From a virus: DNA of 64,000 nucleotides. Position 1 is the stretch's first letter, and the number at the start of each line of letters is the position of its first letter. Of this stretch, positions 1 to 64,000 are shown one piece after another. Below the pieces are notes generated by a model that saw only the letters and a program-made list of their open reading frames with translations, was not told the origin of the DNA and did no database searches. Position numbers and translations under genes: made by a program. The stretch covers positions 45,454 through 109,453 of IMG/VR virus record IMGVR_UViG_3300023192_001558. One strand, written 5' to 3'.

Positions 1-2
1 TC

Positions 3-224
3 TATGAGCGCTATCCCGGTATGACTAGAGAAAGTGCGTGTAACTGGGCTATCTATGGTTATACCGTTCAAGGATGGTTCATGTTAGAAAGTCAACTGAT
101 ACAATTAGGTTTGTACAGTGAGCAGTTGCGAAACAGAATCACTTATCTTGAAAATGTGATTAAAGAACTAGAACGTTCTGCTGATATGCAACAAAAAGCG
201 GTAATGGAGTTAAATGATGAGTAA
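3..224 (+). CDS. Unknown protein, C-terminal part (gene probably starts upstream of the window)
   Basis: The reading frame is open from base 3 to a stop at 224, so this may be the end of a gene that begins before the window. The last ~45 residues (MLESQLIQLG onward) are charged and look alpha-helical or coiled-coil (EQLRNRITYLENVIKELERS). An alternative is a 47-residue protein starting at ATG 81, which has an AAGGA ribosome site at 70-74. The frame overlaps the next gene by a few bases, as in a translationally coupled operon. No family is recognised. Confidence 0.5.
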   Translation, partial: YERYPGMTRESACNWAIYGYTVQGWFMLESQLIQLGLYSEQLRNRITYLENVIKELERSADMQQKAVMELNDE

Positions 225-489
225 CGAGATTCAACCTGAGAGGAGGCGCTTAGATAACAGGATACACGAGATAGCCTATTTGCTAATGAAACTACGCATA
301 GCGCAAGTTGCGTGTCTAGTGTTCATCTGTTACCTTACTTTTGATTTCCATACATTTTATATGGCTAACTTCGATAACTTTGAACAATGGCAGATGGTGT
401 CAGTGGTAGCTTATATGGGTGGTTTCTTAGGTGCCCTTAAGCTGATGTTTGAAAATATTAAATTAAAGGTCTCCAAGGATGATATATGA
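217..489 (+). CDS. Small membrane protein, unknown
   Basis: About 90 residues with two hydrophobic segments: roughly residues 27-45 (QVACLVFICYLTFDF) and 58-76 (MVSVVAYMGGFLGALKLMF). The N-terminus is charged and the C-terminus basic. Two ATGs are adjacent (214 and 217). GGAG at 206-209 is better spaced for 217. Its stop overlaps the start of the next gene (ATGA). It is a plausible inner-membrane protein, but nothing shows whether it is a lysis protein such as a holin or something else. Confidence 0.6.
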   Translation: MSNEIQPERRRLDNRIHEIAYLLMKLRIAQVACLVFICYLTFDFHTFYMANFDNFEQWQMVSVVAYMGGFLGALKLMFENIKLKVSKDDI

Positions 490-875
490 CTTTTCAACAC
501 CTTACCTTTATTAGCATTGGTTTAATTGTTATCTTAAACGCGTATACAGTGTTAGATGGCGAGTATCTATTTAGAGTCAGTCGCTGCAAGCGCTGTCGTT
601 CTTTAGATGCTAGGATCATTACGTGGTATGATCGTTTAGCTATGCTATTAAAGGATTCCAGCACGGCAATAGGTGTCGGGTTATTTTATTTAGCTAGTGG
701 TGTCTTTACGATATGGATGTATGGCTACATCCTAATACTACTTGCTATCAGTGTCGTTAGGGCTTGTGATAGTGAACTTGCTGCTGAGATAAGTATGCAT
801 GTCGTATTCAGGCTCTTGGTTAGTCCTTACGCGGCCGTATGGCTTCTACCTTTGCTAGTGTATTTAGATCATTAA
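486..875 (+). CDS. Membrane protein with a CxxC pair, unknown
   Basis: 129 residues with an N-terminal hydrophobic segment (about residues 6-21), a C-K-R-C pair just after it (about residues 34-37), and two or three more hydrophobic stretches in the C-terminal half (GVGLFYLASGVFTIWMYG; YILILLAISVV; VWLLPLLVYL). It overlaps the upstream gene by 4 bases and has AAGGA before its ATG. With 217-489 it forms a small membrane-protein operon that ends at a stem-loop terminator. Function not recognised. Confidence 0.6.
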   Translation: MTFQHLTFISIGLIVILNAYTVLDGEYLFRVSRCKRCRSLDARIITWYDRLAMLLKDSSTAIGVGLFYLASGVFTIWMYGYILILLAISVVRACDSELAAEISMHVVFRLLVSPYAAVWLLPLLVYLDH

Positions 876-881
876 ACTATA

Positions 882-914
882 AAGAGGATGCGTAATAGCA
901 TCCTCTTATGCCGT
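882..914 (+). terminator. Stem-loop terminator with TATGCCGT tail
   Basis: AGAGGATGC pairs with GCATCCTCT across a short loop, and TATGCCGT follows at 907-914. The element lies just after the stop codon of the gene ending at 875. It is the first of a set of hairpin plus octamer elements in this window. Confidence 0.8.
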
Positions 915-929
915 CGCAGCTACTTTTAG

Positions 930-940
930 ACCTACATCAT
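930..940 (+). promoter_or_regulatory. Candidate phage promoter, ACCTACATCAT variant
   Basis: ACCTACATCAT differs by one or two bases from the ACCTAYATTAY element found upstream of other plus-strand genes. It lies 37 bp before the ATG at 977 and directly downstream of a terminator. Confidence 0.45.
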
Positions 941-976
941 TTAAAAGAGATTAACCTATTACTAAAGGAAACTATC

Positions 977-1093
977 ATGGACTTCTCATTATTAGATTTC
1001 ATTTTCTACATTGCCTTTATGTCTATTCTGGTCGCGCTTCTGTATCGCGATGCTATTATCCCTACAGTCATGAACTGGTTTAAACGAAAGTAG
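977..1093 (+). CDS. 38-residue single-span membrane peptide
   Basis: A very small gene: MDFSLLDFIFYIAFMSILVALLY... is almost entirely one transmembrane helix, followed by a short tail ending in Lys/Arg (FKRK). The start is ATG 977, preceded by AAAGGA with good spacing. A longer in-frame start at 908 lies inside the upstream terminator and is unlikely. The stop codon is part of the following hairpin. Candidate and terminator flank it, so it may be its own transcription unit. Function unknown. Confidence 0.55.
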   Translation: MDFSLLDFIFYIAFMSILVALLYRDAIIPTVMNWFKRK

Positions 1094-1120
1094 GTATCGT
1101 CTAGATACCTACCCCGCCCT
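1091..1120 (+). terminator. Stem-loop terminator
   Basis: TAGGTATC (1091-1098) pairs with GATACCTA (1104-1111). CCCCGCCCTTTTAT follows. It begins at the stop codon of the 38-residue gene and lacks the TATGCCGT octamer. Confidence 0.6.
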
Positions 1121-1157
1121 TTTATAAGAAACATTACATTATTAAATAAGGACAGTT

Positions 1158-2114
1158 ATGTTTATAATTGTTATTAAGCAAGAGTTTAGAAATCAGATTC
1201 AAACGCGTTACATCACAACAGATCAGCTAAAGACCACCGCTAATAAAAAGCACCCTTCTATGGTGCAGCTTGAGATAGATGGTAACAATGTTAATATCTT
1301 AGATCTTGACGGTGATGTGAACATTAGCATCTACACGGCTACCGGGATGAAGTTAAATGAAATAACCTACACGGATAATACTTCATCTGGACTACCAGAA
1401 TCAATCCACTTCTCACCGGATGATCCTTATCTAGATAAACCATTTGAAGGTAAAGACCAACCCTTCCCTGAACCGCTTAAATACATAGAGACACTTCAAG
1501 AGACATTAAACTCATGTCTGTTAAGTCGTTGGGATGAACCCCATGCATTCTTTAGGGGGTCTTATTCCCTAGATGTACCTATGTTGCGTAAAATAGTTGC
1601 TTCAGTATTTATCGAAGGTGTGGATAGAACCAGTCAGCATTTAACTACAGCGAAGTGTCTATTAGCTAACGTGACGAAACTGATTGAGCTACTGCAAGAT
1701 ATAAAAGAAGGAAGGCGAGAAAGTCACTTAATATTAAACGATGGATACTGGATCAACCCCGCCATACATGCTAGGGTTAAATTCCCACCGTGGTTAACTC
1801 ACAATCTTGGTACGCTTATTAAGTTAGAGCAGGATAAATTATCGGCAATTACTTCTGATAAGTTAAACGGCATTAGTGTATATACGGCTGATATAGAGTT
1901 TATCAAACGTGCATCTTTATCTGATAGAGATCGCATCTTCTATGGCGGTATGTGGTTTATTGACAAAACTAGCAATTTTAATGATAACACGTTTAAGTCA
2001 ATAGTAGACGATCATCAAAAAGCAGTAATGGCTGATAATGATAAAATTCTAACACAGTTAATTGAGTTAGATGAGATTAAAACTAATTTGAAATCTTACA
2101 TCAACAACAATTAA
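1158..2114 (+). CDS. Conserved-looking phage protein, unknown
   Basis: 318 residues, soluble, acidic to neutral. The N-terminal ~80 residues look beta-rich (VQLEIDGNNVNILDLDGDVNIS), followed by a mostly helical part with few hydrophobic stretches. ATG 1158 follows AAGGACAG. The stop codon is the TAA of TAACGGCATA, so the gene runs straight into the convergent terminator shared with the hydrolase gene on the other strand. No catalytic motif or family is recognised. Confidence 0.65.
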   Translation: MFIIVIKQEFRNQIQTRYITTDQLKTTANKKHPSMVQLEIDGNNVNILDLDGDVNISIYTATGMKLNEITYTDNTSSGLPESIHFSPDDPYLDKPFEGKDQPFPEPLKYIETLQETLNSCLLSRWDEPHAFFRGSYSLDVPMLRKIVASVFIEGVDRTSQHLTTAKCLLANVTKLIELLQDIKEGRRESHLILNDGYWINPAIHARVKFPPWLTHNLGTLIKLEQDKLSAITSDKLNGISVYTADIEFIKRASLSDRDRIFYGGMWFIDKTSNFNDNTFKSIVDDHQKAVMADNDKILTQLIELDEIKTNLKSYINNN

Positions 2115-2160
2115 CGGCATAGGTGAGAGGGTTATCCCTCTCACCTCTTTACTCTTCTTT
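2114..2160. terminator. Bidirectional stem-loop terminator between convergent genes
   Basis: GGTGAGAGGG (2122-2131) pairs with CCCTCTCACC (2136-2145). On the plus strand a T-rich run (TCTTTACTCTTCTTTTTT) follows. On the minus strand the hairpin is followed by TATGCCGT (complement of 2114-2121). The genes on either side end at 2114 (+) and 2149 (-), so each strand can use it. Confidence 0.85.
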
Positions 2161-3003
2161 TTTGCTTTGAATATGCGAATAGAGACGAGAACGCCCACTG
2201 CAATAATTACCTTGATTTATCCCCGTCAGATAATGACGATTCAACAGATGACCTCCTAGGTCCCTCACATACTGCTCTCCACAGATACGTGCTTGATAAT
2301 GCTTAGCACCTATACGGTACACGTAATCCTTTTCATTACCAAAATGCTCTACCATGGGAACCTGAGGAAACTCATCGTGCGCCCCGGCAATAGTAAAGAA
2401 TTCTACATTGTTTAATTCAAATCCGTAGCTCTGTAGTATCTTAGCCACATTAGATAAGATGATAGCACCCTGAGAGTGTCCTATTATTCTAATAGGCTTA
2501 CCTGATAATACGGGATAGAATAAATGCTGAGCCATAACCCGTGCGATGGGCGTCAGGCTGTCTGTAGCCCTCCCTATAACGCTTTCTACCAAATCACGAT
2601 ACATTCCCTTGCTCGGGTTGTAAAGGCCCATTACAGGGCGATTGAGGAGCTTAGATAGTCCATGGAGATTTACATCGAAAACTTCTTGATTCGTCATGAT
2701 ACCGTTAATGAAATACCAGTGCTCATCATGTTTATTAAAATCCACGATAGGCATGACCTCGCCTTTATAGACAGGCATAGCAAAGAAGCGATCTAAGATC
2801 TTTGTTCTACTGTCCCCGGTAACTACAATAGCCAAAGCTAACTTAACCTTACTACGGCGTTCTACCTCTTTAGTGATAGCAGTACCTTCACTGCCGAATT
2901 CTGGCACAGGATGACCTACTGGTGAGTTGATATACTTGAGATAGGGTAACTCACTAATAAGCAAGATAGTCTCTTTAATAATGTTTGCAATTAACTTAAA
3001 CAC
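2149..3003 (-). CDS. Alpha/beta-hydrolase-like protein (GHSQG)
   Basis: 284 residues from a GTG start at 3003, chosen because AAAGGA precedes it at good spacing. The upstream ATG at 3039 has no ribosome site. Residues 175-179 are G-H-S-Q-G, the nucleophile elbow of alpha/beta hydrolases (lipase/esterase type), preceded by a strand-like KPIRII and followed by the helix AIILSNVAKIL. A His-containing GGHLLNRHY segment near the C-terminus could supply the catalytic His. The acid is not obvious. The N-terminus is hydrophobic and may be a membrane or signal segment. It is the last gene of the minus-strand fibre cluster, so a role in host-surface modification or lysis is possible but inferred. Confidence 0.65.
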   Translation of the reverse strand: MFKLIANIIKETILLISELPYLKYINSPVGHPVPEFGSEGTAITKEVERRSKVKLALAIVVTGDSRTKILDRFFAMPVYKGEVMPIVDFNKHDEHWYFINGIMTNQEVFDVNLHGLSKLLNRPVMGLYNPSKGMYRDLVESVIGRATDSLTPIARVMAQHLFYPVLSGKPIRIIGHSQGAIILSNVAKILQSYGFELNNVEFFTIAGAHDEFPQVPMVEHFGNEKDYVYRIGAKHYQARICGEQYVRDLGGHLLNRHYLTGINQGNYCSGRSRLYSHIQSKKEE

Positions 3004-3057
3004 AATAGCGTCCTTTTGATAACAAATACAACAATACATACGATTGTTTACACCGTG

Positions 3058-3093
3058 ACGGCATAAATGGGACCCTATAAAAGAGCCCCATTT
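3058..3093 (-). terminator. Stem-loop terminator with TATGCCGT tail (minus strand)
   Basis: Read on the minus strand, AAATGGGG pairs with CCCATTT and is followed by TATGCCGT (complement of 3058-3065). It separates the gene ending at 3105 from the hydrolase gene. Confidence 0.75.
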
Positions 3094-3104
3094 TAATAAA
3101 GTGA

Positions 3105-3635
3105 TTACTGTTCAATGTTTGTCAAATAGACTTTGTTATTCTCAACATCAACGAGTAACTCAAATTGACCTTTCCCTGTTAAGCTTACCGACGCATCCTC
3201 GGTCGTTGCATCTAGATGGAAAACTGTTCCACCGTCAGATGATACAACATTGACTTCACCAGCCGTGTCCCACACATTGTCAATTTTAACGATCGCGTTT
3301 TGTGCGATGTCTTCCATATCTAACGTGATCGTTCCCGTACCTGATCCAATTCTTTTAACAACATGGTAGACTGCAAAACCAGATAGGGTGACGTCGCCGT
3401 CTGTGTTAACGACGTTAAATGTACCGTGGGGGTCGATCGCACTAAAGTGAGCTTCTAGGATTCCATCGTAAGACGAACCGATGGTGAACATGTTTCCTTC
3501 ATCGTCTTTCGAGTAAAGGATCTGATCTTTAACGTTAATGGCAATACCTGCCACATTAATTAATTCAGGTTCAGGTACTGCACCGGGGGTCGTACTGTAA
3601 GGAAAACCTATTGGCCCTAAGCGGAATGTTGCCAT
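3105..3635 (-). CDS. Small tail-fibre-type protein with shared N-terminal module
   Basis: 176 residues. Residues ~20-75 (AIxVKDQILYSKDDEGNMFTIGSSYDGILEAHFxxxDPHG pattern) match the N-terminal module of the proteins at 5029-6021 and 15508-16098. I take this to be a particle-attachment or trimerisation module of short fibres. The C-terminal ~100 residues are beta-rich and Gly/Thr/Asp-rich (GSGTGTITLDMEDIAQNAIVK), as in fibre tips. ATG 3635 has AGGAG six bases upstream. It is probably a short tail fibre or fibre tip. No exact family is recognised. Confidence 0.6.
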   Translation of the reverse strand: MATFRLGPIGFPYSTTPGAVPEPELINVAGIAINVKDQILYSKDDEGNMFTIGSSYDGILEAHFSAIDPHGTFNVVNTDGDVTLSGFAVYHVVKRIGSGTGTITLDMEDIAQNAIVKIDNVWDTAGEVNVVSSDGGTVFHLDATTEDASVSLTGKGQFELLVDVENNKVYLTNIEQ

Positions 3636-3763
3636 TGCATACTCCTGGATGTAACATTTGTAGTAAGATTATTTAAATAAATTGCCTTACACCAGGTAAA
3701 GCTAATGGGGTGTTTACGAAACATAGTCACAAGATATAGCTCCTATGCCCTATAGAATTACAT

Positions 3764-3775
3764 ACCTACATTACC
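3764..3775 (+). promoter_or_regulatory. Candidate phage promoter ACCTACATTACC
   Basis: A match to the ACCTAYATTAY element, 33 bp upstream of the GTG start of the HNH gene at 3808. It is in a divergent intergenic region, and no counterpart for the minus-strand gene is clear. Confidence 0.6.
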
Positions 3776-3807
3776 TAAATAGTGTACGATATTAAAAGGT
3801 GGTAAAT

Positions 3808-4944
3808 GTGGGAAGAGGTATAGATTTAACGGGACGGGAGTTCGGTAAATTAACCGTAGTAGATCAGGCTCCTAATAAGGAAGGTCAGAGGGGTAATTGG
3901 TGGAATTGCTTATGTGATTGTGGTAATGCGAAAGTTGCTTCGGCTAAAAGTCTAAATGCAGGCGATACCCAAAGCTGCGGTTGTCTAAATAAGAACGATC
4001 TAATAGGTAAGGTCTATGGGAGGTTAACCGTCAAAGCAGAGGGGGTTGAAAAGAAAGGTGATAAACGCACATGGGTTTGTGAATGTAGTTGTGGATCAAC
4101 TACTACTGTTACGACGAGTGATTTAGTAACCGGTCATACGCGCAGTTGTGGATGTTTACAGAAGGAGCGGGCGAAAGAAGCGAATAAGACGCACGGCTAT
4201 TCACGTAGACGCCATCCCCTCTACGCACGTTGGCTAGGTATGAGAAATCGATGCAATAATCCAAATGACGATTATTACGACAACTATGGAGGTAAAGGTG
4301 TAAAAGTCTGTAAGCGATGGGACTCATTTACTAACTTCTTAGAAGATATGGGCGAGTGTCCGGAAGGTCATACTCTGGACCGTCGCGACAACGATGGCGA
4401 CTATACGCCTGAGAATTGTAGATGGGCAAGCTCATCCGAGCAGGCCATGAATAAAAGCACGACGGCTATGGTTGAATACAATGGAGAACTTATAAAAAGG
4501 AGAGAGTTAGCCAAACGTTTTGGCATTGATCCGGATAGACTACGTCAACGGCTAGAGATGGGATGGTCTGTTGAAAAAGCATTAACTGTCGAAATACCAC
4601 CCCAGGTAAAATGGAGAGTGGTTGTTGGAATAAACATAGTAACAAGGACAATATATTTTAGCAACAAGCTATCCAGGTTCGCTAAAGATCATAATCTTAA
4701 TCTTAATATTCTTCGTAACAATGCCACCCGCAGGGGATTAGCAGAAGGAGAGTGGGCGGTTAAACGTATCGAGGATGATACACCTTGGAATGATTTCAGG
4801 GGATGTAGCGGGATACCAGAGGACGTTATCTTAAAGCAAGCTGATGAACCGGATATTATCTTTTCTAACGCGAGAGAGGCTTACAGGTACCTTGAGCGGA
4901 GTTCTCTGTTAGATAAGGAGTATACATTAAAAGTATTTGAATAA
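3808..4944 (+). CDS. HNH homing-type endonuclease with duplicated zinc-finger repeats
   Basis: 378 residues from GTG 3808, which is preceded by AAGGTGG. The GTG at 3799 overlaps that site and is less likely. Two tandem ~55-residue repeats open the protein, each starting D-L-x-G-x-x-(F/Y)-G-(K/R)-L-T-V and ending in cysteine clusters (CLCDCG 34-39 with SCGC 56-59; CECSCG 91-96 with SCGC 114-117), which look like zinc-binding DNA-recognition units. Residues 188-207 (H-T-LDRRDNDGDYTPENCRW) are the HNH-type nuclease signature of phage endonucleases. The C-terminal ~160 residues probably bind DNA. It is a lone plus-strand gene inside a minus-strand fibre cluster, as expected for a free-standing mobile endonuclease. 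Confidence 0.85.
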   Translation: MGRGIDLTGREFGKLTVVDQAPNKEGQRGNWWNCLCDCGNAKVASAKSLNAGDTQSCGCLNKNDLIGKVYGRLTVKAEGVEKKGDKRTWVCECSCGSTTTVTTSDLVTGHTRSCGCLQKERAKEANKTHGYSRRRHPLYARWLGMRNRCNNPNDDYYDNYGGKGVKVCKRWDSFTNFLEDMGECPEGHTLDRRDNDGDYTPENCRWASSSEQAMNKSTTAMVEYNGELIKRRELAKRFGIDPDRLRQRLEMGWSVEKALTVEIPPQVKWRVVVGINIVTRTIYFSNKLSRFAKDHNLNLNILRNNATRRGLAEGEWAVKRIEDDTPWNDFRGCSGIPEDVILKQADEPDIIFSNAREAYRYLERSSLLDKEYTLKVFE

Positions 4945-4979
4945 CGGCATAAAACCATGGGGCTTTACAACCCCATGGT
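4944..4979. terminator. Bidirectional stem-loop terminator between convergent genes
   Basis: ACCATGGGG and CCCCATGGT form a 9-bp stem. On the minus strand it is followed by TATGCCGT (complement of 4944-4951), which overlaps the plus gene's TAA stop. On the plus strand a T-rich stretch lies further on (4990-5005). Confidence 0.85.
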
Positions 4980-5028
4980 CATGCTGACTATGTTTCTTTT
5001 TTTGTTTCTAACCTAACTGATCAGAATC

Positions 5029-6021
5029 TTAAAATGAACGACCATAATCAAGATTAGCTGCTAAGTCAGCTACTAGGCCGTTAGCATGGCTGATTGCTTG
5101 TAGACGTGCATCGTTAACTGCTTTAGATGAAGCTACGTTAGTTTCAGATGCAGAGTCAACTGCGCTAGAGATAGCAGACTTGTCTACTTTAAGTGCAAGA
5201 CCAGCGTCAGCGTATGCTTTAGCGTCAGTCAATGCAAGTAGAATTGCATTTGAAGAAGCAACGTTTGTTGAGCTGTTAGACGTGATTGAATCAGAGATAG
5301 ACGTTTTGTCTACTTTGGTATCCAAACCATCGTTAAGCTGAGTGATGCTTGCTTTAGTTGCAAGTGAAGACGTAATAGCAGCGATATCGCTGTCGTTGTC
5401 TGTCAATGCAGCAGCAAGTTCTTGAAGTGTATCAAGCGCGGCTGGTGGAGCGCCGCCAAGGATGTCAGACTTAACTGCATCAGCGTAAGCAATCGCTGCT
5501 GCTTCAGCATCAACCGCACGTTGGTGAGCAGTATACGCAGCCATAGATGATGCGTATTGAGTAGAGTTTTGTTCTACAACTGAGTCGCTGATACCGTAGT
5601 TTTCAACGTTACCTAGACCAACGTCAGCTTTAGTTAGGTTAGAAGTGTCTTGTTGCGCTTGAGCAATGTTAGACTCAGCAGTTTCAAGACGTTGACCGAT
5701 TTTCAACAGGGTGTCTAAGTCAGCAGCTAGTGTGCCACCTTTAAGACCATTGATTTGGCTATCGGTGTAGGTATTAGCTTGAGCGATCGCGTTAGCTTGT
5801 GCAGCGGCGATGTCAGCTGTGTAGTCACGACCTAGCGTGATTACATTACCTTCGTGGTCTTTAGTGAAGATCTTGCGATCTACTAAGTTAAGTGCAATTG
5901 CACCTTCTTCCAAGTCAGCAGCTAGCGGCGCTGCGCCTGAGGTGATTGAACGGTCAAATTGAATCTGACCAAGATCAATGGCTACGTTTTCCGCGCCTGA
6001 AGTCGAGTTGACTGTACTCAT
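5029..6021 (-). CDS. Tail fibre protein with Ser/Ala-rich repeats
   Basis: 330 residues. The N-terminal ~70 residues (IQFDRSITSGAAPLAADLEEG, then NLVDRKIFTKDHEGNVITLGRDY) carry the module shared with 3105-3635 and 15508-16098. The rest is repetitive: at least three variants of D/S-x-x-(S/E)-x-T-N/Q-(V/Y)-A-S-S-x-A separated by ~40 residues, with many Ala-rich heptad-like stretches (AKAYADAGLALKVDKSAI). This is the pattern of trimeric phage fibre shafts. No catalytic or chaperone domain is seen at the C-terminus. Start ATG 6021 has TAGGAG upstream. Role in host adsorption is inferred. Confidence 0.75.
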   Translation of the reverse strand: MSTVNSTSGAENVAIDLGQIQFDRSITSGAAPLAADLEEGAIALNLVDRKIFTKDHEGNVITLGRDYTADIAAAQANAIAQANTYTDSQINGLKGGTLAADLDTLLKIGQRLETAESNIAQAQQDTSNLTKADVGLGNVENYGISDSVVEQNSTQYASSMAAYTAHQRAVDAEAAAIAYADAVKSDILGGAPPAALDTLQELAAALTDNDSDIAAITSSLATKASITQLNDGLDTKVDKTSISDSITSNSSTNVASSNAILLALTDAKAYADAGLALKVDKSAISSAVDSASETNVASSKAVNDARLQAISHANGLVADLAANLDYGRSF

Positions 6022-6099
6022 AGGGTGAAACTCCTAGATGGGATGGGTCCCGGATTAAAAATACGATAACAATCGTGTCATAGTATCTTAGTAAATGGA

Positions 6100-6123
6100 G
6101 GGGTAGATTTTAACACCTACCCC
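6100..6123 (-). terminator. Stem-loop between fibre genes
   Basis: GGGGTAG (6100-6106) pairs with CTACCCC (6117-6123), just after the stop of the gene ending at 6137. There is no T-run and no TATGCCGT, so it may attenuate or protect the transcript rather than end it. Confidence 0.5.
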
Positions 6124-6136
6124 GAAAAGTTAGCGC

Positions 6137-6790
6137 TTAAGCACTTACACCAAAGAATGCAGCACGTGCATCCCACGCAGTGAAATAGAAGGTTTCCCAT
6201 TCTTCTTTCGTTGCAAGGACTACTGTGTTACCATTCTCATTCTTAAATGGAATAGCCTGCCACTCAGCACCTGCCGCTTCGCGTCGTTCAATCAAACGAT
6301 CGATAGACGTCCAACCGTTTTGATCGTTTTCAGTAACGCTACACACGGTACCGTTGAACTCAAACGCATTCAGCTTACGCCAAGATGTATACTTGGTATC
6401 GCCGGTAAAGTAGTCTTTAAACTCACCAGGTTGAGGCATCGCCGTGAAAGGGATGTAGTCCTTTAGTGGTTGTTTGAAATCTTCTTGCTCAGACGTTAAC
6501 GTGTCGTTATACGCTGACGCTTCTTTGTTGTACGCTTCAATCTCAGCGTTCTTTCTGTCAGTGGCGAGAACTTGGTTAACCCACGTTTCTTTCAAGAACT
6601 CTTTAAACTGATTAAAAGCAGCTTCAAGGCGAGATGGTGCTACGTTGTTAGCCATTAGACGATACAAGTAATTGATATCGTACGTTAAATGACTTAAGTC
6701 GTAAGTAGCTTCTGTAACAACACCTTCGTCGTCGGTTGATTCAGGTGTTATGATCCATTGACTCAGATCAGGTTTAGTAGGACGCGACAT
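6137..6790 (-). CDS. Fibre-associated protein, possibly a fibre assembly factor
   Basis: 217 residues. It has an N-terminal SxWIITPES-type segment, a central helical charged region (about residues 55-105), and a C-terminal segment W-x-A-I-P-F-K-N-E-N-G-N-T-V-V-L-A-T-K-E-E-W. Position after the large fibre gene and small size fit a fibre assembly or tip-attachment protein, but that is inference from context. Its ATG overlaps the stop of the upstream gene (TAATG), indicating translational coupling with the 948-residue fibre protein. Confidence 0.5.
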   Translation of the reverse strand: MSRPTKPDLSQWIITPESTDDEGVVTEATYDLSHLTYDINYLYRLMANNVAPSRLEAAFNQFKEFLKETWVNQVLATDRKNAEIEAYNKEASAYNDTLTSEQEDFKQPLKDYIPFTAMPQPGEFKDYFTGDTKYTSWRKLNAFEFNGTVCSVTENDQNGWTSIDRLIERREAAGAEWQAIPFKNENGNTVVLATKEEWETFYFTAWDARAAFFGVSA

Positions 6791-9636
6791 TAGCGTTTCT
6801 CCTTAGGTAAGAATCCTAGCGGTCTATGTGTGCGAGACAGACCACGGGCGACTCGATAGTCGTTTAAGTTAGTCATGAAAGTGATGTATGGATAATACTG
6901 CATGGCGTTATCATCACCTACATCGTTGGTCGGATCTACTTGGAATGTTGAATGTAAAATGCCAACATTATTATACACTGACCCATCTTCGTAGTTGACA
7001 CTATAGCCATCAAAATCCGTAGGGTTCCAAGTAGGAACCGGCGCGCCTCGAGTAACAAACACAATACCATTCATAACTGGGTTAGGGCAGTTCTTAAGTA
7101 TAAAACGATCGTTAATACCAAGACCGTGGGTAACTGATGTGGATAGATCAATTTCGGTAATCGATTTTGGATCGTCATCATACTTTAACTCGCGGAAAGT
7201 CAAGCTACCATAGGCTATGCCTTCAACCAAATCCTCACTTAGAAATGGTAAGAATTTAACACAATCACCAAACGTCTTCATCGTGACGTTACTATGACGT
7301 ATTACATCGTTAGACCAAGATGTTTCAAAGGCAGAACCTTCATCTTTGTTATACGTCATGATAGCTCGCTCTAGCGCGTGTTTGCTATATATAACCGTAC
7401 TGTTGTAAGGTCCGATCTTACCGATAAGTGTAGGTATCAACGTGCTTTTCTCATCGGCACGTAGTACGAACACATGACCCAAATCAGCACTGGCCAATAC
7501 ACGACGCTCTGCAAAAGACATAGGCTCCATTACGCTGGACCCGTAAGTATACTCCATCAACATAACGGTAGACGCAGGCATGATAACCGAACCTGCATTA
7601 TCGTTTGCATTAAAGCTAGCAGTATACGTGTTGTTATTAACCCAAGAGTCACCTAAATCCTGAGAGGTTGATAAGTGATTGTTTCTCTTAATAACACGGC
7701 GAGTAAGCGGCTGTGTTTTATATGTGTCATCGGGGATTACCGGCGACCATATTAAACCCGGCACGTAATCTACACCATAGCGATCTACCATATCCACAAG
7801 ATTTGCTGGATTAGCAAACACTTCAGTAACCGGTAACTGCTCTAATGAATAAGGCGTCTGTATAGGCATCATGATAATTAAATCATCGCCTACATCCCAA
7901 CCTTCATAGACCCGAGTTCCCTTTTCTGAAAATACTGATCTAGAACTGTTAGTAAACGCACTACCTTCAAATAGAGTAGGACTTACATAAGACGGCAGGT
8001 AATAATAATAATCATCACGATCATCGCGGTTGATCTTAACAGCCGGTACGTATTGATTTTTATTTACGTTATAAACCCAACACCCACCTTGTTTGACCGT
8101 CTGACCATCTTCCTTGGTAATCTTGCCTGCGGGAGGTGCTGTGAACTCCCCTTCAACGATATCGCTACTAGTAAGCGTGGTTCTGACAAATGCTAGTCCT
8201 TTAATGCGTTCCCATCCACGATGACGACCACCCATGACATCAATGCCAAACGCATTAGCGTCTACATCAACACCATGTGCTGAGATACGTAGATCTTGCA
8301 TTTGCCAATCGTAAACACCGTCGTAGGTATATTGCTGGGGGTGACCACTTGCGCCGTATTGAATGTTACCGCCGTATTTACTACGTATTCTTGAACCGCC
8401 AGACTCAAAACCTAAAAAGCAATCAGCAACGCTAGTTGCTAGTTTAGCCGTGGCCGTTGAATCCCATGTAGAACCGCCGCTATTAGTCTGTGCATGAAGC
8501 AGCGTTCCCATAGCGTTATAGAACGGATGATAAGCACCTTGGTTCATTCTTGTAACGCGAGCAATGCCCATCCAATAAATAGAACCTATCGCACGATTAC
8601 TAGTATGTTCTGGGTTAGTGATTGCTATTCCGCCATCCACACCAGGTACTCGATCGTTAGCATTAATCTGAAAGAAATAACGACCGCTGTTGTAATCTAG
8701 TGGCTGGGGGTTAGAACCTTGCGCGGTAAGTCGAATTGGCACTTTCGTGCCACGGTTACGAATGATATTATTTGCATAATCATCAAAACCGCTATTATAA
8801 CGCCAGTCGTCTCCGACCGAAGATATAGATCTAAATCGATACTGCCATTGGAATACGCGATCGCCATCACGATATATGTTGTTATTAGGATTGTTCAAGA
8901 ACGAATCTTTCTCTTCCTCGGACATCAATGCCCAAGTATAACCACGCCCCCATGTAACCGTATCCCACGTACCAAATGCACTATAGCTCTGTGGCATTAC
9001 CCCGTCGGTATAGTTTTTAGATCCGGTGCTATTACCGTCGTACTGAACATTGCCTAACGGATAGACCGCAGGTACCTGTTCGCCCTCATCGCCTATCTCG
9101 ACAAGGAAGACCTCCATCCCCACAAGGTCTTCACGCGAGACCATGTCTACGGGTTTAAAATACGTAACGTCGGTTAGCAGCATCCCTGAAGGCGCGTCTA
9201 AGACACATATGTAGATATCATTACCAACCACTACGTGATCGCCAACATCATAGTCTTTAGTTGTTGTAGTAGAAGTCTCTACTTCCGCCGTAGGGGCTGG
9301 CGGTAACATAATAGTGTTGCGGTTACTAGCCCCCACTAGCGCTTGGGTTATACGCAGACCATCAACATTATAGATAGGGTAACCAGTATCGCTCTCGCCG
9401 TGTTGTGTTGAATCACCCGACCCACGTCCCATTCTAAACCCATTAGGCACGCCGCCGTTTATAGTACACCAGATACCTTGATTTACTACAACGTTAGACG
9501 CATCTACATAATGCCTGCCTGGTTCAATATAACCAGAACATGCAAACGTACTTCTACGTTGCTCACGCAGAGCTTCAAACTCAGCAATTGTCATACCCCG
9601 TCCTGCATCAGGAAGAAGGTTACTTAATTGAGTCAT
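6790..9636 (-). CDS. Large virion fibre/baseplate protein, paralogue 1 of 3
   Basis: 948 residues. Shares with the next two genes an N-terminal S-G-Y-I-E-P-G-R-H-Y motif (~residue 35), a (P/L)PxAPTxxxETxTxTT stretch, GDHVVVGNDIY at 132-142, NNIYxxDGxxFQWQYR, NQGAYHPxYNxMGT, SGHP(Q/M), (S/D)AHG near the middle, and a C-terminal RPLGFLPK. These are large secreted-type, beta-rich proteins with no cytoplasmic enzyme motif, as expected for tail fibres or baseplate-attached arms. phiKZ has a similar set of paralogous structural proteins (gp131-gp135, from memory). Start ATG 9636 is preceded by GGAG. Confidence 0.75.
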   Translation of the reverse strand: MTQLSNLLPDAGRGMTIAEFEALREQRRSTFACSGYIEPGRHYVDASNVVVNQGIWCTINGGVPNGFRMGRGSGDSTQHGESDTGYPIYNVDGLRITQALVGASNRNTIMLPPAPTAEVETSTTTTKDYDVGDHVVVGNDIYICVLDAPSGMLLTDVTYFKPVDMVSREDLVGMEVFLVEIGDEGEQVPAVYPLGNVQYDGNSTGSKNYTDGVMPQSYSAFGTWDTVTWGRGYTWALMSEEEKDSFLNNPNNNIYRDGDRVFQWQYRFRSISSVGDDWRYNSGFDDYANNIIRNRGTKVPIRLTAQGSNPQPLDYNSGRYFFQINANDRVPGVDGGIAITNPEHTSNRAIGSIYWMGIARVTRMNQGAYHPFYNAMGTLLHAQTNSGGSTWDSTATAKLATSVADCFLGFESGGSRIRSKYGGNIQYGASGHPQQYTYDGVYDWQMQDLRISAHGVDVDANAFGIDVMGGRHRGWERIKGLAFVRTTLTSSDIVEGEFTAPPAGKITKEDGQTVKQGGCWVYNVNKNQYVPAVKINRDDRDDYYYYLPSYVSPTLFEGSAFTNSSRSVFSEKGTRVYEGWDVGDDLIIMMPIQTPYSLEQLPVTEVFANPANLVDMVDRYGVDYVPGLIWSPVIPDDTYKTQPLTRRVIKRNNHLSTSQDLGDSWVNNNTYTASFNANDNAGSVIMPASTVMLMEYTYGSSVMEPMSFAERRVLASADLGHVFVLRADEKSTLIPTLIGKIGPYNSTVIYSKHALERAIMTYNKDEGSAFETSWSNDVIRHSNVTMKTFGDCVKFLPFLSEDLVEGIAYGSLTFRELKYDDDPKSITEIDLSTSVTHGLGINDRFILKNCPNPVMNGIVFVTRGAPVPTWNPTDFDGYSVNYEDGSVYNNVGILHSTFQVDPTNDVGDDNAMQYYPYITFMTNLNDYRVARGLSRTHRPLGFLPKEKR

Positions 9637-9653
9637 GAACTTTACTCCAAGTT

Positions 9654-9675
9654 AGGGGCTGGATATCCAGCCCCT
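9654..9675 (-). terminator. Perfect stem-loop between paralogous fibre genes
   Basis: AGGGGCTGG and CCAGCCCCT with an ATAT loop. It lies between the stop at 9685 and the start at 9636 on the minus strand. It is not followed by a T-run. It may be a weak terminator or an RNA processing or stability element. Confidence 0.5.
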
Positions 9676-9684
9676 TTAGTTTAA

Positions 9685-12549
9685 TTAACGACGGCCGTCT
9701 TTCGGAAGGAACCCAAGCGGGTTTCTACTTAGCATGCTACCAGATATGCAACGGCGACCATTTAAATCATCATAGGCCGCTATACCTGTTACTTCAACAG
9801 GGCTGTAGAACTCACCATCATCGCCGAATTGACCTATAGGTGCTAATTCAAATATAGTCATAAAGGAACCATTTTCACGGTAAATACGACCATCATCATA
9901 GTTAAGCCTATGGTCATCGAATGTGGCATTTGACCACGTCCCTGTAAAATCTCTCATCGCAGATAACACAACACCCTCAATATCTGAATTGCGTGTATTG
10001 AGCAAACGATAGCGTTTACCTAACTCGATATTTACAGTTGGGTTTGTTGAAAGATCTATATCGTTAACAGGAATTGTATCAGCTTGGTGGAACAACTTCT
10101 TATAATGCACTTGAGAATAAACCATCCCAGTATCGTCATTATACCCTAAGGATATAAGGTACTTGATACCGTGCGAGGCGTCCAAATTGTCTATCTCAGC
10201 GTGGGCAATGCGTTGTAACTGACTTGAGTCGTGGTAGAAAACACCACCTAGGTTCTTAAGACCATGGCGTTCAATAGCATAACGCAGGGCGCTAGCACCG
10301 TTACCTTCTGGAACATCACCTAATAACGTAGTTGCCATCAAGCCACCTTTATGGTCATCCGACGACGTAGATGCCCATACGCTACTAAATGTACCATTAA
10401 TATAAGGCAAGCGTGCGTTCAAACCCATCACCCCCGAACGATACACGTACTGAATTAACTGTATCTGATTAAGATACATCTCTCGTACATTTGCGTTGGT
10501 AGGAAGTAAGAAGTTATCAATAAACGACGTATCTGCTATCCAGTTATCACCTACATCATTACTAGTAAGTGATTGATCAGCTACTTCGATAGCGCGACGT
10601 GTAGCCTTAAAGGATTTAACCGTACCGTCAGGGATTTCAGACATCCAATCCATACCATAGACTACGTTGGTGCCGTGTGTTTGTAGCCAGTTTAAGATAT
10701 TATCAGGAGAACCTATTACATCGGTGGCGACATGCTCTCTCATAAACACGTTAGCATACTCGTAAGTAATGTAAATTACCGTATCACCCACTTCCCAATT
10801 ACCTTCTAACGCACCTCTGGCTGAGCCAGTAATGTTACCTGGCGGCATTGCCCTTGGATTTACATCGTTAGAAAGAATATCTAAGTTTTCTGCATCTGCT
10901 GAGAAACGTATACAGCCGGTAACTAGATTTTTAGTAACGTTAAATAGATAAGCACCAGAGTGCCTTGCGTCGGGCATTGACGCCAGAGTTACTTGATTTG
11001 ACGAAACTGCACTAAGCGTACTGCGATGGAAGTACGTCTTTTTAATTGGCTCCCAGCCTGGTGTTAAACCAAACGTCAGATTATAAGCGGCATCTTCAGC
11101 ACTTAGATTAACACCGTGGGCGCTATTACGCAAGTCATTTACAAGATGCGTGTAAATTACATCATGCATGTAACCCATAGGGTGGCCTGATCTACCCGAG
11201 GCGTAGTATCCGGCATATGGGAACGCGCCTTCTGATTGAGCTTCTTCAGTAAATCTAAAACAATCAGCTACGCTTTGAGGTTTGTAGACTTGGCTAAAAT
11301 GCCACGCGTTATTACCGTCGATATCCAGACGTCTGAAGGTGGTAGTACCCATTGGATTATAAACAGGGTGATAAGCGCCCTGATTATATCTTGTCACTGT
11401 CGCAATTGGCAAGTAGTATGCGATGCCTGAATCTGATATATAGTCAGTTACGGCTGAAATACCTTTTCGTGTAGCGCCAACGCCTGAGTCCACCTCAACA
11501 GGTCTATCAGCATGGCCATGGGTAAGTAAAATAGCACCATTGTCAGGGCCAACATCTTTAAATTCAGTATAGCGCTTACCTCTAACGCGTAACATTCCGT
11601 TAGCACTTGCAGTTCTACCCGTTGAGGTTCTAATTGCTGAATTTGTAAGTATATTGGGTCTAGGTGCCGCCCATGCCTCACCATTACCGCGTGTTACTTT
11701 CCAACGGTATTGCCATTGGAAAAACTTGCCGTCTTCTTCGTAGATATTATTACCTTGTTCAGATAACCATATATTACGCTCAGCCGCAGACATAGTACTC
11801 CAGCGTCTTCCATAGCCGTAGATTTGTGTCTTATCGTTCCAAGTGTAGGGTTCTGTATCCCACTCACCTAGCTCACTATAGCGATCTGGCATGACTGTAG
11901 AATCTAATGTGAAACCATTCCAGTCAGTTTCCTGACATTGAACATTACCATAAGGGTATACGGCATCTACGCTCTCACCTAACTCCACGCAAAATACTTC
12001 TACACCTACCAGCGTTTCGTCGGTTACTAGTTCTCTTGTTTCAAAATAAAGATCATTTAACAGCGACGTACCTACGCCCGCACCATCGTGATGGACACAC
12101 ACGTAGATGTCGTTGCCAACTACAACGTGGTCACCGCGCTTGTATGTACGAGTGGTAGTGGTGGATGTTTCAATTTGTGCAACTGGCGCGTCAGGTAACC
12201 TAACGACATTCACATCGAATTTAATCCTCTCATATTCCACATGGGCAGAGGTATCACCACCACCGCGAACATGAACATTTATACCATCTATATTTAATAT
12301 AGGGTAATTGCTATCACTAGTACCACCTGTTTCATCTTGATACGGTGAGCGACCTAAGGTGAGATGGAGAGGCCAGTTTCGAAAAGCGAACATTCCCTCA
12401 CCCATCACATAGTTACGGGTGTCGTGTTTACCGTATTCAACAATGCCCGAACCCGCAAGGTTACTTCTGGTTTGTTGTCTGTTTGCTTCAAACTGAGCTT
12501 TAGACAGCGCCTTGAGCGCTCCTGGAACTCGGTTGGCTAAATTTCCCAT
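9685..12549 (-). CDS. Large virion fibre/baseplate protein, paralogue 2 of 3
   Basis: 954 residues from ATG 12549, which has GGAG upstream. A TTG 15 bases earlier overlaps that site and is unlikely. It carries all the shared motifs of the family: SGIVEYGKHD near the N-terminus, ETSTTTTRTYKRGDHVVVG, NNIYEEDGKFFQWQYR, NQGAYHPVYNPMGT with TFRRLDIDGNNAW, SGHPMGY, SAHGVN and NPLGFLPK at the C-terminus. Compared with paralogue 1 the central third is diverged. It is equal in length to paralogue 3, and those two share the extra TFRR.DI.G.N segment, so they look the closer pair. Confidence 0.75.
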   Translation of the reverse strand: MGNLANRVPGALKALSKAQFEANRQQTRSNLAGSGIVEYGKHDTRNYVMGEGMFAFRNWPLHLTLGRSPYQDETGGTSDSNYPILNIDGINVHVRGGGDTSAHVEYERIKFDVNVVRLPDAPVAQIETSTTTTRTYKRGDHVVVGNDIYVCVHHDGAGVGTSLLNDLYFETRELVTDETLVGVEVFCVELGESVDAVYPYGNVQCQETDWNGFTLDSTVMPDRYSELGEWDTEPYTWNDKTQIYGYGRRWSTMSAAERNIWLSEQGNNIYEEDGKFFQWQYRWKVTRGNGEAWAAPRPNILTNSAIRTSTGRTASANGMLRVRGKRYTEFKDVGPDNGAILLTHGHADRPVEVDSGVGATRKGISAVTDYISDSGIAYYLPIATVTRYNQGAYHPVYNPMGTTTFRRLDIDGNNAWHFSQVYKPQSVADCFRFTEEAQSEGAFPYAGYYASGRSGHPMGYMHDVIYTHLVNDLRNSAHGVNLSAEDAAYNLTFGLTPGWEPIKKTYFHRSTLSAVSSNQVTLASMPDARHSGAYLFNVTKNLVTGCIRFSADAENLDILSNDVNPRAMPPGNITGSARGALEGNWEVGDTVIYITYEYANVFMREHVATDVIGSPDNILNWLQTHGTNVVYGMDWMSEIPDGTVKSFKATRRAIEVADQSLTSNDVGDNWIADTSFIDNFLLPTNANVREMYLNQIQLIQYVYRSGVMGLNARLPYINGTFSSVWASTSSDDHKGGLMATTLLGDVPEGNGASALRYAIERHGLKNLGGVFYHDSSQLQRIAHAEIDNLDASHGIKYLISLGYNDDTGMVYSQVHYKKLFHQADTIPVNDIDLSTNPTVNIELGKRYRLLNTRNSDIEGVVLSAMRDFTGTWSNATFDDHRLNYDDGRIYRENGSFMTIFELAPIGQFGDDGEFYSPVEVTGIAAYDDLNGRRCISGSMLSRNPLGFLPKDGRR

Positions 12550-12568
12550 GGATAAATACTCCAAAGTT

Positions 12569-12590
12569 AGCCGGGGTTATAACCCCGGCT
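12569..12590 (-). terminator. 22-bp perfect palindrome between fibre paralogues
   Basis: AGCCGGGGTT and AACCCCGGCT flank a central TA, giving a perfect 22-bp inverted repeat between the stop at 12601 and the start at 12549. It occupies the same place as the hairpin at 9654-9675 but has a different sequence, so hairpin position rather than sequence is conserved. Confidence 0.55.
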
Positions 12591-12600
12591 ATAAGTTTAA

Positions 12601-15480
12601 TTACATTTTGTTACGGCGCTGACGCTTTGGTAAGAAACCTAAAGGCCTAGTGGTTATCATTGTACCAACGCGAATATCGTTTTGGTTTAAATCTTTATCG
12701 TAAAACATCCAAGATCTAGGTTCAATGGTACCGCTATCTGCGTTGGCTAGCGCATCAAGACGCGCGCCGCTCCAGATATTACCGGCGGCAGTATAGATCC
12801 TACCGTCATCAGTGTCGAGTGAATATCCTTCAAAAGCACCTGGTGACCATGTTGCCGTATAGGTAGACAATGCTACTAAATAACGATTGTCAAAATTAGT
12901 CAGACCGGTACCTACTAGTTTAAAGCGTTCGCCTGCGACTAAGGATACCTCTACAGCACTACTAACGTCTATGGTACGATAGTCGCGCGTGCTCTCAGTT
13001 GCCCTTACTTCTTTAAACATCACCTGACCGTTAACAATACCTCTAGGCTCGCTAATGGAAAAGAAAGGTACAAATTTAACACCATCGTCTAGAAAAGTAT
13101 AAGGTATATTGGTGTGTGCGATTTCAGAATACGACGACGTAGCAACGGAGTCAAAATCAAGACTATTGTACTGCATGCCTGCTTTTTGGATCTGCAGTGC
13201 TATAGCTTCGTTGTATGCAAGATTAACTGGAACCTTACCTATTAGATTGTAAGCTAGCGTCCCGCCTTCACCACTAGCATTATTGTCAGTAATCCACGCT
13301 GATCCAAACTCACCATCTAACAAACGATAACCGAAGTTATATGGTGTTAAAGCCACGGACGGGGTGTTATAAGTAAACATAACAAACGCTGTTTCATCCT
13401 CGATCAGACTTGCAGCATTGCCATTAAACTCAAAATCATTGTTATAGTCCGTTTTAACTGAGATTCTATCCGAGTATTTAATGTAAGCGTTATAAGCGTT
13501 TTCAACTTTACGACGCGCCTTGACAACTACACCTGCGCCTGGATTAGAGCCAAGTTCAGCCGGTGTCCATAGAGCGTTAACCATACGGTCAACACCATAT
13601 TCACTGAAAGCCTCTAATAGCCTTTCAGGTGTGGCAATAACGTCGACACACTCCTGTATCCCAGTGTAGTACTTAGTTTCCTTGTAACCTATAAATGTAA
13701 CAACGTCACCCACCGTCCATGATTTTCTATCACCAGACTTTAATAAAGTTGAAGAATAGAATCGTCCGATGTTTTCAACTTGTATCTCATCTTTTAAAGG
13801 TTGGATAAGGATACGACCCGTGCTGTGATGATAGATACTTATAGGCATAAGTTCCTGTTTATCTTTATTGTAAAGATAACCGGCACCCTGATACGCCGCT
13901 ACAATACCCCATTCATCTAAGATATTATCTTCGACATAATAACTAAAGTCGTCTACAATCTCCTCAATAACAGTGTCCATCACACGTAACACTTTTGCAG
14001 GTTCCATCGCAGGCATGTTGTTATAGAGTAGTTTATTAGCAAACTCATCTGGTGTCATGTTAAACCCATGAGCATCCATACGTAGGTCTTCTACCTGCCA
14101 ACCGTATACAATATCACTACGGTAATCTTGAGGATGACCAGATCTAGCACTTCTTAACAGACCAGAATGTATATAAATACCTTCTGACTGCGCAGTCTCA
14201 CCAATTTGGAAACATTCAGCGGTACTAGTAGGCTTGAATGTGTTAACATTATCCCAGCGGTTATCACCGTTGATATCTTGACGACGGAACGTCTTTGTAC
14301 CTGTTGGGTTATATACAGGATGATAACCACCTTGGTTAAGACGTGTAATCTTTGCTAGCGATAGGAAATACCCTATCCCGTTAGCAGAACGAGTACGACT
14401 ATTGCTACTATTCGCTGTAGCTGCAACGCCTTTATTGACTTCTAATGGAAAACCATTATTTAAAGTAGTTAAGAAATAACTAGCAGTATATCCTGCATCG
14501 ACGCCAGAAACCGAATCTGGATTTGGTGTTAAGGCAGAACCTTGAAGCGTTGGATAGCGCCCATTGGTCGTACTTTGATCAGAGTTTCGTCTATCACGAA
14601 TAGCCCATGAGGTGGAGTCCCAAGCTGTAGCTACATGCCACTGGCCGCCGCGTGATTTAAAAACACGAGCACGGTATTGCCATTGGAAATATTTACCGTC
14701 TTCAACATAAATGTTGTTTGATGCCTTTTGCGCCCACAGATTACGCTGTTCCGGCGTTAGCGTAGACCACTTAAGACCACGACCAACTGTATCAGTATCG
14801 CCTAAAAACATTGCACTGTAGCTTTGAGGCATGGCGTTTGAACTTAGTGAGAACTGACCATCGACGGTGGTAGGGGTGTACTGTACGTTACCGTGCGGGT
14901 AAACGGCGTCTACTGCACCATTTCCATCACCGAGTTGCACTAGAAAAACTTCTAACCCGATTAGGTCTTCACGCGATACCACATCATCACGTTCAAATAG
15001 ATCAGTATCGGACAACACATCGCCTGCAACAGACCCATCAGGATGTATACATACGTAAATGTCGTTGCCAACTACAACGTGGTCACCTTGTGCGTAATCA
15101 CGCGTTGTTAACGTGGTAGTTTCTATCTGTCCGGTAGGGGCGGCGGGAAGATCGATTTGATTATTCTCTTCATTTACCCAGTTAAGTCCGGCCATTGTAA
15201 TAACCAAACCGTCAACATGAAAGATAGGATTGCCAGAGTTAGACGTTCCTGTAGAGTCACGGCTATTGCGACCAAATCGAATACCTTGCACAATTGCATT
15301 TGATGTCCACATGCCACCAGGGCCGAATACGTCATCAGCAAAGGCCCCGTCGTAATGTCTTCCAGGTTCGATATAGCCCGACGCGGCGTACTTGTCACGG
15401 TTAATATCACGTCGTGCGTTAAAGGCAGCAGCCGACAGAGGCGGTTGACTATCGGGGAGCCGATTGGCTAAGTTAGTCAT
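12601..15480 (-). CDS. Large virion fibre/baseplate protein, paralogue 3 of 3
   Basis: 959 residues, start ATG 15480 with TAGGAG upstream. Family motifs are in order: SGYIEPGRHY, ETTTLTTRDYAQGDHVVVG, NNIYVEDGKYFQWQYR, NQGGYHPVYNPTGT with TFRRQDINGDNRW, SGHPQDY, DAHGFN, and RPLGFLPK followed by a basic tail (RQRRNKM). It is the first of the three to be transcribed on the minus strand. Like its paralogues it has no signal peptide or recognisable enzymatic active site, so I describe it as structural. Whether it binds receptor or forms baseplate arms cannot be told. Confidence 0.75.
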   Translation of the reverse strand: MTNLANRLPDSQPPLSAAAFNARRDINRDKYAASGYIEPGRHYDGAFADDVFGPGGMWTSNAIVQGIRFGRNSRDSTGTSNSGNPIFHVDGLVITMAGLNWVNEENNQIDLPAAPTGQIETTTLTTRDYAQGDHVVVGNDIYVCIHPDGSVAGDVLSDTDLFERDDVVSREDLIGLEVFLVQLGDGNGAVDAVYPHGNVQYTPTTVDGQFSLSSNAMPQSYSAMFLGDTDTVGRGLKWSTLTPEQRNLWAQKASNNIYVEDGKYFQWQYRARVFKSRGGQWHVATAWDSTSWAIRDRRNSDQSTTNGRYPTLQGSALTPNPDSVSGVDAGYTASYFLTTLNNGFPLEVNKGVAATANSSNSRTRSANGIGYFLSLAKITRLNQGGYHPVYNPTGTKTFRRQDINGDNRWDNVNTFKPTSTAECFQIGETAQSEGIYIHSGLLRSARSGHPQDYRSDIVYGWQVEDLRMDAHGFNMTPDEFANKLLYNNMPAMEPAKVLRVMDTVIEEIVDDFSYYVEDNILDEWGIVAAYQGAGYLYNKDKQELMPISIYHHSTGRILIQPLKDEIQVENIGRFYSSTLLKSGDRKSWTVGDVVTFIGYKETKYYTGIQECVDVIATPERLLEAFSEYGVDRMVNALWTPAELGSNPGAGVVVKARRKVENAYNAYIKYSDRISVKTDYNNDFEFNGNAASLIEDETAFVMFTYNTPSVALTPYNFGYRLLDGEFGSAWITDNNASGEGGTLAYNLIGKVPVNLAYNEAIALQIQKAGMQYNSLDFDSVATSSYSEIAHTNIPYTFLDDGVKFVPFFSISEPRGIVNGQVMFKEVRATESTRDYRTIDVSSAVEVSLVAGERFKLVGTGLTNFDNRYLVALSTYTATWSPGAFEGYSLDTDDGRIYTAAGNIWSGARLDALANADSGTIEPRSWMFYDKDLNQNDIRVGTMITTRPLGFLPKRQRRNKM

Positions 15481-15507
15481 GAGTAGATACTCCTAATTAA
15501 TAAAACG

Positions 15508-16098
15508 TTAGACATATTGAACTTTAACAGTCCATAGGTCAGATTGTGCTTTTGTTAGAATGGCCATGAACGTCTGCTCATTAATGCGTAGGTCGGTGGC
15601 GCTACGTGCTCCGTCTATTAGCCAATCGCCTGCGTTCAATGCGATAGTTATCTCACCAGCACTGTCTGCTAAACGGGCAATTTCAAACTGGTCACCAACA
15701 GCATACATAGAGGCATCTATCGTGTAGGTAACGTTAGCTGCCGCTGCATAATCCATGCGAGTCATGATACGTGGAGTGTTAAGTGTGCGAGAACCTGAAT
15801 TGTAGTAATACAGAGGTTTTAAGTTCTCATTAGGTACATTACTTAAACCCACATCAGCCTTGGTAGTCCCATGGGGATTCCTTGCTTGAAAGTGAGCAGC
15901 CAATATGGCATCGTAGTTCTGACCTAGCTTAACAATGTTACCATCGTTGTCCTTGGTATAAAGAATTAAATCCTTTAAATTAGCCGCCAATTCACCCTCG
16001 TCCAACAACGGTGCGGTTGGCACTGCGTTGGGGGTAATCGAGCGACGTATTTTCAATGGATTCAAAGTCGTGCCACCGGGGGTGGTTACTGAGCCCAT
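15508..16098 (-). CDS. Fibre-type protein with shared N-terminal module
   Basis: 196 residues. Residues ~15-80 carry the shared module (LDEGELAANLKDLILYTKD then DGNIVKLGQNYDAILAAHF, then NPHGTTKADVGLSNVPN). The NPHGxTKxDVGLxNVxN string is common at phage tail-fibre module boundaries. The C-terminal ~100 residues are unrelated to the other two module carriers. ATG 16098 has AAGGAG upstream. It lies between the large fibre trio and the baseplate-type genes and may connect them, which is inference. Confidence 0.65.
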   Translation of the reverse strand: MGSVTTPGGTTLNPLKIRRSITPNAVPTAPLLDEGELAANLKDLILYTKDNDGNIVKLGQNYDAILAAHFQARNPHGTTKADVGLSNVPNENLKPLYYYNSGSRTLNTPRIMTRMDYAAAANVTYTIDASMYAVGDQFEIARLADSAGEITIALNAGDWLIDGARSATDLRINEQTFMAILTKAQSDLWTVKVQYV

Positions 16099-16110
16099 AT
16101 TAACGTCTCC

Positions 16111-16536
16111 TTATATTCCCGATGGGATTTCAATTTGGGTTGCCGGTGCGAAGATAGCTTCCAAGTCTGCCTCGCTATACAACCCTAGTGATTCAATAAC
16201 CGGACGTAGACGAGGGTCGTTTAGATCAATAAACTCTCGCGTTCGGATGTTGGTTAGATACTTATAAAGCGTCATGTCTGGCGGTGTGGCGCGTGTTCCT
16301 TCCTGCGCCATAGCGTAAATAGTCTCTAATTTATCATCTATGTCTAGACGATCTAAGAGAGAGGCAACCGATATAATGTACGTATCGGACTCCACTGCTT
16401 CCAAACTTTCTTCTCGATAAACAACAACCTTGGCCGTGGTATCAGAAAACGTGTGTCTTAAATGATCACCGTCGGCTGGCTGTTCACCAGGTCGACTTAG
16501 GTTTTCAGTCGACACTATTGTTTTAACACCACTCAC
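16111..16536 (-). CDS. Unknown structural-type protein, GTG start coupled to upstream gene
   Basis: 141 residues. I take the GTG at 16536: AGGAGA lies six bases upstream and the GTG overlaps the previous gene's ATGTGA end. An ATG at 16587 would overlap the neighbour by 55 bases without a ribosome site. The middle is acidic and helical (SLLDRLDIDDKLETIYAMAQEG), followed by a T-x-L-Y-K-Y-L-T-N-I-R-T-R-E-F-I-D-L-N-D-P segment. Its place between baseplate/fibre genes suggests a tail component. No family is recognised. Confidence 0.55.
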   Translation of the reverse strand: MSGVKTIVSTENLSRPGEQPADGDHLRHTFSDTTAKVVVYREESLEAVESDTYIISVASLLDRLDIDDKLETIYAMAQEGTRATPPDMTLYKYLTNIRTREFIDLNDPRLRPVIESLGLYSEADLEAIFAPATQIEIPSGI

Positions 16537-17126
16537 ATCTCGTCTCCTAAAAGATAATCGCAGCTTAGTGTTTGACTTGACCCCCAACTGTATAAGTTAG
16601 CGTATTCAATCTTAAGCTGTGTTTCAAAGTGAATACCGCCTTTGAAAAAGTTTTGTCGGTATTCATCTGTAATAGCTTCCCTTCCTTTATAAAAGAAAAA
16701 ACCATTAGCTGAATCCTGACCTGAACCCCGCATCCAATAACCCCAGAGTAGATGTCGATAGCTCCAGCTGTTAGTATAAGTAACACTCTGCTCACCATCA
16801 ACGGTGATGCGTATACGCATGGGTTGGTTCATTCCGTGCAGCGCACTTAAAATCCCCTTCCCATCAAGCTGTAAGTAGAGTTTAAACTCTCCTGCACCAC
16901 CTCTATCTGTCCTAAAGCTATCACGTGATAATGTGGCGTTATGTTCCGTATCTGGTGTTAGTGTACGGTATTGCTCCTGATATGCATTGTCTTCTCGACC
17001 AAAGACATTAGTAGCAAAAATCACATCACGTAAACCGAAAGCTGGATAATAAAAACGTTCTATTATCTCTTCGCCGTCGTCGGATACAGGTAGTAGTGTA
17101 TATAAATCATAAGGCATGTTTGACAC
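16533..17126 (-). CDS. Tail/baseplate-type protein, unknown
   Basis: 197 residues, rich in aromatic residues and beta-type sequence (FKLYLQLDGKGILSALHGMNQ; MRIRITVDGEQSVTYTNSWSYRHLLWGYWMRGSG). It has no transmembrane helix or enzyme motif. ATG 17126 follows AAAAGGTG. Its end overlaps the start of 16111-16536 by 4 bases, so the two are translated together. The cluster position between two paralogous ~365-residue proteins and the fibre genes supports a tail role. Confidence 0.5.
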   Translation of the reverse strand: MSNMPYDLYTLLPVSDDGEEIIERFYYPAFGLRDVIFATNVFGREDNAYQEQYRTLTPDTEHNATLSRDSFRTDRGGAGEFKLYLQLDGKGILSALHGMNQPMRIRITVDGEQSVTYTNSWSYRHLLWGYWMRGSGQDSANGFFFYKGREAITDEYRQNFFKGGIHFETQLKIEYANLYSWGSSQTLSCDYLLGDEM

Positions 17127-17202
17127 CTTTTTATATTAACAACATTAAGACGATAAACTGCCTCTAATGTACACGTACTACTGTAGACTCATAGGATATT
17201 TT

Positions 17203-18291
17203 TTAGAAGCTCTCTGGACGGTCAACGTAGTTGCGCCATTCTGTATTAACTTCTTCGATCTCTTGAAGAAGATTCTTGGTTTCAGTCTCAGCGAGACGTA
17301 ATTCTTTATCCGTAAGGTCTGGGTTCTTACCCCACAACCATCCTGTTCTGTATGTTTCCCCATTAAGACAAGAAGTTGTCATTCGTGTTACGCAAAGATG
17401 GACGTCATCCCAATTTTGCTCATTATCGTCAAGTTCGATATACAATGCATTACGCAGTGGGTTAAGGTATTCAAAATAGTATTTGATACGCTCACCCGAT
17501 AGCTCTGAGCCATGTAGATGTATTAACGTTACATCATTCTCTATCTCTTTGTAAGACAGGGAGTAACGCGCCACTCCTTTAGCTGAGATTATCTCAAACT
17601 CAACAACGTTGATAGCATTTTGATCGATAGAACGATCAATCAACAGACGCAACGCACCCGTGTAATCCCCAGGATAGAAAGCCGCTTCATCTTGAGTGAT
17701 CAATTTAGTACGACCCACATCAGACGTTTTCTTGGCAAGTTGTTTAAGGATTTGCGTGACAAATGCCTCGTTAGACACGTCTACAGCGTCTTTAACGTTA
17801 CCAATACTTTCTACCAGTTCACTTAAGCCAACTAGGTCGTACCCGCTGTGCTTGTGGTCTTCTGGTGGATAAGCCGTCTTCTTGTTTTTTATATCATCCC
17901 AGTAGACTGTCATGTCAGACACACTTAACGTGGATAATACTTCATGGATAGCTGCTGCTTCTGAGGCATAACGCTCACCTACGGTTTGGTAGCTAAGCAT
18001 CAATTCGTTAACGGTTAGGTTCTCGTTTAACAACGCAACGCCCGTCACAACTTCATGACCGGTATCCATGGTGGCTTCTTGATACAAGTAAACTAACTTA
18101 TAATCGTCGCCAGGTACAAGAGGGTTGCCGCCTTTAGGGGTAAGGGTAAAACCTTGCGCGTAGAAAGGGGTATGGGTGGGCACGATGATCTGTTTACTCA
18201 CCGTGTCTAAGGTGACAATTTCACCTGAGATTGCGTTGGTTGATGCCACCGCTGTAGGATCAAAGGGGTACTTTTGTAATTCAGGTAACAT
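17203..18291 (-). CDS. Baseplate/fibre-type protein, paralogue A
   Basis: 362 residues, start ATG 18291 with AAGGAG. It is a distant paralogue of 18995-20116: both have PFYxxGFxLT near residue 40, PLxxGxDYxxxxxY, a G-(T/S)-x-x-x-L-(N/D) strand, SYQ(T/V)(V/M)G near residue 110, then a helical YPPxxHxxxGxDLxxL segment near residue 150. The C-terminal half is different in the two. The pattern fits virion proteins with a common attachment domain and different distal domains. Function beyond that is unknown. Confidence 0.6.
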   Translation of the reverse strand: MLPELQKYPFDPTAVASTNAISGEIVTLDTVSKQIIVPTHTPFYAQGFTLTPKGGNPLVPGDDYKLVYLYQEATMDTGHEVVTGVALLNENLTVNELMLSYQTVGERYASEAAAIHEVLSTLSVSDMTVYWDDIKNKKTAYPPEDHKHSGYDLVGLSELVESIGNVKDAVDVSNEAFVTQILKQLAKKTSDVGRTKLITQDEAAFYPGDYTGALRLLIDRSIDQNAINVVEFEIISAKGVARYSLSYKEIENDVTLIHLHGSELSGERIKYYFEYLNPLRNALYIELDDNEQNWDDVHLCVTRMTTSCLNGETYRTGWLWGKNPDLTDKELRLAETETKNLLQEIEEVNTEWRNYVDRPESF

Positions 18292-18319
18292 AACCCGCTC
18301 CTTAGTGAGATTGCATAAA

Positions 18320-18342
18320 TGGGTAGGGATTTACCCTACCCA
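18320..18342 (-). terminator. Stem-loop between minus-strand tail genes
   Basis: TGGGTAGGG (18320-18328) pairs with CCCTACCCA (18334-18342), loop ATTTA. It sits between the stop at 18365 and the start at 18291. No octamer and no T-run. Confidence 0.5.
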
Positions 18343-18364
18343 TCGATGTGTTTATGATCAGTGA

Positions 18365-18949
18365 TTATACCGCACCAGCGATAACAATCCATTTTGATTC
18401 CGCCTTCATCCAACGTAACCAAACCCAACCGTAATCTGATGAAATTGTCAATGGGTCATCATCAGCCACATCTTCAATCGGCCCAGCGATATTAATAGCG
18501 TTGTTACTGGCGCGACCGTAGCGATCTTTAATGATAATCTCTGAACCATCAAGAATCGCCCCATTAGAAGGAAGTGTACGCGTTAATACGTCATCACGTA
18601 CATCTGCTAACCAGGTAGACCACGGCGTTAAATCACCATCAGGAGCCATGTCGTTTACCATGGTACGGGCAACGCGGCCTTCCTCGTAAAGGATGTTAAA
18701 CGCCTGTGCGTCAATAACAGCCTGGTTAACTTCATCGCGGGCATTAGCGGAATCGTGGGCGGCTGTAATAGCAGCTTCGGTTAAACTATATATGTCTGCT
18801 TTTTGAATCTCCTGCAACGCCTTAGCATTGTAGAACATATCTTCGGACGTACGTGATCCTGCAGCAAGTTTACTGAGTCGTTCGTACTGACCATTGACCA
18901 ACTCTCTAACAGTCGGTATTTCATTAGTCGTAGTATCATTATCGGCCAT
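18365..18949 (-). CDS. Unknown structural-type protein with helical N-terminal half
   Basis: 194 residues from ATG 18949, with GAGG upstream. A GTG nine bases earlier overlaps that site. Residues ~15-95 are strongly helical and Ala/Glu/Asp-rich (EAAITAAHDSANARDEVNQAVIDAQA), like a coiled-coil stalk. The C-terminal ~80 residues are compact and beta-like (ILDGSEIIIKDRYGRASNNAINI; DYGWVWLRWMKAESKWIVIAG). The WxWVRW-type ending resembles short fibre tips, but the match is only by eye. Confidence 0.5.
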   Translation of the reverse strand: MADNDTTTNEIPTVRELVNGQYERLSKLAAGSRTSEDMFYNAKALQEIQKADIYSLTEAAITAAHDSANARDEVNQAVIDAQAFNILYEEGRVARTMVNDMAPDGDLTPWSTWLADVRDDVLTRTLPSNGAILDGSEIIIKDRYGRASNNAINIAGPIEDVADDDPLTISSDYGWVWLRWMKAESKWIVIAGAV

Positions 18950-18994
18950 TAGGGGCACCTCAAACAGAAATTAGGAGTGAATAAGATGGTCGTT

Positions 18995-20116
18995 TTAAAT
19001 GTGCTTAAATAGCCCGGGATAAAACGAGTTTAAACTTAGCTTGGTCAGGCGACTTTCTATACGATCCAAACCTAAGATTTTCTCAACAAGCGTAGCTTCA
19101 CCAGTCACATCATTGGCAAAATAGACCACGTAGCCTTGGTTGTAAATCTGTGGTACGGTCGTCCCAATAGTGATCGAACGGATAACCACATGGTGGTTGC
19201 TCCACGTATCACCTTTACCTAAATAAATAGTGGGATAGTTATCAACGTCATAGGTGAAAAATGCGTCCAGGACGTGACGGTGACCTTGGTAAGTCGCTTT
19301 AGTATCTTCCCAGCTAGCACCTGCTACCGTTTGATAACGGCTACCAACTAAACCTGAAAGGTAATAGATAGTAGGTTCGTCTTCGCTTAATACTGCAACT
19401 TCAACAGTAACACGCAATGCATTATTAAGCTTAGGCAGGCGAATAGCCACAGAGCCTACTTGGTTAGCGAAGCTATATCCATTAGCAGGCGCAGGTTTGT
19501 GAGACCGGTTAACTACAGCCATTTGACTGAGTCGATCTTCCAAACCTAAGATTTGATCGATAGCATGAGTATGGTTAGCTTTATACTCACCGCTAATAGC
19601 CGCTCGAATATCCTCAAGGGCTGCAATGACGTGATTAAGATCCGTCAAATCTTCACCATCCACTACGTGAGCAGATGGGGGGTAGAATTCTGGCAACCCG
19701 ATGATATCTTCCATTGTGCGGGTGTCCGCAAAGGCCGATAGGGTTCCAATTTCTTCAAGCAGTTCACGGCCTTCTTGGCTATGAGGACCACCCATGACCT
19801 GATAGCTTTCAATGGTGAAGTTACCATTAAGAGAACGATCTAGTATGGTTACACTTCCGTAAGCGTCACCACCTAAGTTATCTTCAGGTTTAGTGTACTG
19901 ATGGGTAAAGATATAATCCTTACCTAGTTTCAAAGGGTCAGCACTATCCTCATGGGTGAGTATAAAACCTTCTTTGTAAAAGGGAGATATGTTCGGAATA
20001 ATAATGTGGTAATTGTCCCCATTATCCGCCGTTAAGACATGTTCCTCGTCTCGCCTTAGATTAGAAGCAGCCTGACCCGTCGGGTCGTAGTCGTAGAGGT
20101 AGCTTTGATCTGACAT
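18995..20116 (-). CDS. Baseplate/fibre-type protein, paralogue B
   Basis: 373 residues, ATG 20116 preceded by AAAGGAG. It shares the N-terminal ~180 residues' pattern with 17203-18291 (PFYKEGFILTHEDSADPLKLG; SYQVMGG; FYPPSAH). The C-terminal ~180 residues include NRSHKPAPANGYSFANQVGS and beta-rich sequence with a conserved-looking histidine pair (HRHVLDAFFTYD), as in receptor-binding or tip domains. It is the first gene of the minus-strand tail cluster and has a promoter-like ACCTATATTGAC just upstream. Confidence 0.6.
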   Translation of the reverse strand: MSDQSYLYDYDPTGQAASNLRRDEEHVLTADNGDNYHIIIPNISPFYKEGFILTHEDSADPLKLGKDYIFTHQYTKPEDNLGGDAYGSVTILDRSLNGNFTIESYQVMGGPHSQEGRELLEEIGTLSAFADTRTMEDIIGLPEFYPPSAHVVDGEDLTDLNHVIAALEDIRAAISGEYKANHTHAIDQILGLEDRLSQMAVVNRSHKPAPANGYSFANQVGSVAIRLPKLNNALRVTVEVAVLSEDEPTIYYLSGLVGSRYQTVAGASWEDTKATYQGHRHVLDAFFTYDVDNYPTIYLGKGDTWSNHHVVIRSITIGTTVPQIYNQGYVVYFANDVTGEATLVEKILGLDRIESRLTKLSLNSFYPGLFKHI

Positions 20117-20133
20117 TCTGACTGACTCCTTTG

Positions 20134-20145
20134 GTCAATATAGGT
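20134..20145 (-). promoter_or_regulatory. Candidate phage promoter ACCTATATTGAC (minus strand)
   Basis: On the minus strand ACCTATATTGAC differs by one inserted or changed base from ACCTATATTAC. It lies only 18 bp before the ATG at 20116, leaving just enough room for the AAAGGAG ribosome site. It would drive the whole tail cluster. Confidence 0.4.
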
Positions 20146-20244
20146 AAATATAATTAATAAAATACATGGGGTTCACATAATATTTAACCCCCGTGTAGGT
20201 AAACTATGATTAGACCATTAAGATATCTATAAAGGAGACAGGTT

Positions 20245-21444
20245 GTGTATACCTTATCACGTGCCTTTGTACAGCAGGGTCGGCAATGGGAGTCGGTAGA
20301 CGTCTCCAATCTGACCTTTGTAGAATTGTTTCAAAGTTATAAAAATGTAATCTTCGTTTTGATCGTCGGTGGCGAAGAACGTGCAGTGCTGTTAAACGAC
20401 CTAGATAAGTCGCTACGCTATAATAAAACAACAGTAAGCGATTGGTTAGTAGATAACACTAAAACCTTACCATGGCTATCCACAGTTCCAAATATAGACC
20501 ATCCTAAGTCGGTGTTCTATGCTGACGTCTTTGACCATGAGTTTACGGTCAAACGCTCTGACCATACTAAACACATCGATAGTCCTAACATAGGAAAGAT
20601 GGGACCTGATGCATTAATCACCCATGAGGGTATTGATTACGTGCAATTAGCCAAACACAGCCTCTTTACTGTTAACGGCTACGTGCATCGTGTCAGTGCT
20701 TCCAGTCAAGGTCTATATGTATTGCGTGCTGGTGAAACACTAGAGCGTACAGACAGCAACCATTTTGGTCTGATTAACTTCTCTCAACTTGGTGAGATTC
20801 AAACCCACCCCATTAAAGAAGAGCAAGTTAAAGTGGATATCCGTATCCCTGCTCATGAACAAGTGATGGTGACGTTGCCTGATGTGGACTTTAGTACTAA
20901 AACAGTTTTACTTTGCATTGGTGGTTATTTGGTTATACTAGATGACACCTATCAAGTAGTGGGTGATCACACGCTGAAGATAAGCTTTAAGCATTATCCA
21001 CTTATTCGCCGTGTATTGCTATCACGTGAAGACATTCAGTTAGATGATCTCATTAACCCCATTGGTAACATCCAGGTTAAAGACATCCAATCTAGCTCTT
21101 TTATTCGTCGCTATTTAAGTCATCCCTTTAGCTTTATCATCACCATTGATAACGATAACATTGCATTAAGGGAAGAGCGCTTACAGGAGACGGGCCTACC
21201 TGGTAAGTTTAGATCAGCAGAAATCCCCCAAGGTATCTTGATGGATAACGAAGGACTTATTGCTGAGTATAGTCTGATAGGCTCACCTGATGACTATTTA
21301 GTAAGTGCACGGGTCAAAGAAGAGAAACAACTTCTATTAGACACAGTTATGGATTTACCTATAGCTGCAACACCCATGCGGTTTCCTACGTCTAGACGTG
21401 ATAGACAACCACCACGTTTAGTAAATCTGTATACTGTACTGTAA
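20245..21444 (+). CDS. Unknown virion-type protein
   Basis: 399 residues from GTG 20245 with AAAGGAGA upstream. The sequence is soluble and rich in beta-type hydrophobic/polar alternation (VKVDIRIPAHEQVMVTLPDV; TVLLCIGGYLVILDDTYQVVG). No nucleotide-binding or catalytic motif is seen. It is divergent from the tail cluster and convergent with the Rad50-like gene. Size and surroundings suggest a virion protein, but this is weak. Confidence 0.5.
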   Translation: MYTLSRAFVQQGRQWESVDVSNLTFVELFQSYKNVIFVLIVGGEERAVLLNDLDKSLRYNKTTVSDWLVDNTKTLPWLSTVPNIDHPKSVFYADVFDHEFTVKRSDHTKHIDSPNIGKMGPDALITHEGIDYVQLAKHSLFTVNGYVHRVSASSQGLYVLRAGETLERTDSNHFGLINFSQLGEIQTHPIKEEQVKVDIRIPAHEQVMVTLPDVDFSTKTVLLCIGGYLVILDDTYQVVGDHTLKISFKHYPLIRRVLLSREDIQLDDLINPIGNIQVKDIQSSSFIRRYLSHPFSFIITIDNDNIALREERLQETGLPGKFRSAEIPQGILMDNEGLIAEYSLIGSPDDYLVSARVKEEKQLLLDTVMDLPIAATPMRFPTSRRDRQPPRLVNLYTVL

Positions 21445-21490
21445 ACGGCATAAGCTAACCACCCGGCCTCACGGCTAGGTGGTTAGGCTT
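21445..21490. terminator. Bidirectional stem-loop terminator
   Basis: CTAACCACC pairs with GGTGGTTAG. TATGCCGT follows on the minus strand (complement of 21445-21452), and GCTTTTATAC follows on the plus strand. It lies between convergent genes ending at 21444 and 21491. Confidence 0.8.
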
Positions 21491-23989
21491 TTATACTGCA
21501 AAGCTCACATGCTCATTGTAAACAGACGGTAAAGTTACATTTTGGTCATCTAAGACACATACCTCTGCATTTGTAAATCCTCCACTGAAGCTAGCGAAAT
21601 GATTAACAAGAAATAACTGAGATGCTTGTCCTGTCTCAACCAACAACTTAATGTATCCCATTAAACGATTACGATGTACTGCATCAAACGTACGACCAGT
21701 CTCATCTAGAAGCATGGGGTACTCGTGTAAGTCCATGAAATGCATAACCGTTACCATGAAGGCAAAGTCAATCATCTCCATCTGACCCTCAGACCCCAAG
21801 CTGATATCACTAACAGGATGATCATCATCACCCACTAGGAATGGGAACTTATAATCTAATGTTCCTGCCTGGTTAGCGCACGGCATGACTTGTAAACGGT
21901 GTCCCCATACCTTACCAATGATGGTATTCATCTGATCTAATAGACACTTAATGAACCCTGTCATTTGGTCTGCAATGATACCCGTTGATGGTGAAAGCAT
22001 ATGTTGAAGATCCTGCCAACCCTGTGTTTCTTTGGTCAGCTGTTCTTGTGATTCTTTTAACTCAGCAATCATTTGCTCAAGGGTATTCTTTTGACCTAGT
22101 GTCGTGTTAAGTGTAGAAAGAGTTTGTTGACGCTCTCGCAATACATTGTCTATTACCGATTGACGCTGCGCTTCGATAAGTTGATCCCGTAAAGATTCTA
22201 AATCTACCAAAGCATCGCTTACGATTTTCTGGTCTTCAAAGAATCGTTCAAATATCGCTTTACCCTGCTTCAGACGAGTAATCTCACGATCTACGTCAGC
22301 AATGTGACCTATAACCACACTGAGACGTCTCTCAAGCTCCTCTATGCGCTTTTCTACCTCTAAACCATCTAAGCCCTTACTTTCATGAAACTTCTTAATA
22401 GAGGCGTCGATAAAGGCTATCTCTGAATCAATGATTTGTTCGTCACGATACATCATGACGTAGTCTTTAAAGCTCTCGTAAGTATGGAGAATTTGAAGAG
22501 GTGAAGTATCGTAATGCTTATCACGCTTAACTTGACTCCATAATGGATTTGCTCTTGGGTAGCTTTCCATGATGGCCTGTAGGCGATTAAGATCACGAAC
22601 GTATTGCTGATAGGCGTTAATCTTCTCAACAATGGTTTCATTTTCTCTTTCTTTACTTTCCAAAGCATTAGTTAAGTGTTCTACCTGTATCTTAGATTCC
22701 TTTAACTCATTGTCAGAAACACCTGGACGCCATATGTAGTTACACTTAGGACACTCCATTTCCTTGGCTTGCTCCATGTGGTGTATACGGCTCTGTAAGC
22801 CATCTATCCGACGTCTTAGACTTAAACGCTCACGGTCCATCTCTTTAACGTAGAGTACTGCTTCCTGATAAGCTGCTTTATCGTACTGCGGTTTCATCTG
22901 ACTAGGCATATCAACAACCCAATCCCTTAAAGGAACAAAGACAGAATCAACTTCTTTATACAAAGCGGCGGCATCCTGCTTAGGAACCTCCCAGGGGTGA
23001 TTGTAAGCGATTAAGCTTTTCTTCTTTTCTAACACTTTACGTTTTTCTAGAAGATCATCTAAACTATTAGCCCCTAATTCACTCATTTGACTTAACATGG
23101 TCTGTAGGTCATTAAGGGTTTCTGTGTAGTTATCCCTTTTAGCGGTGTGACTTGCGTGGTCAAGTTGAAGTTTAACAATGCGATTATCAAAATCCACAAC
23201 TGAAGTAAACTTCTCTTTAATCCAAGTTTGTAAGTCGGTCTTTAGAACACGTTTTGCCAAACGCAATACATTGTCACGACGTTGTTGGATATCTTGTTTG
23301 ACAGACTCTGGACTACGGGTAGAGGTTCGTCTATCTGTCAATAATGCTTCGATGTCTTTATGACATTCGTCTACACGCTCCTGTAAGTTAGTAGACGCTT
23401 CTAACGACACTAACCTGGCCTGTTGCTGTGCCACTTTCTCTTTAACGTGTTTAAGCGCACCCTGGTTGTCCCTAGCTGCTATTCTCACCGCGTCGTAGAG
23501 ACTATATGCATAACTCATGTCAGTGGTACTTAGATTAGCTATCCACTCACGTCGTTTAGCAGGTGCCATTTTAGTAAAGCGCAATTTGCCAGTCAAGACC
23601 GCATGTAGAGACGACGTATAGCCCAGCTCACGCTCTACTAGATCTTTCTGTACCAAAGCCGTGCCACCTGGATTTAACTCTACACCGTTTCTTATAAAAG
23701 AATGTTTAGCACCACGGCTAATCTCAGAACGTAGGATAAAGTCTTCACCTTTAAATTGAATGTGAAGTTCTTTATACCCACCTTTATCAAAATCACTAGG
23801 GTTGGCAGGTAGCGGTGTTAATTCACTTAGTAGACTTGATTTACCTGAACCGTTTGTTCCCAGCAGAAGCTGCATGGGAGTTGAAAAATCGATACAGATA
23901 TAAGGTATCTCGCTCAATGCAAAACGTCTATACTTACTCAGTATAAGTTTTTGTATCTTCACGCTACGTTTCCTTTTTTCATTATCCAT
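21491..23989 (-). CDS. Rad50/SbcC (T4 gp46)-like SMC-type ATPase
   Basis: 832 residues. Walker A GTNGSGKS at 44-51, then long coiled-coil arms interrupted by a zinc-hook C-P-K-C at 413-416, an ABC signature-like LGSEGQMEMIDFAFM near residue 730, Walker B MLLDE at 759-763 (D762, E763) and an NHF (D-loop/switch His-type) near 797. This is the layout of Rad50, SbcC and phage gp46, which with a nuclease partner process DNA ends for recombination-dependent replication. No Mre11-like nuclease is adjacent, and the neighbour at 23959-24468 lacks a phosphoesterase motif. ATG 23989 overlaps that gene by 31 bases. Confidence 0.9.
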   Translation of the reverse strand: MDNEKRKRSVKIQKLILSKYRRFALSEIPYICIDFSTPMQLLLGTNGSGKSSLLSELTPLPANPSDFDKGGYKELHIQFKGEDFILRSEISRGAKHSFIRNGVELNPGGTALVQKDLVERELGYTSSLHAVLTGKLRFTKMAPAKRREWIANLSTTDMSYAYSLYDAVRIAARDNQGALKHVKEKVAQQQARLVSLEASTNLQERVDECHKDIEALLTDRRTSTRSPESVKQDIQQRRDNVLRLAKRVLKTDLQTWIKEKFTSVVDFDNRIVKLQLDHASHTAKRDNYTETLNDLQTMLSQMSELGANSLDDLLEKRKVLEKKKSLIAYNHPWEVPKQDAAALYKEVDSVFVPLRDWVVDMPSQMKPQYDKAAYQEAVLYVKEMDRERLSLRRRIDGLQSRIHHMEQAKEMECPKCNYIWRPGVSDNELKESKIQVEHLTNALESKERENETIVEKINAYQQYVRDLNRLQAIMESYPRANPLWSQVKRDKHYDTSPLQILHTYESFKDYVMMYRDEQIIDSEIAFIDASIKKFHESKGLDGLEVEKRIEELERRLSVVIGHIADVDREITRLKQGKAIFERFFEDQKIVSDALVDLESLRDQLIEAQRQSVIDNVLRERQQTLSTLNTTLGQKNTLEQMIAELKESQEQLTKETQGWQDLQHMLSPSTGIIADQMTGFIKCLLDQMNTIIGKVWGHRLQVMPCANQAGTLDYKFPFLVGDDDHPVSDISLGSEGQMEMIDFAFMVTVMHFMDLHEYPMLLDETGRTFDAVHRNRLMGYIKLLVETGQASQLFLVNHFASFSGGFTNAEVCVLDDQNVTLPSVYNEHVSFAV

Positions 23990-24468
23990 GCGTTATAAAA
24001 ACCCAGCATGGATTTAAAATCCATCGTTGCAAGTTTAGTTGCATTATCTAAGTGGAACACAACCTGCGACTTCCCGCACTGTACTTTACTTGGATGAATG
24101 GTATAAATATTAAAAATGAATCCTGCTTGGGTTAGTAATTCACCCGCTTGGCGACTAGGGAACCATGTACCGAAATCTTTTATTTCCATACCTACCCTAA
24201 GCCCATGGTACATCCTAAGACCTTCATCACTAGGCTCAGGCATCGCAGGCATTTGATCTTTATAATAGTTAACTGCCTTAGTTAGGCTAGTGTCGTACAC
24301 CGATGCAGTAAAAGGACCATACGAGTCACCGTCAATGATTTTCTCACATCGACAAATAATGACATCGTTAGATTGATCCCGCGCTATGGGCTTAAGTGCG
24401 TTTGGTTCTTTACGTAGCTTATTTGCTTGTTTGTTCTTTGCTATAAAACGTCTGTGTATCATGCCCAT
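23959..24468 (-). CDS. Unknown protein coupled to the Rad50-like ATPase
   Basis: 169 residues with a very basic N-terminal ~30 residues (HRRFIAKNKQANKLRKEP) and a mixed alpha/beta remainder, including C-R-C-E-K around residue 41. It overlaps the Rad50-like gene by 31 bases, so the two are in one transcript. Coupling suggests an accessory role in DNA-end processing, which is inference. It lacks the D-x-H, GD-x-H-D and GNHD motifs of the Mre11 family. The start is the first ATG after GGGAGAACG. Confidence 0.5.
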   Translation of the reverse strand: MGMIHRRFIAKNKQANKLRKEPNALKPIARDQSNDVIICRCEKIIDGDSYGPFTASVYDTSLTKAVNYYKDQMPAMPEPSDEGLRMYHGLRVGMEIKDFGTWFPSRQAGELLTQAGFIFNIYTIHPSKVQCGKSQVVFHLDNATKLATMDFKSMLGFYNAWIMKKGNVA

Positions 24469-24579
24469 GGTGGCGTTCTCCCTATCTCAAAAGATAGTGT
24501 TATTCTGTTTAAATTGACAGTCGGTAATTACTGTTAGTGTCTTAATGTTGTGATTGGTATCTTTAACACGAGGTAAATG

Positions 24580-25590
24580 ATGACCTTACAAACTCGATTA
24601 CGCGTAATCTCTATTGGCATAGTTGCTGAGAATAAAGAACGCGATAACCCCGAAGTCTTAATAACCCCAATAGAAATACTTCCTTTTCAATTAGGAGAGG
24701 TTAAAGAAGACAAAACAACGTTCTTTAGTAAAGGGCTTGATGGTTTTGGTAAAGAATGGTCAGCACAAGTAGATGTAGATAAAACGATCAAAGCCACATG
24801 GTTAAGTCTAGAGACTAACCGTGAAACGCCCCCTAACCTTATGCGTGGCGAGCAAGTGTTATTGTGGCAATATGCTGACACTGATAAATACTTCTACACT
24901 AGCATGGGGAGAGACGATCCACTGCGACGTTTAGAAACTGTTGTCTATCGTTGGTCGAATGAGCCAGATGTCACTAAAGACATAGAGGCGCTGACTGATG
25001 AAAACAGCTATCGCCTTACTATCTCCACGCATGATTCTAAGATTGAGTTAGTTACTAATAAAAACAACGGTGAGCCTTTTGCTTACCAATGTCTATTAGA
25101 TACTAAGAACGGTAAATTTACCTTTACCGACGATGTTGATAACTATCTATTCCTAGACAGCGCTAATACTCACATCAAAGCCCATAACAAAGACACCACG
25201 TTCTTTGAACTTAATAAGAAAGACATCAATGGCTACGCGCCACAAGACATGACCTTTACGGTTGACCGCGATGTCTCTATTACAGTGGGCCGACACATGA
25301 CCTTTGATATTGGTGGTAACTACAGTACCACGGTAGGGGGTAGTGAAACTGTAGATGTTAAAGGGTCTATCTCTATTAAATCAGGAGGTCCTCTCACTGT
25401 TAATAACCCGTCTACTAAATACACCACACCCAATACTGAATTTACAGGTAATGTAAAAATAGGGGGTGCGCTAAATGTAAGTGGTGGTATCACTGGCGAG
25501 GGTACCATCAAAGGTAAGAGCGGTGACTTTAAAGACTTTAAAGCCTCCAATCCTATCAATGCTAAAACCGTCTATGCTCCTGATGGCTAA
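24580..25590 (+). CDS. Baseplate spike protein (gpV / gp5 C-terminal type)
   Basis: 336 residues. The N-terminal part contains a charged, OB-fold-like domain (residues ~10-130). After residue ~200 come short valine/glycine-rich repeats: DVSITVGRHMTFDIGGNYSTT, TVGGSETVDVKGSISI, NVKIGGALNVSGGITGEGTIKG. This is the triangular beta-helix pattern of trimeric tail spikes such as T4 gp5 C-terminal part and gpV of P2. Two ATGs are adjacent (24577, 24580). GAGG at 24570-24573 suits 24580 better. It ends at TAACGGCATA, the terminator element. Probable role: membrane-piercing tip under the baseplate. Confidence 0.75.
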   Translation: MTLQTRLRVISIGIVAENKERDNPEVLITPIEILPFQLGEVKEDKTTFFSKGLDGFGKEWSAQVDVDKTIKATWLSLETNRETPPNLMRGEQVLLWQYADTDKYFYTSMGRDDPLRRLETVVYRWSNEPDVTKDIEALTDENSYRLTISTHDSKIELVTNKNNGEPFAYQCLLDTKNGKFTFTDDVDNYLFLDSANTHIKAHNKDTTFFELNKKDINGYAPQDMTFTVDRDVSITVGRHMTFDIGGNYSTTVGGSETVDVKGSISIKSGGPLTVNNPSTKYTTPNTEFTGNVKIGGALNVSGGITGEGTIKGKSGDFKDFKASNPINAKTVYAPDG

Positions 25591-25641
25591 CGGCATAACC
25601 TACCTCTACCCGTCTAAAGGTAGAGGTAGGGTCTTTATGCG
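25588..25641. terminator. Bidirectional stem-loop terminator, copy 1 of an inverted pair
   Basis: CCTACCTCTACC pairs with GGTAGAGGTAGG (25599-25630). On the minus strand TATGCCGT follows (25590-25597). On the plus strand GTCTTTATGCGT follows. The whole ~50-bp element is nearly identical, inverted, to the one at 38242-38293. Confidence 0.85.
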
Positions 25642-26261
25642 TCCTGCTCATTTAGCCTTGCTTGTTGTTGTACAACAATGGCTTCTAGTGCTAACATCCT
25701 TTCTTTATATGCTTGTGCTTTTTCCTCAGCAGCAATACGACGTTGTCTCTCCGTATCTCCTACCGCTCTTTTATTTACACGAACACGTTCAAGTTCCAGA
25801 TGTTGATCCATGCTAACTGACCCGGTTGTCGATGCAGAGTATTCATTTACTACCGCGTCAACACCTACAGTTGCTAATACTGTTTCTTTTAACAATAACT
25901 TAACACCGTCTAACGGTTGACTACTAGGTAACGAACCTAAATCAACTGAAACAATACGACGAGTATAAGGCACTGTGTTTACATTAGGCATGCCTGTAAT
26001 GTAATTAGCAGGTAACGTAATGCTGGTCCCCGTAGCGCTTGTTAGCGTGACTATCAATATATCATTGTCAACTGCATCATTATACGTGTCAATGGTTAAG
26101 CCGTTAGCAATAAATACATCTTGCAATACATCTACACCCTGAGCCAGTAGCGTCGGGATGGTAATAAGACGAGTAACTTGATATTCCACGCCGGTTAAAG
26201 CAACAAACGGATTAGCTAGCGTGAAGAGTCCTTTATCATTAACTCTGATCAAGCTGCTCAT
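25635..26261 (-). CDS. Virion-type protein with C-terminal coiled coil
   Basis: 208 residues. Residues 1-150 are beta-rich with many Val/Thr/Leu (LIVTLTSATGTSITLPANYI). The last ~55 are a charged amphipathic helix (LELERVRVNKRAVGDTERQRR, AAEEKAQAYKERMLALEAIVV). ATG 26261 has AAGGAG upstream and overlaps the end of the upstream gene by 23 bases, so the two are co-translated. No known family is recognised. It may be an adaptor in the tail. Confidence 0.5.
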   Translation of the reverse strand: MSSLIRVNDKGLFTLANPFVALTGVEYQVTRLITIPTLLAQGVDVLQDVFIANGLTIDTYNDAVDNDILIVTLTSATGTSITLPANYITGMPNVNTVPYTRRIVSVDLGSLPSSQPLDGVKLLLKETVLATVGVDAVVNEYSASTTGSVSMDQHLELERVRVNKRAVGDTERQRRIAAEEKAQAYKERMLALEAIVVQQQARLNEQDA

Positions 26262-27555
26262 TATAATACTCCTTGAAACTTTGTTTCTGTACTACTAGAT
26301 AGTTAACGTCATTATACGAACTGATAAGGAAATCTACCCCATCGCGTGTAATGCGTGAGATGTCGGTATCTAGCTGTGTGAATTCATTGACTGTCTCAGC
26401 AGCGGTTAACATTCTATGAAAGAGGATAACCCAATCCTGTGTTTCAGGCGATAGACGATTAAAGTCTGTTTCTTGTGCCGATAGGGCGGTGTAGTCTGGG
26501 AACTTTTCTTCAAATTTGAAAATCCCATCACTGTTACCTATTTCACCAACCGCTGTGAAAGCAATGGTTTTATAAGCAGCATGGCTAACGGTCAAGTTAG
26601 CATCAACGTGCTCAAGTGGATAGTTAGCTAACGCTGGTAAAGACAATCCCATTGCTTCCTGGTAGTTAACCGATGGCGAATAGGTACCTGCAAGTCCCGT
26701 TTGCTCTTCAATGGCCACACGATGCCACATAGGGACGATAATGAACTCTGTCGGCCTAAATAAGGTAGGGAATACATCGTACCATTCTACTGAATCGTAA
26801 TCGCTATCTTCTAAGATAGATTTTGCAATGGCATCAGCAATGGCATCGGGGTTGTTACCTGCTATACCATATTGAACGACGTACCATGTTAACTTTTTCG
26901 TTGTTGACGAGTGTTTATCATTCCACGTCACTTCATATGGCGTTAGTGCGGTATAAGGTGCGTCTTGGGATATCTCATTAGCCATCCCCAACATACGTGG
27001 TAGGTCTTCTGTCAACACATCCGATATCTCAGTATAAGGACGATGTAAATCGTTAAGCTCCTCAACTGGTTTAATCGGTATTAGTGCATATTCGTCATAT
27101 TGACGAATAAACGTACGATTAGAAAACCACAACGTAAAGGTCGTACCGTTTGCTGTCCAGTTAATATAACTGGGATAGTAGTAACCTGCATCAGAGGCTA
27201 CCATGGCTCCTGATACAAACAAACCAACGGAAATAGACGGATAGTCGTTACCTATGAATTGGTTAAGTACTGCGTTGTTTGACGTAAGTTCACCATTTCT
27301 CGCCTTGGTGTCGATATAATCGATTAAGTTTAATAGGACATTGCCTACTTCATTACCTACGTCCATCTGCTCGCCGTTGTCGTCCAATGTAGACATCAAC
27401 GCAATGCGCAAGTTAGGATAGGTGCTAGAACTGTATTCACGGTTATCTGGTGAATAGGAACGGGCGTGTGATGACATTTCACCAACCGGGGAGAGGGTAT
27501 TCTTATCATTGTTTATCAAATCATTGATAATGACAAACCCTTTAACTGTACTCAT
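26239..27555 (-). CDS. Virion structural-type protein, unknown
   Basis: 438 residues. Its opening MSTVKGFVIINDLINNDKNT is followed by a mixed alpha/beta sequence containing PVGEMSSHARSYSPDNREYSSS and a stretch of aromatic residues (YYYPSYINWTANGTTFTLWFSNRTF). No signal peptide, transmembrane helix or catalytic motif is seen. ATG 27555 has TTGGAG upstream. It heads a two-gene minus operon between the spike and spanin genes, which suggests a tail or neck protein. This is inferred from position only. Confidence 0.5.
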   Translation of the reverse strand: MSTVKGFVIINDLINNDKNTLSPVGEMSSHARSYSPDNREYSSSTYPNLRIALMSTLDDNGEQMDVGNEVGNVLLNLIDYIDTKARNGELTSNNAVLNQFIGNDYPSISVGLFVSGAMVASDAGYYYPSYINWTANGTTFTLWFSNRTFIRQYDEYALIPIKPVEELNDLHRPYTEISDVLTEDLPRMLGMANEISQDAPYTALTPYEVTWNDKHSSTTKKLTWYVVQYGIAGNNPDAIADAIAKSILEDSDYDSVEWYDVFPTLFRPTEFIIVPMWHRVAIEEQTGLAGTYSPSVNYQEAMGLSLPALANYPLEHVDANLTVSHAAYKTIAFTAVGEIGNSDGIFKFEEKFPDYTALSAQETDFNRLSPETQDWVILFHRMLTAAETVNEFTQLDTDISRITRDGVDFLISSYNDVNYLVVQKQSFKEYYNEQLDQS

Positions 27556-27693
27556 TATAAATCGACTCCAAATTAATCATCGTATTCAACTAAGGTAGGG
27601 AGCAACACATTGACACTATTCATTGCTTTTATTAAAGCCCTGCCCCAATTTCTACCGTTTCTACTCACATTATTAAAGGGGGAGAAGGCCAAC

Positions 27694-28098
27694 ATGTCCG
27701 GACATAAAGATCCCTCTAAGGGTCGAATGCTAATGCTTCTACTGGTTGTATCGCTAGTAGGAACAGGCATCCTGTATTTTGATGCGCGTGGTATTGAACT
27801 TGATCTTGCGGGTAAAGAAAAAGAAATAGACGCCCTTAATAAAAAGGTCACGTCATTAAACCAAGAGATAGATCAAATGAAAAGGGACGGAGTACCCAGT
27901 CCTTCTCAAAATGCTATATTGCAAAAGCATGCTAACGACGCTATTCAATTTAAAGCAACGATCACTCATTTAGAAACACGCCTTGCTCAATGTAAGGCTA
28001 ACGCCGCTACGGTCACACCACCTCCTATTGTTCAACCCTCAACGGGAGCCAATAGGCGTAGTATCTTGGATAAACTAAATCAAATAGGGAAAGACTAA
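27694..28098 (+). CDS. Inner-membrane spanin (i-spanin, Rz-like)
   Basis: 134 residues from ATG 27694. The arrangement is classic: short charged N-terminus (SGHKDPSKGR), one transmembrane segment (MLMLLLVVSLVGTGILYF), then a periplasmic coiled coil (KEIDALNKKVTSLNQEI) and a Pro-rich linker. The adjacent gene overlapping by one base encodes a lipoprotein, as in two-component spanins, which fuse inner and outer membranes at lysis. An in-frame TTG at 27610 with GGGAG upstream would add 28 hydrophobic residues (FIAFIKALPQFLPFLLTLL). Both starts have ribosome sites. The internal one (GGGGGAGAAGG) is stronger. Confidence 0.75.
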   Translation: MSGHKDPSKGRMLMLLLVVSLVGTGILYFDARGIELDLAGKEKEIDALNKKVTSLNQEIDQMKRDGVPSPSQNAILQKHANDAIQFKATITHLETRLAQCKANAATVTPPPIVQPSTGANRRSILDKLNQIGKD

Positions 28099-28568
28099 TG
28101 CTTCGTCCTATCATCATTGCAACCACCATATTGTTGGGAAGTTGTGTTAGCTCTAACCAGCCAGAAACCCCACCTCAGAATCATCCACTCGTAGATCCAA
28201 TAGATCCACCCCCTACGATGGATACCTTTATATGGAACTGGGACGCTGTTGATCAAGAGCATCCTGCTAAGCGCTACCTCAACGCGTTGAAGCGCTACCA
28301 TGAGCGTCTAGAGCTTTACATCGTGCAGCTAGAGCGTGCATTGGAAGATAAAAGACACGAGGGTCCCTGTAGTCGTTTTATACCTTTTCCTGTTCCAGCT
28401 ATTAAACCCTTACCGGAGTCCGTAGACTTATCTACGTATAGTAACGAGGAAGAGGCATTTAATGCATTTGGGGAATATACACGTGAGCTTTACAACTATG
28501 CTTACAATCTCCGTGAGATTTACTTAGACGATGTTAAGCGTTTTAATCAACAGTGTGAAGTTAAGTAG
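28098..28568 (+). CDS. Outer-membrane spanin lipoprotein (o-spanin, Rz1-like)
   Basis: 156 residues with a lipoprotein signal: basic start, hydrophobic core IIIATTILL and lipobox LGSC with the acylated Cys at residue 16. The mature part is Pro-rich at first (PETPPQNHPLVDPIDPPPTM), then helical (AKRYLNALKRYHERLELYIVQ). The ATG overlaps the stop of the i-spanin gene (TAATG). At 156 residues it is longer than classic Rz1 proteins, which are often ~60. The charged helix may contact the i-spanin coiled coil. Confidence 0.75.
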   Translation: MLRPIIIATTILLGSCVSSNQPETPPQNHPLVDPIDPPPTMDTFIWNWDAVDQEHPAKRYLNALKRYHERLELYIVQLERALEDKRHEGPCSRFIPFPVPAIKPLPESVDLSTYSNEEEAFNAFGEYTRELYNYAYNLREIYLDDVKRFNQQCEVK

Positions 28569-28636
28569 GGGTTTACAGGCCTGGCTTATTTTTATAGAGA
28601 CTTAAATTAAAAGTAATAATGGAATGTAACCGATGA
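28568..28636 (+). repeat. Leader repeat, copy 1 (similar to 48791-48857)
   Basis: The leader of the RNase H gene begins GGTTTACAG and ends GGAATGTAACCGATGA (28621-28636). The leader at 48791-48857 begins GGTTTTACAG and ends with the same 16 bases at the same spacing. The shared tail includes the ATG and an atypical ribosome site GGAATGTAACCG. Confidence 0.65.
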
Positions 28637-29991
28637 GTAAACAAGAACCATCTTTAAGCGCCACGTTTTATAGCGACGGTGGGTGCAGAGGCCATAGCAG
28701 CGGTAAAGGTTACGCAGGATGGGGCTACCATGGCGAGATAGGCGACTATGTCTACGACGGTTGGGGTAGTATCAAAGAGTTAACAACTAACAATGTAGCT
28801 GAACTAGCGGCTGTAAAAGAAGTTGTTGATATCGCCAATCAAAACGATGTCAATGAACTTCTGGTTATCTCTGACTCACGTTATGTTGTTGACGGCATCA
28901 ATGACCGTTATGAGAAATGGGAAGCTAACAACTGGTTACGTCACGATGGTGAGCCAGTTAAGAATCGGGATTATTGGGAAGCATTAGCTAACGCCCGAGC
29001 GGAATTCACAGGTAAAGGTAATCAGATTACTTTTAAATGGACAAGAGCACACGTCGGTACCAAAGGCAATGAGATTGCTGATAAGAACGCAACTAAAGGC
29101 GTTATGTTATCTACCAACGGCCACCATGTCTCTTTTCATGAATGTGTAGAGAAAGCAAAATACGGCAAAGATAAAGTTCCACCGTATAACCGACTCTTTA
29201 ATCATAACTTCTGGTATTTCAACACTAACACCATTAATCAAACCGAAACTGGTCATCATGTTTATTATTGTGGTAATCATGAGATTATCGGCAAGCCTGA
29301 ATCTGATGCAGGTCATAGCGTTCTTTATTTAAAAGAACCTGATAGTGTGCTAGAGAAGTTACGTGATCACCAGAACCGTTATGTGGAAGAAGGCGAGCAG
29401 TTAATGTTCACTGGACACTTAACCGATATCTTCTCGTCTAAGAATTACGGTGAACTAGTTAACAATGGTACAATTCATACCAGTCGTAAACCTAAGACGC
29501 GTAACATTCTTACTTTTAACAAACAACCGCTGACTAGTGAAGTAAGGCCTGTAGGTCGTAGCTTTTACTTGCTTGATGTAATGAGTAACTTAGAAGAACG
29601 TTTGAAGAAAGTTATTGATGGTGAACTGCCTGATAAATGGCGTTTGACTGATGTTACTGACAAATTCTATAGCCGTGTAACTAAAGGCAAAGGTAAAACC
29701 GAACGTGAAGTCTTTGAGTTTAGTAAAGAGCTTCCTACCGGCATTAAGTCTATTAACCTAGATGTTGAACACGGCGTGGGCCTTACGACAGGATTCACTG
29801 AAGTAACATTAACATTCGGCATTGATATCCCATCAAGGAATGCGTTGGCTGCACTATCGAAAGAGATTAAACGCATTAGTATCTTAACTTGGCCAGCATC
29901 TAAGACATCCTTTAACTATGGATTCATTTTAGAAACTGAGGACGATATTGGTATTTGGGCCTGCGGCTATTCCAATACGCGTATCATCTAA
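28633..29991 (+). CDS. RNase H (type HI) with ~300-residue C-terminal extension
   Basis: 452 residues. The N-terminal ~155 residues are an RNase HI fold with the full catalytic set: D15 (FYSDGG), E57 (NVAELAA), D81 (ISDSRYV), H140 and D150 (HVGTKGNEIAD). The enzyme cleaves RNA in RNA-DNA hybrids, for example primer removal during phage replication. The remaining ~300 residues are not recognised and contain no nuclease or polymerase motif that I can see. phiKZ also carries an RNase H gene near its recombination genes (from memory). The ribosome site GGAATGTAACCG is unusual and occurs again at 48842. Confidence 0.85.
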   Translation: MSKQEPSLSATFYSDGGCRGHSSGKGYAGWGYHGEIGDYVYDGWGSIKELTTNNVAELAAVKEVVDIANQNDVNELLVISDSRYVVDGINDRYEKWEANNWLRHDGEPVKNRDYWEALANARAEFTGKGNQITFKWTRAHVGTKGNEIADKNATKGVMLSTNGHHVSFHECVEKAKYGKDKVPPYNRLFNHNFWYFNTNTINQTETGHHVYYCGNHEIIGKPESDAGHSVLYLKEPDSVLEKLRDHQNRYVEEGEQLMFTGHLTDIFSSKNYGELVNNGTIHTSRKPKTRNILTFNKQPLTSEVRPVGRSFYLLDVMSNLEERLKKVIDGELPDKWRLTDVTDKFYSRVTKGKGKTEREVFEFSKELPTGIKSINLDVEHGVGLTTGFTEVTLTFGIDIPSRNALAALSKEIKRISILTWPASKTSFNYGFILETEDDIGIWACGYSNTRII

Positions 29992-30004
29992 CAGGAGGTG
30001 ACGT

Positions 30005-30436
30005 ATGTCTGTATCCACCGCATTATGCAAACGCTTCATGCCGGATATGATGAAACGTCTTTTCTACATTACCACATTGTTTACCTTTCTGGTTCGTAGG
30101 AGTCATCGAGAAGTTAACTATAGTCGTCTTTATGGTGTCTGTTTAGATTGGACACCTAATGATGAAACGTTTAATTTACCGGCTTTGTTTACTGAGACAA
30201 TATGGAGAGATACTCCATTAGGCCAAAAGATATCTGAAGAAGTAGTAACGCATAACCAGATATCTATGGATGACATAGAACGCTCAGTACCAGATTGGCT
30301 TAAGTACGGCTACAATAGCGACCTCATGCAGGAAGACACGTTGCTGGTGTACCGTGTAGTATTAATGGAGTTAAATGATCCGTCGGTTAGGCGGGTGAGT
30401 GATGCGGAATTTGAGAGGTATATTGCAGGGCATTGA
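30005..30436 (+). CDS. Unknown protein
   Basis: 143 residues with a hydrophobic stretch near residues 15-32 (MMKRLFYITTLFTFLVRR) followed by a soluble, acidic part. Strong AGGAGGT precedes the ATG. It is downstream of the RNase H gene by 13 bases, so co-transcribed. Its TGA stop lies in the loop of the terminator hairpin. It may be a membrane-anchored protein. No family recognised. Confidence 0.55.
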   Translation: MSVSTALCKRFMPDMMKRLFYITTLFTFLVRRSHREVNYSRLYGVCLDWTPNDETFNLPALFTETIWRDTPLGQKISEEVVTHNQISMDDIERSVPDWLKYGYNSDLMQEDTLLVYRVVLMELNDPSVRRVSDAEFERYIAGH

Positions 30437-30454
30437 TGCCCTGCTTTATGCCGT
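30425..30454 (+). terminator. Stem-loop terminator with TATGCCGT tail
   Basis: GCAGGGCA pairs with TGCCCTGC, with the stop TGA in the loop. TTTATGCCGT follows (octamer at 30447-30454). It separates the RNase H unit from the recombinase unit. Confidence 0.85.
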
Positions 30455-30520
30455 GTGTGTTTAAATCGACAGATGTCTTTCATTATTTGAGATGATCTTT
30501 ACTAACTATAAGGCCCCATT

Positions 30521-31987
30521 ATGGCAAATCCAAGTGACTTCTTTGTCAGTGTACCAAAAATAAGACCAATGCTAAACGTTGGCAGTCTATTTGACGTCCA
30601 GTCAGGTAGTTATCAGGTTGGCGAGCATGGCGAGCATATACTCAACGGCGGCTACCCTCACTTTCTTGGCATCTGTGGTCGTGCCAACACATATAAGACC
30701 ACTGTCATGAATCACTTCAACTTAAGCGCCACCGAGCGCTATGGTGATGTGTTCAACAAGGCAGGACAACAATCAGTCTGTCTAGTTTACGATAGTGAAT
30801 CATCGTTAACTCCAGCTCGTATTGAACACTTAGGTAATTTCTATCCTGGATTAAAAGGATGGGATGTAGAAGAGACTGGTGCGGTTCTAGTGACCGATAA
30901 CAACGGGATGAGTGGTAACCACTACTTCCACCAGATTAAAGAGTTTGCTAAAGCAAAGGTTAAAGATAAGAAAGCTATCCTCACCACACCGTTTATCGGT
31001 AAAGACGGAAAGCACCTTACTATGCTAAGACCTACCATGGCAGGGATTGACTCTATCTCCAACATGAACATTGATTCGGTTGATGCGATTTACGATAAGA
31101 ATCAGATTGGTGATTCTAAAATGAACATGGAGGCAGCTCGCGTAGGTGCCGCTAAGAGTCAAATGGTAATTCAGATACCTAAGCTGGTATCTAGTAGTGG
31201 TTTTTACATGACCATGACAGCTCACCTAGGTGATGAAATCTTAGATGACCCATATGCTCCATCTAAGAAGAAACTACAGTTCCTTAAACAGGGTACTAAG
31301 CTTAAAAGATGTCCTGAGAATTTCACATTCTTAACTAACATCCTTTACAACTGCATGAGCGCTACACCGCTTCAGAATAAAGCAGATAAGACACCTCTAT
31401 TTCCTCGTGACAGCGATGACCGCACACCAGGTGATATGGATCTACAATTAATCACTATTCAAGTATTGCGTTCTAAAAGTGGTGCGACTGGTTTACCGTT
31501 TGAGATCATTGCCTCACAGCGTGACGGTCTACACATGGGACTTAGTGAATTCCGTTACATCAAAGAGCGTAAGTTTGGCTTAGATGGTAACGACCTTAAA
31601 TACGCATTGAGTATTTATCCAGATCGCTTGCTACAGCGCACTACCGTGCGTGGTCTGATAGATAATGACCCTAAGCTTAAACGTGCTTTGGAGATTACCT
31701 GCGAACTTTGCATGATTAGCCAGCTATGGAAAGGGATGGGTGATATTGTTTTAGAGCCAGAATATCTCTTTAAGGCTATCAACGACCTAGGTGTGAGTTG
31801 GGATGTTATTCTTGGCGATACGCGTGGGTACTGGCTACCTAAAGAGCTAGAAGAACATGAAGACAAGTACTTCCTTTCTACAATAGACCTTTGTCTTCTA
31901 GCTCGCAAGCAGTACTATCCTTACTGGTGGGACGACTACTGTAAGAGTAAGGGTATGGAAAATACGCTTAAGAAACAATTTGCCTAA
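30521..31987 (+). CDS. UvsX/RecA-like recombination ATPase
   Basis: 488 residues. A P-loop-like G-R-A-N-T-Y-K-T at 53-60 lies after a hydrophobic strand (HFLGIC), and VCLVYDSESSLTPARIEHLG (about residues 86-105) matches the T4 UvsX pattern F-Y-D-S-E-F-G-I. It probably forms filaments on single-stranded DNA for strand exchange or acts as a related ATPase. The usual second glycine of GxxxxGKT is replaced by Tyr, which could weaken ATP binding. At 488 residues it is longer than typical RecA (~350) or UvsX (~390). No ribosome site stands out (AAGGCC at 30510). Confidence 0.75.
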   Translation: MANPSDFFVSVPKIRPMLNVGSLFDVQSGSYQVGEHGEHILNGGYPHFLGICGRANTYKTTVMNHFNLSATERYGDVFNKAGQQSVCLVYDSESSLTPARIEHLGNFYPGLKGWDVEETGAVLVTDNNGMSGNHYFHQIKEFAKAKVKDKKAILTTPFIGKDGKHLTMLRPTMAGIDSISNMNIDSVDAIYDKNQIGDSKMNMEAARVGAAKSQMVIQIPKLVSSSGFYMTMTAHLGDEILDDPYAPSKKKLQFLKQGTKLKRCPENFTFLTNILYNCMSATPLQNKADKTPLFPRDSDDRTPGDMDLQLITIQVLRSKSGATGLPFEIIASQRDGLHMGLSEFRYIKERKFGLDGNDLKYALSIYPDRLLQRTTVRGLIDNDPKLKRALEITCELCMISQLWKGMGDIVLEPEYLFKAINDLGVSWDVILGDTRGYWLPKELEEHEDKYFLSTIDLCLLARKQYYPYWWDDYCKSKGMENTLKKQFA

Positions 31988-31996
31988 GGAGTCGGT

Positions 31997-32299
31997 ATGA
32001 AACGTTTTTGGCTATTTGCAGGCACCGGTCAACCTAAAGGCGGGATGGGTGATTTTCAAACAGGCGCTCAACAACCTAAAGCACTTTTAACGTGGTTAGA
32101 AAAGAACGCAACTAATGAAACCATACAAGGTATACCTTTTGTTTGGTTTGAAATTGTTGACGTTACCACTAACACGGTTAGAGTACGAGGTCACCGCGCG
32201 TTCACTAGCGACTCGGCTATTGAAAAGGGTGTAGACTATTATAACTACGATACGAGCAAAGGACGATGGACCAAGTTGAAGAACAAGCCCTCTTCATAG
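31997..32299 (+). CDS. Unknown small protein
   Basis: 100 residues: MKRFWLFAGTGQPKGGMGDF, then a beta-rich segment (GIPFVWFEIVDVTTNTVRVRG) and a Lys-rich end. It follows the recombinase by 9 bases with AAGGAG upstream and overlaps the SLOG gene by 34 bases. The opening strand and GxGxPxGGxxD resemble nucleotide-binding loops, but the match is too short to assign a family. Confidence 0.5.
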   Translation: MKRFWLFAGTGQPKGGMGDFQTGAQQPKALLTWLEKNATNETIQGIPFVWFEIVDVTTNTVRVRGHRAFTSDSAIEKGVDYYNYDTSKGRWTKLKNKPSS

Positions 32300-32643
32300 G
32301 GGGTTCACGCGGATTCGTTAGTTATCATCTCTTATGTAGAACCATTGCTTACTTGGTTAAGATAGGTGTCCTCAAAGACACCTTCACCATAGTAAGTGGT
32401 GGGGCTAGGGGAGCTGATACGTTAGCTAGGGAATATGCTGAGATTAATGGTCTTAAGTTTATTGAATTTAAGGCACGGTGGGATCTGTATGGGAAATCAG
32501 CAGGCTTTAAGCGTAATAAAACAATGGTTGATGTTTCTGATATTTGCCTTTTCTTTTGGGATGGGGTGAGTAAAGGTACTAAGCATGCGTTTGACTATGC
32601 CTATAAGCAAAATCCTGACAATACGTTTATTGTACTATACTAG
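32266..32643 (+). CDS. YspA-type SLOG-family protein (DUF2493-like)
   Basis: 125 residues with the motifs of this Rossmann-like family: a glycine loop in the first strand (LFIGGSRGF), VSGGARGADTLAREYA at about 44-59, then F-K-A-R-W-x-x-Y-G-K-S-A-G-F-K-R-N and FFWDGVSKGTKHAFDYA. The family binds nucleotides or nucleotide-derived ligands. Phage members are common and of unknown substrate. The ATG overlaps the upstream gene by 34 bases, so the exact start is uncertain. A link to nucleotide salvage or to defence signalling is possible but not shown. Confidence 0.8.
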   Translation: MDQVEEQALFIGGSRGFVSYHLLCRTIAYLVKIGVLKDTFTIVSGGARGADTLAREYAEINGLKFIEFKARWDLYGKSAGFKRNKTMVDVSDICLFFWDGVSKGTKHAFDYAYKQNPDNTFIVLY

Positions 32644-32651
32644 AGGCGACT

Positions 32652-33065
32652 ATGAATACTATATTTGACCTAAGTGAAGAAGGTCGTATTAACGCTATTA
32701 ATTTCCTTTCTATGTTAGGTGTTAAATTCGACCACGACGACACGTATAAAGTAGTAGAAGAAGCTAACGCCCGCGCTATCCCCGAGCTGTTTGAAAAGGC
32801 AGTACGGTGTGAGAGTTACTGCGACTATCTAATTATCAAAGCCATGTTCTTAAGAGCCGGTGCCGGTGAATGGCCATGGCATAGTGGTTATAAGAACCCT
32901 GCCAGCGATATCCACGAATGTCCCTATTATGGATGGGAACATGCTGGTTTCATGAAACATATTTTTAAGCCAAGCGAAGTGCAAGTTATCAGCTTGGGTG
33001 AATTAATTTCAATTGTGATGCGTGATAAAGGATCTACCCATGCAGTTACGTTACAACCTACTTGA
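32652..33065 (+). CDS. Unknown protein
   Basis: 137 residues, soluble. TAGAGGCG lies before the ATG. It contains an acidic N-terminal helix region and an aromatic and His-rich middle (AGEWPWHSGYKNPASDIHEC). It is part of a run of small plus-strand genes between the recombinase and the packaging-like region. No family is recognised. Confidence 0.5.
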   Translation: MNTIFDLSEEGRINAINFLSMLGVKFDHDDTYKVVEEANARAIPELFEKAVRCESYCDYLIIKAMFLRAGAGEWPWHSGYKNPASDIHECPYYGWEHAGFMKHIFKPSEVQVISLGELISIVMRDKGSTHAVTLQPT

Positions 33066-33079
33066 TAGAGGGTAGTGAT

Positions 33080-33400
33080 ATGGCATTACACGATGAAGTC
33101 TATTACTACTTGTCCAGAAAAAACAAAGCTATAGCTGAAGCTTTTCGACAACAATATAATCCTACAGATGCTCATCCGCGAAGCCGTACTCACCTAACAC
33201 GTCTTAATTGTTTCTGGCACATGCATCTAGGTACTGTTACTAATACAGATACTGTCGAGATAAGAAGCTACCTTAACGATAATGTAAGTCAAGACCAATG
33301 GATTATTGACTTTGTTCAATACGTTGTCCCGTTTGTCATAGAACACCAATTATTATTAAATCATCAAATCTACGACGACCTACCGCCGTGGCATGAATAG
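33080..33400 (+). CDS. Unknown small protein
   Basis: 106 residues from ATG 33080, which is preceded by GAGGGTAG. A TTG at 33062 is in frame but unlikely. His, Tyr and Asn are frequent (HMHLGTVTNTDTVEIRSYL). It follows 32652-33065 closely in the same operon. Nothing recognisable. Confidence 0.5.
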   Translation: MALHDEVYYYLSRKNKAIAEAFRQQYNPTDAHPRSRTHLTRLNCFWHMHLGTVTNTDTVEIRSYLNDNVSQDQWIIDFVQYVVPFVIEHQLLLNHQIYDDLPPWHE

Positions 33401-33411
33401 GAAATTCTGTT

Positions 33412-33867
33412 ATGCGAGCCAAATACTGCCATCACCATGTGCGTATCAAGCAGCAGCTTTTAGATTCTACATGTGATAGAACATACAGAGATGTACTAGA
33501 AGACCAATGTCGTATCGCGCTTATGCGATATCTTTTAGGAAAGGGCGACTTAGCCTTTGATCAACTAGGAGCCGAAGAACTGTGTCGCCGTGTTGAAACT
33601 ATATCAAAACACGAATTAGACGCATTGAGCATCCAGGGTTTCTTCTCAGCCTTTGACAACGGTCACCGCGAAGCCAGCGCGTTATTATGCTGTGCTGTTG
33701 CTATTGAAATGGGTGAAGAGGATGTAACGTTCCTTTACGAACTACTAATGGATGAGAAGCAGTGTGTCTTTGCTCAACTACCTGGGGTGGTTAAACGCAG
33801 TCAATGGTCTCGTAGTTTAAGTGAGTTTCTTAGCCAAAACATACCGTTACTTAAAGCATCGGTATGA
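33412..33867 (+). CDS. Unknown protein
   Basis: 151 residues beginning MRAKYCHHHVRIKQQLLDSTC, basic and His/Cys-rich at the N-terminus, then helical and acidic. AGGAAA lies upstream. It is probably translated with its neighbours. No metal-binding or catalytic pattern is complete enough to name. Confidence 0.5.
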   Translation: MRAKYCHHHVRIKQQLLDSTCDRTYRDVLEDQCRIALMRYLLGKGDLAFDQLGAEELCRRVETISKHELDALSIQGFFSAFDNGHREASALLCCAVAIEMGEEDVTFLYELLMDEKQCVFAQLPGVVKRSQWSRSLSEFLSQNIPLLKASV

Positions 33868-33900
33868 GACCAACTACCGTATCATTAAGAGAAAGACATT

Positions 33901-34569
33901 ATGGCTAATCGTAAAAAAGCAGAAGCATTTATCCTTGAATATATGGATAAGATCTTACCAGGGGGTGAGAATAAAGCCTTATACGAGGAAATGTTTAAGG
34001 GAATGAGTGATCGTGCTTTTGCAGCGTTAATGCAGAAGATTAAAGATGGATTTGTACTTCCTATCATCGCACCTAACCTCAACGAAGCTAAGCTAGATAC
34101 CACACGTAATGTTAAGATTGCTAAAGCGCTTGGGCATAGCTTCTTTGAACGTATTGTACTGACTGATACTGATACGGGCGAAACCTATACGACACCTCAT
34201 GAGTACATGGTGGTTGACATGCCTGTACGACGTCAGTCTCAGTTGCTAGATAAGAAAATGTCTACACCTGCTAACAATAACGTAGTTGACGAGCTGACAG
34301 GTCAAGCAACCGGTATCTCTAAAGGGTCTGCATTATCGTTCCCTGAACTTGGTGTACTTCTATCTATCGGGGTGGATAGCGCTATTGAAGAGTTAATTAA
34401 ACTTCGTGGTGGGGATGAGGTAGCTTTTAATGAGATGAATCGTCAGATCCTAGAAACAGGTGAAGCAGACATTGAAAGTATCAAAGCCCTAGGTTCTAAA
34501 GTAAAATCAACTGAAACATTAAGTGCTATATTGACAGGCATGCATTTAAGGAATAACCTAAATGAATGA
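33901..34569 (+). CDS. Unknown conserved-looking protein, helical
   Basis: 222 residues. Features are a Lys/Glu-rich helical N-terminus, an acidic loop (TDTDTGETYTTPHEYM), then V-D-M-P-V-R-R-Q-S-Q-L-L-D-K-K and long helices. It overlaps 34562-35035 by 8 bases and starts a three-gene block (33901-35761) that ends tail-to-tail with a minus-strand gene. A structural or packaging-related role is possible, but nothing is diagnostic. Confidence 0.5.
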   Translation: MANRKKAEAFILEYMDKILPGGENKALYEEMFKGMSDRAFAALMQKIKDGFVLPIIAPNLNEAKLDTTRNVKIAKALGHSFFERIVLTDTDTGETYTTPHEYMVVDMPVRRQSQLLDKKMSTPANNNVVDELTGQATGISKGSALSFPELGVLLSIGVDSAIEELIKLRGGDEVAFNEMNRQILETGEADIESIKALGSKVKSTETLSAILTGMHLRNNLNE

Positions 34570-35035
34570 TAAAGAATTGATGCTAGATGTTATTAGCAGT
34601 TTGAACAATATAACGTCTAGTACACTGGCTAACTTAACAAAAAAGAAAAGTCAATCAGCTATTGCTAAGCTTTACGAGATAAACAGTCGTTTTAATTTCA
34701 CACGTGTCTTTGAGAAAGAAGACGTAAAAAAGATTTGGGACATTATTCGTAATGACAATGAGTCATTGGTCACACTGGAACGAATTATTACGCAGTGGCG
34801 TTTAAGTAGCTTTGAGAACGATGATGCGCTTAAGCGTGTTAATGCGTTAATAGCAACCAGCGTTGTCCATGCTAATGCTGCTGGAAGTCTCACTGACGAC
34901 GCGTATAGAGAACCGGTACCAGACCATGTGGTTATAGAAACGTTATATACCGGTAACTTATGGTTGACGGTATTGTTTCTAATGCAGATGTGTCCTGATA
35001 TTCTAGCGTTGTTTTCTGAATTAAGTAAGGGATAG
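34562..35035 (+). CDS. Unknown protein, helical
   Basis: 157 residues, largely alpha-helical. It contains STLANLTKKKSQSAIAKLYE and a C-terminal hydrophobic helix (LWLTVLFLMQMCPDILALF). AAGGA lies nine bases before its ATG, inside the end of the upstream gene. Together with the flanking genes it forms a tightly spaced operon. No family recognised. Confidence 0.5.
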   Translation: MNDKELMLDVISSLNNITSSTLANLTKKKSQSAIAKLYEINSRFNFTRVFEKEDVKKIWDIIRNDNESLVTLERIITQWRLSSFENDDALKRVNALIATSVVHANAAGSLTDDAYREPVPDHVVIETLYTGNLWLTVLFLMQMCPDILALFSELSKG

Positions 35036-35038
35036 GTA

Positions 35039-35761
35039 ATGAGTAACCAGACTGTTTATGTAGAACTTAATACGCTGATGGATACTCGCCTTGCTTGTGT
35101 AGAAAGTATCTACGATGCAAATACAGCACAGGAGTTATTAAAAGGCGCGTATGATAAGCGTGTAAGCGATGATTGGTCGGCCATTCTACCTAAGCTGTCT
35201 ACAAAGGCTATTGAGGATCTTTATACTCACCATGACATTACTATACTAGCCCGTGCAATGATGACTAACATGGTTAGCGTGTTAAAGGACTTCATTGCTG
35301 AGGTTAACAAAGGTACGTCAGGCAATCCCTTAGCCGACCCGGTATCCATCCATATCAACACGGCCCCCTATAACCTACCAGAGTCTCACTGTCAGGTTAT
35401 TGTCAATAGCATTGCTCACCACGTTGGTATTACGGATATAAAGACTATTAACGTCCCTCGCCATATTACCACGCCAGCATTCTTCCAAGGCACTTACAAG
35501 ACAGTGTTTATGTATGACTTTATACCGTGGTTCACCATGCATCATAACGCCCTACGTAAACAGCATCTATCTGAGATGGTGTGGTATGTCCCTAAGTTAA
35601 AGGCATTTGGCGAGGCGGCACAAAACATGGAAGCGTCCCTTGACGAGACAGCCACCATGTTCTTTAAGAAAATGAATGTATGGGACGCAGCCACCATTGC
35701 ATTAACAGGGTATATGAATCTGCAGTTTCTAGATATAAAAGCATTTAACATGTATACCTAG
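35039..35761 (+). CDS. Unknown protein
   Basis: 240 residues. The middle has beta-type sequence (SIHINTAPYNLPESHCQVIVN) and a His/aromatic-rich stretch (MYDFIPWFTMHHNALRKQHLS). It starts three bases after the preceding stop and ends in CTAG, which also provides the stop of the convergent gene 35758-36174. Unknown function. The arrangement makes it the last gene of its operon. Confidence 0.5.
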   Translation: MSNQTVYVELNTLMDTRLACVESIYDANTAQELLKGAYDKRVSDDWSAILPKLSTKAIEDLYTHHDITILARAMMTNMVSVLKDFIAEVNKGTSGNPLADPVSIHINTAPYNLPESHCQVIVNSIAHHVGITDIKTINVPRHITTPAFFQGTYKTVFMYDFIPWFTMHHNALRKQHLSEMVWYVPKLKAFGEAAQNMEASLDETATMFFKKMNVWDAATIALTGYMNLQFLDIKAFNMYT

Positions 35762-36174
35762 TCAAACTTCTTCATAAACTCCTCGTAGTTAAGATCGCTA
35801 ACACCTACGTCTAGCTCACCTTCAACCAATGTTGGTTCAGGTAATGCATTATCAGGCAGGGTGTTAATGACTTTCTCATGTCTCCCTGCTTCAGCTTGAA
35901 ACGGATTGTTGCCGCCTGTCTTCGCCATAATCTTCGCTGCCATAATCGCAGCAGCGTTGTCTTGCTCGCTTTGTTTGGAATCTTGTTCCATACGCTTCAT
36001 AGCAAGGGCGGTGGTATCGGCACCGTTAACCAATTCAAGCAACACACGACGATCTCGGTTATTATTAGGCATGCCGTCTTTGGTCATGTCTTCTAGAATC
36101 GCCATTCGCGTGCGCTGTGTTAGGGACAGGACCTCATCTTCTGTGCGGTCCTTCATTGTATCAAGTAAAGACAT
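35758..36174 (-). CDS. Small acidic helical protein, possibly packaging-related
   Basis: 138 residues, ATG 36174 with GGGAGG upstream. The N-terminal half is a charged helical segment (DRTEDEVLSLTQRTRMAILED, then PNNNRDRRVLLELVNGADTTALAMKRME). The C-terminus is acidic (EGELDVGVSDLNYEEFMKKFD). A small helical protein with an N-terminal R-x-x-x-L-L-E-L pattern can be a terminase small-subunit type factor or scaffold. I cannot tell. It has its own minus-strand promoter-like sequence in the divergent region at 36206-36224. Confidence 0.5.
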   Translation of the reverse strand: MSLLDTMKDRTEDEVLSLTQRTRMAILEDMTKDGMPNNNRDRRVLLELVNGADTTALAMKRMEQDSKQSEQDNAAAIMAAKIMAKTGGNNPFQAEAGRHEKVINTLPDNALPEPTLVEGELDVGVSDLNYEEFMKKFD

Positions 36175-36205
36175 AGAAGCCTCCCTAGGATTCGTATAAA
36201 TTATT

Positions 36206-36224
36206 CACCTACATTACATAGGTG
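36206..36224. promoter_or_regulatory. Palindromic divergent promoter element
   Basis: CACCTACATTACATAGGTG reads as ACCTACATTAC on plus and ACCTATGTAATG on minus, so both strands carry the ACCTA-type element. It sits between the divergent genes 35758-36174 and 36255-36785. A related sequence, CTACGTTATATAG, lies between the divergent genes at 47110-47122. Confidence 0.6.
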
Positions 36225-36254
36225 AGTTGTAATAACTATAGCAATGAGGTAAAT

Positions 36255-36785
36255 ATGAAAGCACCCTCTCGCTGGTATAGGCTTAAACTGTGGCTACGAA
36301 TAGTCCTATTCAGGACGCAGTTTAAAACCATGCGTAATAGTATGAACGCTAAAGTTCTTGGTGGTTTGGTCTCACTGTACACGTCTCGTGACTTCGCTTT
36401 CTACCGTCCTAAAGACGGCAAAGCTATTACGATGATAGTATGGCACCGCAACGCTGAGCAAATGTTAGAGTTCATAAACATTGTTAAAGACGCCGTTGAA
36501 AAGAATGCAGAGATACCTGCTGAAGCAATGGCATTAACGAGTAGACGCACCACCTTAACCTTGGACGCCTGGCTGGTAGATGACGAGCAATACGACATCG
36601 ATATCCAACGGTTTTGGGAAGCATTGAGTGAAGCAGTTACTCCTATCCACGACATTCTAATGGTCATGGAAAAAGAAAATACCGCTCGCTACAGTTATTA
36701 TTCTCGACGGATGATGCGTTTATTTCAAGACATAGGACAAATGCTGGAGGCACTTGAAAAAGTGATTTTAAACGATTATGTTTGA
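36255..36785 (+). CDS. Unknown protein
   Basis: 176 residues from ATG 36255 with GAGG upstream. A GTG at 36222 overlaps the promoter and is unlikely. The N-terminus is basic (KAPSRWYRLKLWLRIVLFRTQ), and the body is helical with conserved-looking W-H-R-N-A-E-Q-M. It overlaps the next gene by 8 bases. A basic hydrophobic N-terminus may interact with membrane or nucleic acid. Unknown. Confidence 0.5.
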   Translation: MKAPSRWYRLKLWLRIVLFRTQFKTMRNSMNAKVLGGLVSLYTSRDFAFYRPKDGKAITMIVWHRNAEQMLEFINIVKDAVEKNAEIPAEAMALTSRRTTLTLDAWLVDDEQYDIDIQRFWEALSEAVTPIHDILMVMEKENTARYSYYSRRMMRLFQDIGQMLEALEKVILNDYV

Positions 36786-37173
36786 CGACAGATATAGCGT
36801 GAATGAAATACTACAAGATTCTAATAAAAAGACACTATCGGCTAGAGGCGCGTTGAGTCGATTGTTTCGAGTAATCTTGGATGATTTTAATATCACCCCA
36901 ATGGGATGGAACCGCCGTATGGATACGTATCTCAACGATCCAGTCAATGGTCTACCTCGATCTGGTAAGCCTAGACACACGGCACGTGGCAATATTAATA
37001 AACAAATGGCATCTGACCCGATGACCATTAAAACGTTTCTTAAGATGATGCGATTCTTAGGTGCGACTCGTATACGCTTTAGCGTAGAACTTACTATTCG
37101 CAAGAAGGTAACGCAACACAGTGTTGAACTGCAGTTCTCGGAACATCAAGAACCAGATGAACATGAAAAATAA
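36778..37173 (+). CDS. Unknown basic protein
   Basis: 131 residues, basic in the middle (RSGKPRHTARGNINKQMASDP), with a helical, aromatic-poor C-terminus. It overlaps the end of 36255-36785. The basic sequence is compatible with nucleic-acid binding, but no helix-turn-helix or zinc motif is seen. Confidence 0.5.
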   Translation: MFDDRYSVNEILQDSNKKTLSARGALSRLFRVILDDFNITPMGWNRRMDTYLNDPVNGLPRSGKPRHTARGNINKQMASDPMTIKTFLKMMRFLGATRIRFSVELTIRKKVTQHSVELQFSEHQEPDEHEK

Positions 37174-37209
37174 ACAATAAGCTACGCCCTTAAAAAACTA
37201 TAACGATGC

Positions 37210-37263
37210 GTCGACCTATCTGCTTGCAGGTAGGCTCGACCATTGTATTCACTTTCTTTTTTT
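37210..37263 (+). terminator. Stem-loop terminator
   Basis: GTCGACCTATCTGC pairs imperfectly with GCAGGTAGGCTCGAC (37210-37240). CACTTTCTTTTTTT follows within ~25 bases. No TATGCCGT. It ends the short operon 36255-37173. Confidence 0.6.
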
Positions 37264-37282
37264 GCATTGAAGGAGACCTTGT

Positions 37283-38248
37283 ATGAGTCTTTTTACTACC
37301 GCAACAAAATCGTTACCTAAGGTTGTTGATCTATTCTCCCCCTCTGATAGTTCATCATCTACCCCTAGCTCTAAATCTCTAGTAGATGCTGTGAGCTCTC
37401 CTGATAATGTTTCATCTAAATCTATAGACAGTGCAGTTAAGCGTGTTGCTAGCAAAGCACCTGCTGCGCCTACTAGTTCAGGTCTGTCCTCTGCTACGGG
37501 TAAGAACATTTCTATTTCTAACTTAAGTGCTACTGCAGTTAAGAACTTACAAGGATTCTTGCAAGAAGATAGCACTGTAGGTCAAAAGACGGTTAAATTA
37601 CTAGATGGAACTATTGTAAAGGGGATAGCAACGGAGCTTAGCGAGGCAAAAGCGTTTCAAGATATGGTAACTCAGATACACGGTATGTGTAGCGGTACCA
37701 GCATTGAAGATAGAACAACGGCGCGAGCTGTCAACGATACGCTGCTTTTAGAGGCCCTATTACTAGGACTAGCAGGTTTAATCGACTGTCTAGCAGAAGT
37801 AGTAGGGTTAGACTTCAGTGCAACACGTATTGCCAAGCAGGGCATTGTAGCTGCTAAACGTGGGGATGCGGCTAGTCTTGCTTCTTTATCTAAGTTAGTA
37901 GGTTCAGCTAAGCTTAAAGCCAATAACCCTAATCTTGTTAATACTCTGCTAAAGAATTACAGTCTTGCAGGTGATAACAACCCGAATAACCATCAACGCG
38001 CCGGAGCGACGTTAGTTGAACAAATTAAGACCATCGACACTAGCTGGATGCGTAGCGACGCCAGCGGAGATAACGTTAAAGATATTAGTTCTTTGCGTGG
38101 TATATCTGACGATGCTAAAACGGTATTGTCGACACAAAGTGAAACATCTACGGCTATCATGATTGCCAACGACACGCCTCAGGAAGATCAATCTATACTG
38201 ATGCGTCGTTTCAATCCCACTAGCCTAGCTAATAGCCTTAACGCATAA
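37283..38248 (+). CDS. Ser/Ala-rich protein, probably structural, unknown
   Basis: 321 residues. The first ~75 are strikingly Ser-rich (SSSSTPSSKSLVDAVSSPDN), and the rest is helical and Ala/Leu-rich (LLLEALLLGLAGLIDCLAEVV). GAAGGAG lies before ATG 37283. It is convergent with the tail operon, separated only by a bidirectional terminator. The composition resembles phage internal or scaffold-type proteins, but this is only a guess. Confidence 0.5.
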   Translation: MSLFTTATKSLPKVVDLFSPSDSSSSTPSSKSLVDAVSSPDNVSSKSIDSAVKRVASKAPAAPTSSGLSSATGKNISISNLSATAVKNLQGFLQEDSTVGQKTVKLLDGTIVKGIATELSEAKAFQDMVTQIHGMCSGTSIEDRTTARAVNDTLLLEALLLGLAGLIDCLAEVVGLDFSATRIAKQGIVAAKRGDAASLASLSKLVGSAKLKANNPNLVNTLLKNYSLAGDNNPNNHQRAGATLVEQIKTIDTSWMRSDASGDNVKDISSLRGISDDAKTVLSTQSETSTAIMIANDTPQEDQSILMRRFNPTSLANSLNA

Positions 38249-38293
38249 AGACCCTACCTCTACCTATCATGGGTAGAGGTAGGTTATGCCGTT
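38242..38293. terminator. Bidirectional stem-loop terminator, copy 2 of an inverted pair
   Basis: CCTACCTCTACC pairs with GGGTAGAGGTAGG. TATGCCGT follows on plus (38285-38292), and CTTTATGCGT follows on minus. The last bases overlap the TAA stop of the minus gene. It matches the element at 25588-25641 in reverse orientation with changes almost only in the loop. Confidence 0.85.
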
Positions 38294-40166
38294 ATCCACG
38301 ACCTGTATTACGAGCAACCGCCGCCAGTATTCTACCGGGAACAGTTGCTGAAACATGCTGCGCATAGAACGCAGGAGATGTCCATTTCTCAAACTCTTGT
38401 GTAGCTTGAACAAATCGACGCTTCAGCTTCTGAACAGGATAGAACTGCTCGGTTAACCCTAGACCACCTAAGATACCCATATAGTCACTAAAGGATGAAT
38501 CATCATCAAAGAGACCTGGACTATCATTAAGTGGCATGTGCATGACTGTTGATAGGTCTTTAACAGATATTGTAACATCTATACCCGTAGGTAGATGATC
38601 AACTGACCAACCTATATTACCCACACCACGTGTAATAGATACACTGTCGATGATTGATAATCTAGATTGCTGTCGACCTTTAACAAACAGATCACAAAGG
38701 AACGGACTGGTATACGACTGCGCACCTGTTGATAACGGTAACGCGCCTGCAAGGATCATAGCCAACGGTACGTAGATGTTAGTAAAGATACTCATCTTGT
38801 TACCGTAGGGTGCTCTTAGCTCTAGCGTGTAAGACTCACTGGGTAATTCAGCAACGGAATCCTGCCAGTGTTCCGGGATATCTACAAAGGCACGACCACC
38901 TAGAGCAGCTAAACCTGATAAACCTACACCATCAGCAACACCAGCAATAACGTCTTTAGCACCGCCTATAATGCCTTCTATGGCTCCAGAGATAACACCA
39001 TCGCCGATATTACCATCTAAGGTAGAAAACCTCGCAGAACGCGCTGAGGACGACATACCGTTGATCTTATTGGCAATGTCAGACTCACCAGTTGTGTTAG
39101 AGAAAGATTCATTGATAGAGCGATCAGGATTAACCTTAAAACTCACCCAATGTGAACCATCCGATAACTCACTAGAAAGATGTTCAAAAAACCCAGATTC
39201 CCAAGAACCAATAGGATCTTGTTTCTCTTTATCCGCATCCGCACCCTGAGCCATGGACGTAGAGTGATAACGCGCCATGTAGTCTTTTAATGAAGAACCT
39301 GCTGGAATAGGGCCAATGTCTTGCTCGGTCATACGTCTTGCTGCAGTAGCTAACCCTTCGCTGGTTGTTGCATTTTGAAGCGCAGCCTGCTGTAGGACAA
39401 TCTGTCGATTACGAATACGTTGAGCACGGTTAGCAATCGCATATATGTCAACACCTCCATCTCCACGAAAAACATCCGGCAATAGCTTATTAAACGCTTC
39501 TATCTCTTTAGATGTTAACCCCGCCTCGTAGTTAGGTTCTGCCTTTCCATCCGCGTTAACGGTATAAGAGTCAATATCAGCAGCGCCTATCAAACCCATG
39601 TTTACCGCTAAGTTATTAACGATAGTATTAACCGCGCCCCAGTATAGAGGCATCGTAGGTTTGAGGTAGTAGTATTTACTATATGGCTTATCATCTAAAA
39701 AACGATAAATACGTCCAGCAACCACAAAAGGAAGTAAGGGGATAGCAAATAGAAATCCAGCTACCTTACCAATGTTGTACAAAACCCCAGTCGATTCGCC
39801 TGTACGAGCCAACGTCCCCATTGAACTATCAAAGAAGTTAGTAAAGAACGTTGTTAACGAATTGTACTCCGCTACCCCAAAACGCATATGTAGCGTAATT
39901 GAGTTATCGTCTATCGCCTCGCTATAATAGCGCCCCATACCCTTAGAGGGGCTAAATGGTGCTTTTGCTTTTATATCCGCATGGCGAGTAAACTGAGGGG
40001 GGTTATTAATTGTGTAGTTACCACCTAATGTGGTATCTGTGTATTTTGTTGACGCCATTGAAAACACGCGACGTTTTTTATCAACATCGTCAATGTCTGA
40101 CTTGCGTAAAAGGAACGCTTGCCTCAACCATGCTGTATCTTCCAAGACATCTGAAAGTATAGTCAT
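38292..40166 (-). CDS. Tail/virion protein with membrane segment, downstream of tape measure
   Basis: 624 residues. Residues ~145-165 form a hydrophobic stretch (VAGFLFAIPLLPFVVAGRIY), flanked by beta-type sequence (NSITLHMRFGVAEYNSLTTFF). The C-terminal ~150 residues include LELRAPYGNKMSIFTNIYVPL and RQQSRLSIIDSVSITRGVGN. It lies 68 bases after the tape-measure-like gene and is probably co-transcribed. Similar gene order (gp181-gp182) occurs in phiKZ, from memory. Probable role: baseplate or tail tube-tip component. Confidence 0.6.
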   Translation of the reverse strand: MTILSDVLEDTAWLRQAFLLRKSDIDDVDKKRRVFSMASTKYTDTTLGGNYTINNPPQFTRHADIKAKAPFSPSKGMGRYYSEAIDDNSITLHMRFGVAEYNSLTTFFTNFFDSSMGTLARTGESTGVLYNIGKVAGFLFAIPLLPFVVAGRIYRFLDDKPYSKYYYLKPTMPLYWGAVNTIVNNLAVNMGLIGAADIDSYTVNADGKAEPNYEAGLTSKEIEAFNKLLPDVFRGDGGVDIYAIANRAQRIRNRQIVLQQAALQNATTSEGLATAARRMTEQDIGPIPAGSSLKDYMARYHSTSMAQGADADKEKQDPIGSWESGFFEHLSSELSDGSHWVSFKVNPDRSINESFSNTTGESDIANKINGMSSSARSARFSTLDGNIGDGVISGAIEGIIGGAKDVIAGVADGVGLSGLAALGGRAFVDIPEHWQDSVAELPSESYTLELRAPYGNKMSIFTNIYVPLAMILAGALPLSTGAQSYTSPFLCDLFVKGRQQSRLSIIDSVSITRGVGNIGWSVDHLPTGIDVTISVKDLSTVMHMPLNDSPGLFDDDSSFSDYMGILGGLGLTEQFYPVQKLKRRFVQATQEFEKWTSPAFYAQHVSATVPGRILAAVARNTGRG

Positions 40167-40210
40167 AACGGTTTCCTATGATTAAATTTGTAATTAAGTA
40201 ATGATAGAAC

Positions 40211-40224
40211 GGACATCCTTGTCC
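40211..40224 (-). terminator. Weak stem-loop in the gap after the tape-measure gene
   Basis: GGACA pairs with TGTCC, loop TCCT. It lies just downstream of the tape-measure stop. It is short and has no T-run, so readthrough into 38292-40166 is likely. Confidence 0.35.
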
Positions 40225-40233
40225 TATCCTACA

Positions 40234-43200
40234 TTATCCGGTCTTACCCATACCAACAGGCGGTGTAGAACGTTGACGCTGATTAAGCAGTTGTCTACGA
40301 CGTGCCTCAGCTTGTCGCTGTTTAGCACGTTCAGCTGCAGCCTCACCACCGCTAACTGGTGCTTCAGACTTAGGAATGACTTCATCACCTTGCAAGTGTT
40401 TCCAAATGCGTTTAAGTGTATCATCCATAGACTGTTGAACATACAGTGACTCATTGAGAATGTTACCAATATAGCCAAGTTGCTCGTTTGCTAGCTCTGC
40501 GTACATTTGCTGATGTGCATCTACAGCGTTTACGCGTTTATCAGAATACTGATTAACCGCGCTGATGTGATCATCTAGAACAACACGCTCTCTTTGCTCT
40601 TCTAAAAGAACAGCATTTTGATTACGTAAACGTTGTTGGTTGATAACTTCATCAAGATTGATAGTATAACCATTATAAGTGTTAACATCGTTCTTATAAC
40701 GATTTGAATCTACTACGTCCTCTATACTTGAACGCTGCGTCGCACTATAGTCATCACCCTCACTCACCATCGTACGGTTATCAATGTTAGAATAGTAATT
40801 GTCACGGCGTCGTGCTACTTCTTCTTCACTGATAATACGCGCACCATCTTCGGTGTGATGTTGAATAGCCGAAGTGTTGATCTGTGTAGATCGATCAACC
40901 ACGGTATCTACACCTGGGTAATATGTATCCGCATTAGCAGCCATCACACCACCCATAGTCACACCTAACCCACCTAACGCTACCGCATTGTTAGGTATTG
41001 AAGGTCTACGTGTTGAGGTCTGGCTATTTGAACCGCTACCTAAAGCAAGTACTGAACCGCCTGACACAATAGCCGCTGCTTTAAGCTTACGCGTTAATGC
41101 ATCTTGAGGTTCCTCAATGACTGTCTCAGGCATTGCCATTTCCTTATCTCTAGGTGGAGTATAAGAGGCAGGCGGTACTAAACCTGATGTAACCGGTTCA
41201 GGGCTATCCTTAGATGCTTCGACAGTGTCTTTCAACTCACCACCATACTCCTGCATGACACGATTATACTGCGTGACAACGTCATCGCTAGTAGCTTCTT
41301 GATCAAAGTAAGGTGACGTATTACCAATAGCCGGTGAACTCTCTAGAAGTTCAAACGCTTTCTTAGTAAACGGTACGAGTTGATCTTCAGGTAAGTCATC
41401 ATCTAGATCATCCACATCTAGATCTTCATCGATGCGATTAGCCAAAGTTGCATATGTTAGCAGCGTGGGTTTAAACGTACCTTCATACCAACGAACAAAG
41501 GCTTCTAAATTCTGAGGATTATTCTTATCCACATTGAATCTTTCACCGTGCTCATCAATAAGGTCATTATAATCAACTTTAGGTAAAGTAGCCTCTCCCC
41601 TATCATTAAAGGTGATATCATCGAGCGACGCTTCTTCTAAAAGACGAATCGCACGAAGTTGACTTCCTTCCTCAGTGTTGATACCCATCTGCTTAAAACG
41701 CATATCCTCGATAGGGTCTGCATCGCTCCTACTGTTAAGATACTGAGCGCCTTTATAAGCACCCCATAACGCAGTTGCAGCCCAACCCACTGGACCTAGC
41801 GCTACACGACCGACCGACAACCCAACACGCGCTAGTGTCCCTAATGCTTTACCAGCACCACCTAGCATCGACGCGCCTTTACCGACTACTGAAGCAACTT
41901 TAGAACCCATACCCGCTAAGGTGGATGCACCAGTTCCTACCATACCTGCAAGACCGGAGCCCGCTGCTAGTAACGCCTTACCTGGTGATTTAATAAAATT
42001 ACCCACGGCACTTAGTCCTTTACCACCTAGGGATTTAATCTTACTAAATATACCACGCTTGCCTGAGCTTGCTCTTGCTGCTTTACGCTGCGCTCTACGC
42101 TCTCTGCGATCAGCACGACTATCTCTGTCAAACTGATCACCTAGCGCATCACCTGCGATCTCACTTGCAGCTTCTCCAGCAACATCACCAAAGAAACCAC
42201 CCTCGTCATCCTCTCCACCAAATAAGTTAAGTCCTTTAATCTTATCGGTAAGTCCGCCTAAGAAACCGGCTACCCCACCTAACACCGCAGCACCAGGTGT
42301 TGATTTAGCAACCGCAGCTTTAGCTTTATCGGCAAGGCTTTCTTTATTACGCTGGTCTAAATAACTACCATCACGTATACCGTCGCCGTCAGCATCGCCT
42401 AAGACTTTCTCTTTCTTAAATGTGCTGATGAGCGTTTCTTTAAGACTTTCTATAGAGTCCTTCACTTGCATTGATGCGTCAGTTGCTTTATCAGAAACAA
42501 CTGTATAAGCATCTTTACTAGACTCTACTAACGATGATAGATTTTGGTTAAGTGTTGAATCGTTCTCTTTGATCTGCGTCTCTAATCCACCCGTCACGTC
42601 TCTGACACTCGACAAGACTTGCTTTGTTAACACGTCTGTCTTTTGTTGAGTACGCTCCATCAACGTATAAAGATGTTTATCCTTGACATCCTTAGACGCT
42701 TTAGTTACCACACTGGTAGATCTATCATTTTCTCTAACAATATCCCCACCATCCGACAATGTAGTATCGGGTGTCTGATGCTCATCACGAATACTTATTA
42801 AGTTATTTCTATCATTCCTTAACCGATTAACGGTGTTGTTATTTGACGTGTTTAAAACGTCTACAATTGACGCCTTTATTAGCTCAACTAACCCGCCTGT
42901 TGTCTCCCCAATGCTATTAGACAGTAAACTATTTGAATACTGACTTAGATACATTTCAGTAGGAGCAAGGCCACCTATGTTTACTTCGTCTCCATTTTGG
43001 GTGTAAGAACCATCCCTGTTTGCTATATTTTCTAATACCGACATATAACTAGGTGCTATATTATCAGTAGATGACATATAGTAACCAGTATTACTTATAG
43101 TTCCAGGTCGTGAGGGGTCAGCGCTATACATTAACTCGGTGTTTAAAGTTGATGTATTTTGCGTCTGTGGCGTTATGCTCTGATTATACAAGGTAGAAAT

Positions 43201-46200
43201 CTTTGAAGAATCTACCCTACGTGAAATATCACCGCCAGTGGTAGTTAACGCATCAGATGATTGAGAGGTGCTAATATTGTATATATCGTTAGCATCGTAT
43301 CCAGTGTTATAGTGATAATAACTATATTGACTACTATAACTATCACCACCACTAGGACTAGGTGGATTATCCCCGCCAACATAACCTGCATCAGATGGTG
43401 GTGGTTGATCACCACCATACGTCCACGGACCGTATACGCTTGTTAAATCAGAATGGATAATAACTTCATTAACTCGCATGCCTTCTCTATTAGTAAGGAA
43501 CGCTTTTAAGTTATCCGTTATGCTGGTAAACATCCCACCAATGCGAGAAAATAACCCGCCTTGAGGCGTACCATCATCGTTGCTGCCAAATAAGAATCGT
43601 CCCGTGCGTTTGATCCCACCTTTGACAACATCTATACCCTTACCTAACACACCCATGCTCATTTCTAACGCGCGGTTAAGTAATGATTTAACTTCGATCT
43701 TGCGACCTTGCTCGTCTACCAGCCCTTTCTTGATATCTTCGACAGATAAGACAATATTACCTTCGCTATCTACAACATCGCCGTCAATATCTTTAAATGA
43801 ACGTATTGCCTCACCCGTACGGGCTGAGAAATACAATCCTTTCTCAAGCAGTATCTTCAACAGTCTAGGCGATTGTTCACCTTTAACATAAATATCACCA
43901 TGTCGGTTTAATATGTTTTCAACTGTATCTTTTACATTACCTACGCCCTTAAGCGCATACTCACCTATGCCGAACAATCCTTTATAATAACTTTGGATAA
44001 ATTCAACTGGGGCCTTTAAGACAGACATCGCACCATCAGCCAGTTTACTTACACCATCTCTGTTAAACAGACCTTTAGCGTAATCCTCTACCGATAATAC
44101 AATCTCACCGGTATCGATATCTCTAACAGCACCTGTGATGTCTTTAGCGCTTTGAATAACCTTACCGGTCGCTTCATCGATGTATTTACCCTTACGCAGA
44201 CGTTCACCTAACAACGTTGGTATTTGCTGACCGGCTACGTATAAGTCTCCAGGCAAGTCACTTAGTTTACCTTTGATAAACTTAGCACCACCCAGTACGG
44301 TATCCTTAGCCATACCTAACGCACTACCACCTAGGTTAAACATCCCGGAGTAGTATGACTTGAGTCCAGACGCGGCACCGCTAACGGCTGATTTACCAAA
44401 ATCTAAACCTTTGCCTAAAATACCACCTAGATCCATCTTACCACGTGGAGCCTGACTACCATCTCCCGAACCTAGCGTGCCAATTTTCTCATACATCTGA
44501 CTCATTATCAGTTTAATGTCTGTTAACGTGTCATCTGAGGTAACGGTACGTTCTTGAATAGCAGTAAGGTATGGGATATACGGATCAACGTCTTGTGAGG
44601 TTGATTCTTCTTCCAGCGTTGTATCACGATTCATCCATGTATCAATACGTGCAATGAGTGAGGTTGTCAAGCCATTACCTTGTATTAAGGTGTCGTGAAT
44701 AGCAGTCCATACATCCATGGTAGGTGTAGACTGATCATTTATATCTACCTCACGGGTAAATTCAGCTACGGCCTCGCGTACTTCCTTCTGACTTTCCGTA
44801 TCCAACCCACGAATAGAATTATTCATGGTCTCTTGGATGCGGTCGGTGCTATCACTAAACTGGCTATACTGCTGGCCGTTCAATACAGTCCGACTGCTAT
44901 CAGACATACCTACAAACATTTGACTATCTGTCTGACCACCTTGTCTAGTTAAGTTTTGTTCTCTGACAGATGAAGAATCCCTACTAGAACTATCTCTACC
45001 AGTTAAAACTCGCTCGCTAGAACTATCAGAAAATGAAGTTGTGTTAGCATTACTTGAAACAATCTCCTTACCTTCCAAGGTAGAGGTGATATCGGTACGG
45101 ATCATCGACCATAACGCATCGCTGTCGACTTGGTCAGTAATGCCATCTTCAGCTTTATTGATAAGTCCTGATTCACGCAGAGCATCCTTATCTCCCACTG
45201 AAACAGCTTGGTTAATACTCTCCTGTAAATTAGGAAGGTAGTTTTGAAGGTTCTTAACCGCTTGGTTATCACGCAGAGCATTCTGACTAGCAGTAACAAC
45301 ATTACCCACCTTACCTTCTGCAGTAATGGCGTAACGGTCTTTAACAAACGATTGAATTTCTTCCACTGCATCATCGTTATCTACCATAGTAAAGGTAGAT
45401 GGTTGATAGTAGCGTTCTGGGAAGAAACCTTTACCATTTCTAAGGTCAGTGAGAATCTGAATAGCAAAGACTTCTCGTGCTTCGGCACTAAGCTTATTAT
45501 CCGGATCAATGCTGTTGATAACGTCGACGGTATTGCTACTTAGCCGCTCCCTATCAGTTGATGAGAACACTGCTTCTCTGATTCTATCGGCATTTTCAGA
45601 TGCGCGAACAAAATCTTCACCTTCAACACTATACTCCATACGTTCAACGTTAGGATCTTGACTGTTAAAGATTTCTAACTGCTGAAGCATGCGAGAAAGG
45701 TAACCAGGAATAATCTCAACGATTGAGCGGCGTGTCATGATGTCAAAGCTGGTTGCTGTTAGTGCTTCCTGTTTAAGGTTATGCAACACATCACCATCGC
45801 TACCACGGACGCCGCCTATAACATCCTTTAAGAAGTTCTCTATACCTCCGCGAACACCTGTAGCTTCAGTCTGAGAAGACGCATAGCGGTTAAGTATCTC
45901 GGGTAGGTTATCTGCATTAAATTGAAGCTTATTAGATATCGTAGTTGCTTTGTCGCTACGACCAATGGCACGTCCTGCAAGATCGCTAACTTTAGCACCG
46001 ATGCGATTTGCTATACCGTCTCCTATTAGCCCGCCAGCAAGATCTGCTGCTTTCTGCCCGCCTGTTTGTTTAGGGCCAAATCCATCAAGTCCTTCCATAG
46101 ACGATGCAGTTGCTAATAAGGTAGAGCCTTGGTTAAACCCTTCCTTAAAGTTATCAACGTGTTGTTTAACTTTCTGACCCAGCGTACTTTTAACACGCTG

Positions 46201-47079
46201 ACTAATTCCGGCAATGCGGGATCCAACATGATCCAACGCCTGACCGGCAAGGCGCGAGCGTGCTTCGTCGGCATATGTCTCAGACAGATTAACTTTAGCT
46301 TCATCAGGCAGTGCTGTGTTTTTAACAATAGCACCTAAAGCGTTAACTATGTCAGTAAATCCAGCCCGGGATATATCTACTAGGTCACGTTGTGCAAAGA
46401 ACTGTCGATAGTTAAGTTCTAACAAACGACGTTGGAATTGCGAGGTAATATTATCTTGATAACTAACTAAGCGATTAAATGCATTGATCATTCGCTCATT
46501 AGCGGTCATGTTAGCATTATGGCGGGCATCTTGGCGTTCTTCAGAAATTGTATTTTGAAGAATATCCTGCGTCTGCTGTTCACGTTGAACTTCTACGCTA
46601 GCTGCCTGGGCCTGAAACATACGGTCAAGATCGCTATTGATTTGAGCAGTCTCAACCTCTTGTTTCGTAGGTGCTTCGCTAGTTGCCTCGCGTTTAACTT
46701 CAAGCATCTTTTCGACACGACTACCTATGCTATCGGGTAGTATTTTCTTAATTTTAGGAAGATGCTGTTGTGCATTTCGTTTGAATTCGTCGATAGATGG
46801 TTTGAGGGCTTGTGCAGATTCACTATAAACTGTGCGAATTTCACCTGTTAAATTATCGGCTACATCTAGGGCAGAACGATAACCTTTAGGTAAAGCATCT
46901 TTAATGACATCGCCAATAAAGCCTGGATCACTCATTGTGGTTTTAACACCACTAAGTGCGCTTTTAGCAAATATAGTGGCGGGGCTGCGATCATCATTTT
47001 GGGCTTCAAAATCGAAGTCCATCATATCGCCACCTAGATCATTATCTAGGTCGTCATTGAATTTAATATCATCGGCCAT
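40234..47079 (-). CDS. Tape-measure-like giant virion protein
   Basis: 2281 residues, the largest gene in the window. The first ~700 residues are helical. Two ~117-residue repeats start near 944 and 1061, each with a G-D-(L/I)-Y-V-x-G-(Q/E)-Q-x-P-x-L-L stretch followed by a G-x-Y...TGxxI and (L/V)SVED segment. A Gly/Ser/Tyr/Pro-rich stretch follows (residues ~1225-1280), and an aspartate loop D-A-D-G-D-G-I-R-D-G of calcium-binding type is found near 1560. Hydrophobic segments (AAVLGGVAGFLGGL; VALGPVGWAATALWG) near residues 1600-1780 could span a membrane. Length and position beside the polymerase beta' gene match the phiKZ gp181 arrangement. ATG 47079 follows AGGGG. Confidence 0.8.
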   Translation of the reverse strand: MADDIKFNDDLDNDLGGDMMDFDFEAQNDDRSPATIFAKSALSGVKTTMSDPGFIGDVIKDALPKGYRSALDVADNLTGEIRTVYSESAQALKPSIDEFKRNAQQHLPKIKKILPDSIGSRVEKMLEVKREATSEAPTKQEVETAQINSDLDRMFQAQAASVEVQREQQTQDILQNTISEERQDARHNANMTANERMINAFNRLVSYQDNITSQFQRRLLELNYRQFFAQRDLVDISRAGFTDIVNALGAIVKNTALPDEAKVNLSETYADEARSRLAGQALDHVGSRIAGISQRVKSTLGQKVKQHVDNFKEGFNQGSTLLATASSMEGLDGFGPKQTGGQKAADLAGGLIGDGIANRIGAKVSDLAGRAIGRSDKATTISNKLQFNADNLPEILNRYASSQTEATGVRGGIENFLKDVIGGVRGSDGDVLHNLKQEALTATSFDIMTRRSIVEIIPGYLSRMLQQLEIFNSQDPNVERMEYSVEGEDFVRASENADRIREAVFSSTDRERLSSNTVDVINSIDPDNKLSAEAREVFAIQILTDLRNGKGFFPERYYQPSTFTMVDNDDAVEEIQSFVKDRYAITAEGKVGNVVTASQNALRDNQAVKNLQNYLPNLQESINQAVSVGDKDALRESGLINKAEDGITDQVDSDALWSMIRTDITSTLEGKEIVSSNANTTSFSDSSSERVLTGRDSSSRDSSSVREQNLTRQGGQTDSQMFVGMSDSSRTVLNGQQYSQFSDSTDRIQETMNNSIRGLDTESQKEVREAVAEFTREVDINDQSTPTMDVWTAIHDTLIQGNGLTTSLIARIDTWMNRDTTLEEESTSQDVDPYIPYLTAIQERTVTSDDTLTDIKLIMSQMYEKIGTLGSGDGSQAPRGKMDLGGILGKGLDFGKSAVSGAASGLKSYYSGMFNLGGSALGMAKDTVLGGAKFIKGKLSDLPGDLYVAGQQIPTLLGERLRKGKYIDEATGKVIQSAKDITGAVRDIDTGEIVLSVEDYAKGLFNRDGVSKLADGAMSVLKAPVEFIQSYYKGLFGIGEYALKGVGNVKDTVENILNRHGDIYVKGEQSPRLLKILLEKGLYFSARTGEAIRSFKDIDGDVVDSEGNIVLSVEDIKKGLVDEQGRKIEVKSLLNRALEMSMGVLGKGIDVVKGGIKRTGRFLFGSNDDGTPQGGLFSRIGGMFTSITDNLKAFLTNREGMRVNEVIIHSDLTSVYGPWTYGGDQPPPSDAGYVGGDNPPSPSGGDSYSSQYSYYHYNTGYDANDIYNISTSQSSDALTTTGGDISRRVDSSKISTLYNQSITPQTQNTSTLNTELMYSADPSRPGTISNTGYYMSSTDNIAPSYMSVLENIANRDGSYTQNGDEVNIGGLAPTEMYLSQYSNSLLSNSIGETTGGLVELIKASIVDVLNTSNNNTVNRLRNDRNNLISIRDEHQTPDTTLSDGGDIVRENDRSTSVVTKASKDVKDKHLYTLMERTQQKTDVLTKQVLSSVRDVTGGLETQIKENDSTLNQNLSSLVESSKDAYTVVSDKATDASMQVKDSIESLKETLISTFKKEKVLGDADGDGIRDGSYLDQRNKESLADKAKAAVAKSTPGAAVLGGVAGFLGGLTDKIKGLNLFGGEDDEGGFFGDVAGEAASEIAGDALGDQFDRDSRADRRERRAQRKAARASSGKRGIFSKIKSLGGKGLSAVGNFIKSPGKALLAAGSGLAGMVGTGASTLAGMGSKVASVVGKGASMLGGAGKALGTLARVGLSVGRVALGPVGWAATALWGAYKGAQYLNSRSDADPIEDMRFKQMGINTEEGSQLRAIRLLEEASLDDITFNDRGEATLPKVDYNDLIDEHGERFNVDKNNPQNLEAFVRWYEGTFKPTLLTYATLANRIDEDLDVDDLDDDLPEDQLVPFTKKAFELLESSPAIGNTSPYFDQEATSDDVVTQYNRVMQEYGGELKDTVEASKDSPEPVTSGLVPPASYTPPRDKEMAMPETVIEEPQDALTRKLKAAAIVSGGSVLALGSGSNSQTSTRRPSIPNNAVALGGLGVTMGGVMAANADTYYPGVDTVVDRSTQINTSAIQHHTEDGARIISEEEVARRRDNYYSNIDNRTMVSEGDDYSATQRSSIEDVVDSNRYKNDVNTYNGYTINLDEVINQQRLRNQNAVLLEEQRERVVLDDHISAVNQYSDKRVNAVDAHQQMYAELANEQLGYIGNILNESLYVQQSMDDTLKRIWKHLQGDEVIPKSEAPVSGGEAAAERAKQRQAEARRRQLLNQRQRSTPPVGMGKTG

Positions 47080-47109
47080 AGCCTACCCCTAGTGTAATAA
47101 AATAAAAGT

Positions 47110-47122
47110 CTACGTTATATAG
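47110..47122. promoter_or_regulatory. Divergent promoter element CTACGTTATATAG
   Basis: CTACGTTATATAG followed by TGA matches CTACATTACATAG in the other divergent intergenic region (36206-36224) in 11 of 13 positions. It lies between the starts of the tape-measure and polymerase beta' genes. Confidence 0.5.
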
Positions 47123-47170
47123 TGACGTATCATAGATTTAACGACTTACCACCCCTTAAGGAGGTCATCC

Positions 47171-48790
47171 GTGTCAGTCGACAAACTTCCCTTTAATATT
47201 GATTTATTATCCAGCGTAAGCTTTACACGCTCACTGCCGGAAATACGTTCGCTTGACATATACGAACGTCAAGACCACCTTAACTTCCACCCTGAGGGAC
47301 TTTACTCTACAGAGATTTTCGGACGGATGGGGGAACCAGCAAGAGATAATCAATTTGCTTTTATTGACATGAAAGTACCGGTGCTTCATCCGGTTATCTT
47401 TAAGACATTAACCACCATGCGTGCGCTATATAAGAACATCTTAAGCGGTAAGACGTATGCTGTCTTTAATGAAAAGACCAGTGACTTTGAAGCCTCTAAT
47501 GCGCAGGATGGTAAAACTGGTTATGCATTCTTTATGTCACATTTTAAGTCACTAGCATTAAAGCGTAACCGTTCTAAAAAGCGTGATTTAAAAATAGACT
47601 TGATTGAGAAATATCAAGATAAAGCTACCGTCAAGCATCTGATTGTTATCCCTGCGGGTCTACGTGATTTAGAAAACAGTGACGGTGGGCGAGTTAAAGA
47701 AGATGAGATTAACGATCTCTATCGACGCGTGTTAAGTATCGCTAAAACCATCAGCGTTACCCAAGGTAATTTAGAAGGGGAACTGTTTAACTCTGTACGC
47801 TGGAGTATGCAGGTTGCCTTTAACCAGATTTACGAAACGCTACGTACCATGATTGAAGGTAAGCGTGGCTTCATCCAAAGTAAATGGGGTCGCCGCAAGA
47901 TCTTCAACGGAACACGTAATGTTATCTCGGCTATGACAACATCTGCGGTATCTAGTGATGATCCTAAGATGCCGGATGTTCACGACACTATGGTAGGTTT
48001 GTTTCAAACATTGAAAGGGTGTTTACCTCTTTCTATGTATTGTATTCGTCAAGGGCTGATTGGTCAGGTATTCAGTCAAAGTGATAGTGGTGTCAGGTTG
48101 ATTGATCCTAAGACGTTGAAACTTGTCACGGTAGATGTTAAGCCTGCTACTATTGATAAGATGGTAAGTAGTGAAGGTCTTGAGCAGTTAATTAACCAGT
48201 TCCAAGATCGATTCTTTAGAAACCGTTATGCGAGTATAGACGATCATTACATCGGATTAATCTACGACAACGGGACTGAAGTTAAAATCTTTAACGATAT
48301 TACTCAGCTGCCTGATGATAGAAAGATAGAAGATGTCAGACCGATTACCTGGGCTGAATTACTCTATCTTAATTGCTATGAACGTTTTGATAAAGTCAAA
48401 TGTGTTGTTACACGCTACCCTGTAACGGGCATTGGCTCTACGTATTATAGTAGAGTATATCTAAGAACGACCACCACCGGTCTTGTGCGTTATGTGTTAA
48501 ATGATGTATGGGAACGTGATGAAGATAAGCTGTTAGCTAAAGAAATGCCTAACACCGACCATAGTGATAGTTACATGGACAGCGCCATGGTTCATGGTTC
48601 TCGACTAGCTGGGCTTGGTGGGGACTATGATGGTGATATGATCTCTGTTAACTATTTATACAGTAAAGCAGTAGATGATGTAGAACGCTATCTCAATAGT
48701 AAAGACGCTTATCTAGATCCACGTGGTGGTTTACAGCAAGCAAGTACGGATCTCATTGATTGGGCACTGTTTAACCTTACACGCGCTTAA
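47171..48790 (+). CDS. RNA polymerase beta'-like subunit, N-terminal part (phage virion-type)
   Basis: 539 residues from GTG 47171 with TAAGGAGGT. The catalytic magnesium-binding triad D-Y-D-G-D is at 485-489 (bacterial NADFDGDQMA). Upstream are ParaHits to beta': GLYSTEIFGRMGEPARDNQF (like GLFCARIFGP), L-H-P-V-I-F-K-T-L, and IEGKRGFIQSKWGRRKIFNG (like the lid/rudder-side LLGKRVDYSGRSVI). It stops soon after the active site, so the C-terminal clamp, bridge and trigger parts must be in another gene, as in the split polymerases of phiKZ-like phages. It belongs near the virion polymerase genes and the tape measure. It would transcribe early phage genes if packaged. Confidence 0.9.
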   Translation: MSVDKLPFNIDLLSSVSFTRSLPEIRSLDIYERQDHLNFHPEGLYSTEIFGRMGEPARDNQFAFIDMKVPVLHPVIFKTLTTMRALYKNILSGKTYAVFNEKTSDFEASNAQDGKTGYAFFMSHFKSLALKRNRSKKRDLKIDLIEKYQDKATVKHLIVIPAGLRDLENSDGGRVKEDEINDLYRRVLSIAKTISVTQGNLEGELFNSVRWSMQVAFNQIYETLRTMIEGKRGFIQSKWGRRKIFNGTRNVISAMTTSAVSSDDPKMPDVHDTMVGLFQTLKGCLPLSMYCIRQGLIGQVFSQSDSGVRLIDPKTLKLVTVDVKPATIDKMVSSEGLEQLINQFQDRFFRNRYASIDDHYIGLIYDNGTEVKIFNDITQLPDDRKIEDVRPITWAELLYLNCYERFDKVKCVVTRYPVTGIGSTYYSRVYLRTTTTGLVRYVLNDVWERDEDKLLAKEMPNTDHSDSYMDSAMVHGSRLAGLGGDYDGDMISVNYLYSKAVDDVERYLNSKDAYLDPRGGLQQASTDLIDWALFNLTRA

Positions 48791-48857
48791 GGTTTTACAG
48801 CTGTATACCTATTACATGAGTCTCTAAACCCTATTAACCGAGGAATGTAACCGATGA
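48791..48857 (+). repeat. Leader repeat, copy 2 (similar to 28568-28636)
   Basis: GGTTTTACAG at the beginning and GGAATGTAACCGATGA at 48842-48857 are shared with the RNase H leader. The middle carries ACCTATTACATGAG, which resembles the ACCTATATTAC element with two bases missing. Confidence 0.65.
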
Positions 48858-49105
48858 AATGCATAGCATGTCACAGTAACATGTCGCTCGCTTCAGGTCC
48901 TCATATGCCAAAGATCGCTATCTACACCTGCGAGTGTGGAGCCTTGGTGAAAAAAGGACTGACGCAAGACACTGCTACTACGTGGATTCACCCCAGCGGT
49001 ATGATTGAAACTGATCGCGCATGTAACGTTTCTATCAACGATCCAAACTGCGACCACCGTGATGATCAAATGGCTGGTTGGAAGTTTAGCGTTGTTAGCG
49101 CTTAA
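48854..49105 (+). CDS. Small zinc-ribbon-like protein
   Basis: 83 residues with C-I-A-C near the N-terminus and C-E-C at residues ~29-31, plus C and D/H residues near the end (DPNCDHRDD). This could be a zinc ribbon, although the spacing of the second pair (CxC) is unusual. It follows the beta' gene, so an accessory transcription role is possible, but that is guesswork. The ribosome site is the atypical GGAATGTAACCG. A TATGCCGT-type terminator follows. Confidence 0.6.
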   Translation: MKCIACHSNMSLASGPHMPKIAIYTCECGALVKKGLTQDTATTWIHPSGMIETDRACNVSINDPNCDHRDDQMAGWKFSVVSA

Positions 49106-49110
49106 GAAGA

Positions 49111-49145
49111 GTAGGGTGGGGTAAGCTCCATCCTACTTATGCCGT
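49111..49145 (+). terminator. Stem-loop terminator with TATGCCGT tail
   Basis: GTAGGGTGG pairs with CCATCCTAC (one G-T pair). TTATGCCGT follows, octamer at 49138-49145. It ends the beta' unit. Confidence 0.85.
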
Positions 49146-49160
49146 GCTACTAATCTTTAA

Positions 49161-49173
49161 ACCTATATTATCC
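49161..49173 (+). promoter_or_regulatory. Candidate phage promoter ACCTATATTATCC
   Basis: ACCTATATTATCC lies 43 bp before ATG 49216, right after a terminator. It contains TATATTA of the phiKZ-type early element. Confidence 0.6.
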
Positions 49174-49215
49174 CTACGATAGCCCTTTATGAACTTATAA
49201 ATAGGATTAATTCTA

Positions 49216-49515
49216 ATGGATGTAAAAACAGATTATAACACCATGCTTAATGACCTTTTAAGTCAAATTAAATCGTTAGGTGAAGATGATCGTTTTGAGA
49301 AAGTGAAATATCTTAACAATGATCTTGTGCACCGCCACTATCCACTGATACATTCTCTCATTGAAAATGTATTTATTACAGAACGTGGTAGTCCTAACTA
49401 CTCTGCCATTATTCATTTTGAAAATAATGGGATCAAAGTAGGACCTGGTGAGACTGATGGGTTTGGCTGGGTAACCGGCTGCGTGCATACGGCAAAAGGC
49501 ATCATTGTCTTTTAA
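49216..49515 (+). CDS. Unknown small protein, tandem paralogue 1
   Basis: 99 residues. The C-terminal half has D-G-F-G-W-V-T-G-x-V-H-T-A-K-G, and the middle H-Y-P-L-I-H-S-L-I-E-N-V. The next gene encodes a paralogue with (D-Q-F-G-W-Y-S-G-x-I-K-T-A-K-G) at the same position. It is the first gene after a promoter. Function unknown. The helical N-terminus and compact C-terminus suggest a small globular protein. Confidence 0.6.
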   Translation: MDVKTDYNTMLNDLLSQIKSLGEDDRFEKVKYLNNDLVHRHYPLIHSLIENVFITERGSPNYSAIIHFENNGIKVGPGETDGFGWVTGCVHTAKGIIVF

Positions 49516-49532
49516 CTAAAAGGATATCAATA

Positions 49533-49835
49533 ATGTGTAGTGGTCAGGAACATCATTATACTGAACTTAAAAAACAACTTGAAGCGTTAGAAGCTGATCC
49601 TAGCATTCGCCCTAGCGCTTATCTGGATGAAGATGTGGTGGGTAGTAAATACCCTGCGCTTATCTCGTCTGCTAGAAAACACATTACAGGGTTTACTGGA
49701 AAACCTCGTAAAGAGATAATTGCACTATTTAAACAATGGGGTTACGAGATAACCCCATGTGGTTTCGATCAATTTGGCTGGTACAGTGGAATGATTAAGA
49801 CCGCAAAAGGTCGTGTAATATTTACAGCAACATAG
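49533..49835 (+). CDS. Unknown small protein, tandem paralogue 2
   Basis: 100 residues, paralogous to the gene just upstream: both have (S/H)-(K/H)-Y-P-(A/L)-(L/I) followed by an Ile/Val-rich helix and F-G-W-x-x-G-x-x-x-T-A-K-G-x-x-x-F. This looks like a local duplication with strong divergence. AAAAGGAT precedes its ATG and the intergenic gap is 17 bases. Confidence 0.6.
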   Translation: MCSGQEHHYTELKKQLEALEADPSIRPSAYLDEDVVGSKYPALISSARKHITGFTGKPRKEIIALFKQWGYEITPCGFDQFGWYSGMIKTAKGRVIFTAT

Positions 49836-49859
49836 ATAATTAGAAAGGAAACACGCGCT

Positions 49860-50390
49860 ATGCTAACATCAAGCCGTTATATGATGCCAGCAACATTAAA
49901 CGATGAAGAGAAACGTTTTAAAGAGGTATTCGCAGACTTAGTTAAAAAGGTAACCATATGGGGACCTAATCAGCCAAGCATTGCTGAGTATATAATTGAA
50001 ACTTTATATACTGAAGCCACTACTACCATGGCTAGTTATGATACGCAACAAGGCGTGCCACACTACATCAATGGTAAGTGTGTAATGTTATTCTGGTTAC
50101 TTAAGTATTGTCGAAATAAAGGTATTGGTAATCACAATACCAAACTAATCATCAAGCGTACTGTTTCAATTAAAGAACTAAAACGCAACACCATTGCAGT
50201 CAATCTGTACGATACGGTCAATCACGATAATAGTATATTTAATTCTAATATCCATGCCTCTACGTTAAGTATAGACAATGACCATGTTGAACTTACTGTT
50301 GATATTCTTACCTATGTGATAAAACGCATGGCTTATGAATATCATCTTGAAAATAATCAAATGACGTTATATAAGTTGGAAGGGGTATAA
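49860..50390 (+). CDS. Unknown protein
   Basis: 176 residues, mixed alpha/beta, with N-terminal helical part and a beta-rich middle (TKLIIKRTVSIKELKRNTIAV). GAAAGGAA lies before its ATG. Its TAA stop is inside the loop of the following terminator hairpin. Unknown function. Part of the 49216-50390 unit. Confidence 0.5.
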   Translation: MLTSSRYMMPATLNDEEKRFKEVFADLVKKVTIWGPNQPSIAEYIIETLYTEATTTMASYDTQQGVPHYINGKCVMLFWLLKYCRNKGIGNHNTKLIIKRTVSIKELKRNTIAVNLYDTVNHDNSIFNSNIHASTLSIDNDHVELTVDILTYVIKRMAYEYHLENNQMTLYKLEGV

Positions 50391-50410
50391 GCCTCTTCCA
50401 ACTATGCCGT
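50374..50410 (+). terminator. Stem-loop terminator with TATGCCGT tail
   Basis: AGTTGGAAGGGG pairs with CCTCTTCCAACT with one mismatch. The stop TAA of the upstream gene is in the loop. TATGCCGT is at 50403-50410. Confidence 0.85.
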
Positions 50411-50435
50411 CGTCCTGCCCTTGAAGGAATACCCC

Positions 50436-51461
50436 ATGACACTAGCTAATCCTAAGTTAGAAAGACCGTTACCAACACAGTTGTTATCTGTTGTGTTAGA
50501 TGGCTACGATCAGATAGTAGAGTTTCTACTTGATGATAGCCCGCCAGCTGATGATTTTGTCAAATACGCATTTCAACTTCAGCACGATATTGAAAAACAT
50601 TCTAGGTTAAAAGATCGGTTTGAAGATCGAATCATGGTGGACCTTGCTTATAGTCTATTGGAACGGCTGGCTTATAAAAATACGGCGTACCATCAATTAC
50701 TTCCTACCTATACGAATATTAAGAATAAAGAAATCTTTATACTTGTTAAAAGTTGGTTTAATGGGTCGATGGAAGATTATGGGGTCGAGTTGTTACGAAA
50801 AGTCGTGGCTGATAAACCCGATACGTTTAACAGTATTTTGATGATGCTTAACTTAGCCGGGATACCTATTATCAAACGTGTTGATAAGCTCTACTTCTAC
50901 GGGGACTCTACGCTAATAGTAGATCTTGTAGATAGTGGTGAGGTTGCTGAAGAGTCGGTTGCTGCTGTTGAGGAAATGTTTGGCACCGAGATAGTGCTAA
51001 GTGGTGTTCGCCTATCGCCTGAGCTTATAAATGCAAGCAATGTGATTACTGGTGAAAGAACATTAGATGTGCTTAACTTTACGTATTTAATAAAAAATGC
51101 ATTAGTTAACAAAGAGTACATGGACTCTGTTAGTAGTCCTAAGACACGCGTAGTTAATTTAACGGCAATGCAGATCTTGTTGACGTTAACACGCGATGCG
51201 TTGAGGTACGACACCTATATGGATGTTAGTCGATTAATCACCCCGCTTATACCACGGTCTATAAATGACACGTTTTCAACACAAATCGATCTGATAAAAG
51301 AACAAACCGGCGTGCTAACCGTACGTGGGTCTACCCTACGCCATGATGATACCGTCAGCGTCATTGCTACCGCATTTAGCCTATTAGGGTTTGATGTGGA
51401 GCTTGAAACAAAAGATAACGGTAAGAAACTTATATCGTTTAACAACCCTAATCTAAAATAG
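50436..51461 (+). CDS. Unknown protein, paralogue A of a tandem pair
   Basis: 341 residues from ATG 50436 with AAGGA upstream. A TTG at 50421 overlaps that site. Mostly helical N-terminal half (VVLDGYDQIVEFLLDDSP) and a C-terminal ATAFSLLGFDVE. It is distantly paralogous to 51481-52596: both share a W-x-(N/H)-G segment, V-E-x(2,3)-V, P-x-x-x-N-x-(I/L), L-N-x-x-G-(I/M) and R-x-(D/G)-(K/D)-(L/V)-Y-F-Y. Unknown function, possibly an interacting pair of virion or regulatory proteins. Confidence 0.55.
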   Translation: MTLANPKLERPLPTQLLSVVLDGYDQIVEFLLDDSPPADDFVKYAFQLQHDIEKHSRLKDRFEDRIMVDLAYSLLERLAYKNTAYHQLLPTYTNIKNKEIFILVKSWFNGSMEDYGVELLRKVVADKPDTFNSILMMLNLAGIPIIKRVDKLYFYGDSTLIVDLVDSGEVAEESVAAVEEMFGTEIVLSGVRLSPELINASNVITGERTLDVLNFTYLIKNALVNKEYMDSVSSPKTRVVNLTAMQILLTLTRDALRYDTYMDVSRLITPLIPRSINDTFSTQIDLIKEQTGVLTVRGSTLRHDDTVSVIATAFSLLGFDVELETKDNGKKLISFNNPNLK

Positions 51462-51480
51462 CCCTTAAGGAAATTAAACC

Positions 51481-52596
51481 ATGAGAACTTATAACGCTTT
51501 AAACATGCAACCCAGTGAATGGTCTAGTAAGCAAGCAACCACAACATCTGTTTGGGGACGCAAAAATACACCACCTATTGCCAGCGGTATACAAACCGAA
51601 CAAATTATTGGTGATTACCACTACATTGTAGCTAACATCTTGGACGGCAGTATTAATGAGAAAGAAACGTTGCTTCGTTCTTTGATTCGTTTACGCGATG
51701 ATGTTTTATATTGTAACGATAATCGAGATATAATGGAGCTACTTTCGGCGTATGAGATTGGCATGGTCCTTATGCGTTGGATCAAACAAGTAGCTAAAGA
51801 CACCACTACGGTTCAGTGCTTTGAAATGAATATTGCAAGTCTTGATAAACCTACAGGTTCTATCATCTCTATACTTGCAGATGCATGGATACATGGTACG
51901 GATAACTTTACTCATGATACTGTTGAGAGCGTATTGACTGCTGCGCCTAATGTACAGTTAAATGCATTACGTGTATTAAATACTGTTGGTATGGTTACAA
52001 CACGTCTTGGTGATGTATATTACTTCTATAAGCCCGACAACACGTCGGGATTTAACCTTAAAGAAGAATATGCTAGGTATAACGTGGAGAACACACACGG
52101 GGTATCTGTTAATGGCCATATAGAAACAGAAGCACCTGGTGTCATTAGTGATGAACCACTTAAAGACTTGTATCACTGTACGTTGAATCTACTTGATCGT
52201 GATGTGGTAGATAGCGATGCGGTTAATGCATTAGTTATGAAATATTACACTAACAATTCTCAACGTAAAGCTAAACGTGAAGTCCTGGTGGCGGAGGGAA
52301 TTATTCTTTCTACTATCGTTGAAGTAACTAACAAACAATGGGCAACAAACATGTTACAGTCAACATGCAAACAACTGCCTAAATACTTTAACTGTGAAGA
52401 CGGTATATTTGGTCAGTTTAACTATTACCGTAGCATAAGCACAACGCAGATAGAAATCCCTAAGAGCGCTAAAACACGTGCAAAAGCCCGTGAGACCATC
52501 CTTGCTGCCTTTGAATTATTAGGCATTGAAATGGATGATAAGAAAAGTGTTTCAGATACAATAGCTTATGTTGTACCTGGTCGTCAAGTTCTGTAG
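51481..52596 (+). CDS. Unknown protein, paralogue B of a tandem pair
   Basis: 371 residues with the same blocks as 50436-51461: ADAWIHGTDNF, then a PNVQLNALRVLNTVGMVTTR stretch, then GDVYYFYKPDN, and a C-terminal LAAFELLGIEMD. The region around residues 195-225 (NVENTHGVSVNGHIETEAPG) is extra. AAGGAAAT lies before its ATG, 20 bases after the preceding stop. It is the last gene before the long noncoding region. Confidence 0.55.
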   Translation: MRTYNALNMQPSEWSSKQATTTSVWGRKNTPPIASGIQTEQIIGDYHYIVANILDGSINEKETLLRSLIRLRDDVLYCNDNRDIMELLSAYEIGMVLMRWIKQVAKDTTTVQCFEMNIASLDKPTGSIISILADAWIHGTDNFTHDTVESVLTAAPNVQLNALRVLNTVGMVTTRLGDVYYFYKPDNTSGFNLKEEYARYNVENTHGVSVNGHIETEAPGVISDEPLKDLYHCTLNLLDRDVVDSDAVNALVMKYYTNNSQRKAKREVLVAEGIILSTIVEVTNKQWATNMLQSTCKQLPKYFNCEDGIFGQFNYYRSISTTQIEIPKSAKTRAKARETILAAFELLGIEMDDKKSVSDTIAYVVPGRQVL

Positions 52597-52616
52597 GTTG
52601 TAGCACGAACCACGTA

Positions 52617-52627
52617 ACCTACATTAC
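52617..52627 (+). promoter_or_regulatory. Candidate phage promoter ACCTACATTAC, not followed by a gene
   Basis: An exact match to the element, inside the inverted sequence ACGTAACCTACATTACGT. The next plus-strand gene starts 644 bases further on, and a strong terminator stands 20 bases downstream. Confidence 0.5.
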
Positions 52628-52647
52628 GTAAAAGAGGAGGGGGTGTC

Positions 52648-52694
52648 GTAGAAGGGGGAGTCACGTCCCTTCTACCCTCTCTTCTTTTTTTTGC
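52648..52694 (+). terminator. Strong stem-loop terminator with T-tract
   Basis: GTAGAAGGG (52648-52656) pairs with CCCTTCTAC (52667-52675). CCTCTCTTCTTTTTTTT follows. It would end either the 51481-52596 transcript or one starting at the promoter-like motif at 52617. Confidence 0.75.
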
Positions 52695-52933
52695 CTTTAA
52701 AAAGCACTGTACGCTGTTTTAAGCCGGTTAACCCATATAACCTATCCCATAGCCCTATATCTCAACCGCGTGCGCTCACGCCCCGCTGCGCGCCCTGCCC
52801 GAAATTCGCCTACTGGCTGTGTGTTTTTAGTTTTCTGTTTTAATAAATTTGATTTTTAATTTATAAAACTATTGTGTAGTTGTGATGATTGTATTTCTTT
52901 AATTAGTTATATTTTCTTATCTAAAATTATTAG

Positions 52934-53003
52934 TTACTTGTATTTATTACTAAATATAGGTTACTTGTAATTTAGTCTATTTCTAAAATAATTATTACTT
53001 GTA
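52934..53003 (+). repeat. Three direct TTACTTGTA repeats in AT-rich DNA
   Basis: TTACTTGTA occurs at 52934-52942, 52961-52969 and 52995-53003. The spacing is about 27 and 34 bases. The flanks are AT-rich. They could be iteron-like binding sites. Confidence 0.6.
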
Positions 53004-53094
53004 CTTTTATAAAAATATAACTATAATTTGCTTGGGAATTATTTTGTAACATTCTAGTTTATTAGGTATGAGCGGAGCGTAGCGACAACCCCAT

Positions 53095-53156
53095 TCCCCC
53101 AAAGGGGGGATTATAAGAATCCCCCCGGGAGAGGATGGTAGAGATGGGGGGCCGTG
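53095..53156 (+). promoter_or_regulatory. C/G-run hairpins before the polymerase beta operon
   Basis: CCCCCAAAGGGGG (53095-53108) overlaps GGGGGGATTATAAGAATCCCCCC (53104-53126), so the G-run can pair with either C-run. Two further G6 runs follow (~53146-53161). This could be an RNA switch or a barrier for polymerase. Confidence 0.5.
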
Positions 53157-53270
53157 GGGGGAAGAGAAGGAAACCCAAACGTCAAAAAGTGTCTGTGAAA
53201 AAATTGAGTAAACACACGGTAAATTTCATGCATCGTTATGAACCTGTCACATACACGTAAGGATAGCCAT

Positions 53271-53606
53271 ATGCGACGTACCGTCGAATGCGATGAATCT
53301 ACACCGCTAGGTATCGGTGTGGCCATCGAACATCTCAACTATATCATCGATGCACTTAATAACCACATCGGGAAAACCACCGTAAAGGTGTATAACTTTA
53401 TCGGCATCAGCTCACTTAAAGATTACCATCTATGTTACAGCCATGCGGTTCGCTTATGTAATATTTTAAAAGCTAGGCAAAAGAAGTATGACCTTAGCGA
53501 TGACACGCCTATTGAGACGGTCTATCTAGGGTTAATGTTAAGTGTGTTAAATAAGGCACGCGACCTTAAAATAATTCACTTAATCCCAGCCAGAAGGACC
53601 CCATGA
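53271..53606 (+). CDS. Unknown small protein
   Basis: 111 residues from ATG 53271 with TAAGGA upstream. The upstream ATG 53238 has no ribosome site. Helical and moderately basic (LCYSHAVRLCNILKARQKKYDL). It ends four bases before the next ATG. It is the first gene of the polymerase beta operon. Unknown function. Confidence 0.55.
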   Translation: MRRTVECDESTPLGIGVAIEHLNYIIDALNNHIGKTTVKVYNFIGISSLKDYHLCYSHAVRLCNILKARQKKYDLSDDTPIETVYLGLMLSVLNKARDLKIIHLIPARRTP

Positions 53607-53610
53607 TCTC

Positions 53611-54207
53611 ATGAACCACTACACGTATCAGCATGTCGATGCAGTGAATTTCCATCGACACATAATCAAAGGTATCGACCGTATTATCGATCATGCCAAC
53701 GCGCTTCACAAAGCTATCCTGCCTTCTCTTAATGCCTATTATCCTGATCTAGATGGTTATGTTAAAAAACTCATGCAGTTTGAAACCGATCTACCCCTCG
53801 AGGATGCTTTAGATACGATGCTAAATGTAGTAGATGATACTGCATATACGTTACAGGCAAGTCCGTTCCCTATCACAGACGCGCATGATAACTACCCACT
53901 GCTAGTTAATACCGTCACCGCGCACGATAAGCGTCAATGGGTATATCTGATGATTCCCTATCCCTCTACCTTCATTGGTGGGGCATTAGCGAAAGAGAAG
54001 ATGATGACCTTAGCGTTAGCGTATCGCCGTAGCAATACGTTCATACACACGTTTGCACCTATCGTCACCCCTCAGGATGGATTACCAGGCCCATCTAGCA
54101 TCACGATCACCGAGAGCGATTTTAAGGCATATAAAGCATGCATGGATATCGTAGGTGATTTAGGATACTTGAAACATTTTCAACATGTACGAGTACAACC
54201 TGCATGA
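53611..54207 (+). CDS. Unknown protein
   Basis: 198 residues with a His-rich N-terminal helical half (YQHVDAVNFHRHIIKGIDRII) and a beta-rich C-terminal half. It follows the preceding gene closely and overlaps the next by 4 bases, so the operon is tightly coupled. The ribosome site (AGAAGGA) is rather far (~13 bases). No known domain. Confidence 0.5.
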   Translation: MNHYTYQHVDAVNFHRHIIKGIDRIIDHANALHKAILPSLNAYYPDLDGYVKKLMQFETDLPLEDALDTMLNVVDDTAYTLQASPFPITDAHDNYPLLVNTVTAHDKRQWVYLMIPYPSTFIGGALAKEKMMTLALAYRRSNTFIHTFAPIVTPQDGLPGPSSITITESDFKAYKACMDIVGDLGYLKHFQHVRVQPA

Positions 54208-54674
54208 TAGGCGCGCTTATCCACCGCGACGTTATCCGCCATCATCGGGAGATGAGTCACCATGCACTTAAACATGCAGGTGGTAACAAAGCGTTTAAAC
54301 GTCGATTAATAAGTCATCTTGGTCAAATGCAATTACTTGCACCCTTACTCACCTCTATCACCCTGAAGCAGCTACGTGGGTTGATAGAGGGAGATAGGGA
54401 CCTTTATGCCTTTACTGAGAGACTCCCTAAACCAAATGCGGGGTTATGGGTCGAGCTCACCACCGTTAAGATAGCTTCTGGTAATGCCGAGATTTATTAT
54501 AAGTTAGATTTAACAACCAGTCGTTTGGATCCCTTTACGTTTATTGTTCTTAAACGTAAATACGAGACCTTGTATCAGTATCAGGAAACGTTATTAGATC
54601 CAAAAACCCATTACATAACCCGTGCGATGATTAGACGTCAGCTTCATGCGTTTAATCCCACATCCAGTGAATAA
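54204..54674 (+). CDS. Unknown protein upstream of RNA polymerase beta
   Basis: 156 residues, basic and helical (HREMSHHALKHAGGNKAFKRR). It overlaps the previous gene by 4 bases and lies 13 bases before the beta gene, so it belongs to the polymerase operon. It could be a polymerase accessory protein, but nothing proves it. No sigma-like or zinc motif is visible. Confidence 0.5.
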   Translation: MIGALIHRDVIRHHREMSHHALKHAGGNKAFKRRLISHLGQMQLLAPLLTSITLKQLRGLIEGDRDLYAFTERLPKPNAGLWVELTTVKIASGNAEIYYKLDLTTSRLDPFTFIVLKRKYETLYQYQETLLDPKTHYITRAMIRRQLHAFNPTSSE

Positions 54675-54686
54675 GAGGTTAGTCGC

Positions 54687-57600
54687 ATGTCTTTATACGA
54701 CGCGTTCTATAGAGAAGTGGGTGTACGCACCCCTCAACAGCTTGTTAACCCCAAGACGGCCCCCATTAACACATTGACACTGCCACGTGACAGCATCATC
54801 CATTACCTACCTACCACGTCTACCGACATGGGGATAGATGCGCGTGATCCATTGTTATTAAACCATGACAGTGAAGTCTTCATTCACCACATCGAAGCGC
54901 TTAAAAGTGAATTAGGCACACCACGATTAAACCGAGGTGCCTATAAGCAACACGTGCAAAACTACCATAAGCGTTTTAGAAAGCACCGTTTACTGCGTCG
55001 CTTAGCTAGCGGTTTACGCGATCCACGTAGTTTAATAGTAAGCAACTACGCATCGTTAACTAGCGTATATCAATATCGTCAACACGCACTCGCAACATAC
55101 TACCGCTATTATAACCTACACACTACGCTTTATGCTGAGATCATCGCATTAGCTAAAGAGACCGACCGTCAGCACTTCATCCCGGTTACGTTACCAAAAG
55201 TATTACCTGAGCGTGATGATTTAGATCGTGCAATCGGTAAAGTCAAACCAGGTGATATGCCGCGTTCTTTATTAACCCAGTTTAAAGAGAATGCTGCATT
55301 GACGTATCTAGACCTTTACCTGTGGTTAAGCGGTGAGGCGGGCGTTACTTCATTAAGCCATACACCGGTTGAAGTCTTAAAACGCATTAACCTGGTATTT
55401 ATTGAGTCAGGCCAATTCAGTGTTTTATCGTTAAGTCATCTTGTCGAATGGATGGAGACGGATAACGATTTAAATGACAAACTCCGTCGTTTCTATATGG
55501 CGATGTTTGAAAAGCGTACAGTAATGGCTGAAAGCGAAGCAGACGATGAAGTCGATAATGCAATTGCTGGCGTACCAGTCGTACCCCCTATTGCTGAACG
55601 TAGAACCCAGGCTATTGTTAGTCAGGCTGATGAACTAGCAGATGCAGGTATCCTATCAGGGGCTGAATATCGCCGCATGGTGAAGCTAGCAGATCAGTTT
55701 ACACGTATACCTAATCCATACGGCGAGGGTACGCTTGAACAGTTAGCTGCACCTGATACTGCGGTGACCATGAGTCAACCTAAAGATACCCTACCTGAGA
55801 TCAAAGGGGTGGTTGACAAGAGTATGTTAAATACCACCGTCAATGCATTCCATCGAGAATACATTAAAAACGTCATGCCTAAAGACATTGCGGCTATGAC
55901 ACTAGGTATTCAGCAAGCAGGCGTAGCAGTAACAGACTACCAAGTTCAGCGTGTTGTTGATGCGGTAGATAAATACGACATGTATACGGTTAAGCTAACG
56001 CCTGTTAAAGGTCAACCCTCAACGATTCGTTTTAAACTTCCTGTAGTCGAAGAAGATGGTACATTCCTAGCGGGCGGCGTGAAGATTCGTTATCGTACGC
56101 AGCGGGCAGACGTACCCTTGAGGAAGACATCTGCTTCAACGGTTGCGTTAACCAGTTACTACGGTAAGACGTTCGTTGAGCGTTCAGGCAAAGTAGTTAA
56201 CGACTATGGCAAATGGTTAGTTAAACATTTAACCCAAATGACACTGGCTGACAATAGTCCACTATCTAAAGTGGCGTTTGCTGACGTCATGGTAACCGAT
56301 GTTGTATTACCACGTGGCTACACTGCCATTGCTAAGGAGATACGCACCTTTACCTTTAAGGAAGTATTGTTTACTTGGGATTATCCTAATCGTGGTGAAG
56401 TATTAGGTATTAACGACCTTAGCGCCTACGAGCAAGATAACCAAGTCGTTATCGGTAAACAAGGCAAATACGTTTACACAATGGATCGTAGTGAGATGGT
56501 GTATCGTCACCACAACGACTCAATGCAGCCTATCGGTGAGCTTTACGAAGTTATCAACATTACTGATAGTCAGCCACCTATTGAAATGGCTAGCGTTAAA
56601 GTGTTTAGTAAACACATCCCAGTGGGTGTAGTGCTTGCCTTTAAACTCGGTATTGATAAGTTGATCAAACGTTTAGGGGTAGAGGTTAAACGTGTACCGG
56701 TAGGCACACGTGTTCAACTGGCTCCTCAGGAATACAAGATTGTATTTGCTGATGAAACCTTAGTCGTATCACGCGCTGATCGCGAAGCCAGTTTGATCTT
56801 AGGTGGGTTTGTTAGTTACAAGAACGCAATTAAGCAATATAACCTTGAGGATTTCAATCATCCAGATGTCTACTTCAATGTGATTAATGAACAAGGTCTA
56901 TCTGCCCGTTTCATCCAAGAGATGGAGTTGATGGATACCATGTTCGTTGACCCTATCACTGAGGAGATTCTAACTGAGATGGGTGAGCCAACTACATTTG
57001 AAGGGTTGTTGTTTAGAAGTGTAGAATTAGTAGCAACTGATCAACATCCTAAAGAGATGGATAGTGCGTTCATGCGGCTTCGTGGCTATGAGCGTTTCTC
57101 AGGTACGGTCTACAAGCAGATGGTTGAAGCGTTGCGAGAGTATCGTGCTAAGCCTATGTTGTCTAAAGCCTCAATAAACTTAAACCCTAAAGCGGTATGG
57201 TTGAATGTTCTGCAGGATGAGTCGACGGAGTTGGTAGAAACCTCTAACCCTGTCCATAATCTAAAAGAACACGAGACCCTTACCTTTGCAGGACAAGGCG
57301 GTCGTTCTACTAAAACCATGGTGCGTCGTTCACGGATGTTCCATAAAAACGATCTTGGTGTTATTTCAGAGTCTACCCCTGATAGTGCCAAGGTAGCTAT
57401 CACCACGTATCTAACACCTGATGCTAAGATACGTAACTTGCGAGGTATGACAGACAGCTATACTGAGGGGGATGGGCCTGCTAAATACGTAAGTAGTGTC
57501 TCGTTGTTATCGCCAGGTGCGGATAGAGATAGTTCTAAACGTACTAACATGACATCGGTTCAGCACTCATCAGGTATCCAAGCAGTTGGATATACTAGTA

Positions 57601-58658
57601 CACCTGTCCGTACGGGTTATGAGAAAGTAATGGCACATCGTGTTGATGATCTATTTGCCTATACTGCAAAGCAGGATGGTAAGATTACAGACAAAGATGA
57701 TCGCACAGTTACTATTACTTATAAGGATGGAACTGAAGTCACTAAACCTATTGGCACGCAATATGCGAAAGTGGCAGATGGTTCAGCCAAACACGTACTT
57801 AAATGTGATCTAGAAGTAGGACGCAGTGTTAAAGCAGGGGACGTCATTACGTACAATGATGCATTCTTTGAACCCGACTTCTTTGATCCTAAACAGGTGA
57901 GCTATAAAGCAGGTGCAATGGCTAAAGTGGTACTGATGGAAACATCGGATACGTTAGAGGATGGGTCAGCGATTTCACCTCGTTTGTCTAAAGCGCTAGC
58001 AACACCTACGGTCAAAACTCGTGCTATTTTAGTACGCTTTGATCAACAAGTTATTAACCTTGTTAAAGTAGGCGATACGCTTGAGGCTGACGGTATTTTA
58101 TGTACCATTGAGGATGGCCTTACGGATGACGGTGCGTTATTCGATGAAGAGACGTTAGCAAGTTTACAAGCGCTAGCGGCTAATAACCCAAAGGCCAAAC
58201 TTAAAGGTGAAGTTGAAAACATCGAGGTCTTGTATAATGGCGATAAGTCAGATATGAGTCCTACGTTGCAAACCATCGCCAATCGTTCAGATAGACAACG
58301 CAGTCAACTGGCTAAGCAGTATAAAGATGGTCGTGCTACTAATGGTCGTGTTACCGAGCCTGTAATCATTGAGAAACAACGCATTGAGTTAGATCATGCA
58401 TTAATCATTGTTACACTATCAACGCTAGCCTCTCACGAAGCTGGTGATAAATTGGTATTAGGTAATAACCTGAAATCGGTCACCTCTCGTGTATTGCAAG
58501 GTACACATGAGACCAAAAGCGGCACGCCTATCGACATGATTTTTGCATACCAGAGTATCTCTAACCGTATCGCTTTGGCTACAGAAATCATCGGAACAAC
58601 CAACACAGTACTTGGTGTGATATCCAAGCAAGCACTGGCACTGTATGAGGGGGAGTAA
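54687..58658 (+). CDS. RNA polymerase beta-like subunit (phage virion-type)
   Basis: 1323 residues, start ATG 54687 with AAGAGG. Matching to bacterial beta is clear in the C-terminal half: SVSLLSPGADRDSSKRTNMTS resembles PFLEHDDANRALMGANMQ, VRTGYEKVMAHRVDDLFAYTA resembles the LVGTGMER region, and GDKLVLGNN at 1253-1261 resembles GDKMAGRHGNKG with the His replaced. SGTPIDMIFAYQSISNR follows (bacterial GTPVDIVLNPLGVPSR). It ends ~45 residues later, so the final beta anchor (GGQRFGEME region) is missing and should be encoded elsewhere, as with phiKZ gp178/gp149 (from memory). The operon continues into head genes. Confidence 0.9.
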   Translation: MSLYDAFYREVGVRTPQQLVNPKTAPINTLTLPRDSIIHYLPTTSTDMGIDARDPLLLNHDSEVFIHHIEALKSELGTPRLNRGAYKQHVQNYHKRFRKHRLLRRLASGLRDPRSLIVSNYASLTSVYQYRQHALATYYRYYNLHTTLYAEIIALAKETDRQHFIPVTLPKVLPERDDLDRAIGKVKPGDMPRSLLTQFKENAALTYLDLYLWLSGEAGVTSLSHTPVEVLKRINLVFIESGQFSVLSLSHLVEWMETDNDLNDKLRRFYMAMFEKRTVMAESEADDEVDNAIAGVPVVPPIAERRTQAIVSQADELADAGILSGAEYRRMVKLADQFTRIPNPYGEGTLEQLAAPDTAVTMSQPKDTLPEIKGVVDKSMLNTTVNAFHREYIKNVMPKDIAAMTLGIQQAGVAVTDYQVQRVVDAVDKYDMYTVKLTPVKGQPSTIRFKLPVVEEDGTFLAGGVKIRYRTQRADVPLRKTSASTVALTSYYGKTFVERSGKVVNDYGKWLVKHLTQMTLADNSPLSKVAFADVMVTDVVLPRGYTAIAKEIRTFTFKEVLFTWDYPNRGEVLGINDLSAYEQDNQVVIGKQGKYVYTMDRSEMVYRHHNDSMQPIGELYEVINITDSQPPIEMASVKVFSKHIPVGVVLAFKLGIDKLIKRLGVEVKRVPVGTRVQLAPQEYKIVFADETLVVSRADREASLILGGFVSYKNAIKQYNLEDFNHPDVYFNVINEQGLSARFIQEMELMDTMFVDPITEEILTEMGEPTTFEGLLFRSVELVATDQHPKEMDSAFMRLRGYERFSGTVYKQMVEALREYRAKPMLSKASINLNPKAVWLNVLQDESTELVETSNPVHNLKEHETLTFAGQGGRSTKTMVRRSRMFHKNDLGVISESTPDSAKVAITTYLTPDAKIRNLRGMTDSYTEGDGPAKYVSSVSLLSPGADRDSSKRTNMTSVQHSSGIQAVGYTSTPVRTGYEKVMAHRVDDLFAYTAKQDGKITDKDDRTVTITYKDGTEVTKPIGTQYAKVADGSAKHVLKCDLEVGRSVKAGDVITYNDAFFEPDFFDPKQVSYKAGAMAKVVLMETSDTLEDGSAISPRLSKALATPTVKTRAILVRFDQQVINLVKVGDTLEADGILCTIEDGLTDDGALFDEETLASLQALAANNPKAKLKGEVENIEVLYNGDKSDMSPTLQTIANRSDRQRSQLAKQYKDGRATNGRVTEPVIIEKQRIELDHALIIVTLSTLASHEAGDKLVLGNNLKSVTSRVLQGTHETKSGTPIDMIFAYQSISNRIALATEIIGTTNTVLGVISKQALALYEGE

Positions 58659-58667
58659 TTCTCCCCC
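58649..58667 (+). terminator. Stem-loop with stop codon in the loop
   Basis: GGGGGAG pairs with CTCCCCC across TAATT, where TAA is the beta stop codon. ATTGGGTTT follows. No octamer. It may end or attenuate the polymerase transcript. Confidence 0.6.
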
Positions 58668-58706
58668 ATTGGGTTTCACGTATAAATAACATGAATTAGG
58701 TGTAAC

Positions 58707-58901
58707 ATGAAAACAAACGATAAATTTCACGATAACGTTGTAGTGTTAGGTAGCGCTGCGCAGTTAGCGGTGAATGTCATTAAAGAGGTAGCGGGTAATG
58801 AGATTGCCGATACTGTTGAAAAACAACCTCTCTCTACCATGCTAGCGGATACGTGTGTTGCTAGCATTAACAGTCAATTAACTAAGAAGGGAGCAGTGTA
58901 A
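58707..58901 (+). CDS. Small unknown protein coupled to a head gene
   Basis: 64 residues: MKTNDKFHDNVVVLGSAAQL then a helical part (AVNVIKEVAGNEIADTVEK). It ends TAATG, the ATG being the start of the next gene, so translation is coupled. AGGTG lies before its ATG. No family recognised. Confidence 0.55.
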   Translation: MKTNDKFHDNVVVLGSAAQLAVNVIKEVAGNEIADTVEKQPLSTMLADTCVASINSQLTKKGAV

Positions 58902-60331
58902 TGTTACACCGTCATGTTTTAGATGCAAGTCTTTTAACGGCATCTGTTAATACCGATGCGGCTATATGCTTCACGCCTAAAGTAGGCACGCCGTTATCAG
59001 ATCTAATTCAATCTGGTAGCACGTTAGTTGAGGCATCTGATGATGCAGTTGACTTAACAGAGTCTATTAGCTTTAACTCCATGTTAAAAGATTCAGGTGG
59101 CAGTATTCCTCATGATCTTGCCATGGAAGAAATCGTTAAACTCGCAAGCGATGCTGTGTCTACTATGCTTAACATTACTCGCAATGTAGTACGTCCTATC
59201 ATCGTAGATCAAACAGAAATGCTAGATGTCTTCTTAGATGAAGAGTTGAAGCATGGTCATCGCCATGAGATTCTACCTGTCTTCTTAGAAAACGCGTTTG
59301 CCAACCCCTCTATTACGTCATTGACTGACCGCTATGCGGAAACGCCAGTACGTGATGTTTTACGTGGTACTGCATTGTTTCCAGAACGCGATGGTGCAGA
59401 GTTACTTGAGTTAATCAAGACAGGCATTAGCCGTATCGATGCAGACATTGCAACGATTCTTGATGATCTCCCACCTGAGTTTTTGGTGAACCACTACAAC
59501 CATACGTTCCGTGGCTTCCCTAAACCGCCAGAGTCAGGTCTAGATGAACAGGCGCAACAACGTATTGATCGTGCCGGTGCGATGATCAGCTTCTTTATTG
59601 CTAAGCGTTTCCACGAAGAAACACCAGAAGGTGTTGAAGTAAGTGCTGCGGAGTTTGCTGAAGCGGTGGCTATTCAGATGTCTCAAGCGGGTCGTCGTAT
59701 TTACCGTATCGTTTCACAACGTGAAGCATTCATTCGTCAACAACGTCTGATTCTGTCTATGCCAACGGCAAGTCAAACTAACCGCCCAATCATTGTAGTA
59801 GGTGAGGTGTACAATCAGTACCTTAAAGAAGGCGGTAAGCCCGAGTGGTTGATGGGTGCGTGCCTGGCAGGCGAGCGAGCGCCAACGCCTAATACGCTTA
59901 ATGCTGAATCAGAAATGTTCCAGCGTACGTACGAGCGTGCTGAGCGTCTACATAAGTCTCAGAATAACGCCAAGCGTGTATCTGCGATGGTATCTGGCAT
60001 GCGTAAGCAATTGTTAGCATACATCAGTGCAGTTGATGAATCGGATAAATCAATCATCATCGACACAAAAGAAGTATTGCGCAAGCGTGCTAATGACGTG
60101 CTAGAAAGTGTTGCAGTCCATGCGAACCTGTCTACTTACGAATATGTACGTAAAGTAGTTTGTTCAGTATTCTTCCCGCACACGCAGTCTTTCCGTATCC
60201 TAAGCGATATTGATGCGCACGCTGCGAAGAATCCATCGTTGACACCACGTGAAGCAGCAACATTGACAACTATCGATTTAGTATGCGAATGGGTTGCATC
60301 TCAAATCGAAGTCAAACGCAACGTAAAGTAA
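58901..60331 (+). CDS. Virion structural protein candidate (head cluster)
   Basis: 476 residues, largely helical, beginning MLHRHVLDASLLTASVNTDA. A large acidic helical centre (EEIVKLASDAVSTMLNITRNV) is followed by Arg-rich helices (ERAERLHKSQNNAKRVSAMVS). It lies between the polymerase beta gene and the prohead protease, the position of phiKZ gp177 (from memory). AAGGGAG precedes the ATG. It may be a head or scaffold protein cleaved by the protease, since its position next to the protease is typical of scaffold genes. Confidence 0.6.
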   Translation: MLHRHVLDASLLTASVNTDAAICFTPKVGTPLSDLIQSGSTLVEASDDAVDLTESISFNSMLKDSGGSIPHDLAMEEIVKLASDAVSTMLNITRNVVRPIIVDQTEMLDVFLDEELKHGHRHEILPVFLENAFANPSITSLTDRYAETPVRDVLRGTALFPERDGAELLELIKTGISRIDADIATILDDLPPEFLVNHYNHTFRGFPKPPESGLDEQAQQRIDRAGAMISFFIAKRFHEETPEGVEVSAAEFAEAVAIQMSQAGRRIYRIVSQREAFIRQQRLILSMPTASQTNRPIIVVGEVYNQYLKEGGKPEWLMGACLAGERAPTPNTLNAESEMFQRTYERAERLHKSQNNAKRVSAMVSGMRKQLLAYISAVDESDKSIIIDTKEVLRKRANDVLESVAVHANLSTYEYVRKVVCSVFFPHTQSFRILSDIDAHAAKNPSLTPREAATLTTIDLVCEWVASQIEVKRNVK

Positions 60332-60340
60332 GGAGCTTGT

Positions 60341-61063
60341 ATGGAAGCGTCTATGTATCGTCGGGATGCTAAACGCGTCCAACAGGCGCTGCAGAGGGTA
60401 AAGGATAGCCTTAAGGTTGTCCAACCCCTTGCAGTACATGTGCCTAAACGTTACGCGGCTAAAGAACTTGCTATTGTAGGTTCAACCGTGTCAGTAGTGG
60501 GGATATATGGGATAGTGGTAGATGATAAATACTACGGCGTATCTCTAGTTAACGCAATGATGACGTTAACCCCCTCTAACATCAACACTATTGTGATTGA
60601 TGAGGTAGAATACTATTCGTTAGAATTCCAACCAGGTGATACATTCATGCCTAATGTGAATCTAGTTAAAGAAGGTACACTTGTGTATCAGATCTTTGAT
60701 GAGATTGTCGCAAAGGGTAACACGCCATGGTATTTAGGCTATCGTGATCTAGGACAGTTGTTTGATACCGCACTACATCACGGTGGGGCTAACTTGAATA
60801 CTAACCACGCAATCTTGGAAATGATCACGGCGGCCAGAGCACGTTCTCCTCGCGATCGTACCGTATTCTACCGACACCAATTCAAAAACACACAACAGTT
60901 GTCAGATAAGCCACCTGAAATCATTGCATTGAGAAGTGTACAGGATGGTGCGTCTAACACCACAGCTAAACTAATGGGTGCTTACCTAGACGAAGGGATT
61001 AATTCTGCGCTTGTAGACCCCTCACAGCGTCTAGAGCGAGTTGAAGACCTGTTAAGGAGATAA
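60341..61063 (+). CDS. Virion/head-cluster protein, unknown
   Basis: 240 residues. The N-terminus is basic (RRDAKRVQQALQRVKDSLKVV), followed by a beta-rich middle (ELAIVGSTVSVVGIYGIVVDD). TAAGGAG lies before the ATG, 10 bases after the upstream stop. It corresponds in position to phiKZ gp176. Precise role unknown. Confidence 0.55.
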   Translation: MEASMYRRDAKRVQQALQRVKDSLKVVQPLAVHVPKRYAAKELAIVGSTVSVVGIYGIVVDDKYYGVSLVNAMMTLTPSNINTIVIDEVEYYSLEFQPGDTFMPNVNLVKEGTLVYQIFDEIVAKGNTPWYLGYRDLGQLFDTALHHGGANLNTNHAILEMITAARARSPRDRTVFYRHQFKNTQQLSDKPPEIIALRSVQDGASNTTAKLMGAYLDEGINSALVDPSQRLERVEDLLRR

Positions 61064-61064
61064 G

Positions 61065-61823
61065 ATGTCGAACATTGCCAAATATAGCTGTACCGCCTTA
61101 GCAGGAACAAATAAGGTAGGTCGCTTAAAAACCGATGAACACGGTTATCGTCAAATGGTACTAGGTGCCTATGACTTTGATAACTCAGCGGGTGCCACGT
61201 ATCCGTTTGAATCAGCCAAATCGCTGTTTGAAAGCTCTAGTAGTTTGATGCGTCGTATTGCTAACGGTCAGTGCCGTGGTGAATATGGTCATCCTAAACC
61301 ATTACCTGGTATGACCAACCAACAATTCCTTGAGCGTATCTTACGCATTGAAGAGTCGGCTATCTGTGTACATTTTAAAGAAGTGTGGATTGATAAAGAC
61401 AATGTCAAGGACGAGAACGGTAAACCTGTTATTGCGGTAATGGGTAAAGTGAAACCGTGCGGACCACATGGCCCAGCGTTAGAACAGCAGCTGAGTAACA
61501 CTGAAGAGAATGTAGCATTCTCAGTGCGTTCGTTGACTAACGACCGTATGGTGGGTGGAAAGCTTAATAAGCATATGAAAGTGCTAGTGTGTTGGGACTA
61601 TGTTAACGAACCAGGTATATCGGTTGCTAACAAGTATCAGGCACCTGCGCTAGAAGGCATTGCTGAAGATATTGAAATTGTACCTTCTATGTTAGATGCT
61701 GTAGAAAGACAGCAGCAACGTAGCGGCGTCTCAATGGAGAATTCAGTAAGCTCTACTATGGTGCGTTCAGAGTTAGGCTGGTCTAAAGTCCAAAACCTAA
61801 ACTTTGCATCGCAGTCCTGGTAA
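61065..61823 (+). CDS. Prohead protease (T4 gp21 / S80-like)
   Basis: 252 residues. G-E-Y-G-H-P at 72-77 supplies the catalytic His (H76), as in the GELxHP motif of phage prohead core proteases. F-S-V-R-S at 152-156 with a hydrophobic lead (NVA) fits the catalytic Ser motif (S153), and the spacing (~77 residues) is similar to T4 gp21. The enzyme cuts scaffold and capsid proteins during head maturation. It follows the upstream gene by one base with AAGGAG upstream, and a TATGCCGT terminator follows. phiKZ gp175 is the analogous protease (from memory). Confidence 0.85.
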   Translation: MSNIAKYSCTALAGTNKVGRLKTDEHGYRQMVLGAYDFDNSAGATYPFESAKSLFESSSSLMRRIANGQCRGEYGHPKPLPGMTNQQFLERILRIEESAICVHFKEVWIDKDNVKDENGKPVIAVMGKVKPCGPHGPALEQQLSNTEENVAFSVRSLTNDRMVGGKLNKHMKVLVCWDYVNEPGISVANKYQAPALEGIAEDIEIVPSMLDAVERQQQRSGVSMENSVSSTMVRSELGWSKVQNLNFASQSW

Positions 61824-61830
61824 CATCATG

Positions 61831-61865
61831 TATAACCCTGCCATTGCGGTAGGGTTATATGCCGT
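61831..61865 (+). terminator. Stem-loop terminator with TATGCCGT tail
   Basis: TATAACCCT pairs with AGGGTTATA. TATGCCGT begins within the stem end (61858-61865). It ends the polymerase-head operon. Confidence 0.8.
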
Positions 61866-61878
61866 CAGGAAATAATAG

Positions 61879-61890
61879 ACCTATATTACC
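61879..61890 (+). promoter_or_regulatory. Candidate phage promoter ACCTATATTACC
   Basis: ACCTATATTACC contains the phiKZ-type early element TATATTAC and lies 37 bp before ATG 61927, just after a terminator. Confidence 0.65.
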
Positions 61891-61926
61891 AGTATGCACT
61901 TACAATACCATTAAGGATAAATATAA

Positions 61927-62439
61927 ATGCAACCACAGCCCTTTAAAGCTACGTTTAATGAGTTCTTTAAAAGCGTCTATCCTGTTAACCTAGGTATAGA
62001 CCCACAACAACGTGGGTTGATTAAAACCTTCTTCTACGTTGGTGGTCTACTATTTAAAAACAGCGCCATTAAAGGCGGTAGTGACGATATCTCCATGGAA
62101 CAGAACGTTAAGACCTTAGCAGATATTCAACAGCACCTGAGACGTTACGGACGTCAATTGAACCGTACATCACATCCGCCTATGACGGGTAAGTTGGGTG
62201 AAACATTTAAAACGTTCCTTTCAAAAGACGTAACACCCGAATTGCCTAAAGGCAAGCCTATGTTAGATTGCTACAATGCCTACGTGGCTGGGATGCTATC
62301 CATGTTAGAAATTCTAACAGAAAGTTCAAGCATCGATAATGAAGACATCGCCATTACCCGCTTTGATATTATCAACGATGACCTCATGGCTAACACAGGG
62401 ATTGAAGCCTGGCACGTACCAGAATGGCCCATGGACTAA
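61927..62439 (+). CDS. Unknown protein under a candidate early promoter
   Basis: 170 residues, soluble, with an aromatic N-terminus (FKATFNEFFKSVYPVN), a basic helical centre (HLRRYGRQLNRTSHPPM) and an acidic end. TTAAGGAT lies upstream. It stands alone between two promoter-like elements. No family recognised. If the promoter is an early one, the product may act soon after infection. Confidence 0.55.
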   Translation: MQPQPFKATFNEFFKSVYPVNLGIDPQQRGLIKTFFYVGGLLFKNSAIKGGSDDISMEQNVKTLADIQQHLRRYGRQLNRTSHPPMTGKLGETFKTFLSKDVTPELPKGKPMLDCYNAYVAGMLSMLEILTESSSIDNEDIAITRFDIINDDLMANTGIEAWHVPEWPMD

Positions 62440-62487
62440 TTGAAATCCATCTGTCTAGTTTATTATCCGACTGTAATTAAAAACACA

Positions 62488-62498
62488 CCTATATTACT
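62488..62498 (+). promoter_or_regulatory. Candidate phage promoter ACCTATATTAC
   Basis: Exact ACCTATATTAC, 99 bp before ATG 62598, giving a longer leader than other copies. Confidence 0.65.
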
Positions 62499-62597
62499 TT
62501 TGTGAGCGTAGAGTGAATAAGACACCTATGTGATAAAAGTACTTAAATCAGAAAACATTGATCCGATCAATCAATAAACAAATAGGAAGACTATAAA

Positions 62598-63149
62598 ATG
62601 GCTGAAGCCCAAAAGAAAAGCCCAATGCAACAATTCGTTCTATCTCAAGCTACAACTGAAGCACTTGAGAAAGTTGCCACTGTTGGTATCGACGCAAAGA
62701 AAATCGAAGCGTCTAACGTTATCACTAGCCATGTTGAATCAGTGTCTAATGGCGTCATTTCATACGACGTACCTAAAGACGTCGTGACAGGTCTACTGCC
62801 TGAAGGCTTAACAATGGAAACCGTTGACCAGGTTGGCGAGTTCCACAAGAAGTGTGCAACAGCACTAGCGCAAAGTGTATCTGAAGTAGGTATCGATGCG
62901 ATGGCGCAGGACAAAGAAGTAGCAACGGTAACCGGTTCATTACCAGTAGGTAAGTACACCAAGCTAGAAGCTACAGTACACCGCTCTAAAGATATCAGTT
63001 ATCCTAAAGATGGCCAACGTGTTACTGAAGCGCGTCCAGGTCACGTAGACCTTAAAGTAACATCAAGCTATGGTAAGAGCTCGTCTAGCCACGTATCAGC
63101 GGTACGTACCCACGCGGCGGCACTAGCTAAGCAGCTATTGTCTAAGTAG
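62598..63149 (+). CDS. Unknown protein, own transcription unit
   Basis: 183 residues, soluble, rich in Val, Ser, Ala and Lys (SHVESVSNGVISYDVPKDVVT, and a C-terminal SSYGKSSSSHVSAVRTHAAAL). A single gene between a strong promoter-like motif and the strongest terminator in the window, so it may be expressed highly. GGAAGA lies before its ATG. No family recognised. Candidates include an abundant virion or DNA-associated protein, with no direct evidence. Confidence 0.6.
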   Translation: MAEAQKKSPMQQFVLSQATTEALEKVATVGIDAKKIEASNVITSHVESVSNGVISYDVPKDVVTGLLPEGLTMETVDQVGEFHKKCATALAQSVSEVGIDAMAQDKEVATVTGSLPVGKYTKLEATVHRSKDISYPKDGQRVTEARPGHVDLKVTSSYGKSSSSHVSAVRTHAAALAKQLLSK

Positions 63150-63172
63150 GGATAGCCTATACGTAAGCCAAG

Positions 63173-63217
63173 GATGGTAGAGACTGTAACGTCTCTACCA
63201 TCTATGCCGGATTCTTT
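63173..63217 (+). terminator. Strong stem-loop terminator with TATGCCGG and T-tract
   Basis: GATGGTAGAGAC (63173-63184) pairs perfectly with GTCTCTACCATC (63191-63202). TATGCCGG follows (63203-63210, one base off the octamer), then ATTCTTTTTTT. It carries both the octamer and a normal T-tract. Confidence 0.9.
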
Positions 63218-63308
63218 TTTTACATGTTTTACTAGATCTTATGAACCCTGCTAAGGAGGGCTATATTCATATTCAGGTGTTATGAATCTACTAACGAGGA
63301 GACGTATC

Positions 63309-63716
63309 ATGCATACTGAAAAGTTACGTCTGGTGATCAGCTCGCCATTCATTCACGCCGCATTAAACAGCGACACCCATGCGTTGGCGTCTATGTTCAA
63401 TCCACAGTGTCTGGCAATTGGTGAAACGATCACTAGTCAAGATCACATGCGCGCGAAAGCGCTTTATAATGCAGTAAGTACACAGGCAGCAAGTTGCACA
63501 TTTGATAAGTATGCTTATGTCCATTACTGGATACACCGTCACCAATATACGGGATGGGATGAAGTAACCATGGTAAACCAGCTTATAGATAACATAATCA
63601 ATAACCATGCTGCTTACTTATTCTTAAACGAAGCTTTTTACTTCGATACAGACCAAGTGGTGAAACTTTACCAACAAACACTACAGGCATTAGATAACCT
63701 AACAGCTAGTGCGTAA
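63309..63716 (+). CDS. Unknown protein
   Basis: 135 residues from ATG 63309 with GAGGAG upstream. An ATG at 63282 in frame has no such site. Helical, with a His- and Tyr-rich middle (YAYVHYWIHRHQYTGWDE). A CTATATTCAT sequence at 63261 may be a weak promoter relative of the ACCTATATTAC element. No family recognised. Confidence 0.55.
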   Translation: MHTEKLRLVISSPFIHAALNSDTHALASMFNPQCLAIGETITSQDHMRAKALYNAVSTQAASCTFDKYAYVHYWIHRHQYTGWDEVTMVNQLIDNIINNHAAYLFLNEAFYFDTDQVVKLYQQTLQALDNLTASA

Positions 63717-63763
63717 TTACTATGACAAGCTTGTATCACGTGCTTAATTAAGGAGCCTTACTA

Positions 63764-64000
63764 ATGTCAAGAAAAGATAACTTCCTCACAGTTGCTAATA
63801 GCTTCTTAGGTAAAATACCTCTACCTAAGGAACAGTTAGACAAGGAAAAGAAATTCATTAACACCGCTGCCGATAACGCTGGCTTCCAAACGGAAACTGA
63901 CGCTCAGCTAGCAAGCCGCTTTAAACATTACGTTACTACTGTAATGGCTACAGCAAATCGTTTAATGGATGACTCTGATAAATGGGACGCAGTCACTCTT
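63764..64000 (+). CDS. Unknown protein, cut by the window end
   Basis: At least 79 residues starting ATG 63764 with AAGGAGCC upstream, open to the window edge: MSRKDNFLTVANSFLGKIPL then helical charged sequence (QLDKEKKFINTAADNAG). Too short to assign. The gene continues beyond the window, so length and function are not known. Confidence 0.6.
   Translation, partial: MSRKDNFLTVANSFLGKIPLPKEQLDKEKKFINTAADNAGFQTETDAQLASRFKHYVTTVMATANRLMDDSDKWDAVTL

Follow-up and report, generated by a model that had tools for sequence, protein, structure and literature searches.

Gene-end hairpins of a phiKZ-like phage are followed by a fixed motif, and hairpin and motif together, with the class consensus hairpin + (T)TATG-Y-Y-G-T, are probably a hairpin-dependent terminator of the phiKZ-type multisubunit RNA polymerase, most likely the nvRNAP. 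In the best reading of the sequences, TATGYYGT would stand in for the U-tract of a terminator; its first four letters are the polymerase start motif TATG. Sequence comparison supports the existence of the element, its placement by strand and at gene ends, its use in both directions and its spread among phages. We infer that RNA ends at the element by termination, that the terminating enzyme is the nvRNAP rather than the vRNAP or the host RNA polymerase, and, more tentatively, that it does so through the promoter pocket.

The portions of the literature drawn on here (PMC4666361, PMC5312081, PMC10612078, PMC12390700, PMC7598289, PMC7618050, PMC12809450) describe how phiKZ-type multisubunit RNA polymerases start and give no stop signal. 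Hairpin plus TATG terminators are not mentioned in titles or abstract openings among the matches listed (e.g., the best 25 of 1,009), and a prior description is possible; a term search for 'terminator', 'transcription terminat', 'TATG' and 'hairpin' in PMC13282480 had no hits. A sequence-defined terminator whose range takes in phiKZ as well as phages known from metagenomes alone could be tested directly with purified phiKZ nvRNAP, and it would make operon ends predictable in many genomes on which terminator finders built for U-tracts may fail.

The octamer and its hairpins in the window

The window, a stretch of 64,000 nucleotides, comes, as judged from its sequence, from a phiKZ-like phage with a multisubunit RNA polymerase, known from metagenomes (phage A). 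Each of the two polymerase subunits encoded in it matches 294 phage records. Positions 1-25000 had no near DNA match in a phage collection, and the window held no Rfam matches at gathering scores and no tRNA or tmRNA genes that could be found.

The octamer TATGCCGT occurs 11 times exactly, on both strands, each copy at a position and strand already given in a preliminary description of this DNA. Dinucleotide shuffles gave a mean of 2.23 copies (sd 1.58, maximum 7), in agreement with the earlier estimate of about two by chance, and 0 of 100 shuffled windows held at least 11. The variant TATGCCGG is also present, as reported, at 63203(+). Every one of the 11 copies, and the copy at 63203, is preceded by a hairpin with a stem of 8-14 bp and a spacer of 0-2 nt, as had been claimed, and the folding energies of all 12 hairpins lie between -15.1 and -23.4 kcal/mol. 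No U-tract is present directly 3' of these hairpins; TATGCCGT occupies that place. The elements and the polymerase genes are as follows.

883..914 (+): hairpin 883-906 and TATGCCGT 907-914; after gene 486-875(+), before a + gene; tandem
2114..2145 (-): hairpin 2122-2145 and TATGCCGT 2121-2114; after gene 2149-3039(-), facing 1158-2114(+); convergent
3058..3092 (-): hairpin 3066-3092 and TATGCCGT 3065-3058; after gene 3105-3635(-); tandem
4944..4980 (-): hairpin with 1-nt spacer 4952-4980 and TATGCCGT 4951-4944; after gene 5029-6021(-), facing 3799-4944(+); convergent
21445..21486 (-): hairpin with 2-nt spacer 21453-21486 and TATGCCGT 21452-21445; after SbcC-like gene 21491-23989(-), facing 20245-21444(+); convergent
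25590..25630 (-): hairpin with 1-nt spacer 25598-25630 and TATGCCGT 25597-25590; after gene 25635-26261(-), facing 24577-25590(+); convergent
25636..25642 (+): TATGCGT on the other outgoing side of hairpin 25599-25630, for the + gene
30425..30454 (+): hairpin with 2-nt spacer 30425-30446 and TATGCCGT 30447-30454; end of gene 30005-30436(+); tandem
38253..38292 (+): hairpin with 1-nt spacer 38253-38284 and TATGCCGT 38285-38292; after gene 37283-38248(+), facing 38292-40166(-); convergent
38241..38247 (-): TATGCGT on the other outgoing side of hairpin 38253-38283, for the - gene
47171..48790 (+): multisubunit RNA polymerase subunit, phage-type (phrog_2986, E 4e-189); relative of the RNAP subunit at phiKZ 187789-189243
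49110..49145 (+): hairpin 49110-49137 and TATGCCGT 49138-49145; tandem
50375..50410 (+): hairpin 50375-50402 and TATGCCGT 50403-50410; end of gene 49860-50390(+); tandem
54687..58658 (+): multisubunit RNA polymerase subunit, phage-type (phrog_3148, E 0); relative of phiKZ PHIKZ178
61833..61865 (+): hairpin 61833-61857 and TATGCCGT 61858-61865; after gene 61065-61823(+); tandem
63173..63210 (+): hairpin 63173-63202 and variant TATGCCGG 63203-63210; after gene 62598-63149(+); tandem

The other TATGCCGG of the window, at 11210-11217(-), is not preceded by a hairpin. With one mismatch allowed, TATGCCGT occurs 52 times in the window against 51.8 by chance; since this is no excess, the signal of this phage resides in the exact octamer. 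The stem sequences were said to differ from copy to copy, but those of the 25597(-) and 38285(+) copies are near-identical and some window stems are found again elsewhere in the phage A genome.

Occurrence in the genome and in related phages

The preliminary description proposed a scan of the complete genome and of related phages, and the enrichment that it looked for is found. In the 189,453 of about 190,506 bases of phage A examined, 33 of 36 copies of TATGCCGT stand behind a hairpin, and one further copy is a tandem duplicate. When every 8-mer following hairpins was scanned, TATGCCGT ranked first in phage A (32/36, 0.17 expected) and in its relative B (29/38, 0.19 expected); the two phages are closely related, so that their pooled counts are not independent.

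The element had been taken as special to this phage, which it is not: the class is present in part of the phiKZ-like phages. Hairpin-TATGYYG is enriched in phiKZ, where a hairpin-TATGTCGT occurs, and in 201phi2-1, Noxifer, Goslar, Eowyn, LucasX and two Erwinia phages; for Eowyn, LucasX and 13 further phages the choice of regions was guided in part by earlier sightings of the pattern, and their counts may be inflated. Enrichment was not found in the sampled regions of EL, OBP, SPN3US, AR9 and others. The samples of 201phi2-1, OBP, EL, SPN3US, AR9 and T4 were partial and started at base 1. Pseudomonas phages thus differ among themselves, phiKZ, 201phi2-1 and Noxifer having the class and EL and OBP (80 kb each sampled) being without it. 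A control with the pattern backwards was not perfectly flat (LucasX 3/27, p 0.001; Goslar 4/166, p 0.007; A 3/117, p 0.02). Other terminators exist beside the class in positive phages. Hairpins followed by TTTTT are above background in 9 of 11 of them, forming a smaller set of 7 sites in phage A and 24 sites in phage C, as many as those of the octamer class.

At orthologous sites of A and B the octamer is 98% identical and the following 12 nt 64%. Stems have often been replaced where the octamer is kept, changing on both sides and yet remaining paired; these changes include register shifts, with B hairpins accepted at score 15 and a spacer of up to 5 nt. One ortholog (site 23) has TTTTTATACG, an ordinary U-tract form, in place of the octamer.

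Position of the element relative to genes

Genes were called by length, which gave 64 calls against 67 annotated CDS in phiKZ 1-50000 and errors in both directions when compared with the annotation in one Noxifer stretch. As stated earlier for convergent regions, the octamer follows the hairpin for the gene that it ends: in phage A the motif shares its strand with the gene preceding the hairpin at 35/35 intergenic sites, and with the gene following it at 18/35 (18:17). The upstream gene has the same strand as the motif at 33/34 sites in B, 20/23 in C, 31/37 in phiKZ, 21/21 in 201phi2-1 and 13/13 in Goslar. Sites that speak against a terminator, with the upstream gene on the opposite strand, number 15/45 in Noxifer, 6/37 in phiKZ, 6/22 in Eowyn, 3/23 in C, 2/12 in LucasX and 1/34 in B.

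Among intergenic gaps of up to 300 nt, the element was found in 15/19 convergent and 0/18 divergent gaps in A, 13/21 and 0/21 in B, 9/31 and 0/29 in C, 10/22 and 0/24 in phiKZ, and 12/36 and 0/33 in 201phi2-1. Goslar has it in none of the divergent gaps but in 1/28 convergent ones, which counts against the terminator reading, as does its placement by script gene calls in 7/52 divergent gaps of Noxifer. Compared with the deposited annotation of Noxifer 78000-125000, 9 of 13 sites fit and divergent gaps hold 0 of 13; the remaining 4 are the back sides of hairpins that carry a sense-side TATG as well. The position at gene ends, the strand specificity, the lack of the element in divergent gaps, the motif on either outgoing side in convergent ones and the turnover of stems beside an unchanged octamer all point to a terminator or 3'-end signal, as first suggested.

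The alternative raised at that time, that TATG is a late promoter, an nvRNAP start site right behind a conventional hairpin terminator, now appears very improbable. The phiKZ nvRNAP requires TATG for initiation and starts at its G (PMC4666361), and at 12/18 tandem sites of phage A the motif lies 60-95 nt from the next called start, both of which suit a promoter. However, the difference between convergent and divergent gaps in A implies that this is not the main role, and the other four phages with no divergent sites and many convergent ones agree. In addition, the known late promoter p119L reads TATGTAGA, having neither a strong hairpin in front nor YYG, and in several tandem gaps in A the stretch from motif to gene contains a promoter-like ACCTATATT of its own. 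A promoter role as the main explanation was rejected on gene context and p119L. Compared with the phiKZ late promoter (PMC4666361, PMC12809450), the element has the same TATG, on the non-template strand and in the same phage group, but differs in its gene-end position behind a hairpin, its YYGT extension and its absence from the divergent gaps of A, B, C, phiKZ, 201phi2-1 and Goslar.

A DNA-level signal outside transcription, such as an uptake sequence, a recombination site or a replication stop, is more improbable still. Some stems are shared by several sites, and one has opposite orientations in A and B, as such a signal might allow, but strand-specific placement at gene ends and absence from divergent gaps argue against it. 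The Neisseria DNA uptake sequence, with the core GCCGTCTGAA, begins ATGCCGTCTGAA; in Neisseria terminators the stem is made of the uptake sequence, which runs on as CTGAA. The resemblance lies in the string ATGCCGT near gene-end hairpins. Here, in contrast, stems are variable and the flank shows no conservation, and the Neisseria sequence was rejected because the CTGAA continuation occurs in 0/11 window copies.

Convergent gaps support the use of a single hairpin by both genes, the hairpin being flanked by a TATG on either outgoing side. Pooled over nine phages, TATG lies within 14 nt of the hairpin's other side at 84/115 convergent and 21/94 tandem sites (contexts classed as 'other' and the one tandem site of SPN3US, 0/1, are not in the Fisher test). 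At 13/17 convergent sites of phage A the motif ends no more than 3 nt from the opposing gene's stop codon, so that termination farther downstream would fall inside the opposing gene. This argues against RNA 3'-end processing or protection, in which an endonuclease or RNA-binding protein would recognize hairpin + UAUGYYGU in the RNA and create or shield the 3' end, and true termination would lie farther downstream. Sense-strand reading at gene ends and paired stem changes would equally suit such an RNA-level signal; the U-run that replaces the octamer in one ortholog would not, and a processing enzyme would not explain why motif and nvRNAP start share TATG. We consider processing rather unlikely.

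The polymerase and its stop signal

In termination by the nvRNAP, the beta-lobe pocket with which the enzyme reads late-promoter TATG would catch the TATG of the non-template strand. The complex would hold or scrunch and then pause at the Y-G steps, the hairpin would close immediately upstream of the hybrid, and RNA would be released about 6-9 nt past the stem. In convergent gaps the shared hairpin would act with the TATG on either outgoing side. TATG in the promoter register (-3 to +1) leaves the 3' arm in the hybrid; hence scrunching must be assumed.

It is possible, though we think it the less probable case, that the terminator belongs mainly to the vRNAP or is read alike by both phage polymerases, TATG being unrelated to promoter recognition. 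Both enzymes are phage-encoded, so the spread of the element does not distinguish them. What speaks for the nvRNAP is that, in the portions of PMC4666361 and PMC12809450 drawn on, it alone is described as a reader of TATG, which weighs weakly; gp123 binds TATG (PMC12809450). The gp123 relatives of 21 phages, with Eowyn, LucasX, OBP, EL and AR9 left out and HHBS8 taken for EL by assumption, were aligned and 14 pocket side chains named in PMC12809450 compared. Phe151 and His331 are identical in 21/21 and the other pocket residues vary, with no separation of motif-positive from motif-negative phages. In the gp123 tree the positive phages do not form one clade: RAY and Goslar have negatives nested beside them (D3 group, Yong XC31, sm033). 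Pocket residues and tree thus do not track the motif, which leaves the pocket step without comparative support and would suit the vRNAP or both enzymes.

That one sequence reader, the beta-lobe pocket with TATG, serves both ends of the transcription cycle is a tentative proposal. If true, a preceding hairpin and a following YYGT would turn a start motif into a stop motif. We know of no cellular multisubunit polymerase that uses one reader for start and stop. The element offers a way to ask whether a promoter-reading pocket also acts in termination; purified phiKZ nvRNAP exists and structures have been solved.

Like bacterial intrinsic (Rho-independent) terminators, the element has a GC-rich hairpin soon past the stop codon and a distal element of about 8 nt, and is bidirectional between convergent genes; unlike them, it has a fixed TATGYYGT, no U-tract, and G and C in the hybrid region. 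The class II pause/termination signal of T7 RNA polymerase, a single-subunit enzyme, is ATCTGTT and needs no hairpin. Like it, the present element would be a sequence-specific stop for a phage polymerase, with no long U-tract; it differs in its hairpin, its sequence and its multisubunit polymerase.

Phage identity and the hairpin-octamer element

Two RNA polymerase genes lie in the window:

54687-58658, RNA polymerase gene (phrog_3148)
47171-48790, RNA polymerase gene (phrog_2986)

Their phiKZ counterparts are the subunits encoded at 181826-186136 (PHIKZ178) and 187789-189243, both virion-polymerase (vRNAP) genes. A relative of gp123, a subunit of the non-virion polymerase (nvRNAP), is encoded outside the window, at 28958-30550 of the 109,453-base record. 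Judged from sequence, the polymerase genes and several structural families place the phage among the phiKZ-like phages. No named phage exceeded 41% identity among the best 60 of 294 records listed for each polymerase subunit. In viral contigs, the second subunit has relatives at 99-100% and 86-89% identity, and there are two more at 44-45% and another two at 39-40%. Contig G001 (190,650 bases) has a 144-base self-overlap and therefore looks circular, about 190.5 kb long and from the same phage, which suggests a complete circular phiKZ-like genome. This length is under the usual 200-kb jumbo limit. Below, A denotes the record plus the rest of G001, B a close relative and C a further genome.

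The element is a hairpin followed by an octamer of the TATGYYGT class, a candidate terminator. The preliminary description had located 11 exact copies of TATGCCGT in the 64-kb window, and the same 11 were counted at the same places; 100 dinucleotide shuffles gave a mean of 2.23 and none reached 11. Its claim that every copy adjoins a hairpin was also borne out (11/11, and TATGCCGG at 63203; spacer 0-2 nt), with stems of 8-14 bp and folding energies of -15.1 to -23.4 kcal/mol. The full record, of which the window covers bases 45454-109453, has 19 copies, 18 of them directly behind a hairpin (spacer 0-3 nt), the 19th being a tandem duplicate of one of these. A tandem-doubled octamer (TATGCCGTCTATGCCGT) behind a single hairpin lies at 7633-7649 (+) of sequence piece L010. 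Stem sequences vary, as had been described, yet some recur nearly unchanged at several sites. Two such stems, CCTACCTCTACC and CTAACCACC, recur among window positions 25597, 38285 and 21452 and copies in pieces L010, L043 and L046, and one stem (site 5) is inverted between A and B, as if recombination copied or flipped hairpins.

In a scan of every k-mer for occurrences preceded, at a spacing of 0-3 nt, by a hairpin scoring >=20, TATGCCGT was the top 8-mer in A (32/36 behind a hairpin, 0.17 expected) and B (29/38, 0.19 expected). It was third in C (9/19, 0.07 expected), where a T-run came first and hairpin-TTTTT sites are as many as hairpin-TATGYYG sites. Four A copies did not reach this score: two lack a hairpin, a third is the tandem duplicate and the last follows a weaker hairpin scoring 19. 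Elsewhere in the window are hairpins without TATGYYG, between three tandem genes:

6790-15480 (-), products of 948, 959 and 959 aa, each a match to phrog_14489 (function unknown)

Gene context

Table. The element in phages where it is enriched. Fields: TATGYYG with hairpin/all TATGYYG; gene before the hairpin on the motif strand/intergenic sites; TATG <=14 nt from the hairpin on the opposite outgoing side (convergent, tandem sites); gaps <=300 nt with the element (convergent, divergent, tandem). Gene contexts are from a simple length-based gene caller.
A: 38/105; 35/35; 12/17, 1/18; 15/19, 0/18, 16/149
B: 35/114; 33/34; 13/17, 2/16; 13/21, 0/21, 16/150
C: 24/122; 20/23; 5/11, 3/9; 9/31, 0/29, 9/180
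phiKZ: 37/174 (p 2e-45); 31/37; 11/15, 6/16; 10/22, 0/24, 18/285
Noxifer: 53/148; 30/45; 14/22, 3/8; 18/56, 7/52, 13/205
201phi2-1: 24/92; 21/21; 15/17, 0/4; 12/36, 0/33, 4/133
Goslar: 13/173 (p 2e-12); 13/13; 0/1, 2/12; 1/28, 0/32, 11/180
Eowyn: 25/81; 16/22; 10/11, 1/5
LucasX: 20/31; 10/12; 4/4, 3/6
SNUABM_54 (Erwinia phage): 7/38 (p 1e-9)
RAY (Erwinia phage): 14/42

The gene before the hairpin is on the motif strand at every intergenic site in A (the other 3 of 38 sites fall within called genes or at the edge of a fragment), and the gene after the motif is on the same or the opposite strand in a ratio of 18:17. This strand and gap distribution is that of a gene-end signal, not of a promoter. 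The preliminary description had offered the alternative that TATG marks late promoters beside terminators; with the element in no divergent gap of A (0/18) against 15 of 19 convergent ones, that proposal falls. The element was likewise rejected as a promoter by comparison with the known phiKZ late promoter p119L, where no strong hairpin precedes TATG (best score 10.5) and TATG continues TAGA.

The gene caller performs badly in Noxifer. When 13 hairpin-motif sites in the Noxifer stretch 78000-125000 were rechecked against the deposited annotation, none was in a divergent gap, and the preceding gene was on the motif strand in nine. The other four (88775, 100806, 109836 and 117316) are antisense in tandem gaps, and TATG also directly follows the sense side of their hairpins (TTATGTCTG, CTATGTTTG, TATGCCGTG, TTATGTTCG). 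Therefore no hairpin in this stretch lacks TATG on its sense side, and these four sites are the backs of two-sided hairpins.

Such hairpins are concentrated in convergent gaps. Pooled, 84/115 convergent against 21/94 tandem sites have TATG on the other side (Fisher p 1.6e-13, with contexts from the simple gene caller and related phages not independent). At 13 of the 17 convergent sites in A, the motif ends <=3 nt from the opposing stop codon.

In several tandem gaps of A, the stretch from the motif to the following gene holds a separate element, ACCTATATT (often GACCTATATTAC), some tens of nt past the terminator, which also counts against the motif itself being the promoter. It is found in other tandem gaps of the genome and in the window at:

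49161-49169 (+), ACCTATATT element
61879-61887 (+), ACCTATATT element

Enrichment in front of genes is seen for related 8-mers in both A and B. The element is promoter-like and possibly a promoter of one of the phage polymerases.

Proposed termination mechanism

The element would work like an intrinsic terminator, but the U-tract, the defining part of the latter, is missing; it is therefore classed as a putative variant. Passages of the literature on phiKZ-type polymerases yielded no description of it, and older phage papers may have one. According to PMC4666361, transcription by phiKZ nvRNAP begins with the G of TATG, and every base is required; TATG is bound by gp123, as stated in PMC12809450. 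The candidate terminator shares this tetranucleotide and its strand, placed where hybrid and bubble would be at hairpin closure, and a pocket mechanism is therefore proposed. The gp123 pocket would hold the elongating polymerase at TATG, YYG would add a pause, and the hairpin would then release the RNA. Two points count against this: its register demands scrunching, and gp123 pocket residues do not track with motif presence. A good second reading is that the phage polymerase terminates without using the pocket. Equally a good second reading is that vRNAP is the terminating polymerase.

Distribution and turnover

The preliminary description had called for a search of the genome and related phages, and the scan of the near-complete genome and its relatives found enrichment in A, B, C, phiKZ and others (Table). 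TATGYYG behind hairpins was absent or near background in OBP (0/33), SPN3US (2/32, p 0.02), EL (0/30), AR9 (0/40), Yong XC31 (1/33), sm033 (0/33), FBKp24 (1/15), pVa-21 (2/34, p 0.01), N1M2 (2/41, p 0.01), PS1 (0/23), FishSpeaker (0/26), CR5 (0/28), Aphrodite1 (0/28), D3 (1/31), HHBS8 (0/17) and T4 (2/63, p 0.02). The backwards pattern, as control, lay behind a hairpin 0-4 times in each phage (lowest p 0.001, LucasX). In most positive phages, positions +5 and +6 after TATG are mostly C or T, followed by G and then T, after which conservation fades; T at +8 fails in RAY.

Pseudomonas phages differ, phiKZ having the element and EL and OBP (80 kb sampled each) lacking it; therefore it follows the phage, not the host. 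Nor do its bearers form one clade in the gp123 tree: RAY and Goslar, which carry it, have the D3 group, Yong XC31 and sm033, which do not, nested next to them. Therefore either it arose more than once, or it was lost or replaced one or more times.

At single sites, a homologous flank was found in B for 37 of 38 A sites, and hairpin plus TATGYYG is kept in 34. The octamer is identical at 29 of these 34 (98% by base), and the following 12 bases are 64% identical. Among 380 stem pairs compared, 226 are unchanged, 19 have a single base changed and 135 have both, with register shifts behind some of the changes. Stems turn over, and the tail mostly stays. The remaining three sites keep the hairpin in B with an altered tail (TATGCCTA, TGTGCCGT and TTTTTATACG, the last a U-run where A has the octamer). 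At two sites in sequence pieces, L009:14227 and L045:8355, a T-run comes directly after the hairpin, with GCCGT behind it (TTTTTGCCGT, TTTTTTTGCCGT), a form between the U-tract and TATGCCGT; the L009 hairpin falls inside a called ORF.

Each lineage may have its own terminator tail. SPN3US, AR9, pVa-21 and FBKp24 have U-runs instead. In OBP (pieces L131-L134) the tail after hairpins is TATG with T-runs behind it (11/613 TATG, p 5e-4), and in D3, PS1, EL, HHBS8 and Aphrodite1 it consists of TTTATT-, TTATTT- or CTTTAT-like k-mers, weak in some.
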